Assembly (NCBI GenBank): GCA_037176725.1
Contig: JAZBRS010000074.1
Span: forward strand, 64,918,001-64,982,000
Length of the DNA stretch: 64,000 nucleotides
From: Posidonia oceanica
Lineage: Eukaryota > Streptophyta > Magnoliopsida > Alismatales > Posidoniaceae
Direction: 5' to 3'
The position numbers were made by a program, and so were the translations under genes. The notes under the pieces are model-generated. The model had not been told where the DNA came from. It saw only the letters and a program-made list of their open reading frames with translations, and did not search any database. Within the stretch, counting starts at the first letter, position 1. Each line of letters opens with the position of its first letter. Shown one piece after another: positions 1 through 64,000 of this stretch.

Positions 1-660
1 ACCGTTGGCTTTGCTTTATTGACCCGGTTGTGCTCCAGGGTACCTGCTATTGGATTGTTTTGCTTTGTTTGTCCGGTTGTGCTCCGGGCTTTGCTTTGTT
101 TATCCGGTTGTGCTCCAAGGTCTACTTTGTTTTGGTATCCCGGTTATGCTCTGGGGATCTTTTGCTTTTGTATCCCGGTTATGCTCCTGGGATCCTTGCT
201 TTGGTGTCCTAGTTATGCTCCGGGGATCTTTGCTTTGGTATCCCGGTTATACTCCGAGGTTCTTTTCTTTGATGGGGTTTGCTTTGTTTGTCCGATTGCA
301 CTCCGGAATTTGCTTTGTTTATCCGATTGTGCTCCAGGGTCTGCTTTGTTTATCCGGTTATGCTCCGAGATCTGCTTTGTTTATCTGGTTATGCTCCGGG
401 ATTTGCTTTGTTTATCCGATTGTGCTCCAGGGATCATTGCTTTAGTGTCCCAGTTATGCTCCAAGGATCCTTGCTTTTGTATCTCGGTTATGCTCTAGGG
501 ATCTTTGCTTTAGTATCCCGGTTGTGCTCCAGGGATCTTTGCTTTGGTATCCCGGTTATGCTCCGGGGATCTTTGCTTTGGTGTCTCGGTTATGCTCCGG
601 GGATCTTTTGCTTTGATTGGTTTGCTTTGTTATCTCGGTATGCTCCGGGGGTCTTTTTTA
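1..660. repeat. Tandem array of about 31-35 bp units
   Basis: About 19 degenerate units with the core GGTTATGCTCC, flanked by ATCCC on the left and GGGGATC on the right in the best-preserved copies. Unit length shifts from 31 bp on the left to 34 bp near 540-620. Lack of stop codons in the unit leaves several frames open; these are not genes. The array continues off the left edge. Confidence 0.85.
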
Positions 661-1200
661 CAGATTTGCCGAGGGGATTGCCCCAAGGGGGGTCGAAAAC
701 AAAACATGACGTGCCAAGGGGATTGCCCAAGGGAGTCGAACATAAAAACATGACGTGCCAAGGGGATTGCCCAAGGGGGTCGAACACAAAACATGACGTG
801 CCAAGGGGATTGCCCAAGGGGGTCGAAAACATGACGTGCCAAGGAGATTGCCCAAGGGGGTCGAAAACATGATGTGCCAAGGAGATTGCCCAAGGGGGTC
901 GAAAATAAAAGCATGACATGCCAAGGGGATTGCCCAAGGGGGGTCGAGAATAAAAGCATGACGTGCCAAGGGGATTGCCCAAGGGGGTCGAAAACATGAT
1001 GTGCCAAGGGGATTGCCCAAGGGGTTCGAAAATAAAACATGACGTGCCAAGGGGATTGCCCAAGGGGGTCGAACATAAAAACATGATGTGCCAAGGGGAT
1101 TGCCCAAGGGGGTCGAACACAAAATATGACATGCCAAGGGGATTGCCCAAGGGGGTCGAAAACATGACGTGCCAAGGGGATTGCCCAAGGGGGTCGAAAA
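661..1200. repeat. Tandem array of 38-44 bp units, 13 copies
   Basis: Thirteen copies of a unit with the core GGGGATTGCCCAAGGGGGTCG, separated by a variable A-rich tail that gives the length difference. All three minus-strand frames are open across the array because the unit lacks stops. Long arrays of this kind between integrase and the 3' LTR are common in Tat-lineage elements. Confidence 0.9.
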
Positions 1201-1283
1201 GGATACTTCTTTGGCTTTGCTTGCTTTGTTGGCCTAGTTGTGCTCCGGGGTTCTTTGATTTGCTCTCAATTCTGCTTTGATTT

Positions 1284-1367
1284 GTTGGACGCTGTATTTT
1301 TAGCGTTCAACGTTGGATGGGTCAAACACCGCGGCTAATGTTGGACGGCAAGACAACTGCGTATAAC
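1284..1367. repeat. 28-bp palindromic repeat, cluster 1 (3 units)
   Basis: Three contiguous units at 1284-1311, 1312-1339 and 1340-1367. Each starts with a GTTGGACGC-like half-site and ends with its inverted form. The first unit has arms GTTGGACGCT and AGCGTTCAAC around an 8-bp centre. A TATA-like TATATTA lies at 1470-1476, about 100 bp to the right and upstream of antisense gene 1. Confidence 0.9.
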
Positions 1368-1565
1368 GTCGTGAGACAGGCTGCCTGTCTTTCCAGTTCG
1401 GGCACCACCGTTTTGGCAGTAAATCTCTGATTTTATTTGGATTTCCATTCCGATGAAGGCTCCATGGCCTATATTAGACCCCATCTTGGCATGGATCTTG
1501 TAGTTCAAACATCGATCTTCCTTTCTTTATTGATTTTTCACTTGCTAGGGATTGTGCTTCTCCTC

Positions 1566-2906
1566 ATGGATTTGAGTGATATCCCGCGCCATGCCTTCCA
1601 AGTGGCCGTCTTTTCCTCTTCTTCCGACATGGTGCAACTTCGGCTGGAGGCTATACCTAATCATTTGACGAACCTTTTGGTGCATGAGAAGGTTCTTCCC
1701 GTTTTCATCATTACCCCATACTCCCATTCTCGTATTTCTTTATCTCTGTTGATTTTTCTTACTTCATAGCCCCTATCCTCTGTCAACAACAACCGTGACT
1801 CGAAAGCCTATCAGTTGGACTGGGTTCAATAATTTTGCTCTTGGGCTTTGAAGAGGTATCGGGAATGCTTGGAGGAGGCTGATCTTTGTCAGGCCCTTCG
1901 CCAGTTGCGGCAGCCTGTTGACTGGAAGGTGATTTTCAACCTTTGCGGGCTACGGAATCCTTTGACTCACACGTTCTTTTCCTCTTCAGGGGAGTTGACC
2001 ATTCTTTTGGAGGAGGTGAGTGCCCTTTTAGGTACTCAACAGGCCAACCCGTCCATTTACTATAGGGATGCCTACCTTTTGCCAATCGGGGTGGTAGGCT
2101 CTTTTTCTCTCTTAAAGCGCATCTTCGGCTCTATTGTTGTGCCAGAGGACCTGGTGCTAGATGGCTGTATCAAACTCTCCTCCTTATGGAAATTTTTCTG
2201 GAAACAACGCGACAGCATCCGCTCTGAGGCTTCCTGCTTGGAATGTGTCTTTATTCTGATCGAGGGACTGGTACTCTTCCCAAATGAAGCTCTGACCATT
2301 AGCGCCTACCATGCTGAGCTCATTTGCATCTGCGTTCGCAATCCGGAGAAATGCTTGAGTCAGTCTGTTTTGGCTTTTACCATCCAGGGCTTATCCAGTG
2401 CCTGCCTCGGGGGACCATTCTTTGGCTCGCCTTTGCTAGTTCTGCGCTGGTTAGAGGAGCATTTTCTTCTGCCCGCCTTTGATGCTAGCCTTCCCTTGGA
2501 GGAGTACATTCACCGTTTATGTGCTTGTGAGGTCAAGCCCTAAATGGACTCCTTCAGTCCTCCCTCGTCTTTCAGGACAGTGTCTGACCCAGAGTACTTT
2601 CTAACGCTGATTGGGGTGACTGAGTTTGTGAGGTACAACCCTCAGCGATGCTTCTCGATGCTGGGTACTCCTCGAGCTATACCTCCCTTGCCTCGTTTCT
2701 CTGACATGATTCTCCCACGCTTGAGAGACACCCTCGAGGACATCATTCAGGTTTTCTATTAGGCTGGCACTTGGGACGGGAAGGGGCGAAACCGAGTCCT
2801 TTCTGCATGGGAGAACTCGAACGCAGATCGCGAAGCCATCTCTCTTGCTACTTATGATGCTTGGTATGAGGGCGTGCGGCCTAAGTTGTTCATTGAATTT
2901 CCTTGA
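1566..2906 (+). pseudogene. Antisense gene 1 of element A: plant-mobile-domain-like protein, broken
   Basis: The plus-strand frame from about 1848 to the TGA at 2904-2906 carries motifs typical of the aminotransferase-like plant mobile domain: NPLTHTFFSSSGELTILLEEVSALLG near the N-terminus, then a Cys/Leu-rich helical middle and GPFFGSPLLVLRWLEEHF. Two in-frame stops interrupt it, TAA at 2541-2543 and TAG at 2760-2762. A likely first exon begins at the ATG at 1566 (MDLSDIPRHAFQ) and ends near LLVHEK at about 1691. The intervening intron is inferred from the better-preserved third gene and its acceptor is unclear. An AATAAA lies at 2948-2953. The function of this domain in retrotransposons is unknown. 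It is related to the other two antisense genes only at motif level. Confidence 0.6.
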
Positions 2907-3042
2907 AAGAGACAGAAAATGTAGTTAGAAATGTATCATTTATCATCAATAAAATTTATTTCGTCTCTTTGTCTCTTTTAAATGAATTTCTATGAGTTGA
3001 ATGAAAGCATCAGAATTCAGAACACTTCCCTGAACTTAAAGT
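2907..3042. other. 3' flank of antisense gene 1
   Basis: A/T-rich spacer with AATAAA at 2948-2953, 42 bp beyond the stop codon, where a poly(A) signal is expected for the plus-strand gene. Nothing else is visible. Confidence 0.5.
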
Positions 3043-3189
3043 GCTGTACGCTGAAACTGGAGCGGCCAACGTTGTACGCTGGGAAACTAGTGGATAACGT
3101 TTTAACTCTCAAAACGTTGGACGGGCCATAGGGCGCGTATAACATTCCTTCTTCCCGATGTGTTGGACGCGGCAATTCACGTGGATAAC
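3043..3189. repeat. 28-bp palindromic repeat, cluster 2 (4 units)
   Basis: Units at 3043-3070, 3071-3098, 3116-3143 and 3162-3189, the middle ones separated by 17- and 18-bp remnants. Unit ends read CCAAC, ATAAC, ATAAC and ATAAC, and the next unit starts with GTT wherever two are contiguous, so the boundary itself is a palindrome centred on AACGTT. Confidence 0.9.
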
Positions 3190-3198
3190 GTTGAATGG

Positions 3199-3205
3199 TA
3201 TAAAA
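3199..3205 (+). promoter_or_regulatory. TATA box of antisense gene 2
   Basis: TATAAAA lies 9 bp after the last 28-bp unit of cluster 2 and about 110 bp before the first ATG of the gene. Sequence and spacing fit a plant Pol II core promoter on the plus strand. No transcription data are available. Confidence 0.6.
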
Positions 3206-3312
3206 CCCTCGTCTTACGCCACAGGTGGTCACCTACACCTCTTCTCTTCTTCTTCTCCAGCGCCAGAGAGTTCTCCGGCGATCTTTCTTCCTATTCCAGT
3301 GAGATCACTCCG

Positions 3313-6030
3313 ATGGAAAAGAGAATCTCCCACTTCTACACTCGGACAGCGAAGAGGGCTCAGACGAGGCCTTTGCCTTTCGACGAGCCTTCATTATAGA
3401 CGCTGGTAGCTGGCCCAGCTGCGGGGGAGACGGCGGCGAGGGCTGCGGAGGCCACCGGCGTTGCCGTGGCAGGCGGGGCTGTGCCTATGGAGGCCAGTTC
3501 TCCCACTGTGGGAGTGGTGGCCGAGGTTGCTGAAACGGAGGTGGCTTCTGGGGCAGCCGTGGAGGCGTGCTGGACTGCGGCGAAGACGGCGGCGGCTGGT
3601 GGTGACGTGGCAGGGGCCGAGGTGATGACCGGCAGTGATGCCGAAGCTGCGGGAGTGAAGACGAGGATTGCTGATGGTGGTACCGCGGAGGCCGAGGTGG
3701 CGGCTTGTGGTGACACCATGGAGGCTGAGGCGACGGCCAGTGGGGATGCCGTGGGGGCGGACTCTGGTTCCAGGGAGGCCGTAGAGACGACGGCAGAGGT
3801 AGACTCTAGTTCCAGCAGCTCTTTTAGCTACGAGGACTCAGAGGAGACGGTCTCGGAGACGAGGCCCGAGGTTGGCCTGGATGAGGCGGGGCCTACGGAG
3901 GTGCCAGAGGCAAGGCCAGTCGATCCTTTCATTGCGCAATTTGGTGAGGACGACGGTTGGTGGTGGAACATGGTCGACTTTGGTCGACAGGAGGCAGAGG
4001 GTGATGCGAGGGATCCCCCGGACTACTGGCGGGAGCAGATCCCTCGAGAGGAGGTGCAGGCATCGGGACCCCGTAGGGACACATCTCGATCGAAGTACGC
4101 CACTGCCACACTAGCTTCGAGGGGGCAGATAGACATCTTTTCATTTTTCCTTCATTTTATTCAATTATTTCATCTTGACTGATGATTCTCTTGCTTGTTT
4201 GCAGAGTCGAGCACCAGCCGTGACCCGTTGCTACTGGGGTCAGGTCCGCCAGTCCTACGGCTTGTTGGCTACTTTCCAGTAGGAGCACCTGAATCAGATG
4301 GGTTTTGGGCATTTCCTGTCCATCCCGGACTTTCCCCTCCGTCCGATGTTCTTGGAGGCTATCGTCGAGCGGTGGAACTTCTGCACGAGCTCGATTGTCA
4401 CGAGGGTGGGCGAGTTTGTCCTCTCCCTTGAGGACATGGTGCGGCTGACCGGTCTCCGGGTCACAGGCAGACCAGTGACAGGGTGGGTGCGCTCGGGCTA
4501 TTCAGCCTTGGCGCAGGAGCTTGTTGGACATCAGATAGCCATGAGCGGAGAGCAGCTTGTGGTGATCACTTCCGAGGTTCGCCGAGTTAGAGAGTTGGCA
4601 GAGACAGTAGCCAGACCGGGCGTGGAGGCCGACCAGCAGCTGCGGGCCTTCCTCCTAGTGCTGTTCGGGGAGGTGTTCTTTTCGCACTCCTCCTCGAAGC
4701 TCTCGGCGTGGTTCCTTCCTCTCTTGGCAGACTTGGAGCGCGTGGGAGAGTACGCCTGGGGTGCGGCCAGCTTGGCGCACCTATACTCTACCCTTTTCCC
4801 TTTTACTGACGGCAGTTCTCGCCAGCTAGGTAGGAACCTGCCGTTCCTTCAGGTAAAATCTGCATTTTTTTAAGCTTCCACTGGATATTATATTCTTCCT
4901 AAAAGCTTCCTTGTTTTGCATGCAAATGTGGGCGTGGGACCACTTCGCCTTTCTATGACCTGCCCCTCCTTCGGTTCCTCCTACCGGTGTCCCCTTTCCT
5001 GGGGGACTGTTTTGGGCCGCTGCTGAGTAGGCCCTCGAGCCTGCAGATGACAACCACTATGTCGGTCGTCTGCTTTTTGAGCTCCTTGTCCCGGCTCAGG
5101 TAACTTGCTTCTTTTAATTTCAGCTTCTATTTATTCATTTATGCTGCTTGCTGACATGTATTGCTCCCTTCAGGTGATTTGGCATCCATATGTTGAGGGA
5201 GAGCATGCGGATGACCCTGATAATGCCCGTGATCGAGCCATTTTCGACCGGGACGTATGGATCCACTACTGGAACCACTATCACTTCCAACAGATTGGCA
5301 GGGCGCTACAATAGTTGGGGCGTCAGCAAATTCAGCCTCTACCTCCTCCTCATCGAGTTTGGCAAGAGACACACGGTCGGGGCAGTCGTGCTCGTCATTG
5401 GGTGGACGTCTACGGTCCACAACTCTTGGACTGGGCCCGTCGCGGTTCTCCTGCTCCGACGGATGCCACAGAGGAGGATGAGGCGGTGTGGGCCGAGTGG
5501 ATAGACCGGGAGTTTTCCTCTTTGATGATCTTCCACCGATCCCAGTTCCTCAGGCACGGGAACCTTCCCTTGGGAGACACAGATGCTGGGGAGGCGGTGG
5601 TATCCCGTGCGGCTCTGCCGGGGGAGGTTCAATCTTACCGAGCCTAGCTGGAGATAGCGATGAGCTCCTGAATTTCATTTCTGTAGACTGTTAATTCAAT
5701 TTGGCTGACTTGCTTTCTTTCTTTTGCAGCTCAAGGTGGTAGATGAGCGGGCTCTAACATTTTGATTGCTTCTCTCCTCAGGGCACAGCGGGGGTTATCT
5801 CCCAGCTTGAGTTTGAGCTTGGGCATTACCGAAGGTTTGCCTTTACAGCAGGTGCCAAGCTCGGGGTGCCCGTTCCTTCTGTACCGAGTCATCGGTCGGG
5901 TAGCCACCACTCTCGGTCCATTTCCAGGGCTCCGTCGGGCGTTTCTGTTCGACAGTCGCCTCGTCTTCCTAGCGCTCCTTCTCCGGCTCCTACTTCAGCT
6001 CCCGAGGGTGAGGGAGAGAGTGCTCCTTAG
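3313..6030 (+). pseudogene. Antisense gene 2 of element A: multi-exon plant-mobile-domain-like protein, broken
   Basis: Exon 1 starts at ATG 3313 (MEKRISHFYTRTAKR) and encodes a long Ala/Glu/Ser-rich acidic segment to about 4090, with one TAG at 3397-3399. Exon 2 is 4205-4852, bounded by TTGTTTGCAG and CAG/GTAAAA. It holds the mobile-domain core: an ERWNFCTSS segment, then GEFVLSLEDMVRLTGLRVTG. Exon 3 is about 4926-5099 (WAWDHFAF, two stops) and ends CAG/GTAAC. Exon 4 starts at 5174 after CCCTTCAG and runs to about 5645 (VIWHPYVEGEHADD, then HYWNHYHFQQIG). Two more acceptor-like sites at 5729 and about 5780 precede a Ser/Pro-rich tail. Exon borders keep the frame, so it was once a spliced gene. 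Several stops (TAG, TGA) now break it. The donor of intron 1 is not resolved. Confidence 0.6.
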
Positions 6031-6510
6031 CTTCTGTACTTCAGGGGTATGCCCCGGTTACCTTGTAAAACGATTGTATATTTTGAAATGATATAGATTT
6101 CTGCACGCTCAGCAAACTTGTCAAATACTTCTTTTAAACAACCTTTCTCAAAGCTAAAATGAGCTCAAGCGACCAATATGGTGAAATAATGGCCCTTAAT
6201 CCAAATTAACTTGAAACCAGTGTACTCAAGTGAAATAGTATGTAAATGACATAGTTATAAGGAAAGATTTCACCTGGAAGCTTAAAAATTGAATTTTGAA
6301 GTCGTCGATGCCTTAATGAGCCATTTACTTGATGAAATGAGCAACCAGAGATTCTGACTGGCCCGGATGTCCAAAAAATATGAAACCAACGCTCACACGT
6401 GTATTTCAACTTAGTTAAACCTCTGGGGCGGGTAAAATAGGCTCATGCAACTCAATCACGGATTAGGGGGCAATCCAGCCAAGTTCAGTAACTTAAGTCA
6501 CTGATAAAAC
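6031..6510. other. Spacer with no gene
   Basis: A/T-rich non-coding sequence after antisense gene 2. No clean AATAAA and no repeat family other than the next 28-bp cluster are visible. Confidence 0.4.
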
Positions 6511-6642
6511 GTTATACACCTCATCTGGTGTGGCCAATGTTATCCGCTTCAATTTCTACGTCCAACACCGGGTAGCTGATCTAAATGTTATATGCTTCAA
6601 GTAGCGTGGCTAACGTTGGACGCACTCTATCTCGCGTACAAC
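6511..6642. repeat. 28-bp palindromic repeat, cluster 3 (4 units)
   Basis: Units at 6511-6538, 6539-6566, 6587-6614 and 6615-6642, with a 20-bp gap in the middle. The last unit has arms GTTGGACGC and GCGTACAAC. Upstream of antisense gene 3. Confidence 0.9.
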
Positions 6643-6753
6643 GAAGCGAGCCCAGAATCCTTTCTTTCCTTTCCTGTTCTTGGCTAATCTTCCGGAATGC
6701 TGCGAAATTTTCTCAATGCCCGTGTGTGGGATTTCCGATGGCCCTCTTGTGCT

Positions 6754-6760
6754 TATAAAA
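6754..6760 (+). promoter_or_regulatory. TATA box of antisense gene 3
   Basis: TATAAAA lies 111 bp after the end of cluster 3 and about 100 bp before the ATG at 6858, the spacing expected of a plus-strand Pol II promoter. Confidence 0.6.
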
Positions 6761-6857
6761 GCCTAGCCACCCCTTGAATTTTTATGCACACTTGCCCCTT
6801 TCCTCCCTACTGATTTCTTCTTGATTTATGCTTCTTCCTTTCCTCTCTTTTGCTCTC

Positions 6858-8203
6858 ATGGTTTCTAGTTCAATTCCCAACGTCTTCATGCACAACAAGA
6901 AGGGTGTTGCAAGACCTTTGGAAGAGATTGAAGGGCATATGATGTCCCTTATCAAAATGGGGAAGGTATGATCTTCTTCATTGGTCCTTTCACTCTCCTT
7001 TGTTCCTCATGCTTTCGAATTTCTTTGCAGGAAATCCTCAATTTTACCAAAACACCTTGCTTTGATAATGACTTCCCCTACTACTCCACTTGGCTGAAGG
7101 ACTTTGTGCTTTGGGCTCGAGAAAGGAAATCTGTTTTGGCCCGTACGTGCTTTGATGGACTTTTGGATTTATTGGGGGCAAACTTGGACTGGCCCCTGCT
7201 TCATGCCTCATGCGCCTTCTGGAGTCCTGAGACTCACACTTTCTTCTTTGGGGGTTGTGAGGCGACAATCCTAGTAGAGGATGTTCATGGCCTGCTTGGT
7301 GTGACTCAGATTGGAGCAGCCCAGCCAGATATTGACTTCCCATTGCCATACAGAACAGCAGATATGCAAACATTCGTAGACCGTATCTTCACCCTTCCGC
7401 CTACCTTCCCAGTAATTAGAGGTCGCAGGCTTAACTTGGCACATCTGTACTTCAGCTTCCGGCGGATTGAAGACTCTACCTCTCAGGATCAGCTGCTGGT
7501 GTGTCTGCATTTATTGATTGGAGGCCTCACTTTATTTGTCACCAAGGACTTCTCCTTGGATGTCTATCACACTGAGTTCTTGATAGGGCTTACTGAGCAT
7601 TTCTGGCGTTCTCCTTCAATCGCCATTCTTGCTGCTACATATCTCGGTCTGACCAGTGTTTCCACCGAAGGGGATTTTGTAGGCTCTCCTTTCCCTCTTT
7701 CTAGGTGGCTGTAGGTCCATTTCCCGAGGCTTGGGCCTGTGAAGACAGATTTGATTGAGGAAAGTGTTTGCTCTTTGTCCTCTGCCCCTATTAACATCTT
7801 TGCACCTTCCACGTCCCTTTATCATAAGCACTAGGCGCGAGGTTCTTCAGTTGAGTTGGAGTTGATAGGGCCCACCCACTTTTTGGTGTACAACTCCCAT
7901 TGTTGCTTCGAGATGGTGGGGCAGAAGAAAGGGGTGCCACCTCGGCTAAGCTTTATTCCTCGCATTCGGGTTCGGGAGCACAGTCTTCCATCTGATGCAG
8001 TAATGGTGTACTACATTCGGGCTCTTTGGTCGTCTTTGGACCGTCATGATGATTCAGAGGGGCCATCAGCTACTCCCTCGGCTTGCTGCCTACCATGGGA
8101 GGATGCGCACTGGAGGTGGTATTCAAAGCTACTGCCCAAACCCGAGGAGTGGGTAGAAGCGACGGGCATGCTGCGCAGGAAAAGGAAGAAGATGATTAGA
8201 TAG
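6858..8203 (+). pseudogene. Antisense gene 3 of element A: two-exon plant-mobile-domain-like protein, two stops
   Basis: Exon 1 is 6858-6965 (MVSSSIPNVFMHNKKG, ending KMGK). A 65-bp phase-0 intron (6966-7030) starts GTATGATC and ends TTTCTTTGCAG. Exon 2 runs from 7031 to the stop ending at 8203. The protein shows the mobile-domain signature FWSPETHTFFFGG followed by ATILVEDVHGLLGV, then a Leu-rich helical region and DFVGSPFPLSRWL. The C-terminus is basic (LRRKRKKMIR) and could act as a nuclear localisation signal. Two TAG codons interrupt exon 2, at 7712-7714 and 7832-7834. An AATAAA lies at 8253-8258, 50 bp after the stop. TATA box, clean intron and poly(A) signal together show an independent plus-strand transcription unit inside a minus-strand retrotransposon. 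The molecular role of the domain here is unknown. Confidence 0.7.
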
Positions 8204-8390
8204 GCAATTATTGTAATCTTTTATTTTTGGGGACCATGTATCTCTTCAAAGGAATAAATATATCTTTCATTTTTTCCATCTTTGTTCATGTGTTTTGGAC
8301 TGTTCTGAGTTTAGAAATACTCCCTAGTGGCTTTGATATTTGATCAAAGGCCCTTTGTCCAAATTCTGCAATTTAAGTCACAGTTAAAAT

Positions 8391-8517
8391 GTAAGACGCT
8401 TAAACTGGCACTTATAACGTAAGACGCGTGATAACAGGCATCCAATATCCCTCTGTTGGTCGTTATACGCTTCAGATACTGCGTCTAACGTTGGACGCTG
8501 GTATTTGCTCGTTTAAC
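8391..8517. repeat. 28-bp palindromic repeat, cluster 4 (4 units)
   Basis: Units at 8391-8418, 8419-8446, 8462-8489 and 8490-8517. This cluster sits between the 3' ends of two convergent genes (antisense gene 3 and integrase), so a purely promoter-proximal role does not explain it. Confidence 0.9.
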
Positions 8518-9896
8518 GCCCCCGAATTGTTCTCCTACACAACCTCAGCAAATTTGTTAATCCATCTAGGGGGATTATTGCCCCTAGTCCAAAGTGACTT
8601 CTGGAAACTCAGAAACATCCTTAATACTGTGAAATCAAAATGGTTACAGAAAACTTGGTAACAACCTATATACAATGCATACTTTAAGCAAACCTAATGC
8701 TATGAATGGGAAAAAAGAAGTCTTAATGTAATGGAGAAGTTAAGGGAAACTTAGGTTTTGAATAACAAGTATTGGCCTCAGCTTTGTTGTCTAAAGATGA
8801 TATGCCAGACGAGGGACTGTCTCTTCTCGAGATCCCAGTCTTAGCTCGTAGTCGAATACCAAGTGACCGTCCTGAATCAGAGGGGTTAAGTACGACGCGG
8901 AGTCGTAAAATGTCCTAAATTTTCGCATCATTGGCCTTACTTGTTATCAGTTTCATGAGGTGATGTTGGTTTGGTAGATTTTACCCTACTCACTATTTTT
9001 GGATTTTTGGTTTTATCATATTTTTGGATTTTTGATTTTATCATTTTTTTTATTTTATCATTTTTTTGGAATTTTGATTTTATCATTTTTTTGGATTTTT
9101 TATTTTATCATTTTTTTTTGGATTTTTTATTTTATGGGAGACGAAGAATCCTCTGGGAAGTTGGGAAACTGGGAACCTCATGGCTAGAAAACCTTGACAG
9201 TTTGGTCCCTTATGCATCTCAGAGTCAGAAAATATCTCGGGCTCGCTTTGGCACCTAACTGCCCCTAGACCTAGGCCTCTGCCCCTTGCCTCTAATGTGT
9301 ACAGTGCGGGATGTGGGTGGAAGGAAAGTCCATGCCCTATCCTTAGATGTCGGCTGAAGATTTGAAGCCTAAACCCCTCCTAGTTCAAGGTTGATTCCTA
9401 CTACGCTTAGTATTCCCCAACTTTTCAATTTTGGCTCTTGGACAGCTTCTTTGCTGCCTTCTTTTCCATTCTCTTTCTTTTCTTGCACATGGACAGCTTC
9501 TTTGCTGCCTTCTTTTCTGACCCTTTTGTTTTCTTTTCTGGGTATTTTGGCAAGTAGTCTCACCCCTTCCAAGTGCTCAGTCAATGGATATTCGTTCCTT
9601 AACGAACCGAGATACTCTTTTATTTGGTACACTCCCCTCTTTTCTGCGCTTCTAGGTTTTGGCCTTAGACGCCTACCCGATTTGTACTAGGGTAACGTGT
9701 CTGACTTGAGGGATGTGTGTGGACTTGTTATTCATGAACTGGGAGGGGGCTCCTTATGATTTGCCTCTATCTCAGTGTTAGACCATTTCCTTTCCTTCTC
9801 CACGAAGTATTTGTGGGGTGAGGCTAAGGTATGATTCCTAGGCTTCAACAGCAGTAGGCCCTTAAGCACGGGTAGTCTAATGGCTCAGTGTGCATG
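8518..9896. other. Spacer between integrase and antisense gene 3
   Basis: No gene seen. It holds a T-rich array at about 8993-9138 (units of about 20-30 bp, variants of ATTTTATCATTTTTTTGG) and a direct repeat of GGACAGCTTCTTTGCTGCC near 9437 and 9490. Open frames over these tracts reflect composition. Confidence 0.6.
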
Positions 9897-10790
9897 TCAA
9901 GGGTAGTACCTTTTAAGGTACAGTGCATTCCAGGGATATTCAAGCCTAGTGTCATCCTCTCTGGCCAAACAATAGGCATTGCCCGGATATGCCTCAACCA
10001 CCAAGTATGGTCCTTCCCAATTTGGTCTCAGTTTCCCATTCTTGCGAGGAAGGATTTCTTTAAGCACCCATTCACCAACATTGAATTTACGTTCAATTAC
10101 TTTCTTCTTATATGCTCTTGCAAGTCGTTCTTGGTAGAGCCGTGCATGCTCAGCTGCTTGCAACCGCTTCTCATCTAGCAAATCCAACTGTAGACTTAAT
10201 AATTGCCTCTTATCCTCGGTAGTTATCTCATCGTCGAGTTGTACCCTAGATGAGGGGACCATGACCTCAAATGAGACTACCGTCTCCATACCATAAGTAA
10301 GCACAAACGGAGTTTGGCCCGTAGGCATTCTTATGGAGGTTTGATAGGCCCATAAGGTATCAATTAGCTTATCTGTCCAGTCATGTCCCTTGGTTCCTCC
10401 TACCGTTTTCTTAAGGATTCGGATTAACGTTTTATTAGTAACTTCAGCTTGCCCATTACCCTAGGGGTAATATGGCGATGAATGATGCAATTCAATCTTA
10501 AACTTCTTACAGAGCTTTTTGAAGTCTTGGGATACGAAGATTGTGCCATTGTCTGCTACTAATTTCTTTGGGATCCCGAACCTTGAGAGGATATTTTTCC
10601 GTACGAACTTGCAAAGATTTGAAGCTTTGATTTCAATGAACGCTTCTGCTTTAGCCCATTTAGTGAAGTACTCAGTGGCCGTGAGGATGAACCTATTCTG
10701 CTTTTCGATGTCGAATGATCCCACGACATCAAATGCCCACATGGAGAAGGGCTACACCATTTGAGTCGGATTCAACTCTGATGCTGGTGC
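9897..10790 (-). pseudogene. Element A integrase, broken
   Basis: Minus-strand translation gives an integrase core: WAFDVVGSFD (first Asp), YFTKWAKAEAF, SRFGIPKKLVADNG (second Asp), HHSSPYYP and GNGQAE (Glu). It continues into the C-terminal part with MPTGQTPFVLTYGMETV, RKFNVGEWVLKEILP and NWEGPYLVVEAYPGNAY, ending NALYLKRYYP at 9897. The catalytic D, D, E are all present. A TAG replaces the usual Gln between YYP and GNGQAE, and another stop lies near 10757. The N-terminal zinc-binding part (10800-11110) is too degraded to delimit. This enzyme would insert the cDNA copy into chromosomes. Confidence 0.85.
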
Positions 10791-11116
10791 ACGTATTCTA
10801 TCTGCATGGATCTAGCACTGCTTGCACCTTCTCACTTTCTTTGCGCAATCTACCTCCATTGTAGGCCAGTAGTACTCTCTGCGCAGTATCATTTTTGCCA
10901 TGAATTGAGAGCTGATGTGTCCTCCACATACGCCTTCATGCATTTCTCCGATGATAACTTCAACCTCCTCATAATGACACAGTGCAGCTCTATTCCGCTG
11001 AAAGACCTTTTGAAAAGGATCCCGGCTCTCATGAAGTATCTTGTAGCCATCCTCCGAACTGCCTCTTTGTCTTGTGAAGTTGCGTAGTCGGGGAAAATCC
11101 CGTCTTGAATGTAGTT

Positions 11117-11828
11117 CTAGATGTCAAAGAACCATGGGTTCCCGTCATCCTCTATGTTGTAGCAAACTTCAAACGTGCCTACCCTTGATTCTCCAGCTTT
11201 CTGTCTAAGCTCCACGGCCCATGGCTCAGTTGAGTCAATGGCAGGCATCCCGTGTTGCTGAACCATTATTGTTTGCTCCCGGATATTGATGGGGAACTCG
11301 ATTGAGGAAGCCAGCGAAGCGAGAGCATCTGCTAGTAGGTTGTGACTCCGGAAGGTGTGGACATACACCACTTGCTGAAACCGCACCAATAGGAGGCGTG
11401 CAATGCCTTTGTATTCTTCTAGCCTTGGGTTGAGGGTTCTATACTTGTTCAGAATTTGTCTTAGAACCAATTGGGAGTCTCCGATGAGTTTCAACCGCTT
11501 TGTCCCTAGCTCCAGTGCTAGGCGTAATCCGAGGATCAAGGCCTCGTATTTTGCAACATTGTTGGTATTTGCGGTGAAGTTTAGCTATACAGCTCGAGAG
11601 AACTCCTTCTAGAGTGAGAAGTGCTACTCCGATGCCTGCCCCTTGTCTGTTGAGTGCTCCATCAAAGTAGAGAGTCCATTGTCGAATGGGAGACTTGGTA
11701 GCTTGTATTTCCAGTATTTCCTCATCAGGGAAGTCTGTTCGGACTGGTTGATAATCTTCTATTGGTAATTCCGCCAGGTGATCTGCAATGGCTTGCCCCT
11801 TGACCGCCTTCTGGGACACATATTGCAA
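11117..11828 (-). pseudogene. Element A second (archaeal-type) RNase H, frameshifted
   Basis: The frame from 11828 reads QYVSQKAVKGQAIADHLAEL (the usual linker), then RQWTLYFDGALNRQGAGIG, which carries the first catalytic Asp. The frame then shifts near 11540 and continues ALILGLRLALELGTKRLKLIGDSQLV (GDSQLV holds a further Asp) and NLLADALASLASS. The NNxAEYEA stretch reads NNVAKYEA, so the conserved acidic residue appears lost. A second RNase H between the RT-linked one and integrase is what places the element in the Tat lineage. Confidence 0.8.
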
Positions 11829-11852
11829 GTCAAATTCAGTAAGGAGGAGTTG

Positions 11853-12205
11853 TCACCTTGCCAATCTCCCAGAGAGGGCTGGCTTCTCGAACATATATTT
11901 GATTGGGTCCATCTTGGCGATGTAACAGACTTTATGGGCTAGGAAGTAGTGTCTCAACTTTTGAGATGCCCATACCAAGGCCAAGCAGTGCTTTTCTATG
12001 GCTGTATACTTCTCTTCATAACCCAGGAAAGTTCTACTCAGGTAATAGATGGCTTTTTCCTTCTTGCCATCCTCATCATGTTGAGCTAGCACTACCCCTA
12101 TTAATGATGCAGTGACTGCCACATAGAGTAGCAAAGGCTTCCCTGATATAGACGCTGACAAGACTGGGGATTCATGAGGTATGCTTTGAGTTCATCAAAA
12201 GCTTT
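11853..12205 (-). pseudogene. Element A RT-linked RNase H, degenerate
   Basis: Shows LLLYVAVTASLIGVVLAQHD, IYYLSRTFLGYEEKYTAIEKHC, LALVWASQKLRHYF and MDPIKYMFEKPALSGRLAR, the normal order for the connection/RNase H domain. The first catalytic Asp (usually in VTDTA or VSDSA) is replaced (VTASL). In Tat elements this domain is often inactive and the second RNase H is thought to compensate. It is out of frame with RT and ends in a TGA where Trp is expected. Confidence 0.8.
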
Positions 12206-13378
12206 CTAGCATTTCTCATCCCAGGTAAATTCCCTCCCTCCTTTCAGTAACTTATAAAACGGCTTACATTGATCTGCATGCTGTGAGATGAACTGTAAAC
12301 GGCCGATAAGTCCTCTGAGTTCCTTTATGTTTCGGGGCGGAGGCATCTGTGCTATTGCTCTAGCCTTCTGCGGGTCCACCTCGATTCCTCTTTTGCTGAT
12401 GATGAAGCCTAGTAGCTTCCCAGCAGTTACCCCAAACACGCATTTCCTTAGGTTCATTTTTAGCTGATATTGCCTTGCTCTGCTCAGCACTCTTCTTAGC
12501 GCCTCAAAGTGTGCTTCCCTTGTTCTTGATTTGACCAAGATATCGTCAACATACACTTCCATACAATCGTGCATCATGTCATGGAAGATGGCCATCATCG
12601 CTCTCTGATATGTTGCGCCGGCGTTCTTGAGACCGAATGTCATGACTACATAGCAATATGTCCCCCATGGCGTGATGAACGACGTCTTCTCTTGGTCCTC
12701 CTCTACTAGCTTAATCTGATTGTAACCGGAGAAGCCGTCCATGAAAGATAGCATCTCAAATCCTGCTGTATTGTCCACTAGCAAGTCAATATGTGGCAAA
12801 GGGAAGTCGTCTTTGGGATAGGCGGCGTTGAGGTTGCGATAGTCAATGCAAACCCGAACCTTCCCGTCCTTTTTGGTCACTGGTACTATATTTGAGACCC
12901 AACTGGGGTACACAACCACCCTGATGAATTTCGCTTTATGGAGCTTGTCAATTTCTTCTTTGACTTTGAGGGCGAGTTCCGGCCTTAGTCGCCTTAACTT
13001 CTGCTTGACGGGTTTGGTTCCAGAGTTTAGTGGAAGCAGGTGTTCCACTAGGGCTGATTGTAGACCAAGCATATCCTCGTACTTGAAGGCCAGTACATCC
13101 ACAAATTCTTTCAAGATTTGGACCATTTCCTCCTGCTCTTTTGGACTCAGACTTGCACTTATGAGTATTGGTTTTGGCTCTTCGATGGTTCCCAGGTTGA
13201 CCTCCACGGTCTCTTCTTCAGCTGCCTTGGTTTGCTCATCATATTTGTCCATGAGGTGCTTAAGGAGGTTTGAGTCGGCCTCTTGATCTTCTTCCTCATC
13301 ACTGCAGTTAACCAGCTCATATGCCTCCATTCCTGCACACTTCCCAAACCGGTCAAATTCTTCTACTAGGAAGACCAT
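12206..13378 (-). pseudogene. Element A reverse transcriptase, open for 390 codons
   Basis: The best-preserved part of A. It begins in an acidic linker (DEEEDQEADSN), then ILKEFVDVLAFKYEDMLGL, KPVKQKLRRLRPE, NIVPVTKKDGKVRVCIDYRNLN, DDFPLPHIDLLVDNTAG, SFMDGFSGYNQI, TPWGTYCYVVMTFGLKNAGATYQRAM and the catalytic EVYVDDILVKS, then LGFIISKRGIEVDP and the thumb. All RT fingerprint motifs are present and there is no stop within this interval. Upstream, the same frame stays open to 13702 apart from one TAG at 13397-13399, which sits in LP*ELATAN where CAG is likely. It copies element RNA into DNA. Frame changes on both sides make the polyprotein non-functional as it stands. Confidence 0.9.
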
Positions 13379-13628
13379 GTTAGCAGTAGCCAGCTCCTAA
13401 GGCAATGCCTCCGTGTATTGACACACGTGCACAGTTTTGGAAGCGGTGGTCGAAGTTGACCGCGAGCTGCTAGAACTAACATGGTGATCCTCTCCCTTAT
13501 TGAAAACAGAAAGTAAATTACTTTTATTTCTAGGAAATGAAAACAATGTAGAATTAAACAAAGTTTTATTTACAGCATCTAGGGGGATGCCCCTAGAGTT
13601 ACCTCCATCAGTAGAGGTAGGAGCCTTT

Positions 13629-14372
13629 CTAGGCAGGCTCATCATGGTCGACGTTCCCATCATCTTTGAGAAGCTCATGGTCGGCCCCTGGATCGGGGTC
13701 AACTTCAGGTCTTTGAGGCTGCAGACCTTTAGAGAGATCAGTCGTGAGGCGGCGGACCCTATCTACGAGTTGTTGTGACTTGCATAGAGTTTGCCCTAGC
13801 CTTTGCTCCAAAGAGGAAGAGATGTCCGGAGTTGGAGGAGGCGGAGGCTTGGAAGCAGCGATGCCGAAAGAAGAGGGAGAAGAAGAAAGAGGTGGCCGAT
13901 CCGGAGGTTCGGGGGCTGGTGCGCCTAATAGTGGTGGCGATGATGTTGCAGTCTGACCTTTGTGAGGCTCTGCTGGCAACTCTTCTGCAGTCTGACCTTC
14001 GTAAGGCTCTGCTGTCAATTCCCTTGCAGTCTGACCTTCGTGAGGCTCTGCTGGCAATTCAAGTGTTTGGAATAAGCCGGAAATGTTTACGTTGGTTGTG
14101 TCCTTTGCACTTTGGAGAGTGTGTTTGGTTGATTGTGCCAAAATAATATTTCCTAAGGGGGATGAATTCGGGTTGAAGATCCCTATGCTGGTAAAATGTC
14201 CTTGTAGATTCCACTGTAATGGTCGTCCGTCGGAGAACTGGTCGAAACCGAGTCCTCCCCTTCCTTCTCTGTCACAGGCCGTTACTGGCTCCTTCATTCC
14301 CTTTCCTACTTGGCCTAAGCCCTGGCCTTCCTTGTAGCCAATTCTCCTCATGATCTCCCATCCCACATTCAT
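13629..14372 (-). pseudogene. Element A G-patch domain and Pro-rich linker
   Basis: Starts MNVGWEIMRRIGYKEGQGLGQVGKGMKEPV, a clear G-patch (regular Gly in GYKEGQGLG), followed by a linker with three imperfect repeats of about 14 residues around PAEPHEGQTA, then Pro-rich sequence and a coiled RQRxLGQ-like segment. It shares the frame of gag and protease. It ends at 13629, 74 nt past the point (13702) where the RT frame opens, so the two frames overlap. G-patches bind RNA or helicases and are frequent between PR and RT in this clade. Confidence 0.75.
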
Positions 14373-14429
14373 GGAGGGTTTTTTGCTTTTTGAGGGTTCC
14401 TTCTTCTTGTGAAATAGCCTAGGCCTGGC

Positions 14430-15944
14430 CTACTTGTCTCTTAGCTTGACCATAGATACTACGTTCTTGCCCTTTTCGACGTGGGTCGGCTTTTCTCGCA
14501 CACTGAACTGGTGTGGCAGGTATATCACATTTGCCTCTGCTTCTTGGCCTGGTATGTCCCCTGCTATCGTGATGATTTTCCCATCGTGAGGGAATTTCAG
14601 GCATTGGTGCCGAGGAGATGATACTCCTTTTAAACTGTCCAGCCATTGTCTCCCTAGGATGATCTGATATAGGACATTGATGTCTATGACGATTAGTTGG
14701 GTTAGAACCTGAGCTGGTCCTATCCCTATCTTTGTGGTCCACTTGCCGTGTGCTTTGCTTTTGCTGTCATCATACCCGACAATCGTCATATCAATGGGGG
14801 TTAAGGAAGCCTCATTTACGCCCAAGGCTCGTATTGTATTTAACGAGCAAATGTTCATTGATGCACCAGTATCTATGAGCACTTCAGAAACTAAGTGATT
14901 GTTTATAGAAATGGTTACATTCAAGGGTGCTTTTCTCCTCTCTATTGGTGCCAACTCGCTATCAGCAAAGGTAATGATAGACTCTACAAAGGCCGCTGTA
15001 GCTATAACATGGAGTTCCTCTGCTGGCATATCTGGGGCAACTTGGGCCTTTTCTAGCACTTCTTGTAGAATTTTCCGATGTTGATTTGAGCTGTTTATGA
15101 GGTCATAGATCGAGATCTTGGCCTGCGTCTTCTTTAATTGCTCTAGGATGTCATATTCCACCGACCCGGGTCCTACTTCAGGTCTAACCGGCCTTGTTTG
15201 CTCTGTTGGTGGTATGATTTGGTTTGACAGCCTCCCCCCTCTAGTGATGGGCGCAGCAGCCTCATTTCCTTTGTACGGGTCGTTGGATGCTCCTTTCTTG
15301 AGCGGCCAGGGGAAGATGGACTCCCTCCGTATAGGTCCGCCAAGCTCTAGTGGCTTTGTGGCCCTAGCTTGCTGCTCTGTTGGCACTCGGAAGATTGGAG
15401 ATGACGGAGTAGTAGTGCTCCGGAATATTGAAGTGTTGAGGGCTGGCAATTGACTTGATGGTGGCCTAGCTGCTCTGAAGATTGGGGAGACTGGTGGCGA
15501 CAGCGGCTTGGGATCCCACAACAGTGATTTTCTCCACGGCAGACGTTGTGGCTCCTCCTCTTCCCGAAGGGTTGCAATTTTTGGCTCGGGCATCTTGAAT
15601 GTGCATAGAATCCCCGGTCGATTAGCTAGAATGCTGACGACCGCTCCTTGGTATTTGAATTTTAGCATTTGATGAACTAAAGATGCTACGGCCCCGACCT
15701 CTGCTAGCCAAGACCTCCCTAGGATGAGTGGCTCCAGGACTTCCTCCTTCATAATGATCACCGAAGTAATACTGGTCAAAGGACCGACTGTGATTTCGAT
15801 GGGCATTATCCCTAGTGCCAATTTCTCCTTCTGATCAAACCCGGTGCACATAAAGGGAGTTCTATCTAGCTCACCTTCATTTAGCCCTAAGCTTCGGAGT
15901 GTGGAGAGAGAACTGAGGCTTCGGCTCGCTCCAGTGTCAACCAA
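14430..15944 (-). pseudogene. Element A protease region with two retropepsin-like domains
   Basis: Two aspartic protease modules lie in one open frame. The first begins VLVDTGASRSLSSLSTLRSLGL and has PLTSITSVIIMKEEVLEPLILGRSWL. The second begins SEVLIDTGASMNICSLNTIRALGV and has GPAQVLTQLIVIDINVLYQIILGRQWL followed by HQCLKFPHDGKIITIAGD. Both keep the D-T-G-A-S catalytic motif and the downstream hydrophobic-Leu-Gly-Arg element. About 200 residues of Pro/Ser-rich linker separate them. A TAA lies just upstream of the first (about 15951). Retropepsins act as dimers of single domains; a tandem pair could form one covalent enzyme. The frame ends with TAG at 14430-14432 in DK*ARPR. Confidence 0.8.
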
Positions 15945-16256
15945 TACTCCTTACAGCGCATGGTCATTGATGCCTACTGTGATGACAAGCGGCAGCTCTT
16001 GCTTATATGGGGGTGGAAGCTCCGCAACTTTGAAGACTATATTTTCTCGTTCAAATCGCTAATTGGCTTTTTGAACTTGGCTTTCTTCCTTCATATCCTC
16101 TTATGGTCCCTCCACTACTGCTGTGAGGTTGAACTGGCTAAGGAGATCTTTCACTGTTGGCTCCTTGTCTGCCTCGCTGTCCCAATCATCATCTGAGATT
16201 ATTCCCGAATGTTCAGCTTGGCTGTCCCAGTCTTCTTCTGGTATGACATAGTTGTC

Positions 16257-18263
16257 CTAGTCTTTTGATGTTAGCGGATTAGGGAGCTGTTCATCCTGGA
16301 ATGCCATAACTTGGTGCTTGGGGAGAGGGTTGCTGTAGACCTGTTGAGACGTCCCTGTCTGCTTTCTCTGTTTGGCTCTTTTCACCAGGACATCCCATTC
16401 AAACACATCTGCCTCTACCATGTCATAGACTATGTCCCTGAAAGTCCAACAGTCATTGATGTTGTGACCATGTACCCTATGGAACGGGCAGTATTTGCTC
16501 TGGTCACAGTTTGGCAATTCAGGCCTAGTTGGCGGGAGTTCGATTGCTTTTGCATCCTCTAGCTCTATGAACATATTTGCTAGTGTGATCGGTAAAGGAG
16601 GGTAATGGTCTCTTCTTCCCTTTTTGCTTGGCAATGGAGGGGGAACATTATGATAACCGCCCCCGTTCCCAGTGTTGTTGGGGGGATTTCTATTGTTGGC
16701 CTAGCCATTTTGATTGCCCCTAGTCCATTGCTGCTGGGGAGCATTCCACATAGGGCGGATTTGTTGCTGAGGGGGAGGGTTATTCCATGCCTACTGTTGC
16801 TGAGGAGGGCGGCTCCATGCTTGCTGTTGCTGAGGAGGAGGGCGGCTCCATGCTTGCTGTTGCTGAGGAGGAGGGTGGCTCCATGCTTGCTGTTGCTGAG
16901 GAGGAGGGTGGCTCCAAGTTTGCTGTTGCTGAGGAGGAGGGTGACTCCAGGTTGGCTGTTGTGAAGCTAGTATAGCCCTTTGTTCGAATGGCCTAGGTGC
17001 GGAGCCCATCTTGTTGACGACTCCGGTCACGCCCTCTACTACCTATGTTTTCCGGCTCTTCTTTGGCTCCTCCATGAATTCATGCAGATTTTCTTTAACG
17101 GTGGCCGCCACTTCATATAAGGCCGTCACATTGGGACAGTAGGCATGTATGAGCCCCTTCTTCATCGGTCTAGTGGTGTTTGCAATGAGGGTCTGGACCA
17201 CCTATCTCTCCAAACTGGTCAGTCCTGATCTGGCCGCCATTTCCTGCCATCTGTTGGCGAATGTCACTCAGCTTTCACCTTGCTTCATGACCTCCTTGCT
17301 TAGGTCGTGGAAGGTTGGCTTGGGGTCTATCTTGTGCTGGTATTTTGTGAGGAAGCTATCTCTGATTTTATCAAAGCTGCTGAGGTCTTCCTTGGAGAGA
17401 GTGAGAAACCAATCCATGGGCTCTCCTTCAAGTGAGTAGAAGAACAGGTGTACAACAAGCCCCAAATCATGGAAGTAGGGGGCTGACTCCATTTGGAACC
17501 GCACTAGGTGGCTGAGCGGGTTAGTGGTTCCGTTGAACTTGGGAGTCTTCAGGTACTTGAAGCTCGGAGGTAATCTGAACGGGGGAAACTGGCTCATGTC
17601 AAAGTTTGCCGGAGCCTAGGTATGTACCCCTAATGCGCTGAGCATTTTTCTCATCTCATCCAAATTTGCTATCCTGGCTGATGGGGTCGGGACATGTGAG
17701 TTGAAGGACTGATGGTTCTGCTGCTGATGAAGGTAGCTGTTGCAGAAGTGTTGAGGTACGACCTGCTCGTATCATGGGGGAAATGCCTGATGGTGGTGAT
17801 GATCTGGCCGAGGCTGATTTCCTAACGTAGGTGGTTGGAGATGATGTCTTGGATAGACTCCTTCCTTGTACTCGCCATGTGGCATGTAATTTTATTCCTG
17901 AATCAAGGGGTTGGCCCTTGAGTTATAAGCTCCGTTGAGCACTGTACCATGACCTAGGTGGTTTGTGTTCGGCGGTGGGTTGCCATTTTGTCCCTGGTAT
18001 AGATCTTCAGTGGTATGGTCCGCAACTGGCCTTCGTTGTCCTTCATCGAGGTGGGGTGGCTACTGGAGGTTGTTCTGACATGGCCCCATAGGGGTTGATG
18101 CCTCTTCGTTTAAGAACTGGTACATGACTTTGTACTGGATCGAGTCTGGATCTAAGGCTTCTCTAGTGATTGGATGGTAGATTGTGGGCTCCTCTCCCGA
18201 GGTACTTACTAAGTCTGACCTCTCTCTTTCTGGCTGTTCAGCTTCAAGGATTTGGTTCATCAT
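16257..18263 (-). pseudogene. Element A gag, broken by many stops
   Basis: The likely start is Met-Met at 18263. The capsid-like core is at 17597-17268: FPPFRLPPSFKYLKTPKFNG, TNPLSHLVRFQMESAPYFHD, LEGEPMDWFLTLSKEDLSSFDKIRDSFLTKYQ. Next come a Pro/Gln repeat (16791-17030) and a zinc-knuckle-like YCPFHRVHGHNINDCWTFRD near 16480. The pieces 18263, 17597, 16634 and the protease all share one frame, so this was one gag-pro ORF. At least four stops sit where Gln fits (LQ*PPH, HT*APAN, ER*VVQ, KT*VVEG). A TGA and TAA also occur. Gag packages the genomic RNA. Confidence 0.75.
16798..16965 (-). repeat. 33-bp coding repeat in gag (Pro/Gln-rich)
   Basis: About five units of 33 bp, each encoding SHPPPQQQQAW on the minus strand. 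Period divisible by three keeps the frame. Low-complexity Gln/Pro tracts are common downstream of the capsid domain. Confidence 0.85.
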
Positions 18264-18298
18264 TGTGGTAGCTTTTGAGATGGAATTGGCTTCAGGGT

Positions 18299-18355
18299 GT
18301 AATACGCCTCAGAATGCGGCATATAACGTTGGACGTAGTAAACTGCGCGTTCAAC
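18299..18355. repeat. 28-bp palindromic repeat, cluster 5 (2 units)
   Basis: A 29-bp unit at 18299-18327 and a 28-bp unit at 18328-18355 ending GCGTTCAAC. It lies immediately upstream of the gag start on the minus strand. Confidence 0.85.
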
Positions 18356-18716
18356 GACCCCAGTTGTATTTCCTCTTGCCTTTTCTTTTCTTCTCAGCTT
18401 TTCTCTCTTTTTTTTGCTTTTCTGTTTTTTTGCTTTTCTGATTTTTTTGCTTTTCTAATTTTTTGCTTTTCTGATTTTTTCTCTTTTGCTCTTTTGCTTT
18501 TTTCTTCTTTTTTTTTCTTTTTTTGTATAAATGAAGGATTACAAGTGCTTGCAACGGAAAAGAAATTACAAACTTTGTGATCTAACACAAGTCCCTAGAA
18601 AGTAAATACTGAAAGATAAAACTACTACTGTCTTGCTTATGGTTATTTTCAATGTTTTACCCTGCAATTAATTCACCACAGAAAGGCTAGAAAATAAACA
18701 ACCACACAGAAAATAC
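18356..18716. other. Leader with T-rich (plus) tract
   Basis: 18361-18525 is almost pure pyrimidine on the plus strand, with repeats of about 17 bp around TTTTTGCTTTTCTG. On the sense (minus) strand it is a purine tract. The rest is A/T-rich with no coding sign. Confidence 0.6.
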
Positions 18717-18772
18717 GTTAGACGCGGAAACTACGGCGCACAACGTTAGACACAGAGATTCCAGCGGCTAAC
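18717..18772. repeat. 28-bp palindromic repeat, cluster 6 (2 units)
   Basis: Units 18717-18744 and 18745-18772, both starting GTTAGAC and ending CACAAC or GCTAAC, in the leader of element A. Confidence 0.9.
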
Positions 18773-19473
18773 GTCCTGTTTCAGAGAACTGCATAGAAAC
18801 ACTTTCAAACAGTGATTTAAGGTTTTAATTTCTGTTTTTGCTTTGAGATTAGTGTTTTAAACCTGCTATAGCTCTCTGGGTTCCTTAAGGCTTAGGTATG
18901 GCTTTTCTTTTCAGGGATTTCTATGGATCCTCACAAAATTAGTAAATATTTTTTGGTACTACCTTCTACCTCAACTCCTGAGGATGCTAGGGGGAGCCCG
19001 AATACACTTAGGTCCCTACCCCGTAGAGGTAGAGCCCAGTGTACTCGGGATTGATCGGGTCACTCACGTATCCACACACCAAGCACAATCAAACCACTAA
19101 AAGGGGAGGGAGGAATACAAGTCAAAGCTTGAGGTTCTAATTATCTTTCAACAAAAGCCAAGGAAGAAGAAGGGCCCCTTGTGAAAGATAATGACAATAC
19201 AAGTACCTTTCCTAAGCCCTTTGCAACAGAGGTGCTTGGGACTTAGACGGTTACTTATATAACTCAAGAAACAACACAAACAATTAGTTCCCAATGAGAG
19301 CCATGCAAGTCATATAAAAAGATTCGATTTTTATTTTTTTTTGCAAAGCACCTAAAGAAACTGAAGTTCTAGTCCCTACGGCAAAGCCGATCACCTCACA
19401 CCTCAGTCCTTGGGCCAGTTATGAAAAGAAAACTAAGAGAAAATTTAAAACAGAAGGTCTCTGTTCAGTAATC
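18773..19473. other. Leader of element A with a strong hairpin
   Basis: Non-coding leader. 18997-19049 can fold into a hairpin with arms CCCGAATACACT and AGTGTACTCGGG (11 of 12 positions pair), in the leader between PBS and gag where packaging or dimerisation signals are usual. No other feature seen. Confidence 0.45.
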
Positions 19474-19557
19474 GTTAGATGCGGATATTGGGGCGTCCAA
19501 TGTTAGACGCAAGGAATGGAATGTCTAATGTTAGACACGCCAGATCACGCGTACAAC
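19474..19557. repeat. 28-bp palindromic repeat, cluster 7 (3 units)
   Basis: Three contiguous units at 19474-19501, 19502-19529 and 19530-19557. The last has arms GTTAGACAC and GCGTACAAC. Confidence 0.9.
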
Positions 19558-19831
19558 ATACTGATAGAGTTTTTTTTTCAGAAAAACAGTGGCTTTTAAA
19601 AACCACCTCCACGCCCGAGAATCCAGAGAGAAGGGGGAGGTGATTTCAGTTATTCAGACGTAGAAAAAAACAGGAAGGGTCACGGTGCCTCAAAACACTA
19701 CGAGGAATTTCACCGCTACCTTAAAACTTATGAAAAATTAAGAAAAAACTAAAACTAAAACTAAGAATGTCAATAATGAAGGAGGAAGAAGAAAGAAAGG
19801 GCTTACTCACCTTGCACGGGGGCACTTTTAG

Positions 19832-19851
19832 CCATCCCACCGTGATCGCCA
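19832..19851 (-). other. Primer-binding site of element A
   Basis: On the minus strand TGGCGATCACGGTGGGATGG starts 3 bp inside the LTR end. The TGGCGA start is typical of Tat/Ogre primer sites, attributed in the literature to a tRNA-Arg. The tRNA was not checked. Confidence 0.65.
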
Positions 19852-20580
19852 GACTGTGGATATGGGGTTTTGGAGGAGAAGAGGCTTGTTCTTTTGGTTC
19901 TATTTGCTCTTTCTCGGGGTCCCCTTTTTGTATACAACTCCGTCACTCCACAGGTGATGGAATTGGTGTGATCACCACTCTCGGTTTGCTTTCACTAGCC
20001 CTCGAGATGCTTTGGGGAGATGTGATATGGTTGCGGGTTCAGCTACCTTGGAACAACGCCAGCGTTGCCCAAGGGTACCCGTGCTTGGTGAGCTTCTTCT
20101 TCTTTCTTCTTTCTCGTATGACAAATGTTAGCAAAACAAAAAATAATGCAAAGATGAATCAATACGTGTAGTAACTTATCCAGAATAAATAGAAAAGAAA
20201 ATAGAGAAACATAATGAATTACGTACCCGAGGGGTTTGATCCCCCCGGTTGCAACTAATAAAGATGTATGCTTAGCTACAACAATATATGAACTCAAAAT
20301 AAAATGCTTGATTATGCTATGGAATTAAACATGTGATATCAGAAAAGAAAAGAAAACAATAAAATAGAGTCCCCTTTATCTATGCACAGAGTGCAAAATA
20401 CGTTGACATGATGCCAACAACGACAAAGGGACACTCAAGCTTTTCGAAGACTTTCCGCCTTTCAAAATCTCTCTTCACTCTTTCAATTCTCGAGGACCTC
20501 ACTTCTCTAAAATCTTTTAATCTCAAGAGAGCATGTGAGTTCCAAAAATCCGACCATCAACCCTATAGGGGTACCCCTTC

Positions 20581-20587
20581 TTTTATA
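20581..20587 (-). promoter_or_regulatory. TATA box of the element A LTR
   Basis: TATAAAA on the minus strand, within a GC-moderate context, 65 bp downstream of cluster 8. It would set the start of the genomic RNA near 20550. Confidence 0.6.
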
Positions 20588-20651
20588 GAAGCAAAGGAGG
20601 AACAAACAAGGACACAAATGCCAAGTCAGCAGAATTTCCTGTTTCAGAAGT

Positions 20652-20707
20652 GTTATACGCTGGAAAACCAGCATGTAACGTTATAAGCGAGAGTCCCAGC
20701 GTATAAC
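20652..20707. repeat. 28-bp palindromic repeat, cluster 8 (2 units, LTR U3)
   Basis: Units 20652-20679 and 20680-20707. In the first, GTTATACGCTGG and CCAGCATGTAAC pair at 10 of 12 positions around an AAAA loop. Confidence 0.9.
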
Positions 20708-20880
20708 GACCTCCGAGGCATAACTGCTAGGATAAAGGAAGATTCCCCAATTAAGGAGTCATTAAGTGTGTTTAAACTCAGCTTTGATAGCTTTGACCGG
20801 TCAACAGGTTCCAAAGAAGGCAAAAAACGATTTTTGAATTTGGCCAAATAAGGAAAGCTTTGGGCTGACTGGGTTGCCAC

Positions 20881-20964
20881 GTTGGACGCTGGAAAACCAG
20901 TGGCCAATGTTAGCTGCTGGAGAACCAACGGCCAACGTTGTACGCTGAGAAGCCGGCATACAAC
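20881..20964. repeat. 28-bp palindromic repeat, cluster 9 (3 units, LTR U3)
   Basis: Contiguous units 20881-20908, 20909-20936 and 20937-20964. Their centres (GCTGGAAAACCAG and GCTGGAGAACCAA) are also palindromic. Confidence 0.9.
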
Positions 20965-21176
20965 ACCCTCAGTCAGTTCAATTTTCAAATTTGGTCAAGA
21001 CATGAAGAACACTCAAGTTGCCGACACTTGGAGCTTAGATAAGGATAACATTTTGGACTTAAGAGAAAACATTTGGCTCGAGTGAGACATTCTGGATTGG
21101 GCAGAGGGCTTCTAAGAATGACCTAATGCAAGAGACTATACTAACATGAAGGGAGTGCCAAAACGGGGTATCTACA

Positions 21177-22079
21177 GCGACCTGCTCAGTTGCTGCTCTC
21201 AGCGGCGACTTGGTTGCAGTCCAGGCAGTAGGCTGCACCGCTCGCTTGCCGCCGCCTTGCTTTGTTGATCGATTTGTTTTAATACCAGTTTTATCTCAAA
21301 GCATGCAATCTTTATTGCTTTGTCGTCAATTTTATGTTTTGCACGATTTCCATAGCCTTCCTTGGCGATGATTGCCGCTGTGTTGGTAGCAGGAGACGTG
21401 CTCTGTGTCGCCAGTTCCACCAGCGACAGGCACTGCTGCCCCTCGGGCCGGCGACTCCAGCAGCAATCCAGGCAGTGGACATAGCCATTCCTGCTGCTGC
21501 CCCTTTGTTTTTATCCGACTCCTTTGGCTTTAGTTTTGCTTCTCTCGCTTGTCTATCGCTTGTTAGTAATGCTTTAACTTTACTCAATTGCTTTTAAACA
21601 AGGTTTGCTAAGCTTTGCATGGTTTACCATTGCATCTTGCATACCGCCTTAGGGCGAATATAAATCGGCATTCATTTACCAACATTTGCCACACAATAGC
21701 AGATCAGTTAAGAAAGACTGATTCCTAGGGCATGTTGGGGGTGCCTAACACCTTCTCCGCACGTAACAGGAGTCCTTATCCTTTCTCTGGACCGCATTGA
21801 CTTTGTGTCACACATTTGCATTGATTTTCACATGCTTCTAAAATGCATAGGTTTTCCCTGCACGTTCTTTTTACGGTTTTCCTAGTTTTCCTGTTTTAAT
21901 AAATTAGGTGGCGACTCCTTGTCTTTTCTTTATTTCTCTTTGGCGTTCGGCTCTGCTTTTCGGTGTTTTCGAGTCGAGTTTCTTTCCTCGAATCCACTCG
22001 CTAATTGTGACCTACTTTCGGTCAATGCACGCGAGCTTTGGCATTGTGCATGGACGCGTCGATTTTCAGGGTTACTACA
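21177..22079 (+). mobile_element. Element D: 3' part of a plus-strand Tat-type LTR
   Basis: 21700-22079 aligns by eye with 32649-33048, the end of the element B 5' LTR: both have GGGGGTGCCTAACACCTTC, GTAACAGGAGTCCTTA, GGTGGCGACTCC, GAGTCGAGTTTC and GCACGCGAGCT, and end ..CTACA. The sequence then switches abruptly at 22080 to minus-strand gag of element C. The left side is cut by the LTR end of element A. It is either a solo LTR or a 3' LTR whose remainder lies left of A. Confidence 0.65.
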
Positions 22080-25050
22080 CATGCCCACCATGCTTTCAAG
22101 GGCTGCTGGCTCAATGGTCAGGGAAACAAGGGCAGCCTAGAACACGCGGAGGAAAGCCTCTCAGTGCTCCGAAGAAGTGTGAATCAAGTACCAAATGGAG
22201 ATGTCGGCTTTCACCTTCTTCAAGTGGGTTGTGATGTCGTCTGTAGGCTAGTCCTTTTTGGTGGTGACACAGGAAGCAGAAGTGGAGGGTTGAGCAGGGT
22301 TCTCTACTGTTGGTGGCATGGCTGGTTACTTTGCTGGTGGTGGGGATGTTGATTCTGAGGTGGCGGGCTTGGCTACCAGCGTTGTGGGCTGAAACACCCT
22401 CTGGACTGCATGACTTCTGTGCACATCTCTGTGGAGTAGTCGTACGGGACTCTATGGGTGTCCCTGGTCAGGTTAATGACCATAGGAAGTCGAGTTGCGA
22501 GCTCCAGCGGGGTTTGCAGTGGATTGGCAGGGGTTGTTGGCTGGGCTTGCTGGAGGGAAGGCTAGGAAAGCTCTGGCTGTGGTCTAGCCAGCAAGCAGAT
22601 GGGTGGTTGAGCCAATGGTTGCATGGTGGGTTGCGCGGTGGAGCGCTCTGGCTTCGCAGCCAGTTGGATCATATGAATCATTGATCCTATGCTGGCCAGA
22701 GATGACTGATAAAGAGAGAGAGGGAAAGGTTCAGAGACTTGGTGGATGAGGAGAGAGGGGTCTACCACGGACGTAGTGGACTAGGAAGGGAAATGGGAGT
22801 GAACTCCTGCGGTCCCAGCGCCTCCCGAGCCTAAATGCTCTGGCAAGGGATGGTTGACTATGATGGGATGGGGGACAGCTGGTGCAGGTGCTGAGGTGGA
22901 GGCTGCTTCCTGTGTGGTGATGATGATGACTTTTTGGTCAATCAAGTCCTGTATAGCGCCCCACAGAGTGAAACAATTATCCGTTGAGTGGCCTGCGACT
23001 CGATGGTAATTGTAGAAGAGGTTTGCTTTGTACCACACAGGAAGTAGATTCGGCAGTGGGCGAACCTCAGGGAGCTTAAGGAGTGACGCGACCTTGGGTA
23101 AGACGGCACTCAGTGGCTCAACCAGCGGAGTGAAGTTGCGCTCATTAGCGTGAGGCCATCTTTGCCCTTAGCGTTGTCCTTGCCGAGCTGGTGCGGCAGG
23201 AAATACAGATTGGGCGGTGGTGGTCATCTGTAGAGTGGGTGGTGTCCTAGGTGCAAGGGTGTACACTACCTGATCGGGTTGGGTTGGCCCACCACATTCA
23301 TAGGCACAGTAGGGGATCCGATGTATGCAACGGCTTGCTTGGGAGGATCCCTCCTCCTAGAGTGGTTGTTGTTGTTGTTGTTGCTGTTGTTGTTGTTGCT
23401 GTTGTTGTTGTTGCTGCTGCTGCCAATGCTGTGGTTGGGGGCAGTGGCTTGTTTGGCGAATGCGATGAGCGTAAGAAAGCAACCGCTGCAAAGCGAGCTC
23501 TCCATGCGGGCACCTGCCCGAATCAGAGTTGCAAAGGTGGTGACGAACTAGATGCTGAGCAGAGCCCCAGTTGATGGTTGCGCACCTCGGATAATTATTT
23601 CGATAGACTCCTCATCAAAGGACCTATCGCGAACATGTGAGGCGAGGGCACACCAACGGCCGACGTACTCCCCGAACGGCTCGTCAGGCTTTTGTCTAGT
23701 TGCAACTAGATCCTCGCGCTTTGGGATCAGGTCAAGATTAAAGGATTATTGTTCCAGGAATGCCTGGCTAAGGTCATCCCATGTTTTGATCGTGGCCATG
23801 TCAAGGGAGGTGAACCACTTGAGAGCCGTGCCAGTCAAACTCTTCTGGAACAGGCGCATGAGAAGCCTCTCATCAGCCTGAAGCTGTATGAGGTCTCCGC
23901 GATACACCCTAAGATGAGAAATTGGGCATCCCTTCCCGTTATACTTTTCAAATTCCAGGATACGGAAATTCGGTGGGAGTACCACCTTTGGAAAGTAGCA
24001 GAGGTCCCAGAACTAGATGGACTGGCGATCGCCGCCTTGCAGTTAACGTAGTGCTCTCTCTAGATCACCCATCCTAGTAAGGAGAGCGTCTGGTGTCACT
24101 GCTGGCAAAGATGGTGCAGCTTGGGTGGGGTTCGCGTACGTCGTATGGGTCGCACCTAAGTGCTCCTCCAGATCTACCATCATGTCACCTAGTGATGTGG
24201 CGTGATGGCCAGCGTACCCGTGCATCGGTGCTGAGTGGAGTGGGATGTATGCTGAGGAAGGAACCTGTTGATGCACTGGATAGGGGAAGGCAGAGTGCTG
24301 TGCAGTGATGGGTGCAAAATGTGGGAGCAGCAGTTGCTGCACTAGTATGGTGCTAGGCAGCAGGCTCAAGGGGTACTACGCTCCTGCCATCGCGAGGGGC
24401 TGGCCACCAGATGCTGGAGTATAATGTTGTGCGGTGTAGAGTGTCTATGCAGGAGGCAGAGATACCGCCCCCATCATCGGAGCAGTGAGTAGCTGGGGCG
24501 ACGGTAGAGACAAAGGTGCAGTGGGATGTGCCTGGAAGACGGGAGCAGGCAGCAGAGGGACCTCAGGAGCTGCAGGAACCACAGACAGGTGAAGAGACAG
24601 AGCCATGCCCTGCAGTTTCTGTGCAAGTGCTATCAGATGCTGAGCTTGCATGGAGGGGGTCCGGTCGGCGAGAAGACCGAAGGGCAAGGTCGGCAAGGGA
24701 CCAGATGCCAGAGGTGGCAGGGACACAGACTGTCCAAAAGGCAGGGAACCTATGACAGAGGTAGCTATCGCAGGCTGAGTCTCGAAAGCGACAGGGCCTT
24801 GAGAAGGGGGAGCAGTTAGCAGAACATCCGGAGCACGTGTGGCAGTCACCTTGACAGACTCGACGACAAGCTCCAGGTTGGCGAATGTCTGTCAATGCCC
24901 AAAGGTGAATAAGGGCTCCTTACGCATCTAAAAGTAGGATGCGTGGGCAGAGAGGGGAACAGTGGAAGTTAAAGTGAGAGATGGAGGGACCGAAAGCGGG
25001 ATCTCCTGCAAAGCAGCAGAAGGCAGAGGCTCACTGATGTGATGGGCCAT
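22080..25050 (-). pseudogene. Element C gag (Tat lineage, same family as B), truncated
   Basis: The start codon at 25050 gives MAHHISEPLPSAAL, matching the gag start of B (MAQCTLEPLL) in context. Conserved blocks follow: LPPNFRILEFEKYNGKGCPISHLRVYRGDLIQLQ and RLFQKSLTGTALKWFTSLD near 23985-23746, a poly-Asn tract with SRRRDPPKQAVAY at 23505-23266, NYHRVAGHSTDNCFTLWGAIQDLID near 23030, and KKVKADISIWYLIHTSSEH then AFLRVF*AALVS at about 22120. Each has a direct counterpart in element B at 35490-37390. Homology stops at 22080, exactly where the D LTR begins, before protease. A shared TAG follows VF at the gag-protease junction. Other stops and a frame change near 23200 make it non-functional. 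Confidence 0.8.
23359..23430. repeat. (AAC/GTT)n microsatellite coding poly-Asn
   Basis: GTT/GCT triplets on the plus strand translate on the minus strand to a poly-Asn tract in the gag of C. A shorter poly-Asn stretch occupies the same place in B near 36040. Confidence 0.85.
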
Positions 25051-25900
25051 GGCTGACCGTGAGTAGGTGTAGATGGGACTGCGGCAGCAAACAGGGGGAC
25101 GGAGCCTACGAGGAGCTATCGTCGAAATGACGAATAACTCAGAGATGGACGATCGAGAGGAGTGTCACGACAGGGGTGTTAGCAAAAGGACAGCTCGAGC
25201 TCTAACTAGGGAACTCACTGACTGACCTGCAAATACACATGACACAAGAGGACATGTGTCAAAACCTGGAGAAAGGAAAAGCAATGCAACTGTTATTAAG
25301 GTGGCATGAATGTCACTCATGCATATGAATGCTTTCTAGTATGCGCTCTCTCACCAATCTAGTGTGTCCTAGTAGGTTGTCAACTTCGAACTCTCACAGG
25401 GTGTACAGGTCTCTGACTCAGGATAGAAAAAAGGTCCCTGCTTTTAATCCCAGCCAAAGCTTGGGCTGCGAACGGGTGGTGCGTTGGGAGCCTCGACCCT
25501 GCCAAAGCATGGGTTGTACCCTCTACTAACACCGACACGACCTCGGACAAGGGGGGACAGACCGACCACTCATCTCACGCCAAAGCCATGGAACAAGGGA
25601 TTGGGACTACCCTTCTCGGACTAAGTAGGTCGACTCAGAGATGAGAAGAATACATGCACCTGTGGCTGTTGGAATTAGGGGGTGTGTTGGATGAAGTAGT
25701 CGGCACTTCCACGTACGTCGTCTACATGTTGTGATCGCTACTCGTCGATTTGCAAAGCTAGCTGACAAGACGCCTGGGGGAGATGAGGATGATGTGGGTT
25801 GTCGGCTCACTGGATCAACGTTAGGATGTCATCTAGCGGCGTCCTCGTGCTACGTGAGATATTCCTTTCCTTCAAAGCAAATAAATAGATCTAGGTAAGT
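25051..25900 (-). other. Element C leader
   Basis: Non-coding. 25330-25400 and 25600-25650 match, in reverse complement, the leader of B near 34080 and 33800 (the segment with CACTAGATTGGTGAGAGAG). The exact primer-binding site of C was not found. Confidence 0.5.
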
Positions 25901-26324
25901 CCAGGTGTAGTAAACAATATTAGGAAAAGCAGAGAATAATTTAAATAAATGAATCTAATACTAACTGAGGGTGGTTCCCTGCATGCATATGTTATGGATC
26001 CTATTTTAAGGAATGCAATAATGAAATAAAAAACTGATTGGAACAAGATACTCCCTTCACCCTTATGCTCTATGGCGTGGGATGAGGAAATTGAGGCACG
26101 GGCGAAGCTCCGGCTAAGCTATGGATCTCTAGGATCTAGGTTTTCTCTTAGGATTTTGACAGAGTAGAGGGGCTATGGCCCTCTCAAGGACTCTCTCTTT
26201 AATACTCAATGGTCTCTTAGAACCTCTACACTATCTCTCAGATCTCCTCACTCTAGGAAATGCCTCCCAACCACTCTAAGAAGTGCTTCCCCTTGAGCTC
26301 TAGCTCTCGAGGCCTTTTTATAGA

Positions 26325-26332
26325 GGTGTGGG
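26325..26332 (-). promoter_or_regulatory. TATA box of the element C LTR
   Basis: TATAAAAA on the minus strand, 100-230 bp downstream of five ACGT-core motifs. Confidence 0.55.
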
Positions 26333-26410
26333 GCCCGAGTGGATAGGATTTAGGAAGTTTCTAGAGTCGAATCAGATATTTTAACAAGTCACCGCATGGA
26401 CAAGCGACAG

Positions 26411-26560
26411 GCATAAATATCTCATTTTAATGACGTGGAAATGACGTGGAAACCCGCTGATCGGATAACAGAATGGTCCACGTCAGCTGGTCGCCGCTTA
26501 GGATGGCGCCTGGCATAAGATATTTTATCTTTAATGACGTCAAAATGACGTGGAGGATAA
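26411..26560 (-). promoter_or_regulatory. ACGT-core (bZIP-type) motif cluster in U3
   Basis: Five motifs: TGACGTGG at 26431 and 26442, CCACGTCA at 26478, TGACGTCA near 26534, TGACGTGG near 26546. They lie in a direct duplication of about 100 bp (each copy has GGCATAA, ATAT and AATGACGT). TGACG and CACGTCA are known bZIP/TGA-factor sites; binding is inferred only. Confidence 0.5.
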
Positions 26561-27109
26561 GATTAAAATATCCATGGAGGCTAGTCGCCACTCACAGCGG
26601 TGCCGAGCCACTAGAATATTCCATACTCAAATTTAAGTGTGGTTTTGAGATTTAAAAAGAATATATGACACATTAAAACATGCTAAAAATCGAGATAAAA
26701 TCCTGTTGTCACCTAATCATCTAGGATTTTCTAGATTGTTCCTTAATTAATCATTTTTATACGGTATACATAATATACCATATATTTAATGCGCTAGAAA
26801 AATCATAGAAATATCAATAATTATGGGAAAAATATTATAATAGCTTATAAAAATCTCATATGTTATATTAATGCCCAGTATGACAAAATAGGGCGAGAGA
26901 GAGTGGCAGGATACTCATCGCCTGTTACATAGGCGACAACATCTTCAAGTCATCGCATGAGTTGGCGACTGTAGATGTCGCCGCTTAGAGAGGCAACGAG
27001 CTAGTCTTTTTGCATTTTCAACTCTGTCTTTTATATTAATCCAGAGAAACATGTCAAAAGTATGGAAAAACTTCAGAAATTCTATGAAATAATAAAAACA
27101 TCTTCTTTA

Positions 27110-27345
27110 ACAATAAGATACTCAAATCTGCCACTAATTTGAGTGCAATGAGAGTATTAGCTCTGCCACAGCTGATAGATGCTCATTAGATAGCGTTAAA
27201 GGGGACTCAAACTTGCCACTAGTTTGAGCAGAATAAGGATATTAGCTCTGCCACAGATAACAGACTTATGCTAAGAAAAAGTGTTAAAGATACTCAAACT
27301 TGCCACTAATTTGATTGAGTCAGCTCTGCCATAGCTAACGACCTG
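27110..27345. repeat. Three tandem units of about 90-95 bp in the C LTR
   Basis: Each unit contains ACTCAAAYTTGCCACTARTTTGA followed by AGCTCTGCCACAG (one copy GCCATAG). Near the outer LTR end. Confidence 0.7.
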
Positions 27346-27481
27346 GAATCAAGTAAAATCAAGTGATGTTTTTAAGTAAATATGGAAAATGTGCTATGAG
27401 TCCTTAGTCATATGATTTAGGGCACCTCAAGGTTTCCTATCCTTAATGAACTCTTGTAAATGCGAAAATGGGATATCTACG

Positions 27482-27862
27482 GCACCTATCCGATCAATCA
27501 TGCAAATATGATTAAGTTTTTTTACTTGCATATTTTGATTAACCAAGGGGAAGGAAGTGTATGTATGGCCCTAGTTTGCCTAGATGTTCATTTTACTTGC
27601 AATTTTTAGATTAAATCCAAGGGAGAGGCAAACACATCTCTATTTTTCCTTAGGATTAATGCAAAAGAGAAGAAAACACCCAAATTTGGCATACAAACGT
27701 CATACACCACTTCAAAAGGCATGTGCTTGTGTTGTGTCATCATGATTGGTGAAAATGGAAGACATACAACACATCAAAAGGCATGTATAAGCATGGAATG
27801 TGCATGTGTGGCGGCATAGCATGTAGGTGTAAAATCAAACAATTACCATACAAAAGGCATAT
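27482..27862. other. Insertion-site flank of element B
   Basis: Unassigned A/T-rich sequence with AAAAGGCATGT-like words repeated three or four times. The last five bases, CATAT at 27858-27862, match CATAT at 55363-55367 on the other side of element B. Confidence 0.5.
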
Positions 27863-27999
27863 TGTTGGCACTCCATTTTTTCGATTTTTGTGTTGGTGGT
27901 TCTCTCTCTGTGGTGGCATCTAAACCTATCTTAACCCATTTTCAAACCTAGAACCAAACCTTAGAAAACCCCCACAAAAAACCAAAAAATTAAAAACTT

Positions 28000-28110
28000 T
28001 TAAACCTAAACCTAAACCCTAGAAGAATCCTAGGTCAAACCCTAAACCCTAGACAAATCCCAAACCCCAAACCCTAAACCAAACCAAACCCTAATTCAAA
28101 ACCCTAAAAA
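28000..28110 (+). repeat. Telomere-like (AAACCCT) motif cluster in 5' LTR
   Basis: Degenerate run of AAACCTA, AAACCCTA and AAACCCC words, at least six of the AAACCCTA type. The counterpart in the right LTR is at about 48310-48415. AAACCCTA is the plant telo-box. Confidence 0.75.
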
Positions 28111-31100
28111 CAATTCTAGAAACCCTTAGGAAAATCATTCAAGACAAAACCCTAAGAAAAACCTAAAGAAAAACAAACCAACACTCCTTAAAACAATTAA
28201 AAACAAAAATCCAATCAAAAACAAATTAAAACACTTAAAAAACAATTCAAAAGAAAATCCAATTAAAAACAAGGTAAACAAACTCAAAAAAACAATTAAA
28301 ACAATTTAAAAATTTAAAAACAAATTAAAAACAAATCAAAGCAACCTAAAAACAATTAAAACAATTTAAAGACTTAAAAACAAATCAAAATAAACTCAAA
28401 ATCAATTAAAATAAGTTAAAAAAAACTCAAAAACAAATCAAAACAACCTAAAAACAATTAAACCAATTTAAAAACTCAAAAACAAATTAAAAACAAATTA
28501 AAAACAAGTTAAACAAACTTAAAAACAGTTAAAACAATTTAAAAACTTAAAAACAAATCAAAACAAACTTAAAATCAATTAAGATGAGCTAAAAAACTTA
28601 AAAACAAATTAAAACAAACTAAAAAACTTAAAAACAATTAAAAACAAACTAAAAAACTTAAAAACAAGTAAAACAAGTTACAAAAACCCTAGGAAATCTA
28701 ATTAGAAGACCTAGGAAAACAAAAACCAAAAATCACTATTTTAAAACCCTAAACAAACAAACTTTTTAAAATCCAAAAAACTTCAAATCCCCCTCTTCTT
28801 TTTCTCCTTCTTTTTCTTTTTCCTTTCTTCCTTCCATCTTTCTTTTCTTTTCTTCCTCTTCCTTCCAAGCCCAACCCACCACACTTTTTTCACTTTTTTC
28901 CTCCATTTTCTCAGCCCAGCCCACCTGCACGGGCCTCCTCCTTCCTTCTTCATTTTCTTTTTTCTTTTTTCCTAGCAAAGCCCGGCCCACGCACCGACCC
29001 AAGCGTTCTTCTCCTTCCCCCCTTCTTCTTCTTCTTCTCCTCACACAGCAGAACCTTCCTCCCCTTCCCCTCCTTTTTCAAACCAAACACACGCCATCCC
29101 ACCTGTACAGACACACACAAACAACCACTCGCACGGCCGCACACTCCACCCCTACCCACACTCCACCTTTCGGTGCTTGCAGCCTCACGGCCTCACCTCT
29201 CGCCGGCCTCCTCCTCTCACTACCACACTAGCAACCCACCTGCAAACCCAATTCCCAGCCTTTGTGCGAGCCATGCCCACTCGAGTGGCAGCTGGAGAAC
29301 AAAACTCCTCCTCCTCTTCCCTTCCAATCGGCCAGAACCTGGAGAGAGCAAGCTTCGTGTGAGAGAAAAAACCAGAGCTTCCCCATTAGCAAACCAGAGT
29401 TTTCCAACACACAAACACCTTCGCACAGCCCTCACCATCCACCAAAACTTCTCCACGACACTCACCGCACAACCACCTTCTCCACCCAATCCTCAGCTCG
29501 TCCCCTGACACCCTACAGCCCTAGAAATCCACCACAAACACCTTCGTGCCCAACTTACCCGTAAACTCCAAAACAAGCCACCTCACCACAAAGCCCACAC
29601 CACCCCAATCCAACCACGCCACCTTCTTCACCACACCTCCATGAACCCGAAGCAACCACCATCGAGCAACCAAAGAGCCCTAGCTCGAACTGAGCCGAAA
29701 GAGACCTCAGTTGACCCAAAAATCACAGATCTTCGTCCGAGCATCACAGCTCACTTCTGAGCAGCTCCGGATCACCCTCGCGACGCCAGGAGCCACCTCC
29801 AATCGCTGCGCGCCGCTGCAACCTCCCGCTAGCCTGTCGACCCAACTGGACGTCGACAGCACGCGCCGATCGTCATCTCAGGTAAAAAACTCTGCCATTG
29901 CACTCCATTTACTTCCTTCTTGCTTTCTAGATAGATAGGAATAGGTTTAGTGCCCCCTAGCTCTAGGTTGACCCACTGCTCCGGTCGTCTTCCCTGACGA
30001 CAGCACACCAGCCGCGACTGTCGCTGAGCACCTCGTGTGCTCCGGTCCTCCACAGCCGCTCCGAAGCTTCCCCCGGGCATCGCTAGGATGCCAGAAGCCT
30101 ACTCCGCCCCTCAGTGCGCCGTTCCAGACCTCCTCCGCCCGCACGTGCCTCAGCTCCGCCGCTTGCTCCCGACCGCCTCAGTGCGCCGAACCGCTCCAGA
30201 CCTCGTCCAAACCTTGTCCAGACCTTCGCCGGAGCTCCAGGAAGCTAGATCAGTACTGCCCGGCCACCACCGCAGCCTCCAGCACCTGCCTCGACCTCCG
30301 CCTTCTCTACAGACAACCTCCAGCTCATTCGGACGACTCAGACCATCTCCGTTGCTCCAGGGGCTCCCCTGGGCATCGCCTCCACTCCAGGAAGCTCGCC
30401 TACCCATCTCCGAGCCGTTCTGTAGCTTCTAGCGCCGGCTCCATCTCTGCAACTCCGGCCAGAAACCAGCTCAGCCATTAGCACGCTCCAGACACCACCG
30501 ATCGCCGCCGATAGCTCCGGACGCTCCGCCAGCACCGCCTCTTGCTTCCTCCGGCCTCAGCTTGGCCTACTCCTCGCCGGAGCCGCCGCTGCTGCTTCCT
30601 CCTCTAGCACAGTTCCTGAGGTTGCGCAGAGAAGAAGCACTGTGGCTTTATTTTTTGTTTTTAAAAGTTTAGTAAAGTTTAAAGCATGCATTGAAATTAA
30701 TTTCTTTAGTTTTTAAATAATTGCAAGTAGGTCAATTAGTAGTTAAACATTTAGTTTTTTTATCTTTGCAGTGAAGCCCTTCAATTGTTTTTAATTGTGT
30801 TTGGGTCCTCTATCAATTGCTGTCATTTAATTTCTCTTTTTTGACTTTATTGCATTGAAGTAAACTCCTACAGCTTTTTTTATTTGCATACAGGTCCATT
30901 CACAGCATGCATATCTTCTGTCTTTTATTGCAGTTGCATCCAGCACTTTTAAGTATTTGCATCTAGGTCCTTACATCAACTGCATTCATTTAATTGCATT
31001 TTTCGGCTTTATTGTATTGCATGAAAGTACAGCAGGTTATCTAAATTGCATGTTAGTCCTCTGTTCAATTGAAAAATCATTTAAATCACAGTCTTATCAT

Positions 31101-32109
31101 ACTACATTGCATTTTATATTCTGTGGTTTTCCATTATTGCATCTGGATCCTTTGTTCAATCAGATTTTATTTAATGCATGTTTTAAATCTTTTTGCATTA
31201 ATAAAAAACCCAGAAGCATGTTTTAATTGCATTTTAGTCCACAGACCATGCTTCCATTCATTTAATTCATCACAAGTTTATCTTATTGCATTGCATTTTA
31301 GCCCCTGTATTTATTTAATTTACACATCAGTCCTCTACAGTTGTTAGATTTCATTTAAATCATGATTTTAACTATATTGCATTGCTAAAAAAATCCAAAA
31401 AACATGTTTATTTGCATATCAGTCCATCAATGGTTTAAAACTCTTTTAACTTTGCATTTTACCTTATTGCATTGCATCAAAAAATCAGAAAAATATTTTA
31501 ATTGCATTTAGGTCCATCTGTTATGAATCAGTTGTTTATTTCTGCATTTTAACATTGCTAAAAAACCCAAAACATGTTTTATTTACATTCTAGTCCTTTA
31601 TGCATTTAAATACCATGTAAGTTGCATTTTAAACCACATTGCATTGTTTTAAGATCCACTGATTTCAGAAATTGCATGTCAGTCCTTGCTTTTCAACTTT
31701 TGCATGTTTGTAAGCTTTCTGGGCATTGCACTTAGGTCCTACAAGTTTTCAAAATTGCATTCAGGTCCTTTTCTTGCATTTTTGCATGCACACCTTCCAT
31801 TTAGCATTGCATTCCCCCATGCATTGTTACATTATCACTCTAGCATGCATACATCCTTGTTTTACACACCCTTAGGAACTATTTGCACTTAGACCCCTAC
31901 CTTTGCTGGCCCTTGAGCCCTCTGACTTGAAACCTGAATAACTTTTGATCAGACCATTGGATTTCCACGATCTAACTGTCCAGGTCTTCCTGGTTGAATG
32001 ATCTCTCATTTAAACCAAAGTTATCTTAGATCAGGCCTCAGATTCTCAAAATAAGTGCATCTGAACACTGCACAACATTCATTGCTTTTTCATTTGCATT
32101 GCATGCATC

Positions 32110-32340
32110 GTTTTGCATGCCTGCATCTGTTTTTGCTCGCCTTTGCACTGTTTTGCGTGCTCGATCTCGTTTTTGCTTGTTTTCGCATCATTTTGTGTGC
32201 CCGCTTTCGTTTCCTTTCTCTTTCACACCGTTTTGCGTGCTCGCCTTCCTTTTCGCTTATTGTTGCACCGTTTTGCATGCCTGCTGTCGTTTTTGCTTGC
32301 TTTACACCGTTTTGCGTGCTAGCTCTTGTTTTCCCTTGCA
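32110..32340 (+). repeat. Tandem units with CACCGTTTTGCGTGCTCG core (5' LTR)
   Basis: Five or six units of about 50-60 bp around TGCACCGTTTTGCRTGCYYG. The right LTR has a shorter 30-bp version of the same core at 54790-55140. Confidence 0.75.
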
Positions 32341-33049
32341 TGTTGCTTGCATCTGCTTGGTTTTCCTCACCGTTTTGTATTAATCGCTTGCATTTGCATT
32401 AGGGCAGTGATGCTTACTGTCTGGAGTTCTCACGAACCAAGGTTCGCCCGGTTTGGAACACAGACAGTGCTACTGAGCACATAGGTTGCACGTTTACTTT
32501 TCCTTGTGCACCGCATCATTTAGAACATACATTTGAGCATGCAATTACAGCATACCTTGCATTTAAGCATTCAGGCACATCATTTAGCAGGCATTCATGG
32601 CAGTTAAGCATTCAAAGCATGCATTGTCCCTCGTAAGTGAGTGTAAGCCTAGAAAGTCCGATTCCTCGGGCGTGTCGGGGGTGCCTAACACCTTCCCCGC
32701 GCGTAACAGGAGTCCTTACCCTCTCTCTGGCCCATAATGACCCTTTTGCCCTCGTCCTTGGCACGAGTCATCTTTTTTGCATAGCATTGCATTGCATTGC
32801 ATCTTTTTTTGTGGTTTTGCGTGTTTATTCATGCATTTCCCCGGTTTTCCTTATCTCCTGACTTAATAGACACGGTGGCGACTCCCTTTTGTCTTTCCTT
32901 TCTTTTTCCCTTTGATTTCGTCCCTGTTTTCGGTGTTTTGAGTCGAGTTTCCTCCTCAGACCACCTGCTAATAGTGAACCTGATTCCGATTGGTGCACGC
33001 GAGCTCTGTCAGCGTGCATGGACGATCGCGAACCCCGGGATCGCTACAG

Positions 33050-33067
33050 TGGCGACTCTGCCGGGGA
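33050..33067 (+). other. Primer-binding site of element B
   Basis: TGGCGACTCTGCCGGGGA one base after the LTR end, a usual Tat/Ogre primer site (reported as tRNA-Arg-type). A near copy, TGGCGACTCTGCTAAGGA, follows 162 bp later at 33212-33229. Confidence 0.7.
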
Positions 33068-34397
33068 TACTAGACTTCGGCTTTCGTTTTTGGCTTTCTC
33101 GCCACTTGGGTTTTGCATTCTTTGCTTGCCTTGTGCATTCTTTGCTTGCCTTGTGCCTTTGCCTTGTCTATTTGCTTGCCCGCCTGTCTCGATTCCCAGT
33201 GAGTCGCACAGTGGCGACTCTGCTAAGGATTCAAACCCCGGCTTTCCTCCTTGGCTCTTTGCTTGCATTGTTTTTGCTTGCCTTGCCTGTTTACATGCTT
33301 TATTGCTTGCTTTATCTTTACATGCTCTACTGCTTACCTATCTTTACTTATTTACCTGCTGGCTTGTCATTACTTTACTTTCTCGCATAATGCATGCCTA
33401 AATACTTGTTTGGCACAACTATACATGCCTTTTGAGTGGTAAATGCTTTGTTTTACACCCTTGCTATGCCACTGCACACGCACATGCCTTGCATACTTGC
33501 TTTTTGATATGATGAGTGTTTTCCCCTCACAATCATGTCCACAAACACTTGCACATGCCATGCACATGCCTTTTGCTGTGATGTGTGTTGATTGCTTGCC
33601 ATGTTTGGATATTTTCTTCCCCTTTTTGCTCTAGGCTTAAGGACAAGGAGAGATTGGTTGTCCCCTCCCCTTGGCAAATAAAAACAGCGAGTAAAAGTCA
33701 AATCTAGGATCTACTAGAGACCTCAACACACCTTCACCCCCTGGGTTAATAAAACACGCAAGATTAAAAAACTTTAATCATTTTGCATGAAGCATCATAT
33801 AGGGCATGCATCTTCTCATCCCCGAGTCTACCTATCAGTCTGAGAAGGATAGTCCCGGTCTCTCGTCCAGCTGCTTTGGCACAGGGCGAGTCGATCGGTC
33901 TGTCCCCCCTTATCAGGGGTCGCGTCGGTGCTACTAGCGGGTACAGCCCATGCTTAGGCAGGGTCAAGGCTACTACTGCACCACCCGTCATACCTAAGCT
34001 CTGGGCCAGGGTCTAGATGGGAGCCTTACTTTCTGACCGAGTCGGTGACCCGCACACTTGTGAGTTCAAAGTAGACAACTTACTAGGACACACTAGATTG
34101 GTGAGAGAGAGCATGCTAGATAGCATACCATCTGCATGATTGCATTCATACCACCAACTAAACATTTGCAGTTTTTTCTTTCAGGTTCTAACACCTGTTT
34201 GCTTTGTCTGCAATAGAGATCAGTGAGCGAGTTCCCTTGTCAGAGCTTGAGTACTTCTCTTCACTGACGCCTCTGTTGTGTCACCTGTTTTCGACCCTCC
34301 CTTTCTTGAGCTATTCGCCTTCACGAATATTGCTCCTCCTAGGCGTCGTTCTTCACCTTTCCATCACAGCCCCATTCTTACCTGCTCTCGGTCAGCC
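33068..34397 (+). other. Element B leader
   Basis: Non-coding, T/C-rich, with repeats of TTGCTTGCCTTG-type words at 33110-33360. It contains the second copy of the primer-site motif. From 33780 on it is homologous to the leader of element C. Confidence 0.6.
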
Positions 34398-37342
34398 ATG
34401 GCCCAGTGCACTCTTGAGCCCCTACTTACTCCTGTTGTTCCGGAGGGTATTTCTGCTTTGGCCCCTTCGACTCTCGTTTCCACTCCCCCTGTGCCTCCAG
34501 TGACACCAGGGCTTCCCCCTCTATCGCCCAGGGCACCCCAACATCCTACGGGGCATTGGCAGACTCACGCTACTCCGGACCCGATCACCGACCCCATCCT
34601 GGTGACCTATGCTCGCGCTCCGGAGGCGCCTCTTACCTCTCCTTCCCTGGGCCTTGTCACTTCTGACACCCACCCTACTGCGGCGACATCCGCCTTAGGA
34701 TCCTATCCTCTTGGATAGTCTGAGTCCTCCCTTCTTGCATCTGGTCCCTCACCGGCACTGCAATTCAGCATTCCCACTAACGGGACCCCTAAAGAGCGGT
34801 ACCGGCGCTTGGTGGAGCTTGCACAGATCTTTCAGGGCATGGCTCTATCTACCCGTCCTCCTCCAGCTCCTTCTGCACCTGAGATCCCTCTGCGTCCTGT
34901 TCCTGCTCTCCAGGCATTCCCTGCTTCACTGCCGCCCCGGCCATCACCCTAGCTGCTCTCTACTCCGGTGATAGGGGCGCAGCCTCCCCCCTCTGCACAC
35001 ACTTCATTCACCGCACAGCATGCACCTCCACCACCTGGTGGTGAGCCCTCGGGTTGGTTCGAGCACAACAATTCTCTGGCCCGCTGCCTAGCGCCGTGCC
35101 ATTGCAACAGTTGTTGCTCCCACAATCTCCACAACTCACTGCACAGTATCCTGCATACCCTCATCCTGTGCATCAGAAATTTCCTTCCCCTGCATACTTT
35201 GCACCACCCACAGCACCCACTGCACATCTGCATGGATACGCCGGCCATCCCGTTGCATCACCAGGCGACGCGATGGTGGATTCGGAGGAGCACCTCGGTG
35301 CAACACAAACGGCGTATGTAGTCCCTGCCCCCGCTGTCCCATCACCTTTGGCAGCAACTCTAGAGTCTAACGACGACAGGTTCGCCATTCTGGAGAAAGC
35401 ACTTCGTCAAGTGCAGGGCATGAACTTCCACTCCTACCAGTTCCGAGACCTCTGTTGCTTTCTAGAGGCGGTACTCCCACCGAAGTTCAAAATCCCGGCC
35501 TTCAACAAATACAATGGTAGGGGCTGCCCCATTGCCCATTAGAAGGCGTATTGCGGAGACTTGGCTCAGCTTCAGGCTAATGACAGGTTGTTGATCCGCT
35601 TGTTTCAAAAGAGTCTTACTGGTCCGGCCCTCAAGTGGTTTACATCACTTGATAAGGCCGCCATCAAGACTTGGAACGACCTTGGTAGGGCGTTCCTGGA
35701 ATAGTACTCCTTCAACCTTGACTTGGTCCCTAAGCGTGAGGACCTTGTTGCCCTTAAGCAGAGAAACAACGAGCCGTTCGGGGAGTACATCGGCCGTTGG
35801 CGTGCCCTTGCTGCACAAGTTCACATTAGACCCTCTGACGAGGAATCTATCGAGATTGTAATTCGAGGCACACAGCCATCTACTGGGGCTCTACTTGCCA
35901 TCCAGGCTGTCACTAGTTTTGCATCTCTGATTTGGGTCAGCACACGCGTGGAGAGCAAGCTTCGGAGCGGCAATTTTCCGGTGCTCTCCGTCTTCGCCAA
36001 GCAAGCCACCTCCCCCAGCAGCGGCGGCAGCAGCAGCAACACCAACAACAACGGCAGTGGCAACAACAATAACCCTAGGAGGAGGGATCCCCTGCGGCCC
36101 GCCGTTGCATACGTCGACTGTCCTGCCGCTCTCGTCCACATGGTAGCTCCGCCTGGCCCGAATCAGGTAGTGTATGCACCCACACCTAGTGCACCTCACA
36201 CACCACAGATCACTACCACTGCTCGACCGGTCTACTCAGCCACACCGGTCCGGCAAGGACAGCACCAAGGGCAGAGACGGCCCCGCCCTCAGCGCCACTA
36301 CACTAAGCTAGTGGAGCTGTTGAGCGCCGTCCTCCCTAAGGTCGCGTCACTCCTCACACTCCCCAAAATCCACCCACCACCGAACCCTCTTCCGAGGTGG
36401 TATAGGACGGATCACTTCTACGATTTTCATCGAGTAGTCGGGCACTCGACGAATAATTACTTCACTCTGCGGGGAGCCGTGCAGGACCTGATTGACCGAA
36501 AGGTCATCAGTATCAACACTCGGGAGGCAGCATCTTCATCCACCCCTCCACCAGCATCCCCCTCTGCATTAGGGACAGCTCCCCCCAATCCAAGCATCGT
36601 CCACCAGCCCTTGCCGGAACATTCTGGCCCAGGAGGCGTGGGGACTTCAGGTGTACATTCTCTTTTCCCCTCTGGGCCCGCTACGTCTGTAGTGGACCCT
36701 TCTAATCTTATCCAAGATCTTTCTGTGCCTGTTTCTCCTTCTCTCTATCTTACGACGCTTGCCAGCTCTGAGTCGGGGATTCACATGATCCGACTGGATG
36801 CCAAGCCGGAGCATGCTACCACGAGGCCCGCCATACAACCAGAGGCTCAACCCCCCATCTGCCTGTAGGCCAGACCCCAGCCAGAGCCAGCACAGCCTCC
36901 CCAGCAATAACCTTCATCTGCCCGCCAACCGGCAAATACCCTGGTGGCCCCTCTCGAGCTCGCAGCTCGTGCTCCCCTAGTTGTTAACCTAACCAGGGAT
37001 ACCCACCGTGTTTCTTATGACTACGCCGCAGAAATGTGTGCGGATGTCACGCAATCAGGGAGGGTGTACAGACCCACCGCCCCAGTAACCAGACCTGCAA
37101 CCCCAATAGCCAGGCCTAACCCCCCTAAACCTGCTCCACCTGTGAGCCAACCACCAGTAGACCAATCCCCTGATCCCACCGCTACAGAACCTACCAGCAG
37201 AGCCATTATCCCCACCACCAAAAAAGACCAGCCTTTAGCTAACATAACGGCCCAGCTGAAAAAAGTCAAGGTTGACATATCCACTTGGGACCTGATCCAT
37301 TCTTCCCGCGAACACCGAGAGGCTTTTCTCCGCGTGTTCTAG
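34398..37342 (+). pseudogene. Element B gag, broken
   Basis: The start is set by the conserved context CAGCCATGGCCCA shared with element C. It encodes a long Pro/Thr/Ser-rich N-terminal part (TAG at 34716-34718 and another near 34950, then a frame change before 35054). The capsid-like core is at 35400-35900: LPPKFKIPAFNKYNGRGCPIAH, RLFQKSLTGPALKWFTSLDKAAIKTWNDL, KREDLVALKQRNNEPFGEYIGRWRALAAQV. A poly-Asn tract with RRRDPLRPAVAYVD follows, then DFHRVVGHSTNNYFTLRGAVQDLID near 36420. Stops lie at 35540, 35702-35704 (C reads CAA Gln here), 36866-36868 and 37340-37342. The last, VF*AAHVS, is also present in C. Confidence 0.8.
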
Positions 37343-37351
37343 GCCGCCCAT

Positions 37352-38260
37352 GTGTCCCAAACCATCGAGCCTACAACTCTAGAAAATATGGTGCGTATGA
37401 TCGCAGAGCCGCTGGTCATCTCTTTCTCGAGCGATGAACTGCCTCCAACGGGGACTAACCATAATCAACCCCTGTTTATCACGGTGCAGTTCAAAAGGTT
37501 CCGCATTCCCGTCTCGCTGGTCGATAATGGGTCAGGCCTTAATGTTTGTCCCCTGCGCACAGCATTGAAGCTCGGATTCAAAGCCGAGGATATCACGCCA
37601 GCCGTGAAGGGAATGACCTCTTTTGAAAATACGCACCATGACTCTCTGGGGATCCTGGTTATTCCTCTTACCATTGGCCCGGTCGAATTCGATGTCAAAT
37701 TCTATGTCGTCGACTTGGAGCCTTCTTTTAATCTTCTGCTTGAGCGCCTTTGGCTGCACAAGCATCAGGTGATCCCCTCGATCCTCCACCATATGATCAA
37801 GTTTCGCTACGGCGACGATGTTATCATTGTCATGGCGAAAAACTTTGACAAGGAACCGGTCGAGGTGTTCTCTTCTGTATCCCGGCAAACTGTCCAATTT
37901 GATCCTAAGCCGTCGGATACCTTATACCGTGTTAACCGGTTTGAGCCGGTTAACTTTATCCCTCTTCTTGAGCGTGTCATCTCTCTAGCCGTTCATTGTA
38001 ACCCTTCCAGGATAGTCGAGAACATTTGTCGCAGGTGGGGCTATGAGAAAGGAACGCCACTTGGGCGTTATGGCCAAGGGATCGCCGAGCCGGTTACAAC
38101 CAAGGAGCGTGAAAAGTTTCAAGGCGTGGGATACGAATGGCAGCCGTGTGATGGTGAGCGCTTGCATTCAGGGAAGCGGAAGCTCGTGATCCCTCGGGAC
38201 CTCACTAACTTCGTCACTGCAGGTATTCTCGACCCGAACACGAGCCCAGCAATAGCCTAG
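37352..38260 (+). pseudogene. Element B protease and G-patch (open 302 codons)
   Basis: Retropepsin: VSLVDNGSGLNVCPLRTALKLG carries the catalytic Asp in a DNGS variant instead of DTGS, a form I remember as common in this clade. It continues GPVEFDVKFYVVDLEPSFNLLLERLWLHKHQVIPS and HHMIKFRYGDDVIIV. A G-patch-like region follows: NICRRWGYEKGTPLGRYGQGIAEPV and FQGVGYEWQ. It ends at TAG 38258-38260 (IA*PAPC). It is in the same frame as gag. Protease cleaves the Gag-Pol precursor. Confidence 0.85.
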
Positions 38261-38814
38261 CCAGCACCGTGCCGGAGCCCCCACTGCCGACAGAGGAGTG
38301 GGTATGCATAGAGGATTATTATTCTGATGAAGAGCAGCCTGGCACGGTTGTCCCAGCATAGTCCAAGAAAGAGGCCCAGATCAGCCTTGCAATCTCCCGG
38401 TCAGTTTGTCTGGCCCTTCCCTCTACTGGTACAGTGGCAGATTCTGCAAACTCTGTGTCAGATATGATAGCCTCTTTCCCCTCTGCAGCTACACTAGTGC
38501 CCATGACAGCTACATTGGCAGTTCCAGAATCAAGAGCACCTCTACAGGCACCAGCCACTTGTCCACTCGCGGTCGCAGCCGCACCAGTACAGAAGTTACC
38601 TTTTCTAGGGTTGCAATCAGTCGATTCAGGCGACGGCGTGACTCAACCCGCCTCATCAGCAACTCCATAAGCAAAGCAAGCGGCGTCATCAGCCATACCG
38701 CTGTCAGCTTTAGCAGATCCAACATAGTGGAAGACCCCCACCACTACTACAGAGAAACAACCACCATCACACACGGGTGCCAGTGCTTCATTCCCCAGAG
38801 CAACCGTCCAGCTA

Positions 38815-40960
38815 TTGGACCGTCAGAAGAGTGCCTTTGCCTCCCCTCCAGCCGCAACACTGTCCCTATCAACGCCACTATCAGTGGCATCCCTGACTGG
38901 CCTATTCGCATCTCTGATTGCCCTAGTGCTGCAACCAGCCATGCTAGGAGGTCAGCCAGCCAACCAGCCAGTAACAGAGCAGATGCCTCGGCCAATGATA
39001 TGTCTGGAAGCCGAAGTAGACCCCGTAGGCAGAGGAATCGCCGAGCTGGACTCTGAAGCGGCCGTTTGCACCTACTACGTCGACACACCCTCTGAAGACG
39101 AGGAAGGTGCAACTGCAAAAGCCCAGGTGGCTGACAGGCTCGAAGACGTGGAGCTGCTTTTCCAAGAGCAACTCGCGCGGTTGGCTAAAGACGCCGCCAA
39201 ACAGCAGACGCTGAGGAAAGGGAAAGTCGTAGCCACGGGTCCCTCCCCACTGCAAGACCATTCCTCAATCATGGTCGTGGAAGAAGAACCAGAGACAGCA
39301 CCCACTAGACCAGACAAGTTGATCACTTCGCAACCAGAAGGTGGGTCTAGGTGGTTCGTGTGGCGCATGCCCCACACAGGCAGCGCATTTGGCGACAATA
39401 CACAGATTCGTCGCCTAGAGAATAGTTATCCGTCTCCGGCATTCCCCGCAAGTACATCTGAGAACGTGGAAGAAGAGACAGTACAGACAGCAGCGGTAGT
39501 AGACAGAGCAGTCCCAACAGTCCAGACAGTCCCAACAGTGATAGTGGTGCCAGAGCAGCCGGAACAGACAGAGCAGCCAGATCAGTCAACGGGACCAGGG
39601 GCCACTGAAGCAGACGTCACCCACCGAGCCCACAGAAATACTCGAGTGAGCGTGACCATCCTGAGGCGTCATCAGGATCAAGAGGCGGAACATGTCCACT
39701 CCTTCGACATTACAGACCCCACATTTGAGAAGGAGATCCTCTCAGAACTCATTGCCTATGAGGAGGAGGAGGATACAGGCGTAGATGAGAATGATGAACC
39801 ATCGCCTGAGTTCTAGCCTTATGATGACGACCCAGAAGGGCCCAACCTCCATGTCGAGGAAGAGACGGAGGTTATCAATGTAGGCACAGCTGAAGATATC
39901 AAAGAGGTCTGCATCAGCGCTCTACTGATGCCTCATGCCAGAGCAGAGTTTATTGCATTCCTCATGGAATATGCAGATGTCTTCACCTGGAGTTATGAAG
40001 ACATGGTCGGCCTTAATGTCGAGATCGTGGTGCACAACTTGCCTCTAGACCTAGATGCGAAGCCGGTAAAGCAGAAACTCCGGAAGTGGCGACCCTAGTG
40101 GCTGCTCAAGATCAAAGAGGAAATCATGAAGCAGCACAGTGTTGGTTTTCTCAAGGTCGTCCTCTATCCAGAATGGCTCGCGAACGTCGTGCCTGTGCCC
40201 AAGAAGGACGGACGGGTCCATATGTGCATTGATTATAGGGATCTGAACAAAGCCAGTCCTAAGGACGATTTCCCTCTGCCGCACATCGACGTCCTAGTGG
40301 ACAACACTGCAGGGCACAAGATGCTCTCCTTCATGGATGGCTTCTCCGGCTATAATCAGATCAGAATGGCAGAAGAAGACATGGAAAAGACTTCTTTTAT
40401 CACCCCCTAGGGAGTCTTCTACTATCAAGTTATGCTATTTGGGCTCAAGAATGCCGGAGCAACATATCAGAGGGCGATGACAGCATTATTCCATGACCTC
40501 ATGCACCAAGAAGTTGAGGTCTACGTGGACGACATTATTGCTAAGTCTAGAGAGACTGAGGACCACCTTATCTGCCTCAAGAAGCTCTTTGATCGCCTGA
40601 GGAAGTACAAGCTTCACCTTAACCCCAGTAAATACGTATTCGAGGTATCATCCAGCAAGCTACAGGGCTACATCGTCAGCTAGAGGGGAATTGAAGTGGA
40701 CCCGAGCAAGGCTAAAGCCATTGTGGACATGCCACCCCCTACGACTGAAAAGGAAGTCAGAGGCCTGTTGGGGCATCTGTAGTACATTAGTTGGTTCATC
40801 GCACAGCTCACGCCTATCTGCAAACCGATTTTCAAGCTCCTGAAGAAGAATGCACAGATCAACTGGAGAGAGGAGTGCCAAGCTGCATTTGACAAAATCA
40901 AGCAGCTCCTGATCAAGCCTCCTATCCTGGTCTCTCCTGTGCTAGGAAGACCCTTGATTC
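38815..40960 (+). pseudogene. Element B acidic linker and reverse transcriptase, broken
   Basis: 38815-39816 is an open Glu/Gln/Val-rich linker. 38261-38814 between it and the G-patch is low-complexity, with no domain I can name. RT begins about 39870: FLMEYADVFTWSYEDMVGLN, KPVKQKLRKW, NVVPVPKKDGRVHMCIDYRDLNKASPKDDFPLPHIDVLVDNTAG, SFMDGFSGYNQIRMAEEDMEKTSFITP, LFGLKNAGATYQRAM and the catalytic EVYVDDIIAKS (YVDD at 40522-40533), then LQGYIVS, RGIEVDP and PICKPIFKLLKK. Stops occur at 39814-39816, about 40096, 40408-40410 (expected Trp), 40681-40683 and 40780-40782 (expected Gln). The linker/RT frame differs from the gag/PR frame. Confidence 0.85.
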
Positions 40961-41416
40961 TCTATCTTTCTACCACGCAGCATTCCATGGGCACCGTCTT
41001 GGGCCAACATGATGAAACTGGTAGAAAGGAGCATGCCATCACTACCTGAGTAAGAAGTTAACTGATTGCGAAGCCAGGTATAGCGCCATAGAGAAGACCT
41101 GCTTGTCTCTGGTTTGGGCCGCGTAGAAGCTAAGGCAATACATGATGGCGCACCCGGTCTAGCTCTTATGCTGGCATGATCCTATCAAGTTCCTTTTTCA
41201 GAAGCCGGCTATGGTGAGCAGATGTGTTAAGTGGCAGGTGTTATTGTCTCAATATGACATCACCTTTGTCATGCAGAAATCAATGAAGGGGCAAGCCATG
41301 GCAGATCATCTGGCCGACTTCCCCTACCTGAATATCAACCTCTGCAGACACAGTTCCCCGATGAAGACATTCTATTCGCCATGGAAGATTCAGAGTAGAA
41401 GGATCTTGAAGACGAA
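40961..41416 (+). pseudogene. Element B RT-linked RNase H, frameshifted
   Basis: LILYLSTTQHSMGTVLGQHDETGRKEHAIT, then after a frame change near 41045 YLSKKLTDCEARYSAIEKTCLSLVWAA (TAG at 41124-41126) KLRQYMMAHPV and DPIKFLFQKPAM, then YDITFVMQKSMKGQAMADHLADFP. The first catalytic Asp is replaced (TTQHS), so the domain looks inactive, as in element A. Confidence 0.75.
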
Positions 41417-41820
41417 GTGCAGTGGCATCTGTACTTCGATGGCGCGGTTAATAGAAGGGGCAGAGGCATCAGCGCTGTCCTATCAACGCCGCAGGGAGTT
41501 CTAATCCCCTTTGCAAGGAAGATGACATTCCCTTGCACCAACAATGAGGCAGAGTATGAAGCCTGCCTTCTGGGACTGCAAGTCGCACTTGAACACGATG
41601 TGTGCAAGCTACATGTGGATGGAGATGCGATGCTGGTCATCTCCCAGGTTAACGGCGACTAGAAGACCAAGGACCCTAAGCTGGTACCTTATCATCAATG
41701 CCTGCTGAAGCTGATAGAAGAATTTGAAGACATCCGCTTCACTTACAAGAACAGGGCCAAGAACGCCTATACGGATGCTCTGGCAACCTTAGCATCTTGG
41801 CTCTCCATACCCGAAGGCCG
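41417..41820 (+). pseudogene. Element B second (archaeal-type) RNase H
   Basis: QWHLYFDGAVNRRGRGISAVLSTPQG (first Asp), TNNEAEYEACLLGLQVAL (catalytic Glu), VCKLHVDGDAMLVISQVNGD (Asp) and FTYKNRAKNAYTDALATLAS. The acidic residues are retained, unlike in A. A single TAG at 41660-41662 replaces an expected Trp. It removes the RNA strand and primers during cDNA synthesis. Confidence 0.85.
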
Positions 41821-41824
41821 TGCA

Positions 41825-43148
41825 GTGGACGTATCAGTCTCTCGTATGGAACAGCCCGCACACTGCATGACTATTGAGGAAGCGGATCCAGCAGAGGAAC
41901 TTCCATGGTATCATGACATTAAAGTCTTTCTGGAATCTGGCAGCCCCCTACCCGGTGCCTCAGCAACAGACAGAAAAACTTTAGCACATCTGGCATCAAA
42001 GTACGTGATAGGGGCAGGACATCTGTACAGAAGATCTTACAACCAGATGCTCCTACGCTGCGTAGACAAAAAGGAGGCCGACACACTGATGCTCCAAGTC
42101 CATGCAGGGACCTACGGCCCTCACATGAATGGTGTGTTGCTGACCAAGAAGATTATGTTCCAAGGCTATTTCTGGTCAACCATGGAGGGAGACTGCTGTC
42201 AGTTTGTGCACAAATGCCATAGCTGCCAGATCCATGGGAACTTCATACACGCTCCCCCATAGGAACTGCACAGCATGTCCTCGCCATGGCCCTTCTCCAG
42301 CTGGGGGATTGATGTCATCGGCGCTATACACCTGCCAGCTTCCAACGGTCATCGCTACATTCTAGTAGCGATCGACTACTTTACTAAGTGGGTGGAAGCG
42401 GCCTCCTACAAGACAATTACTGTTGTGGCTACAGAGAAGTTTATCAGAAACAATATCATAGCCCGGTATGGGGTCCCGCACGTGCTCATCTCTGATAACG
42501 GCACAAACTTCATAGCCAAGAGGATCGAAGACTACCTGTAGAGCTTCAACATCAAGCATCACCGATCCTCGCCTTATCGACCATAGATGAACAGCGCGGT
42601 AGAGTCTGCCAACAAGAACCTTATCAAAATCTTGAAAAAGATGGCAGAGACTCACAAGGACAGGCATGACAAGCTTCCATTCGCACTCTGGGCGTACAGG
42701 ACATCAGTCCGAACCTCAACAGGAGCCATCCCGTACTCTCTGGTGTACGGAATGGAGGCAGTGCTGCCTGTCGAAGTAGAGATCCCCTCATTGCGGATCC
42801 TACGAGAAGCTGAGCTGGAAGAAGTAGAATGGGTCGAAGACCACTGCATCCAGTTGAACCTGATTGATGAGCATAAGCTGCAGGCCATACATCATGCTCA
42901 ATGCTACCAGAAGCGCTCGGCCAGAGCATACTTGAAGAAGGTTAGGCCCAGAAGCTTCAATCCAGGGGATATGGTCCTCCGAGCCATCCATCTCCCCGAC
43001 GACTGAGAGAAATTCCGGCCCAACTGGCGTGGCCCCTTTTTAGTCAAGCGAATCTTCTCCAGCGGTGCAGCAGTCCTTGAGGACATTGACCAGGTCAAGC
43101 AGTCTGAGCTGGTCAATTCATGCTACCTCAAGAAGTACTACCAGTAGC
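41825..43148 (+). pseudogene. Element B integrase, several stops
   Basis: Zinc-binding HHCC: HAGTYGPHMNGVL then CHSCQIHG. Core: WGIDVIGAIHLPASNGHRYILVAIDYFTKWVEAASY (first Asp), ARYGVPHVLISDNGTNF (second Asp), HHRSSPYRP and MNSAVESANKN (Glu). C-terminal part: IPYSLVYGMEAVLPVEVEIPSLR, SFNPGDMVLRAIHLP, FRPNWRGPFLVKRIFSSGAAVLEDI and NSCYLKKYYQ. Catalytic D, D, E are intact. Stops are at 42260-42262, 42539-42541 and 42584-42586 (all where Gln is expected) and TGA at about 43004 (CGA expected). Confidence 0.9.
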
Positions 43149-44454
43149 CCGCTGCTGCCTTGCAGAGTCTTTTCTCTCTTACTTCTTGCATTCCATCTTT
43201 CCCATGCATTTTAGGCTTATTTATTTTTCAGCAGAAAATATGTAAATTTATTATGTGCATTACTATCATAAGCTCGATGACGAAAATCGGAGATGCTTGC
43301 CTACTCTGGAAAGAGTACCCTCTACCTCACCTGACACTACTTAGATGTCCTAGCCAGTGAGGGAGCCACCATCCAGTGAGGACAGACGAAATGTCCAAAC
43401 CCCTCTATGACTTACACCTCCAGAGGGAGAAAAAATCCTAGGGTGTGAGAGAGTGTGAGCAAAACCTACATGTCTTAGCCTGGGCAGCACAAAGGACTAG
43501 AAGGCGAAGACAGAAGTTGGCCCTAGAGATAGATGTGTGCAGTACAACCTTGTCCCTCCAATTTGCCCTGGGGAGGATACAAATCCACACCTGCCACAAG
43601 CCATACAAGGCCTAGCCCCTTTTGTCTCAAAACCAAGTGCCCATTACCTCTAAGTCAGATACAGTGGAAGCCTGCTAGCCAAAAACAAAAAAAAAAGAAG
43701 TAAGAAAAAGGAGTAAAGAAAAAAAAAAGTGAAAAGAAAAGGAAGAAAAGAATAGAAGGCTAAAACAAGAATCAGCCTCACAAAATAAAGACAAGCAGCG
43801 TGATTCTGCCCCCTTTTTCCTGTCTTAGAGAGGAACCAAATTTGCGCCTGGGAAATACACAGATCCCATGGGGCCTAGCCATTCTTCTCCAGTCACATGA
43901 CCAGACACCCGTTACCCCCCAAGCCAGGGATAGGGAAAGTACTACACACCTATGAGGGAGCAAAAGAAACAAGAAAAATGAAAAGAGTAGGTGTAGGTCC
44001 TTGAGAGTTTGGCATGGAGCCCGTCCTCACTACACCACCACCCAAGTAGCACCAATACCCATTCCGGAGTACCACCAACAGTTAGGAATCCGAGTAGAGT
44101 CTGGTGAATCAGAGACCGCTCCTTCCTTTGCAGCAGGCATCAAGCACTCCATATGCTGAGGGCAATAGATTTAGTATAGAGCATGCATGCGTCTATTCAC
44201 TTTCAAGTCACTTCTTTTGCCCCTTTCCTCCCATTCTGCAAGGCTCGGCTCAGCGCTGGGACAGTACTTCTGCCAAGGTAGGTTGACAGCCTCCAAGCCT
44301 CAGAGCAACCGATCACTACCAGTCCAGCAGCTCAGGGAATGCATTAATAATCAGAGACAGGGCAGCCACCCCAGAGGTAGCAGGACAACCTTGGCACCCC
44401 TTGGGGACTCTCTCGGGCCGTCGGGTCTGCACAGCCAGGCACCGCTCCTAATCT
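43149..44454 (+). other. Spacer downstream of integrase
   Basis: Non-coding. It contains a purine tract at about 43685-43760 (A/G only for most of about 75 bp), then unremarkable sequence. No ORF with domain content. Confidence 0.5.
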
Positions 44455-44650
44455 CTGCGCGACTTCGCTCCGGGCAGACGAAGTCCCTCTTCGCTAGCTC
44501 CTTTGCTCCGTACCGAACAAGGACAAGCGCGCCTCCTTTGTGACTTCGTTCCAGATGAATGAAGCCCCTTTTCCTTGTCTCCTCGCTCCACACGGACGAG
44601 GACAAGAGTACCTTTTGTGCGGCTTCGCTCTGTGCAGGCAAAGCCCCCCT
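44455..44650 (+). repeat. Hairpin array 1 of element B (about five hairpins)
   Basis: Successive hairpins with loops of 11-12 nt that begin CTCC or a close variant, and arms that differ from copy to copy: GACTTCG/CGAAGTC at 44461-44485 (perfect), CTTGTCTCCTCG/CGAGGACAAG at about 44576-44605 (one bulge), GGCTTCG/CAAAGCC near 44621-44645. Confidence 0.65.
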
Positions 44651-44751
44651 TTGCTTAGCTGAATGTGCTTGAATTTTGTGGTCTGATTGCTAGCTGTAGC
44701 TTTTGAACTACTTTATCAACTTTATATGCACATCTGCTTCTCTGTTAGCCA

Positions 44752-45957
44752 GTGTTATATGCCTATACATGTTCTGGATTGATGAACAGCTTTGGCTACA
44801 GGTACTTGAAGATTTCGCACCAGCTGCCTGCATTCTCTCCTGCAATGGGCTTCCCTACCTTCGTGACTCCAACGCATTGCTTTGAGACTCTCCGAGAGTG
44901 GATTGCCATGCTCACTGAGGCTGACCGTGAGAAATTGCGCTTGTGGGGCATACCATCCAAGCTCCTGAAGGCTGCTAATGTGGAGGTTAGCCGACATCTC
45001 TTGTGCGCTGCTGCAAGGTTCTGGAAGCCAGTGCACCACGCCTTTCGCTTCGGCAAGACGGAACTGACACCTACACTGGAGGAAGTACGCCGAATCTGCG
45101 GTTTCTCCACGCTCATGGGACCTGCTGTGTTCATGAGGCGTTCTGGCTATGTTGCCATCCTGAGACAACTCACGGGGCTCTCCGCGCAAAGCTGCGAGAA
45201 AAGACTGGTCTGTGTCGACGGGCCTGTACCTGCGCTCCGTCTGAACTACTTTGAAGAAGTCTCCAAGAAGTGCGCCACACTGGGAGATGAACTATGGCTC
45301 TGCGGCTTCGTCACCCGCTTCCTAGGCGAGCTAATCTTCAGCCATGGCCAAATGACTGTCGCTATTGAGGTTGCAGAGATCGCCCTTGCTGTGGTGACCC
45401 GCCAAATCGACCTGGCACCTGTCGTCCTAGCTGAGACGTACCGCGGGCTGGATCGCATTTCGCACTGCTGCCACCACTTTCATGGCTGCAGGGCCCTGGT
45501 ACAAGTGTGGCTGCCCGAGCATCTGGAGATTGACATCCTGTGCCCCCAGAAACATGCATTTGAGACATACTGTAGCAGCGGCTACGCCAAGACCATCAAG
45601 ACTGTCCGCGAGGAGTATGAAAAGCTGGAAAAGCTGACAGATGATACAGTAACCTGGCGTATCATCCCATCTGCAGCAGAGCTGTTCACTATTTTCTTCG
45701 GCTCCCGCGACATGCGACTGGTCGTCCTGCCAGGGTTCGCCGAAGGCATGGAGTATCACCTCATCCGGGTCATGCGGCAATTTGGCTTCCAGCAAGGGGC
45801 ATTTGTCGACAGCACGGCACCGAAGCTGCTCCAGCCCTATCCTTTCAGCACAGTCACTGCCACCATAGAGCTAGCCGACCTTATGCGCCATGGCATGAAA
45901 TCAACAGACATTGCAGCTGCAAAGGGCTCAGGATGTACTCCTGAGTATCTAACTTAA
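44752..45957 (+). CDS. DUF7745-like (plant-mobile-domain-related) extra protein of element B, intact 401 codons
   Basis: Uninterrupted ORF. The first ATG gives MLYAYTCSGLMNSFGYRY, but a splice-like TTTGGCTACAG/GTAC at 44801 and a second Met (MGFPTFVTPTHCFETLREW) leave the real N-terminus open. Signature: AAARFWKPVHHAFRFGKTELTPTLEEVRRICGF, the pattern FWdPvh-FrFG-ELtPTLEE typical of the DUF7745 group that accompanies plant Gypsy elements. The rest is helical and Leu-rich (ELWLCGFVTRFLGELIFSHGQM, EVAEIALAVVTRQIDL), ending ..GCTPEYLT. Past the TAA the frame continues about 29 codons with a basic NAKRSKKAQ. It lies in sense orientation, 1.6 kb after integrase and before the hairpin arrays. Its role is unknown. 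It is notable that this ORF is open while the polyprotein of the same copy has more than ten stops. Confidence 0.75.
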   Translation: MLYAYTCSGLMNSFGYRYLKISHQLPAFSPAMGFPTFVTPTHCFETLREWIAMLTEADREKLRLWGIPSKLLKAANVEVSRHLLCAAARFWKPVHHAFRFGKTELTPTLEEVRRICGFSTLMGPAVFMRRSGYVAILRQLTGLSAQSCEKRLVCVDGPVPALRLNYFEEVSKKCATLGDELWLCGFVTRFLGELIFSHGQMTVAIEVAEIALAVVTRQIDLAPVVLAETYRGLDRISHCCHHFHGCRALVQVWLPEHLEIDILCPQKHAFETYCSSGYAKTIKTVREEYEKLEKLTDDTVTWRIIPSAAELFTIFFGSRDMRLVVLPGFAEGMEYHLIRVMRQFGFQQGAFVDSTAPKLLQPYPFSTVTATIELADLMRHGMKSTDIAAAKGSGCTPEYLT

Positions 45958-46048
45958 GTACAGGGGCTCTGGCCCATCAACGAGATCCCACCTAGCGCAC
46001 CTCTGTTTCCTAACGCCAAGAGGTCGAAAAAGGCCCAGACTGGCTAGG

Positions 46049-46650
46049 GCATCTATACATCTGCATATCACTTTTTGAGTCTTGTTGTACTCTATTCAGC
46101 CTGTTACAAGTGTGTAACTAAGACTTTGTGAATACAAGGATGTTTTATGCCATTTTCTTGTATGTTTGGTTTGCTTTCCATAACATAATGCATGTATAGT
46201 CTCTCACAATCACATCCTCAGCATACTGCTTTAGCCCCCCCAGAGCCATGAGGAAGGCACTATCAGAACCTGATAGCTTGCAAGTGCAGAAGCAACTGCC
46301 AACACTCTCAGCGCCAGGGAAAGCCACCAGGCAAACTCCGCACACCCCCAAGGCACCAGAATCTCTGTAGACCCGCACCGTCAACACGGGCGAAGCCACC
46401 AAGCGCTCCCAGCTGGATCTCCGCCCTGCTAGTAGCCCAAACTACTCGTCTAACAAGCGCGTCAGCTTTGTCCATCGCTTTTCGATGCCAAGGGTGCTTC
46501 GGTTGTCCCCTGGTATCATCCCTGATACCAAGGGCATCTTTTTTCACTGCCCCATGGTATCACATTTCCAGCTGCATCCGGGCTAGCGTGCCTAACTGTC
46601 GCGGGCCCATCCGTTTCTTTGCTCTGCCTTCGTATTTTGGTGCCGTTGTA
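46049..46650 (+). other. Spacer after the DUF7745-like ORF
   Basis: Non-coding. One perfect hairpin at 46511-46528 (GGTATCA, TCCC, TGATACC). Nothing else seen. Confidence 0.45.
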
Positions 46651-46654
46651 CCCT

Positions 46655-47150
46655 TTGCGGTCGATAAGTCTAAAACTTATCATTTTTTTCAAAACCTTTG
46701 CAGTCGATAGGTCCGAAACCTATCACTTTCCAATCCCTTTCCAGTTGATAAGTCCGAAACTTATCACCTTCCCTTTACGACCGATAGGTCCGAAACCTAT
46801 CATCTATCAGCAACCTTTGCGGTCGATGGGTCTGAAACCTATCCTTTGTGGTCGATAAGTCTAAAACTTATCACCTTTCCTTTGCGGTCGATGGGTCCGA
46901 AACCTATCCTTTTCGGAATATGTCCGAAACTTATCATCCATCCTTTGCGGTCGATGGGTCCGAAACCTATCCTTTCTGGTCTATAAGTTCGAAACTTATC
47001 ACAATTCCTTTGCGGTCGATGGGTCCGAAACCTATCCTTTCCGGTCGATAAGTCCGAAACTTATCACCTTTCCTTTGCGGTCGATAAGTCTGAAACTTAT
47101 CAGTTACCCTTTCACGGTCGGTGGGTCCGAAACCTATCATCTGTCAGCTT
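46655..47150 (+). repeat. Hairpin array 2 of element B (GATARGT-CCGAA-AYYTATC)
   Basis: About twelve units of 30-45 bp with a TTTGCGGTC lead. Most carry 7-bp arms around a five-base loop CCGAA (CTAAA or CTGAA in some). Arm pairs seen: GATAAGT/ACTTATC, GATAGGT/ACCTATC and GATGGGT/ACCTATC (a G-U pair in RNA). Confidence 0.85.
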
Positions 47151-47480
47151 TCCGGTCCGATCTTGATAAGGCTTGCACATATCATTCCTGGCCCTCCCCG
47201 GTCTTGATAGGGCTTGCACCTATCATTCCTGGCGGCCCGGTCTTGATAAGGCTTGCACTTATCATTCCTGGCCTCTTCCCGATCTTAATAGGGCTTGCAC
47301 CTATCATTCCTGGCAGTCCGGTCTTGATAAGGCTTGCACTTATCATTCCTGGCCTCTTCCTGATCTTGATAGGGCTTGCACCTATCATTCCTGGCGGTCC
47401 GGTCTTGATAAGGCTTGCACTTATCATTCCTGGCCCCTTGCCGGTTTGACAAGACTTGCGCTTGTCATTCCCGACTTCCT
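47151..47480 (+). repeat. Hairpin array 3 of element B (loop GCTTGCA)
   Basis: Eight units of about 40 bp alternating TGATAAG-GCTTGCA-CTTATCA and TGATAGG-GCTTGCA-CCTATCA, ending with GACAAG-ACTTGCG-CTTGTC. Spacers CATTCCTGGC... also alternate, giving a higher-order unit of about 80 bp. Confidence 0.85.
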
Positions 47481-47640
47481 CCGATTGACACCCGTCACCC
47501 TGTCTGGCGTCCTTTTCTTTGGACTGATAACCCTAACTATCCGGTGAAGAGTCCGTCAACTCGTCATCCACTGCATCAGCACTCCATGCCTGATAGCTGC
47601 ATTAGCATCACTTCACATCACCATGCATCGGCACGGCACT

Positions 47641-47964
47641 ATCTCTTACCATATCTGCATCATGCATTGGTGCATTTTTTGTTCAACATCAGCATTGCAT
47701 TGGCACTCGCATCCGCATTGCATCTCTTACCATATCTGCATCATGCATTGGTGCATTTTTTGTTCAACATCAGCATTGCATTGGCACTCGCATCTGCATT
47801 GCATCTCTTACCATATCTGCATCATGCATTGGTGCATTATTGGTTCAACATCAGCATTGCATTGGCACTCGCACCCGCATTGCATCTCTTACCATATCTG
47901 CATCATGCATTGGTGCATTTTTGGTTCAACATCAGCATTGCATTGGCATTTATGTCAGTATGGC
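47641..47964 (+). repeat. 81-bp tandem repeat, 4 copies
   Basis: Units start at 47641, 47722, 47803 and 47884 (ATCTCTTACCATATCTGC). 81 is a multiple of three, so all plus frames look open; not a gene. Rich in GCATTG and ATGCATTGG. Confidence 0.9.
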
Positions 47965-48153
47965 ATCAACATCCATATCTGCATTCGGATCCGCACTCAC
48001 ATCCGCACTTTGCATTTTCATTTCGGCATCGGGTCATGATTTTCGGTGCATCCGCCGAATAAATAGCCCACGCCAAAAACATCTGGCTCTCGTCATCGTC
48101 AAGTGGGGTGTCTTGTCAACCCTGAGCAGCAGCCTCGGTCCCCTTGACCTCGC

Positions 48154-48168
48154 TCAAGGAGGGGCAAC
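48154..48168 (+). other. Polypurine tract of element B
   Basis: AAGGAGGGGCAAC directly before TGTTGACACCCC, the normal second-strand priming site and LTR start of Tat/Ogre elements. Confidence 0.7.
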
Positions 48169-51100
48169 TGTTGACACCCCATTTTTTCAATTTTTGTGTT
48201 GGTGGTTCTCTCTCTCTGGTGGCATCTAAACCAATCCTAACCCATTTTCAAACCAAGAACCAAACCTTAGAAAACCCCCACAAAAAACCAGAAAATTAAA
48301 AACTTTTAAACCTAAACCTAAACCCTTGAAGAATCCTAGGTCAAACCCTAAACCCTAGACAACTCCCAAACCCCAAACCCTAAACCAAACCAAACCCTAA
48401 TTCAAAACCCTAAAAACAATTCTAGAAACCCTTAGGAAAATTCTGCAAAAATCCTAGAAAATCATTCAAGAAAAAACCCTAAGAAAAACCTAAAGAAACA
48501 AACCAACACTCCTTAAAACAATTTAAAACAAAAATCCAATCAAAAACAAATTAAAACACTTAAAAAACAATTCAAAAGAAAATCCAATTAAAAACAAGGT
48601 AAACAAACTCAAAAAAACAATTAAAACAATTTAAAAACTTAAAAAAAATTAAAAACAAATCAAAACAACCTAAAAACAATTAAAACAATTTAAAGACTTA
48701 AAAACAAATCAAAATAAACTCAAAATCAATTAAAATAAGTTAAAAAACTCAAAAACAAATCAAAACAACCTAAAAACAATTAAAACAATTTAAAAACTCA
48801 AAAACAAATTAAAAACAAGTTAAACAAACTTAAAAATAGTTAAAACAATTTAAAAATTTAAAAACAAATCAAAATAAACTTAAAATCAATTAAGATAAGC
48901 TAAAAAACTTAAAAACAAATTAAAACAAACTAGAAAACTTAAAAACAATTAAAAACAAACTAAATAACTTAAAAACAAGTAAAACAACTTACAAAAACCC
49001 TAGGAAAACAAAAACAAAAAATCACTATTTTAAAACCCTAAAACAAACAAACGTTTTATAATCCAAAAAAACTCAAATCCCCCTCTTCTTTTTCTCCTCC
49101 TTTTTCTTCTTCCTTTCTTCCTTCCATCTTTCTTTTCTTTTCTTCCTCTTCCTTCCAAGCCAAACCCACCACACTTTTTTCTCTTTTTTCCTCCATTTTC
49201 TCAGCCCAGCCCACCTGCACGGGCCTCCTCCTTCCTTCATTTTCTTTTTTCTTTTTTCCCAACAAAGCCCGGCCCGTGCACCGACCCAAGCCTTCTTCTC
49301 CTTCTCCCTTTCTTCTTCTTCTTCTCCTCACACAGCAGAACCTTCCTCCCCTTCCCCTCCTTTTTCAAACCAAACACATGCCATCCCACTTGCACAGACA
49401 CACACACACAACCACTCGCACGGCCGCACACTCCACCCCTGCGCACACTCCACCTTTCGGCGTTTGCAACCTCACGGCCTCACCTCTCGTCGGCCTCCTC
49501 CGCTCACTGCCACACCTGCAACCCAGCTGCAAACCCAATTCCCAGCCTCTGTGCGAGCCACGCCCACTCGAGTGGCAGTCGAAGAACAAAACTCCTCCTC
49601 TTCCCTTCCAATCGGCCAGAACCTGGAGAGAGCAAGCTTCATGTGAGAGAAAAAACCAGAGCTTCCCCATTAGCAAACCAGAGTTTTCTAGCACACAAAC
49701 ACCTTCGCACAGTCCTCACCATCCACCAAAACTTCTCCACGACACTCACCGCACAACCACCTTCTCCACCCAATCCTCAGCTCACCCCCTAATGCCCTAC
49801 AGCCCCAGAAATCCACCACAAACACCTTCGTGCCCAACTGACCCAGAAACTCCAAAACAAGCCACCTCACCACAGAGCCCACACCACCCCAATCCAACCA
49901 CTCCACCTTCTTCACCACACCTCCATGAACCCGAAGCAACCACCACCGAGCAACCAAAGAGCCCCCAGCGCCCAAGAATTGGTCTTTCTTGGCTATTCCG
50001 CTCATGTGTGGCAAATGTAGGCATATAAATGCCAAATAATGTATGCTCAAGGAGCAAGATGCAAAATGTCATGCCATAGTATTCAAAACATGCAGAAAAC
50101 CATAGAAAAAACCCTTAAAATTTCAAACCAAAACCACTCCCAAAAATCCTAGAAAACCTAGGTAAAACTACCTTTTTTCTACACCTCAAAACCCTTCCAA
50201 AACCTTCCTAAACCCAACTCCAAACCCTAGGCCCAACACTAGAGACCCTAGGCCACACACTCCCCAAATTTCATATCTTTTCTAAACCTCTAACCCCTTC
50301 ATTTCTCCAAATTATCCTTTTCTCTCTCCTAAATTATTCTTTTCTCTCTCCTCTCTCTCCTCCCTCTTATTCTCCTTCTTTTCACTCCCTTCTCTCTCTT
50401 TTTCTTGCTTGGCTGTGGACCCACCTTGTGCATCTCTCTTTTCTATATTTTATTTGTATTTTTATTTTATTTTTAGCTTATTCCTTGATTTTCTAATATT
50501 TATTTTCCTCCCTCTCCTCTCTTTCTTCTTTCTTTCTCTATTTCTTCCTTTTCTTCTTCCTTTTCTCTTTCTTTTCCTTTCTTCCACTAAATCTTTAAAA
50601 AACCTTTAAAACTCTAATTAAAAAAGGAAAACAAAAGAAAAACAAATCAAAATCCTAATAAGAAGTAATTAAAAACTTAAACAAACAATTAAAAACAAAA
50701 ACCTAACTAAATCCAACTAAAAAAGGAAACTAAGAATGCAATCTAAAAAAATACAAAACAAACAAAAAGAAAATGCTATTAAAAAACAAACAAAAACCAA
50801 AATATAATCAAAACAAACCAAAAGCAAGAGCCTTATTGAAAATGATCAAAAACAAATCCTAAAAAGAAAGAAAACAATTAAAAACACTAAGACAAGTAAT
50901 CAAAAAACACTTAACAAATTTAAAAGAAACAATTAGAAAACTTCAAAACAATTTAAAAACTTAATTAAAAAGAAAAAGGAAAAACTTAACAAGGAAAACC
51001 TAACTAAAAAATAATTAAAAAAACTTAACAAACATTTAAAACAAAATAAAAAAAACAAATTAAAGAAAACTTAAAGAAAATCCTAAAAACTTAAATCAAA

Positions 51101-54100
51101 GACTAAAACTCCTTCTAACCCTAATTAACAAATTAAAAAACAATCTTATAAAAACCTAATTAAAAATCCTAACTTAAAAACAACTGTCTTAAAAATGTTT
51201 TCTAATCTTTCTTTTTTTTTCAATTTTCTTCTTCCTTTTCTTCCCTTCCTTCCTCTTCTTTCTTTCTCCTTCCTTTTCTTTTTTTACCTTTGTTTTTCCA
51301 TTTTTGCCGGCCCAGCCCACCAGCTACTCTTCCCCTCCTTCCTTCCTTTCTTTTTTCTTTTTTTCTTCCTTTTCGCACGTGAGGCCCAGCCCATGGCCAG
51401 CCTTCCTCCTCTTCCACCCTTCTTCTTCCTTCTTCTTCTTCAGCTTCTTCTTCTTCTTCCCGCGGCTTAACAGTCCTCCCTCCTCTCCTTTGAATTCAAT
51501 TTTTTCCCACCCCATCACCTCGAGCAACAGCTCGCCCCTCCTCTCTCTTCTCTCAGCGACTTCTCTGGAGGCATTTACTGTCTGTCGTCTCGCCGGCTGA
51601 CCTCCATCAGCTCCAGTGTTCGGCACCGGTGGGATTTCAAAATCCTCAGCGCGCCCAGCTCCACTCGTGCCCCTGATAAAGCCTCAGCCCTCCTCCTCCT
51701 TCACCACCTTTGGCCGACCCTGAGAGAGAGCATCCAGAGAGCGAGAGAAGCCTCCAATTCCCCTCCTGATTCCTCTGCCAAATATCAGCACTTTCCTCCT
51801 CCCTCTTCCCACTGAAACCAGACCTTCCAACTCCTTCAAATCTCTCCAAATTCATCCCCCAAACTCCACCAACTTCCCACAATCTGTCCCCCTCCATTCC
51901 ACGACCAAACCAACCCAGAATTTCCCCCCAACCACCTGAAATCCACAACAGCAACCCAACACCACCTCCTCTGAAATTTCCAGCACCACAGACCCCTAAA
52001 TCTCCCCAAACTCCTCCCAGCAAATCACCAGAACCCCAGCTTTCCAACCCACCTGAGCATTAGCCTTCATCCTCACCACACATCAAACCAACCACAACAA
52101 ACACTTAGCCCTTTCTTTGCCAGAAAATCCACCACCAGCAATCCTCCTTCCTCATGCCTCCGCAGACCCATCTAACCTTCCAAAAACACTCACCCAGCCT
52201 CCAGAAGTTCACCGGCAGCTTCCATCGGCCCAGAGAGCAGCAGACATCCACCCCCACCTCCAGCTGCTTCTGCAACACCCAAACTTGCCGCATCTTCCGT
52301 CGAGCTTCAGAACTTCCTTCCAAGCATTCAGTGAGGTCCGAAGGATTGCGTGGAGCCGTTCCAGACGATCGCGAGCCGCCGACGACTCCTCCAGCGCTCA
52401 GACGAACCTTGCTGGCATCTGCAGAAGCCACCCACGTCAGGGGGACGCTCTAGGCTGCAAAACAGGTGCCCTTCTTCTCCACTAGCTTAGTTTCCCCCTC
52501 TGCGTGCTTTTCCGCCCCTCAGAATGGGGTTCTACTCCTTCTCGCGCCGGGTCAGCACCGCCACTGACCCGTCTTCTCTGGCGAGCTCCGAGCTCGCCTC
52601 GTCGCTCCGGTCTGCAGAAAGCTCCGTCGTCGATCGCCCGAGCTCCGCAAAGCCTCCAGGAGTGCAGCCCTGCCTCCAGAATCCTCCGGCGACGCTCCAA
52701 TCGTCCGCTCTGCTTCCAGATGGCCTGTCAAGCTCCACCGCCCTCTCCGGTCTACTCCAGGCCATGTCATGGCCCGCTGACGTCGCTCCGGCCTCCGTGC
52801 TGCTCCGGCGAAGGTTCCCAACCGCTCAGTGCCTCTCCAGCAGCCTTCTTCCCCCTCTCCGGGCACTGGTAGCATTTTGCTACAGTGCTTGGTTTTCCTC
52901 CGTTTTCACTATGCATTTATTTCTCTTAGCTTGCTTGTTTTGCCATAAATTGCATTTTTACCTTACTGTCTTTTTTATTTGCTTTCCAGTCCTACCATCG
53001 TTTAAGAATCATTTAAATTTGAATTAAAACTATATGAAATTGCATGAAAAACTTACAGTTCTGTTTATTTGCTTGTTAATCCAACTGCTGTATATTTCTT
53101 TAGTTTTCTTTTAGTTTAAGTCCAGCATGTTATTTTTTATTACTTATAGGTCCTTTGCTATTATAGTTTTTAGTTTTTTTTCTTTAGTTCCAGTCCAGCT
53201 TTTTATTTTATTTGCATGTTCGTCCAATTCCAGTTCAATTTAAGTTTCTGTCTTTTAATTTCCGATCCTGCTGTTTATTTTATTTACATTATGGTCCTGC
53301 TGTAGTTCAAATAAGTTTTCTGATCTTTATTTTCTAGTCCAGTAGCTTTTTATTTTTGCATTTTAGTCCTATGGTTGTTAAATGTCATTTAATCATCTGT
53401 TTTTTCCTCATGAAATTGCTTTCTAGTCCCCCTGTTTACTTTATTTGCTATTTAGTCCTCTGTTCAGTTCATCCATTCATTTAATTTCTATCTTTTCCTT
53501 ACTACATTGCATTTTTATCCCATCTTTTCTGATTTTTGCACTCTGGTCCTCCATTTGCATGCACAACATCATTTAAAAGCATGTTTTCCTTATAAAATTG
53601 CATTTTAGCCCCTGCATATTTCAAAATTGCACATTAGTCCTCTGCATGTTTACAAAGTCCATTTAATTGCATTGTTTTCCTTATAAAATTGCATTTTAGC
53701 CCTTGCATGTTTCAAAATTACACATAGGTCCTCTGCATGTTTACAGAACTCATTTAGAAGCATATTTTACCTTATAAAATTGCATTTTAGCCCCTTCATG
53801 TTTCAAAATTGCATGTTAGTCCATTGCATGTTTACAAAACTCATTTAAATGCATGTTTTACCTTATAAATTTGCATTTCAGACCCTGCATTTTGTTTTAA
53901 TTGCATACGGACCCTCAAGTTTTCAAAAACCATGCATATAAGCCCCTGACTTTTCAAAATCTTTGCATTTAGGTCCTTAACCTTTTCAAAAACTTGCATA
54001 TAGGTCCTTAAACTTTTCTGAAACATCATTCTTAGGTCCTTTTTTGCATTTTTGCATGTATTGCACCCATGCATCCCTGCATTTAGCATCTTTGCACACA

Positions 54101-55362
54101 CTTAAGCACTCCTAGCTCCCATGTATGTGGGAGGACCTGTTTTGCACACCCCTAGGACCTCTTTTACACTTAGATCCATTCCTCTCCCATGTTCTTGGCC
54201 CTTCTGCCTTGAAGCCTGCATATCTTCTGATCGGACCGCCGGATCTTCACAACCAAGCTACCTGGACAACCCCGATGGAGCGCGCTTTAATGCAGACCAA
54301 GCACTTCTCAGATCAGGCTTCAGATCTCCAAGGTAAGTCCTTCTGAACCCCTGCACAGCATTTTTGCACATCATCTACACTGCATGCATTGTTTTTGCTT
54401 TCCGCTTTCTCGAGCATGTAGATTAGGACCTCCTCTCTTTGTCTATCAACTCTATCTCCCCTCTTCGCGTACTTTCAGTATTTTGGGTCGAGTTTCCCCT
54501 AGATTCACCACTAATTGCGACTTTCTTCCCCCTTTTCCACGATCCGATTGCACTGCGAGCTTTTGGCAGCGTGCGAGACGCATCGTGGGACGGATTAGTG
54601 GGAAACGGTCATAGAACAGTGGTGATCCCTCCATTTGCTTCCTTTCCCCTTTGTAGGTCTTCACACCTACATTGCGTGGTCCTTAGGCAGTGTTTGTTCT
54701 CACACTTACACCATTTGCCTCTCCTTGCTTCTCTTGCTCTTCCCCTTTGCATCTGCATCTGCATGGCTTTATCGATGTCTCATCTCGCTTGCTTTGGCAC
54801 CGTTTCGCGTGTCCGCTTCGCTTTTGGCACCGTTTTGCGTGCCCGCTTTGTTTTTCGCACCGTTTTGCGTGCCCACTTTGTTTTTCGCACCATTTTGTGT
54901 GCTTGCTTTGTTTTTCACACCGTTTTGCGTGCCTGCTTTGTTTCTCGCACCGTTTTGCTTGCTGTCTTTGTTTCTCGCACTGTTTTGCATGCTGGTTTTG
55001 TTTCTCGCACCGTTTCGCGTGCTGGCTTTGTTTCTCGCACCGTTTCGCGTGCTTGCTTTGTTTCTCGCACTGTTTCGCGTGCTTGCTTTGTTTCTCGCAC
55101 CGTTTTGCGTGTCCGCTTTGTTTCTCGCATCGTTTTGCATGTTTTCCGTTGTTTTCTCTTGCATGTCACCTGCATTGCTTGTTTTTACCGTTGATTTGTT
55201 CTTTCGTTTGCATTTTCATATAGGGCAGTGACGCTTACTACCTGGGGTTCTCACGAACTAGGGTTCGCCCAGTTCGGAACACAGACAGCGTTGCCACCGC
55301 GACTGAGCACGTTCCTTTGGAGGTGTCCACCGAAAAGCGACTGCAAAAATGGAGTGTCTACA
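48169..55362 (+). mobile_element. Element B right LTR (7.2 kb, chimeric)
   Basis: 48169-49976 is nearly identical to 27863-29690. After that the sequence departs: an extra segment (49977-52480) with its own A-rich (50600-51190) and C/T-rich (51190-51480) blocks, then diverged counterparts of the 5' LTR (GCATTTTAGTCC words, the segment with TTTGCACACCCCTAGG at 54137, 30-bp repeats, GGTTCTCACGAACTAGGGTTCGCCC at 55240). A second LTR-end-like block (GGGTCGAGTTTCC...) lies at 54480-54617. The last bases, CAAAAATGGAGTGTCTACA, are the reverse complement of a Tat LTR start. Confidence 0.55.
54790..55140 (+). repeat. 30-bp tandem repeat, about 11-12 copies (right LTR)
   Basis: Unit CGCACCGTTTTGCGTGCYYG plus CTTTGTTTCT. 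Thirty is a multiple of three, which opens long frames on both strands; not genes. Confidence 0.9.
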
Positions 55363-55560
55363 CATATGGTTCTTCAAGTATGTTCAAATATGATATCGAA
55401 ACATACATGCTTGAGTATAATGTCGAGGTTCAAAGCATGAAATCAAACATGTTCAGTATATGTATGCTCAATGGCTACATATTCAGTAGCTGTATACCTT
55501 TTACATATATGTTTGATGCCAAACATATTTAGTACATGTGTCCCCTTTAAACAAGTATAA
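55363..55560. other. Right flank of element B
   Basis: Starts with CATAT (55363-55367). Unassigned A/T-rich sequence. Confidence 0.4.
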
Positions 55561-56690
55561 TCGAATATGATGTCGATAAAAATGCACAATCTATTGTAAG
55601 AGAGAATACTAGATTAAATATATGTATGATCTAATATAATTTTGATAAAATACGTGATCTAGCATGATTTAGCAATAATATGGATGGTGTTGGATAGGTC
55701 CCCAAACCTTGTTTGAGGCCGAACTGTCTTAAGGCCGAACAGGCATTGTGTCACGAGCGATCAGCTAACACCCAGGTGGCCGACCGGGCATGTCATGCCA
55801 CGGCATCTGCAATAAACGACAGACATGATGTGGGATCGGTTAGCCGGACCAATTCAAGACCGAGAACACATCTATTTTTTAGGTATATTCAAATATAGTG
55901 TCAAAATTAATATGTGGTTAACATACATAATGTTGAGAAAAGATATCAAATTAAATACATATTATCGAATATAATGTCGATGAAAATACACGATCTTTTG
56001 TAAGAGAGATTACTAGATTAAATATACTTATGATCGAATATAATGTTGATAAAAATACGTGATCTAGCATGATTTAGCAATAATATGGATGGTGTTGGAT
56101 AGGTCGCCAAACCTTGTTCGAGGCTGGACCTTCTTGAGGCCAAGCAGGCATTATGTCACAAGCGATCGGCTAACACCTAGGTGACCGACTGAGCTTGTCA
56201 TGCCACGACATCTATGGCAAACGACACACATGATGTGGGATCGGTTAGCCGACCCTGTTCAAGACTGAGAACACATCTATATTTTAGGTATATTCAAATA
56301 TATTGTCAAAATTAATATGTGGTTAACATACATAATGTTGAGAATATATATCAAATTAAACACATATTATTGAATATAATGTCGATAAAACACATGCTCA
56401 GGTGTGAACGATATATATATATATCGTTCACACCTGAGCATGTGTTTTATCGACATTATATTCAATAATATGTGTTTAATCTGATATCTTTTCTCAACAT
56501 ATAGTATGTTAAACACATATTAATTTTGACACTATATTTGAATATACCTAAAAAATAGTTGTGTTCTCGGTCTTGAACCGGGCCGGCTAACTGATCCCAC
56601 ATCATGCGTGTCGTTTGCCACAAATGCCGTGGCATGACATGCCCGGTCAGTCACCTGGGTGTTAGCCGATCGCTCGTAACACACACACAA
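55561..56690. repeat. 405-bp tandem repeat ending in a large foldback
   Basis: TGGATGGTGTTGGATAGGTC occurs at 55681 and 56086, giving a period of 405 bp. Unit 1 spans about 55561-55965 and unit 2 about 55966-56370. From about 56157 to 56416 the second unit is followed, across an (AT)n centre at 56411-56424, by its inverted copy to about 56685. The arms match almost perfectly near the centre (GATAAAACACATGCTCAGG) and with scattered differences further out. No ORF. It could be a MITE-like or foldback element, or an inverted duplication. Confidence 0.8.
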
Positions 56691-56839
56691 ATAATTAGTA
56701 GGATCCACCATTTAACTCAAGCCCAAATAATCAGTCCATCCCAGGCCAGTCTGAAGGGTCCTTAGTTTCTGAGCTAAGTTGACCCATCCAGCCAAAAGCA
56801 CCATTTCCAAATAGACTTTAGTTTAAGAAAACGGCTAAC

Positions 56840-57246
56840 ATGGATATGGTTGGTCAAATCTTTGAGCAAGTTAGAGTCAACATTCCACTTCTGGATGTGA
56901 TCCAATATGTACCCACGTATGCAAAATATCTAAAAGACATGTGTACTCAGAAGAAGACAATCCAAGTGCCAAAGAAGGCATTTCTCACTACCAGTGTCAA
57001 CTTCATCTTGACCAGCCCAATGCCAACAAAGTAGAAGCACCCAAATTGTACTACAATTTCTTGTGTTAGTGGAAATTCTATTATTGATAATGTGCTCCTT
57101 GACCTAGGTGCAAGCATTAACCTAATCCCTTACTTTGTCTACGAGCAACTAGGATTTGGAGAACTCAAATCTACTTCTGTTACAATACAATTAAAAGATA
57201 GGTCCATGAAAAAGCCTATGGGGATAATAGAAGATGTTCTTGTGAA
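56840..57246 (+). pseudogene. Athila-like Gypsy gag end and protease, first part
   Basis: GQIFEQVRVNIPLLDVIQYVPTYAKYLKDMC, then KKAFLTTSVN, a TAG at 57032-57034, and a retropepsin VLLDLGASINLIPYFVYEQLG followed by TSVTIQLKDRSMKKPMGIIEDVLVKV. D-L-G-A-S in place of DTGAS is usual in plant Athila-type Gypsy elements. The frame is split at 57247 by an LTR insertion and resumes at 58325. Confidence 0.8.
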
Positions 57247-57251
57247 GGTTG

Positions 57252-58319
57252 TGTTGCCTAAATTAGCTTCATCTAAATTTTGATGATAACAAAACATATT
57301 TGTGTTCTAACCCCTCTTAATAGGTCAAGGAAGAATTCTTATAAACCTTGAAAAAAGATGAAGGCAAAATGGCTAGAAGGAGTTTACATGGCAATTCAAG
57401 TCGACTTAAGTCGAATCATTTGAAGATAGGAGACCAAGTTCTTATTGTAATTGTACCTTATGTAAATGTATGTTATTGTATTCTAGGAACTTGTAATAAT
57501 CTCTCAAATACCCTCAAAGTGCCTTAGGAAAATAGCCAATGCCCCAAATCCAATCATTCATTGATTACACTTCTTAATAGGGCTTTTGAAGGCATTTAGG
57601 CATACCGAATTGATTTCAGTGTACCAAAAACTGGACTTATAGTGGTTCAGAACCGAGAACCAATTCGGCATACCGAATTGACCGACCGTTGTGAACAACT
57701 GTGAGTCATTCGGTCTACCGAATAACTAAGCGTTTATGATCGTTAGACCAACGTTCAACACTACTCTTTGGCTTATAAATCCTCACCCATTGGCATCCAT
57801 TTGCAAGAAGACTCAATGCTATTCATTCCTATCCTTTGAGAGAGATTTCCAAGAGTATCCCACACCTCATTCAAGCCATAGAAAGTTATTCATTTCCAAT
57901 CTACCAAAAATCCACTTGCTCAATTGTGTATTTGAGAGATATAAAAAGAGTTGAGAGTTGTAATCTTTCCTTTCATCACGTGTACAAGCTTCTCTGGTTG
58001 TGAGAAGGGAAGGTCGTGGTTTTTGCGGAGTCTTGGCAAGGTTTCATCAAGAGGTGTAGAGACGGGATCTTGGCCCGGAATCATGATCGAAATAGGGAAT
58101 TCTCAAGGGTTTCTCGAGAAGTGGACTAAGCTAGGGAGGCTAAACCACTATAAGTTTCTCTTGTTCTCAATTTCTCTCATCTCCTTTGTATGCTTGTAGT
58201 TTAATATTCAATTCTCATTTCTATTATTATTTGCTTATGTTTGTTAAACAAGTTTTTAAATTTCTAATTATCCTTAATTCTCCATTCACCCCCTCTAGAG
58301 AAGCCTTAAGATCCTTACA
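57252..58319 (+). mobile_element. Copia-like solo LTR (1068 bp) with target duplication
   Basis: It starts TGTTGCCTAAATTAGC and ends AGATCCTTACA, flanked by GGTTG at 57247-57251 and 58320-58324. Removing it restores the protease frame (VLVKV then GGFIYSLDFIVLE). The text GATGATAACAAAACA near the start and CCATTCACCCCCTCTAG near the end look like Copia (Tork/SIRE-type) LTRs. A TATA-like TATAAAT is at 57774-57780. Strand follows the TATA box. Confidence 0.85.
57661..57723 (+). promoter_or_regulatory. Palindromic ATTCGG-CCGAAT motifs upstream of TATA in the solo LTR
   Basis: CAATTCGGCATACCGAATTG at 57661-57680 has perfect 8-bp arms. ATTCGGTCTACCGAAT at 57708-57723 has perfect 6-bp arms. A half copy CATACCGAATTG is at 57601-57612. 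The TATA-like box follows 50 bp later. Confidence 0.6.
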
Positions 58320-58324
58320 GGTTG

Positions 58325-58680
58325 GGGGATTCATTTATTCTTTGGATTTCATTGTTCTAGAAACTCAACCCGTCCTAAACCCTAAGAGTCAAATATCTAT
58401 CATTTTGGGTTGGCCATTTCTAGCAACATCTAATACCCTGATTAATTAACGGAGTGGTATGTTGAAGCTTACATTCGGAAACATGATGGAAGAACTTAAT
58501 GTTTTCAAGATAGATAATCAATCCACAAATTCCCTCGAAAATCCTAATGTTTTGCATATGGGGCTTGGACCCAAAACTAAGGCTAAGTCTAAGTCTAAGA
58601 ATTACAACAACTATAAAAGGGCCCAGGTAGAGTAGCTTGCTGAGAAAGTCCATGAATAAATAGTTAATGTTGAAATTGAA
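58325..58680 (+). pseudogene. Athila-like protease, second part
   Basis: GGFIYSLDFIVLETQPVLNPKSQISIILGWPFLATSNTLIN, then RSGMLKLTFGNMMEELNVFKI: the standard continuation of the plant Gypsy protease (ILGRPFLATA-type motif, here ILGWPFLATS). A stop at 58447-58449 precedes RSGML. The sequence degrades after 58680 and RT is absent. Confidence 0.75.
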
Positions 58681-58767
58681 CCTATTCCTATCCCTCATGA
58701 GTCCCCACTCAAATCATTGACCAGACCCATTGACAGCCATAGCAGAGACCAGGAGTCGATTATTAGG

Positions 58768-59820
58768 AGACATACTCCCTGGTCTTGGATGCGATTATCT
58801 TTAGATTCCTAATCAGTCTTGTAGCTTCCAAAAACCTAGATATGAATCTAATGGATGTGGTAATAGCATATTTTTATGGAGACTTAGACAAAGAAATTTA
58901 CATGAAACTCCTTGATGGTTTTAAATTACCAAAGGAATCGATTCATAAGTCTAGAAGCATTTGCTTTGTCAAGCTACAAAAATCACCGTGGATTAAAACA
59001 ATCCGAGTGCATGTGGTATAATAGATTAAATGAATATCTCTAGAAGCAAGGATTCCAAAACAATGAAATTTGCCCATGCATATACATACAAGCATCGTGT
59101 ACCAATTTTGTACTCAAAGCCATATATGTCGATGATCTGAAAATGATTGGAACTCCTGAAGAGATCAATAAGACTGCAATTCTACTAACTTCTGAATTTG
59201 AGATGAAAGATCTCGGTAAAACCAAATTTTGTCTAAGTCTACAAATGGAATACCTACCACATGATACACTAGTACATTAATTGACATATACAAATAAAAT
59301 CTTGAAGAACTTTCACATGGAAAAGTGTTATCCAATGAGCACACTCATGGTTGTCAGATCACGAGATGTGAAGAAGGATCCCTTTCGTCTGTTGGAAGAG
59401 GGGGAGATGATCCTATAGCTCGAAGTCCCATATCTAAGTGCAATTGGTGCACTCACATATCTGACAAACTGCACATGACCCGATATTACGTTTGTAGTGA
59501 ATCTATTAGCTAGATATAACTCCACTCTCATTGAACAACATTGGAAAGGAGTTAAGCATATATTATGCTATCTCCAAGGGACAACTGACATGGGACTATT
59601 TTATCCAAAAGGGTCCTCTTTACCACTTATTGGCTATGTAGATGCAGGATATTTGTCTAACCCCCATAAAGGTAGATCACAAACTAGATATATTTTCACA
59701 TGTGGTGGTACAACTATCTCAAGGAGATCATTAAAACATACAGTGGTAGCAACTTCGTCCAACCATTCTGAAATAATTGCTATTCACGAGGCAAGTCAAG
59801 AATGCTTCTGGCTTAGATAA
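58768..59820 (+). pseudogene. Copia reverse transcriptase and RNase H fragment
   Basis: FRFLISLVASKNLDMNLMDVVIAYFYGDLDKEIYMKLLDGFKLPKES, then after frame breaks AIYVDDLKMIGTPEEINK (catalytic YVDD) and FEMKDLGKTKFCLSLQMEYL, VPYLSAIGALTYLTNC, and at 59497-59820 LLARYNSTLIEQHWKGVKHILCYLQGTTDMGLFY, IGYVDAGYLSNPHKGRSQTRYIFTCGGTTIS, VATSSNHSEIIAIHEASQECFWLR. The domain order and the CGGT-IS, SSNHSEI motifs are those of Copia RT-RNase H. Five prime parts (gag, PR, INT) are missing and several stops are present. It is cut on the right by element F. Confidence 0.85.
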
Positions 59821-60430
59821 GTTATTGTAATGCCCCCAGCGCCACAAACTAGCTCAACACTACCCAAGGCAATTATTAACTAAACAACACTACAAGAAAT
59901 TAAACTGATAAGCTAATAACAATAATAAAATTAACAAAGTCTACTCTACCCAGGACTTGTGGTGTGCGGCTATGTGGCTCCAACTATGTGCACTAGAATG
60001 GACTGCAACTCCTTAATCTGCACCTGCAAACAAAACAACAAAGAAACATGCATGAGTGACATCCATTGTCACGCAGTACGCATCCACCAAAACCAAAAGA
60101 CCTCAAACAATGAACTGGAGTTGCCCCAACCAGCTCCCAAAGTCACACAGCTAACATTCTGAAAACACCAAAATCAAATCGGAAAGAAACACCAAAATCT
60201 CGCCAAACACAACTGTTGATCAACTAGAAAATCCTTTTCTTAAAACATGCCTTTCAATTAGAATCTCTATTTTCTTTGAAATCACGTGCATCTTTGAAAT
60301 CACTTTATAAACTTCCAGAGAGCCAAAACCATGGCTAAAACCAACACAAAACCACAACACACGCACACAGCGCAGAACCTGTCAAGTCACCCAGGCCACA
60401 GGCGACCGACCAGCCACAAGTAGTCACCAG

Positions 60431-60720
60431 GGACACGAACCCCGGTCCCTACTGCACTGCCATGGAGGACCACCATGTGCAGGAGTCTGTCCGTCCCGGG
60501 AACTCATCCCTCAAAGTCTATATATATATAACCACACGGGGTACATCCACTAATGTCCCTTAGTGCCCGAGCTACCCAGGGACTCTAACCCTGGACCGTG
60601 CCAGCACCGTGCCTGGGTTCCCCAAGGACTCGAACCCCGGACCCTGCAGCGCACCTCAAGCCTCGGGCACTCGAACCCCAGACTCTTCTAGCAGCACGTC
60701 TAGGAGACTCGAACCCTTGA
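60431..60720 (-). repeat. Five GGTTCGAGTCC-like (Pol III B-box-like) words in the F LTR
   Basis: On the minus strand: GGTTCGAGTCC at 60626-60636, and variants at about 60431-60442, 60583-60593, 60667-60677 and 60704-60715, each in a similar context (GGGGTYCGAGT plus CCC). No A-box partner or tRNA cloverleaf was recognised. Confidence 0.55.
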
Positions 60721-61930
60721 CCCTATTAGGAAAAATACGGCAACCACAACCTCAAACTCGCACCCAACCTTTCAGAGGTATCAAACACCCCTGGTCCGCT
60801 GGTATTATCTTACGGCTTCGTGGCTCCGTCCAAAAACCACGGAAAACTCTTTTCAAAACCGTATGCAATTTTCCTTAAAACATTTTTCATCACAAGATTA
60901 TCTACGGGATTACACATTACATATAGACATTTGAATCATCAAAAGCAATCCAAAACACCATCAAACAAGGCTAGAACAAACCCAAAATGTGATAGCCATA
61001 CGCAGTAGCTACACGTGGCCGACCCAAAACAGAGCAGAAAACTAGAAACTCACAGCGTGCCCAAAAATCGTCCTTTTTGGGAACTTGAACCGATCTAAGC
61101 ACAAGCCACCAAAAATCCCACAAAATATACCAAAATGAAGAGCTCGAAGTATTCTACCATTTGAGACAAAGATAACAAGAATCCACTACTCGTAGCTCAA
61201 GATACAAAATTCTAAAGAGAGGAAGCTCATTTAGGTAAATAGTTGCCAGGCCAACCAAAAACCACTGTAAAATCTTCGAAAAATCCCAAAAAATTATGAA
61301 AACTCTACCATAGAACGAAATCAAGCTAAGCAATACAGTCTTATCATTTTTCATGCATAATTAGGAGGATAAAAAAAGGGTAGGACGCGTACTCGTTTGC
61401 ACCAACGAGCTTTCCTCCTTCTTCTTCCTCTTCCAGCCTCTACTTCACATCCTCTCCCTCTCCCTCTCCCTCTCTCTCTCTCTCAGGCTCTAGTCCTCAT
61501 CTCTTCCTCTCTCTCTTGCTTCCCTCGCCCAACGCCAATCCCCTCCTTTTATCAACCTCTTGCCACCGACAGTTGCCCGGAAACACGGGTTGATCGGCGT
61601 AGGGCATGGCATGCATGACGGGGGTGGCGGCGTGGAAATTTTGAATTCCATTGTGCTTTCTTGGCATTTCCTCCCATCCCAGGGTCCCACCCACTCACGG
61701 GTCACAATACACCAAAATACCACACAATACAGAGAGAGCCACGGAAAGCCACAAACACAAATCCATCATGATTACCCAACAAATGTACATATAGTTAAAG
61801 GTAATCAAATCTCAGTTCATCCAGATTACACTCAAACAGAAATCAATTTCCGATACAAGTCTTACATTATTTCTGAATTCTGAACTGGCCAAAACGCACA
61901 TCTAATCTGTGGTGGTAAAATGCAATGGAA

Positions 61931-61982
61931 ACCCGCGGTAGTAATCCGCGGTTGTCATCCGCGGTAGATAACCGTGGCTGAC
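61931..61982 (-). repeat. 13-bp repeat with CCGCGG, four copies, at LTR start of F
   Basis: Units ACCCGCGGTAGTA, ATCCGCGGTTGTC, ATCCGCGGTAGAT and AACCGTGGCTGAC (plus strand), ending 23 bp from the LTR end. A weaker copy (TCTGTGGTGGTAA) precedes them. Confidence 0.75.
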
Positions 61983-62005
61983 CCATACAGACCGCTGGTA
62001 TTACA

Positions 62006-62022
62006 TCCTACCCCCTTAAAAG
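62006..62022 (-). other. Polypurine tract of element F
   Basis: On the minus strand TTTTAAGGGGGTAGGA immediately precedes TGTAATACC, the normal arrangement before a 3' LTR. Confidence 0.7.
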
Positions 62023-62045
62023 AATTTCATTCCCAAGTTTCATCT

Positions 62046-63660
62046 CTAACAGAATAGATGGGGGTACCACGAACGAATGTCCATCTCACGCTCCCTGGTA
62101 GCCTCCTTTGAGCCATGATGCAGCCACTGAACTAGCACAAAGGGAATCACTTTATTCTTGAGAACCTGTTCCTTTTGGTCAAGAATCTGAACGGCATCCT
62201 CCACCTTAGTTAGGTCGTCCTGTAATTCTTCTGACTGTACTAGAATCACTTGGGACGAATCTGCCAAGCACTTCCTCAACATCGTGATATGGAACACATT
62301 ATGCACACCTGATCGTTCCAGAGGCAAATCCAACTTATATGCAACTTAACCAACCCTTTTGGAAATCCTGTAGGGCCCAATGTAGCAAGGGCTCAACTTT
62401 CTCTGCTTGCCAAACCTCATTATCCCTTTGGTTGGTGATACCTTTAGAAAAATGAAGCCTCTTCTTTGAATTCCAAAGGTCACCGCCTCCTGTCTGCATA
62501 GCTTTTTTGCCTGCTCTGTGCAGCTATCAATCTCTTGCGAATCAACTCCACTCAATCTGCATATTGTTGCATGATCTCTGGACTCAAAAGTTGGCATTCA
62601 CCTACCTCGCTCTAACAAGTGGGTGTTCTGCACGATCTACCATATAAATCTAGTATGGCACCATCCCAATGCTGGAGTGATAACTATTATTGTAGGCAAA
62701 CTTGATCAATGGCAAGTGCTCCTCCCAATTGCCTTCCAGATCCAAAGCACAGGCTCTCAACATGTCTTCCAGTGTCTGAGTGGTTCTTTTGGTCTAACCG
62801 TCTGTTTGAGGATGGAAGGCGGTGCTGAAATTCAATACAGTGCCAAAAGCTTCCTGCAATGCCCTCCAAAATCTCAATGTAAAGAATGTGTCTCTGTCTG
62901 ACACGATCGACACAGGAACCCCATGCAGATGAACTATCTCAGACACATACAAATCTGACAGCTATGACAATGGAAGATTCACCCGCATAGGCAGGAAATA
63001 TGATGACTTTGTGAGCTGGTCTACGATTATCCACACTATGTCATTCTTTCTTCTGGTCTTGGGTAATCGTATCATGAAGTCCATAGTAACGTGCTCCCAT
63101 TTCCAAACTGGAATATTCAGAGGTTGCAGAGTTCCCCCTGGTCTCTAGTGCTCAGTCTTCACCAGCTAGTAGATTGCATACTTGGCTACATGTTCAGCAA
63201 TGTCTCTCTTCATTCCAGGCCACCAAAAATTCCTTTTCATATCATTGTACATCTTGGTGCTTCCTAGATGAATTGTGTATTTGGACCAGTGGGCTTCGTC
63301 CAACAACCTCTTCTTCACTTCTTCTACCTGAGGCACATACAAGTGCAAATCATACCCCAGCCCACCACCAACACCAACAGAGAAGTAGGGTGCCTCTCCT
63401 GCCTCCAGTTTTCCCTAAGTTTCCTGTACAAAGGGATCTAATTGCTGAGCAGTAACAATCGCTTCTACTAACCTTGGGTGGATAGATAAGTTAGCCACCC
63501 AAAGTCCAATAGGTCCCTGAGACTACCTCTAAGGTCTGCTCTCGACCAGACCCTCCAGCATGTACCATTCTTTAACCATCAAGTTGGCCATAGCATGAGT
63601 TCGTCTACTTAGTGCATCTGCAACCACATTGGCCTTTCCTAGGTGGTAGGACAAACTAAA
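62046..63660 (-). pseudogene. Element F integrase with chromodomain (Tekay/Del-type chromovirus), broken
   Basis: Read on the minus strand: [19 protein letters not shown] (RNase H end), then the zinc-binding IHLGSTKMYNDMKRNFWWPGMKRDIAEHVAKY, core WEHVTMDFMIRLPKT (Asp), [10 protein letters not shown] (Asp), [19 protein letters not shown], then [22 protein letters not shown] and the C-terminal FLKVSPTKGIMRFGKQRKLSPCYIGPYRI. The end (62333-62046) reads LERSGVHNVFHITMLRKCL, VQILDQKEQVLKNKVIPFVLVQWLHHGSKEATREREMDIRSWYPHLF, the terminal chromodomain type that targets chromoviruses to heterochromatin. The usual Q-S-E-R is *-T-K-R, so the catalytic Glu is lost as well as Gln. Confidence 0.85.
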
Positions 63661-64000
63661 ATCATAGTCCTTAAGATATTCCACCCACCTTCACTGTCTC
63701 AGGTTCAAATCCTTATGAGTAAAAATGTACTTTATACTCCGATGATCTGTGAACACTTCAAACTGCTCACCATACAAGTAGTGCCGCCAAATCTTCAGTG
63801 CAAACACCACTGCAGCCATCTCCAAGTCATGCGTGGGGTAGTTTCTCTCATGGTCCTTCAATTGGTGAGAAGCATAAGCTACCACCTTGCCATGCTGCAT
63901 CAAAACATACCCTAATCCGGTTCCACAAGCATCACTGTACACCGTGAAACCCCCACTCCCAGCAGGTAGCGTGAAGACTGGAGATGCGACCAGACGAGCC
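63661..64000 (-). pseudogene. Element F RT-linked RNase H (continues off right edge)
   Basis: [72 protein letters not shown] and [23 protein letters not shown]. The acidic residues in YSDA, DLEMAAV and TDHRS are all in place. A TGA follows NLRQ where Arg is expected. RT itself lies beyond 64000. Confidence 0.9.

Follow-up and report, generated by a model that had tools for sequence, protein, structure and literature searches.

Clustered bipartite palindromic units in a Tat-lineage retrotransposon of Posidonia oceanica

Introduction

A stretch of 64,000 nucleotides of the Posidonia oceanica genome, from here on referred to as the window, contains a retrotransposon whose genes are separated by clusters of short inverted units. 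The locus raises the question of what these units are, whether they are tied to one group of elements and what kind of molecule might read them.

Results

The units follow a rigid bipartite design. An earlier note on this DNA had described about 27 palindromic units in nine clusters, all within positions 1-21176, and both count and confinement hold. The pattern GTTRKACGC-N10-GCGKMYAAC at up to three mismatches finds 26 units, each exactly 28 bp long and all at the noted clusters, and a single 29-bp unit with two mismatches at 18299 brings the total to 27 units in nine clusters. Dinucleotide-preserving shuffles of 1-21176 (n = 200) gave a mean of 0.075 matches and a maximum of 1 at the same threshold, and positions 21177-64000 contain no unit at 28-bp spacing with up to four mismatches. 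A stray 29-bp match with three mismatches lies at 15282 inside pol. When seeds were picked by the left half alone, all 11 exact seeds had a right half (up to three mismatches) at +19, and of the 30 seeds chosen with no more than a single mismatch, 25 were accompanied by a right half with up to four. A matrix scan of random 64-kb sequences (n = 40) gave a mean best score of 10.6 and reached 18.0 once; the two weakest units, at 16.8 and 17.6, score below this random-sequence top. The 10-bp spacer did not stand out in an unsupervised self-palindrome spectrum, where an excess at gap 9 was mostly A/T-rich noise. Of the 17 neighbours within clusters, 13 abut, the other four being separated by 15-20 bp. 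Measured from centre to centre, the two half-sites of a unit are 19-20 bp apart, about 1.8-1.9 helical turns, and those meeting at a joint are separated by 9 bp, about 0.9 turns.

The host element is a member of the Tat lineage of Ty3/gypsy, probably of the Ogre type. Its 5' LTR (19855..21176, minus strand) begins TGTAGATACC at 21176, and the inner end was placed at 19854-19856, the limit of the LTR alignments with other loci; the 3' LTR falls outside the window. Gag-pol (9900..18262, minus strand, ends by our own reading) includes, on the same strand, a capsid-like domain (17271-17615, below the Pfam cut-off), a protease (14433-15950, by Pfam), a reverse transcriptase (RT; 12209-13396), an RNase H (RT_RNaseH, 11856-12191) and a second RNase-H-like domain (RVT_3, 11120-11584), the last three over the Pfam cut-off, as well as a putative zinc-binding part of the integrase (10695-10970), placed by tblastx to the window's second element, and an integrase C-terminal match (9900-10460, below cut-off). 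An additional RNase H, placed after RT and its RNase H and ahead of the integrase, is the arrangement described for Tat elements. As in many Ogre elements, plant-mobile-domain (PMD) genes are present, and they run opposite to gag-pol; there are three, one of them over the Pfam cut-off, all on the plus strand and with ends by our own reading. Gene 1 (1466..2925) has a weak PMD match (0.006) and is a paralogue of gene 3 (33% identity over 211 aa). Gene 2 (3313..6057), with several exons assigned by eye, matches PMD with an E-value of 3.6e-28 at 4283-4870, and gene 3 (6858..8205) with 3.6e-7, below the Pfam cut-off. In the gene 3 exon at 7031-7711, positions 1 and 2 of the codons change more slowly than position 3 (differences of 1.8, 2.2 and 3.8%, respectively, CG/TG/CA contexts being excluded). 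Structure prediction for the PMD exon gave a low-quality model (mean pLDDT 45.2, pTM 0.27), and comparison of the exon with PDB sequences yielded no relatives at E-values up to 1.

The clusters, to which no strand is assigned, lie between these genes. Cluster 1 (1284..1367, three abutting 28-bp units) is found upstream of PMD gene 1. Cluster 2 (3043..3189) holds four units, an abutting pair and then two singles after 17- and 18-bp gaps, and ends 9 bases upstream of the TATA box of PMD gene 2 (3199); a weak extra match at 3190 (score 10.4) overlaps this TATA box. In cluster 3 (6511..6642) the four units form two abutting pairs, and its end lies 111 bases upstream of the PMD gene 3 TATA box at 6754. 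Cluster 4 (8391..8517), also composed of four units paired in this way, sits between the 3' ends of the convergent genes PMD gene 3 and pol. Cluster 5 (18299..18355), consisting of the 29-bp unit and a 28-bp unit at 18328, is located directly upstream of gag, while clusters 6 (18717..18772, two abutting units) and 7 (19474..19557, three abutting units) occupy the 5' untranslated region. The remaining two are found in U3, 229 bases apart from start to start: cluster 8 (20652..20707), whose two abutting units precede the LTR TATA box at 20587 (minus strand) by 64 bases, and cluster 9 (20881..20964, three abutting units). The closeness of clusters 2, 3 and 8 to TATA boxes speaks for the binding-site model discussed below. 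None of the nine clusters overlaps a gene span, the spans being drawn by our own reading, and only 2 of 20,000 random placements were equally clean. The claim that every non-coding gap is marked went too far, as R-U5, 8520-9900 and the array at 59-1200 are without any unit.

The units are not restricted to one retrotransposon, as had been thought. The 2.96-Gb genome contains 151,245 exact forward matches with spacers of 8-12 bp, of which 40,805 have a 10-bp and 110,142 an 11-bp spacer, leaving 298 for spacers of 8, 9 and 12 bp jointly; a reversed-pattern control gave 0 in each. A search for unit joints at gaps of 0-12, a range below the 15-20 bp of the window's non-abutting neighbours, returned 67,414 genome matches versus 6 in the control, and the approximately 100 joint matches listed were all 18 bp long, that is, gap 0. 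The earlier note had taken a genome-wide motif without a link to this family as evidence against its reading; the spread is indeed genome-wide, but a family link was seen at 10 of 11 non-overlapping places, a small and non-random sample from the start of contig C1, in which it can be regarded as demonstrated. Four of the 11 resemble the window's element and six resemble related sequences. The latter bear the 29-bp form, frequently paired with one pair per 220-240 bp, a family known here by sequence outside its coding part. The two forms segregate, with 28-bp units making up 169 of 171 at E1-like loci and 29-bp units 51 of 68 at E3-like loci. A tightened version of the pattern occurs at 14 places on viral contigs; these form no clusters at up to three mismatches, and PMD and RT queries gave no relative there.

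Half-sites are constrained relative to centres. The copies compared were the 29 best-scoring others from 4,800 candidates and are thus near relatives. In pairwise comparisons with CG/TG/CA contexts left out, half-sites, centres and flanks differ by 1.9, 7.5 and 4.2%, respectively, at cluster 3 (22 copies) and by 1.6, 8.8 and 6.2% at cluster 4 (27 copies). Under this filter, the divergence of half-sites is about 4-5.5 times lower than that of centres, the outcome that the earlier note had looked for across copies, and 2-4 times lower than that of flanks. Among six copies at deeper divergence, again with CpG contexts left out, 21 of 310 half-site, 37 of 202 centre and 549 of 5031 flank cells differ (p = 9e-5 for half-sites versus centres and 0.022 versus flanks, cells taken as independent). 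The constraint relative to flanks is seen only with CpG contexts set aside, by which the CpG columns of the half-sites are themselves excluded: when all sites are counted, half-sites of the near copies change faster than flanks (4.9% versus 3.8%, with centres at 6.9%), and in the deeper set they are about equal (65/582 and 817/7089, with centres at 59/322). The LTR of locus L065 shows the opposite trend, with 1 of 50 centre cells differing against 8 of 90 half-site cells. The centres are variable, as proposed, but not featureless, as their four middle bases are A or T in 83 of 104 cells versus 64 of 156 in the remaining six centre columns.

Discussion

Based on sequence patterns, we favor with moderate confidence that the units are bipartite palindromic sites for a dimeric protein, probably the element's own PMD protein or proteins, which would keep the family transcriptionally open. 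A dimer of a sequence-specific protein would bind the two inverted 9-bp half-sites GTTRKACGC, the 10- or 11-bp spacer with its A/T-rich core would probably bend, and zero-gap joints could let adjacent dimers touch, with the half-sites, judging from their centre distances, on roughly one face of the helix. The units lie ahead of each of the antisense PMD genes, within U3 and the 5' untranslated region belonging to gag-pol, and where the 3' ends of pol and PMD gene 3 face each other. One or more PMD proteins would most likely bind them in the manner of VANC on VANDAL DNA transposons, and a PMD protein binding upstream of PMD genes would close a feedback loop.

Other explanations account for part of the data. 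Copying without function, in tandem or as a minisatellite with a 28-bp unit, could explain the exact abutment of most neighbours, and it agrees with the spacers between pairs at locus L067, which resemble one another slightly more than shuffled ones do (0.471 versus 0.399, sd 0.013), a hint of old duplication, as well as with the left-half R/K letters, whose similarity is higher inside clusters (p = 0.017), an effect that right halves do not show (p = 0.54). However, units of the same cluster are no more identical to one another than units of different clusters, for half-sites and for centres, half-sites show fewer differences than do centres or flanks (CpG contexts set aside), and spacers are nearly all 10 or 11 bp, which makes copying very improbable. 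Together with the lack of covariation between the arms of a unit (p = 0.75 and 0.70 by permutation), these observations uphold the earlier preference for selection on a bipartite site over plain copying. The non-covarying arms also argue against units acting as RNA or DNA hairpins, be it in RNA stability, packaging, as a small-RNA source or as cruciforms. The inverted arms and the presumably transcribed clusters between LTR and gag would suit such a role, but the window's second element holds an array whose arms do covary visibly, and clusters 2, 3, 8 and 9 precede TATA boxes, so that we give hairpins hardly any weight.

It is unlikely, though deserving of some weight, that the units are host transcription factor sites captured as a promoter element, with the PMD genes acting otherwise. 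The closeness of clusters to three TATA boxes would fit, PMD-DNA contact is something that we infer, and units are absent both from the window's second element, even though it carries a PMD open reading frame, and from within 1.5 kb of the genome's 20 best PMD loci. On the other hand, three clusters are located between LTR and gag and another between the 3' ends of convergent genes, nearly all sampled places fall in this element group, and the spacer forms split by family, in line with a reader that differs from element to element. An element-encoded repressor, limiting copy number or the PMD genes via feedback instead of activating or opening chromatin, seems improbable to us. Operators near TATA boxes, at gene 2 within 9 bases, could block transcription, and MAIN and MAIL1 are reported to be needed for transposon silencing (PMC7156037), but the motif is extremely numerous and the sites far from TATA boxes (8391, 18299-19557) fit chromatin opening better. 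We retain dimer binding by PMD proteins with an activating or anti-silencing effect as the putative role of the units.

The comparison with VANC can tentatively be taken further. DUF1985 is the named VANC domain (PMC5735166; PMC10398659), and it is matched, always below the Pfam cut-off and at best with 3e-4, by 12 of 35 mutually related PMD proteins, including the window's gene 2. In a further test, 9 of 10 members of that set matched it (below cut-off), and a PMD from a MULE transposon did likewise (0.0014, below cut-off); DUF287, the other domain associated with VANC, is absent among the listed matches of the PMD relatives. In our literature search, DUF1985 and 'mobile domain' were not found together, and unit strings retrieved only a 12-mer in a bacterial paper. 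It is conceivable, although we consider it somewhat less probable than not, that the system is a retrotransposon counterpart of VANC, in which an antisense-encoded distant relative of the VANC domain reads a rigid lattice of sites in Tat/Ogre promoters and gaps; paired sites, about one per nucleosome, would keep one family's array open, and coevolution of protein and site (28 versus 29 bp) would have divided the elements into families under separate control, which today have more than 150,000 exact sites in a single genome. If PMD is the reader, element-encoded anti-silencing would extend from DNA transposons to a very abundant group of plant retrotransposons, with a bearing on the origin of the host silencing factors MAIN and MAIL1 from the same protein family.

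Comparison with known systems

The precedent suggested earlier, VANC of the Arabidopsis VANDAL elements, gains something from the weak collinear matches of PMD to DUF1985 but belongs to a different class: VANDALs are MULE DNA transposons with a VANA transposase, whereas the present element is a Ty3/gypsy one, with Pfam matches to protease, RT and RNase H. Shared features in the cited accounts are accessory proteins encoded by the element and motif forms that differ between related families (PMC5735166; PMC10398659), and the motif clusters again lie outside genes. Unlike the 9-base VANC motif described there, the site here is palindromic and bipartite with a fixed spacer (PMC5735166; PMC10398659). 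Tandem spread is a feature of VANDAL motifs and their arrays; units here are no more alike within than between clusters, yet 13/17 abut and the L067 spacers are slightly more similar to each other than shuffled ones. Protein binding and demethylation are reported for VANC, while reader and effect are putative here.

En/Spm TnpA likewise is an element-encoded DNA-binding protein reading clustered repeats able to form palindromes (PMC2613891), a reader that is conjectural in our case. In CACTA elements the sites have a subterminal position and a role in excision and suppression (PMC2613891), whereas the units occupy the LTRs and internal gaps in a retrotransposon, whose scanned proteins gave no transposase match in Pfam, of the tnp2 type or any other. 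MAIN and MAIL1 share the PMD family and are described as required for transposon silencing and for the expression of some genes (PMC7156037), with a 'DOWN' promoter motif tied to genes that need them, for which these accounts describe no direct binding (PMC7156037; PMC5418596); they are host genes, unlike the PMD-A clades, which belong to Gypsy elements (PMC7156037; PMC5418596).

Other Tat-lineage elements carry accessory antisense genes as well. PMD has been reported in 57% of Ogre elements (PMC6317226), Retand carries the antisense accessory gene TRP28 (PMC11963269), and Grande gene23 is antisense with a promoter of its own and suspected by its authors of a regulatory role (PMC7264820); the function of such antisense genes is treated as an open question in these accounts (PMC7264820, PMC11963269). 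Unlike what these reports describe (PMC6317226, PMC11963269, PMC7264820), a shared site family here links the LTR promoter with those of the antisense genes, which makes antisense-gene function directly testable.

A palindromic unit repeated in a retrotransposon and across its host genome

Scanning the window for GTTRKACGC-N10-GCGKMYAAC with up to three mismatches yielded 26 units of 28 bp, all within 1-21176; shuffled controls averaged 0.075 and never exceeded 1. A single 29-bp unit at 18299 brings the total to 27, in nine clusters starting at 1284, 3043, 6511, 8391, 18299, 18717, 19474, 20652 and 20881. The earlier note's tally of about 27 units in these clusters is thus reproduced, as is, for 28-bp matches at this threshold, its statement that none lie outside 1-21176. 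Any other spacing from 18 to 49 gave at most 2 matches in these 21176 bases at the same stringency. With a leave-one-cluster-out matrix of the half-sites (the 9-bp arms), all 26 units score at least 13.5. Using the full half-site matrix, units score 16.8-28.2 and the best non-unit place in 64 kb scores 10.4 (at 3190); 40 random 64-kb sequences gave a mean best score of 10.6, one best reaching 18.0.

The region 1-21176 holds a Tat, probably Ogre, Ty3/gypsy element whose LTR starts at 21176 and extends to about 19855, the 3' LTR lying outside the window. Its minus strand encodes protease, RT, RNase H and a second RNase-H-like domain, each above the Pfam cut-off and arranged as reported for Ogre and Retand. 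Capsid and integrase-end matches fall below the cut-off; in tblastx, 10695-10970 aligns to the part of the window's second Tat-type element where an integrase zinc-binding domain lies. The opposite strand carries the plant mobile domain (PMD) in three genes, clear in gene 2 (3.6e-28) and below the cut-off in gene 3 (3.6e-7) and gene 1 (0.006). Gene 1 is a paralogue of gene 3 (33% over 211 aa), and searches among metagenome proteins gave 5, 39 and 5 relatives of genes 1, 2 and 3. Two tandem arrays with periods of about 34 and 38 bp occupy 59-1200, in the element's 3' region near the window edge.

Location of the clusters

The clusters had been described as marking non-coding gaps, and this holds for the gene spans as we drew them: none of the nine falls inside a span, an outcome reached by 2 of 20,000 random placements. 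Of six TATAAA[AGT] matches in 1-21400, three have a cluster upstream of them: 9 bases away at PMD gene 2, 111 at PMD gene 3 and 64 at the LTR; the same search found none between cluster 1 and PMD gene 1. Since cluster 8391 is placed between convergent 3' ends and three clusters lie between LTR and gag, the pattern is wider than promoters. Starts of the two U3 clusters are 229 apart.

Geometry of the site

Exact forward matches to the unit pattern with spacers of 8-12 number 151,245 in the whole genome, 40,805 with spacer 10 and 110,142 with spacer 11, leaving 298 for spacers 8, 9 and 12 together, while the reversed pattern gave 0 at each setting. It should be noted that these copies are not independent owing to common descent, and that forward and reverse counts are largely the same sites because the pattern is nearly self-complementary. 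Centres nevertheless vary widely, whereas length does not. At up to two mismatches and lengths of 18-41, the fetched loci (L015-L087) hold 178 units of 28 bp, 54 of 29, 8 of 35 and one each of 21 and 22. Unit-unit joints with gaps of 0-12 gave 67,414 genome matches (control, 6), and among the roughly 100 joint matches listed all are 18 bp, i.e. zero gap. Within clusters of the window, 13 of 17 neighbours abut and 4 lie 15-20 bp apart, a range outside the joint search.

The arms of one unit match each other no better than arms from different units, which makes a hairpin unlikely. In the four middle bases of the centre, 83 of 104 cells hold A or T, as in operators with a bending centre. The second element has a 3' array (46650-47471) in which a short hairpin, GATRRG-N7-CYYATC, occurs 16 times or more; the hairpin arms covary (AAG/CTT, AGG/CCT, GGG/CCT), and judged from sequence this array looks like RNA structure.

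Constraint between copies

Half-site columns of the window copy hold 1.35 bits and centre columns 0.35, a contrast partly built in because units were picked by their half-sites. Identity is equal within and between clusters (half-sites 0.73/0.71, centres 0.34/0.34). Deviations at the two CpG positions are TG or CA in 16 of 18 cases, which fits decay of methylated CpG. A comparison of other copies is free of the selection bias; the 29 best-scoring were taken from 40 scored out of 4,800 first-look candidates. With CG/TG/CA contexts excluded, pairwise differences at cluster 6511 (22 usable copies) are 1.9% in half-sites, 7.5% in centres and 4.2% in flanks, and at cluster 8391 (27 copies) 1.6%, 8.8% and 6.2%. 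Against six more distant copies, differences number 21/310, 37/202 and 549/5031, respectively. The proposal that half-sites are better conserved than centres across copies is thus supported after CpG filtering, relative to flanks as well; unfiltered, half-sites are no less divergent than flanks, because their CpGs decay. Gene 3 differences at codon positions 1, 2 and 3 are 1.8, 2.2 and 3.8% filtered and 4.5, 3.9 and 5.6% unfiltered (24 indel-free copies of 29), and the exon is stop-free in 10 of these 24.

Related loci in the genome

The first 20 motif-derived loci, all in the first 0.8 Mb of one contig (C1), represent 12 non-overlapping places, 11 of which were counted after excluding L025-L027, which lies inside L067. 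Four resemble the element, six only the second element or L065-L067, and L019 none of these; L028-L030, near L067, may be part of one insertion. Units in L065-L067 are mainly 29 bp. L066 combines an element-like LTR with a 5' region that resembles the one in the second element, and comparison with the window's proteins found no coding part in the surrounding 28 kb. L067 (4270-5714) holds seven unit pairs with a period of 224-239 bp and spacers of 167-182 bp, close to nucleosome size; these spacers are slightly more similar than shuffled ones (0.471 vs 0.399, sd 0.013). Sequences like the element (window and 35 loci) contain 169 units of 28 bp and 2 of 29 bp, and ten loci of the related E3-like type 51 of 29 bp and 17 of 28 bp.

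No units were found within 1.5 kb of the genome's 20 best PMD loci. Judged by its one long frame, one of these is a host-type gene; judged by match range, the other 19 share a two-exon PMD, 11 of them lying in one array on contig C62 and hence not independent. The sole two-exon locus tested, L071, adjoins a MULE transposase domain (3.4e-10). PMD matches on C62 recur every ~25.5 kb over several stretches between positions ~0.37 and 1.86 Mb, as if by tandem amplification of a segment with a PMD-MULE. In the second element, a sense-strand ORF (44749-45954) matches PMD (1.1e-17) and DUF7745 (4.1e-13); despite this ORF, the element has no 28- or 29-bp units. At 55547-56683, a 405-bp repeat adjoins a 264-bp inverted repeat with arms 91% complementary and zero spacer.

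Comparison with known systems

PMD is reported in 57% of Ogre elements in a passage of PMC6317226, and PMD-A clades are assigned to Gypsy elements in one of PMC5418596; the role of antisense genes is called an open question in parts of PMC7264820 and PMC11963269. An excerpt of PMC10673657 lists 175 phased small-RNA loci at PMD genes in tea, and by analogy hosts may target PMD transcripts with small RNAs. Titles, abstract openings and passages of the papers searched yielded no published account of such sites. As described in portions of PMC5735166 and PMC10398659, the non-coding parts of VANDAL transposons contain clusters of a 9-base motif; VANC proteins bind it and cause methylation loss, DUF1985 being one named VANC domain (PMC5735166). 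DUF1985 is matched weakly and collinearly by PMD relatives and by the MULE PMD. In L071 (1501-3554), the PMD frame adjoining the transposase frame matches it at 0.0014, so the weak link is common to PMD of DNA transposons and retrotransposons. Given the VANC precedent, this link and the presence of PMD in Ogre, we propose that the units would be read by an element-encoded, VANC-like protein; we infer the step from site to PMD, which makes the PMD protein the candidate reader.
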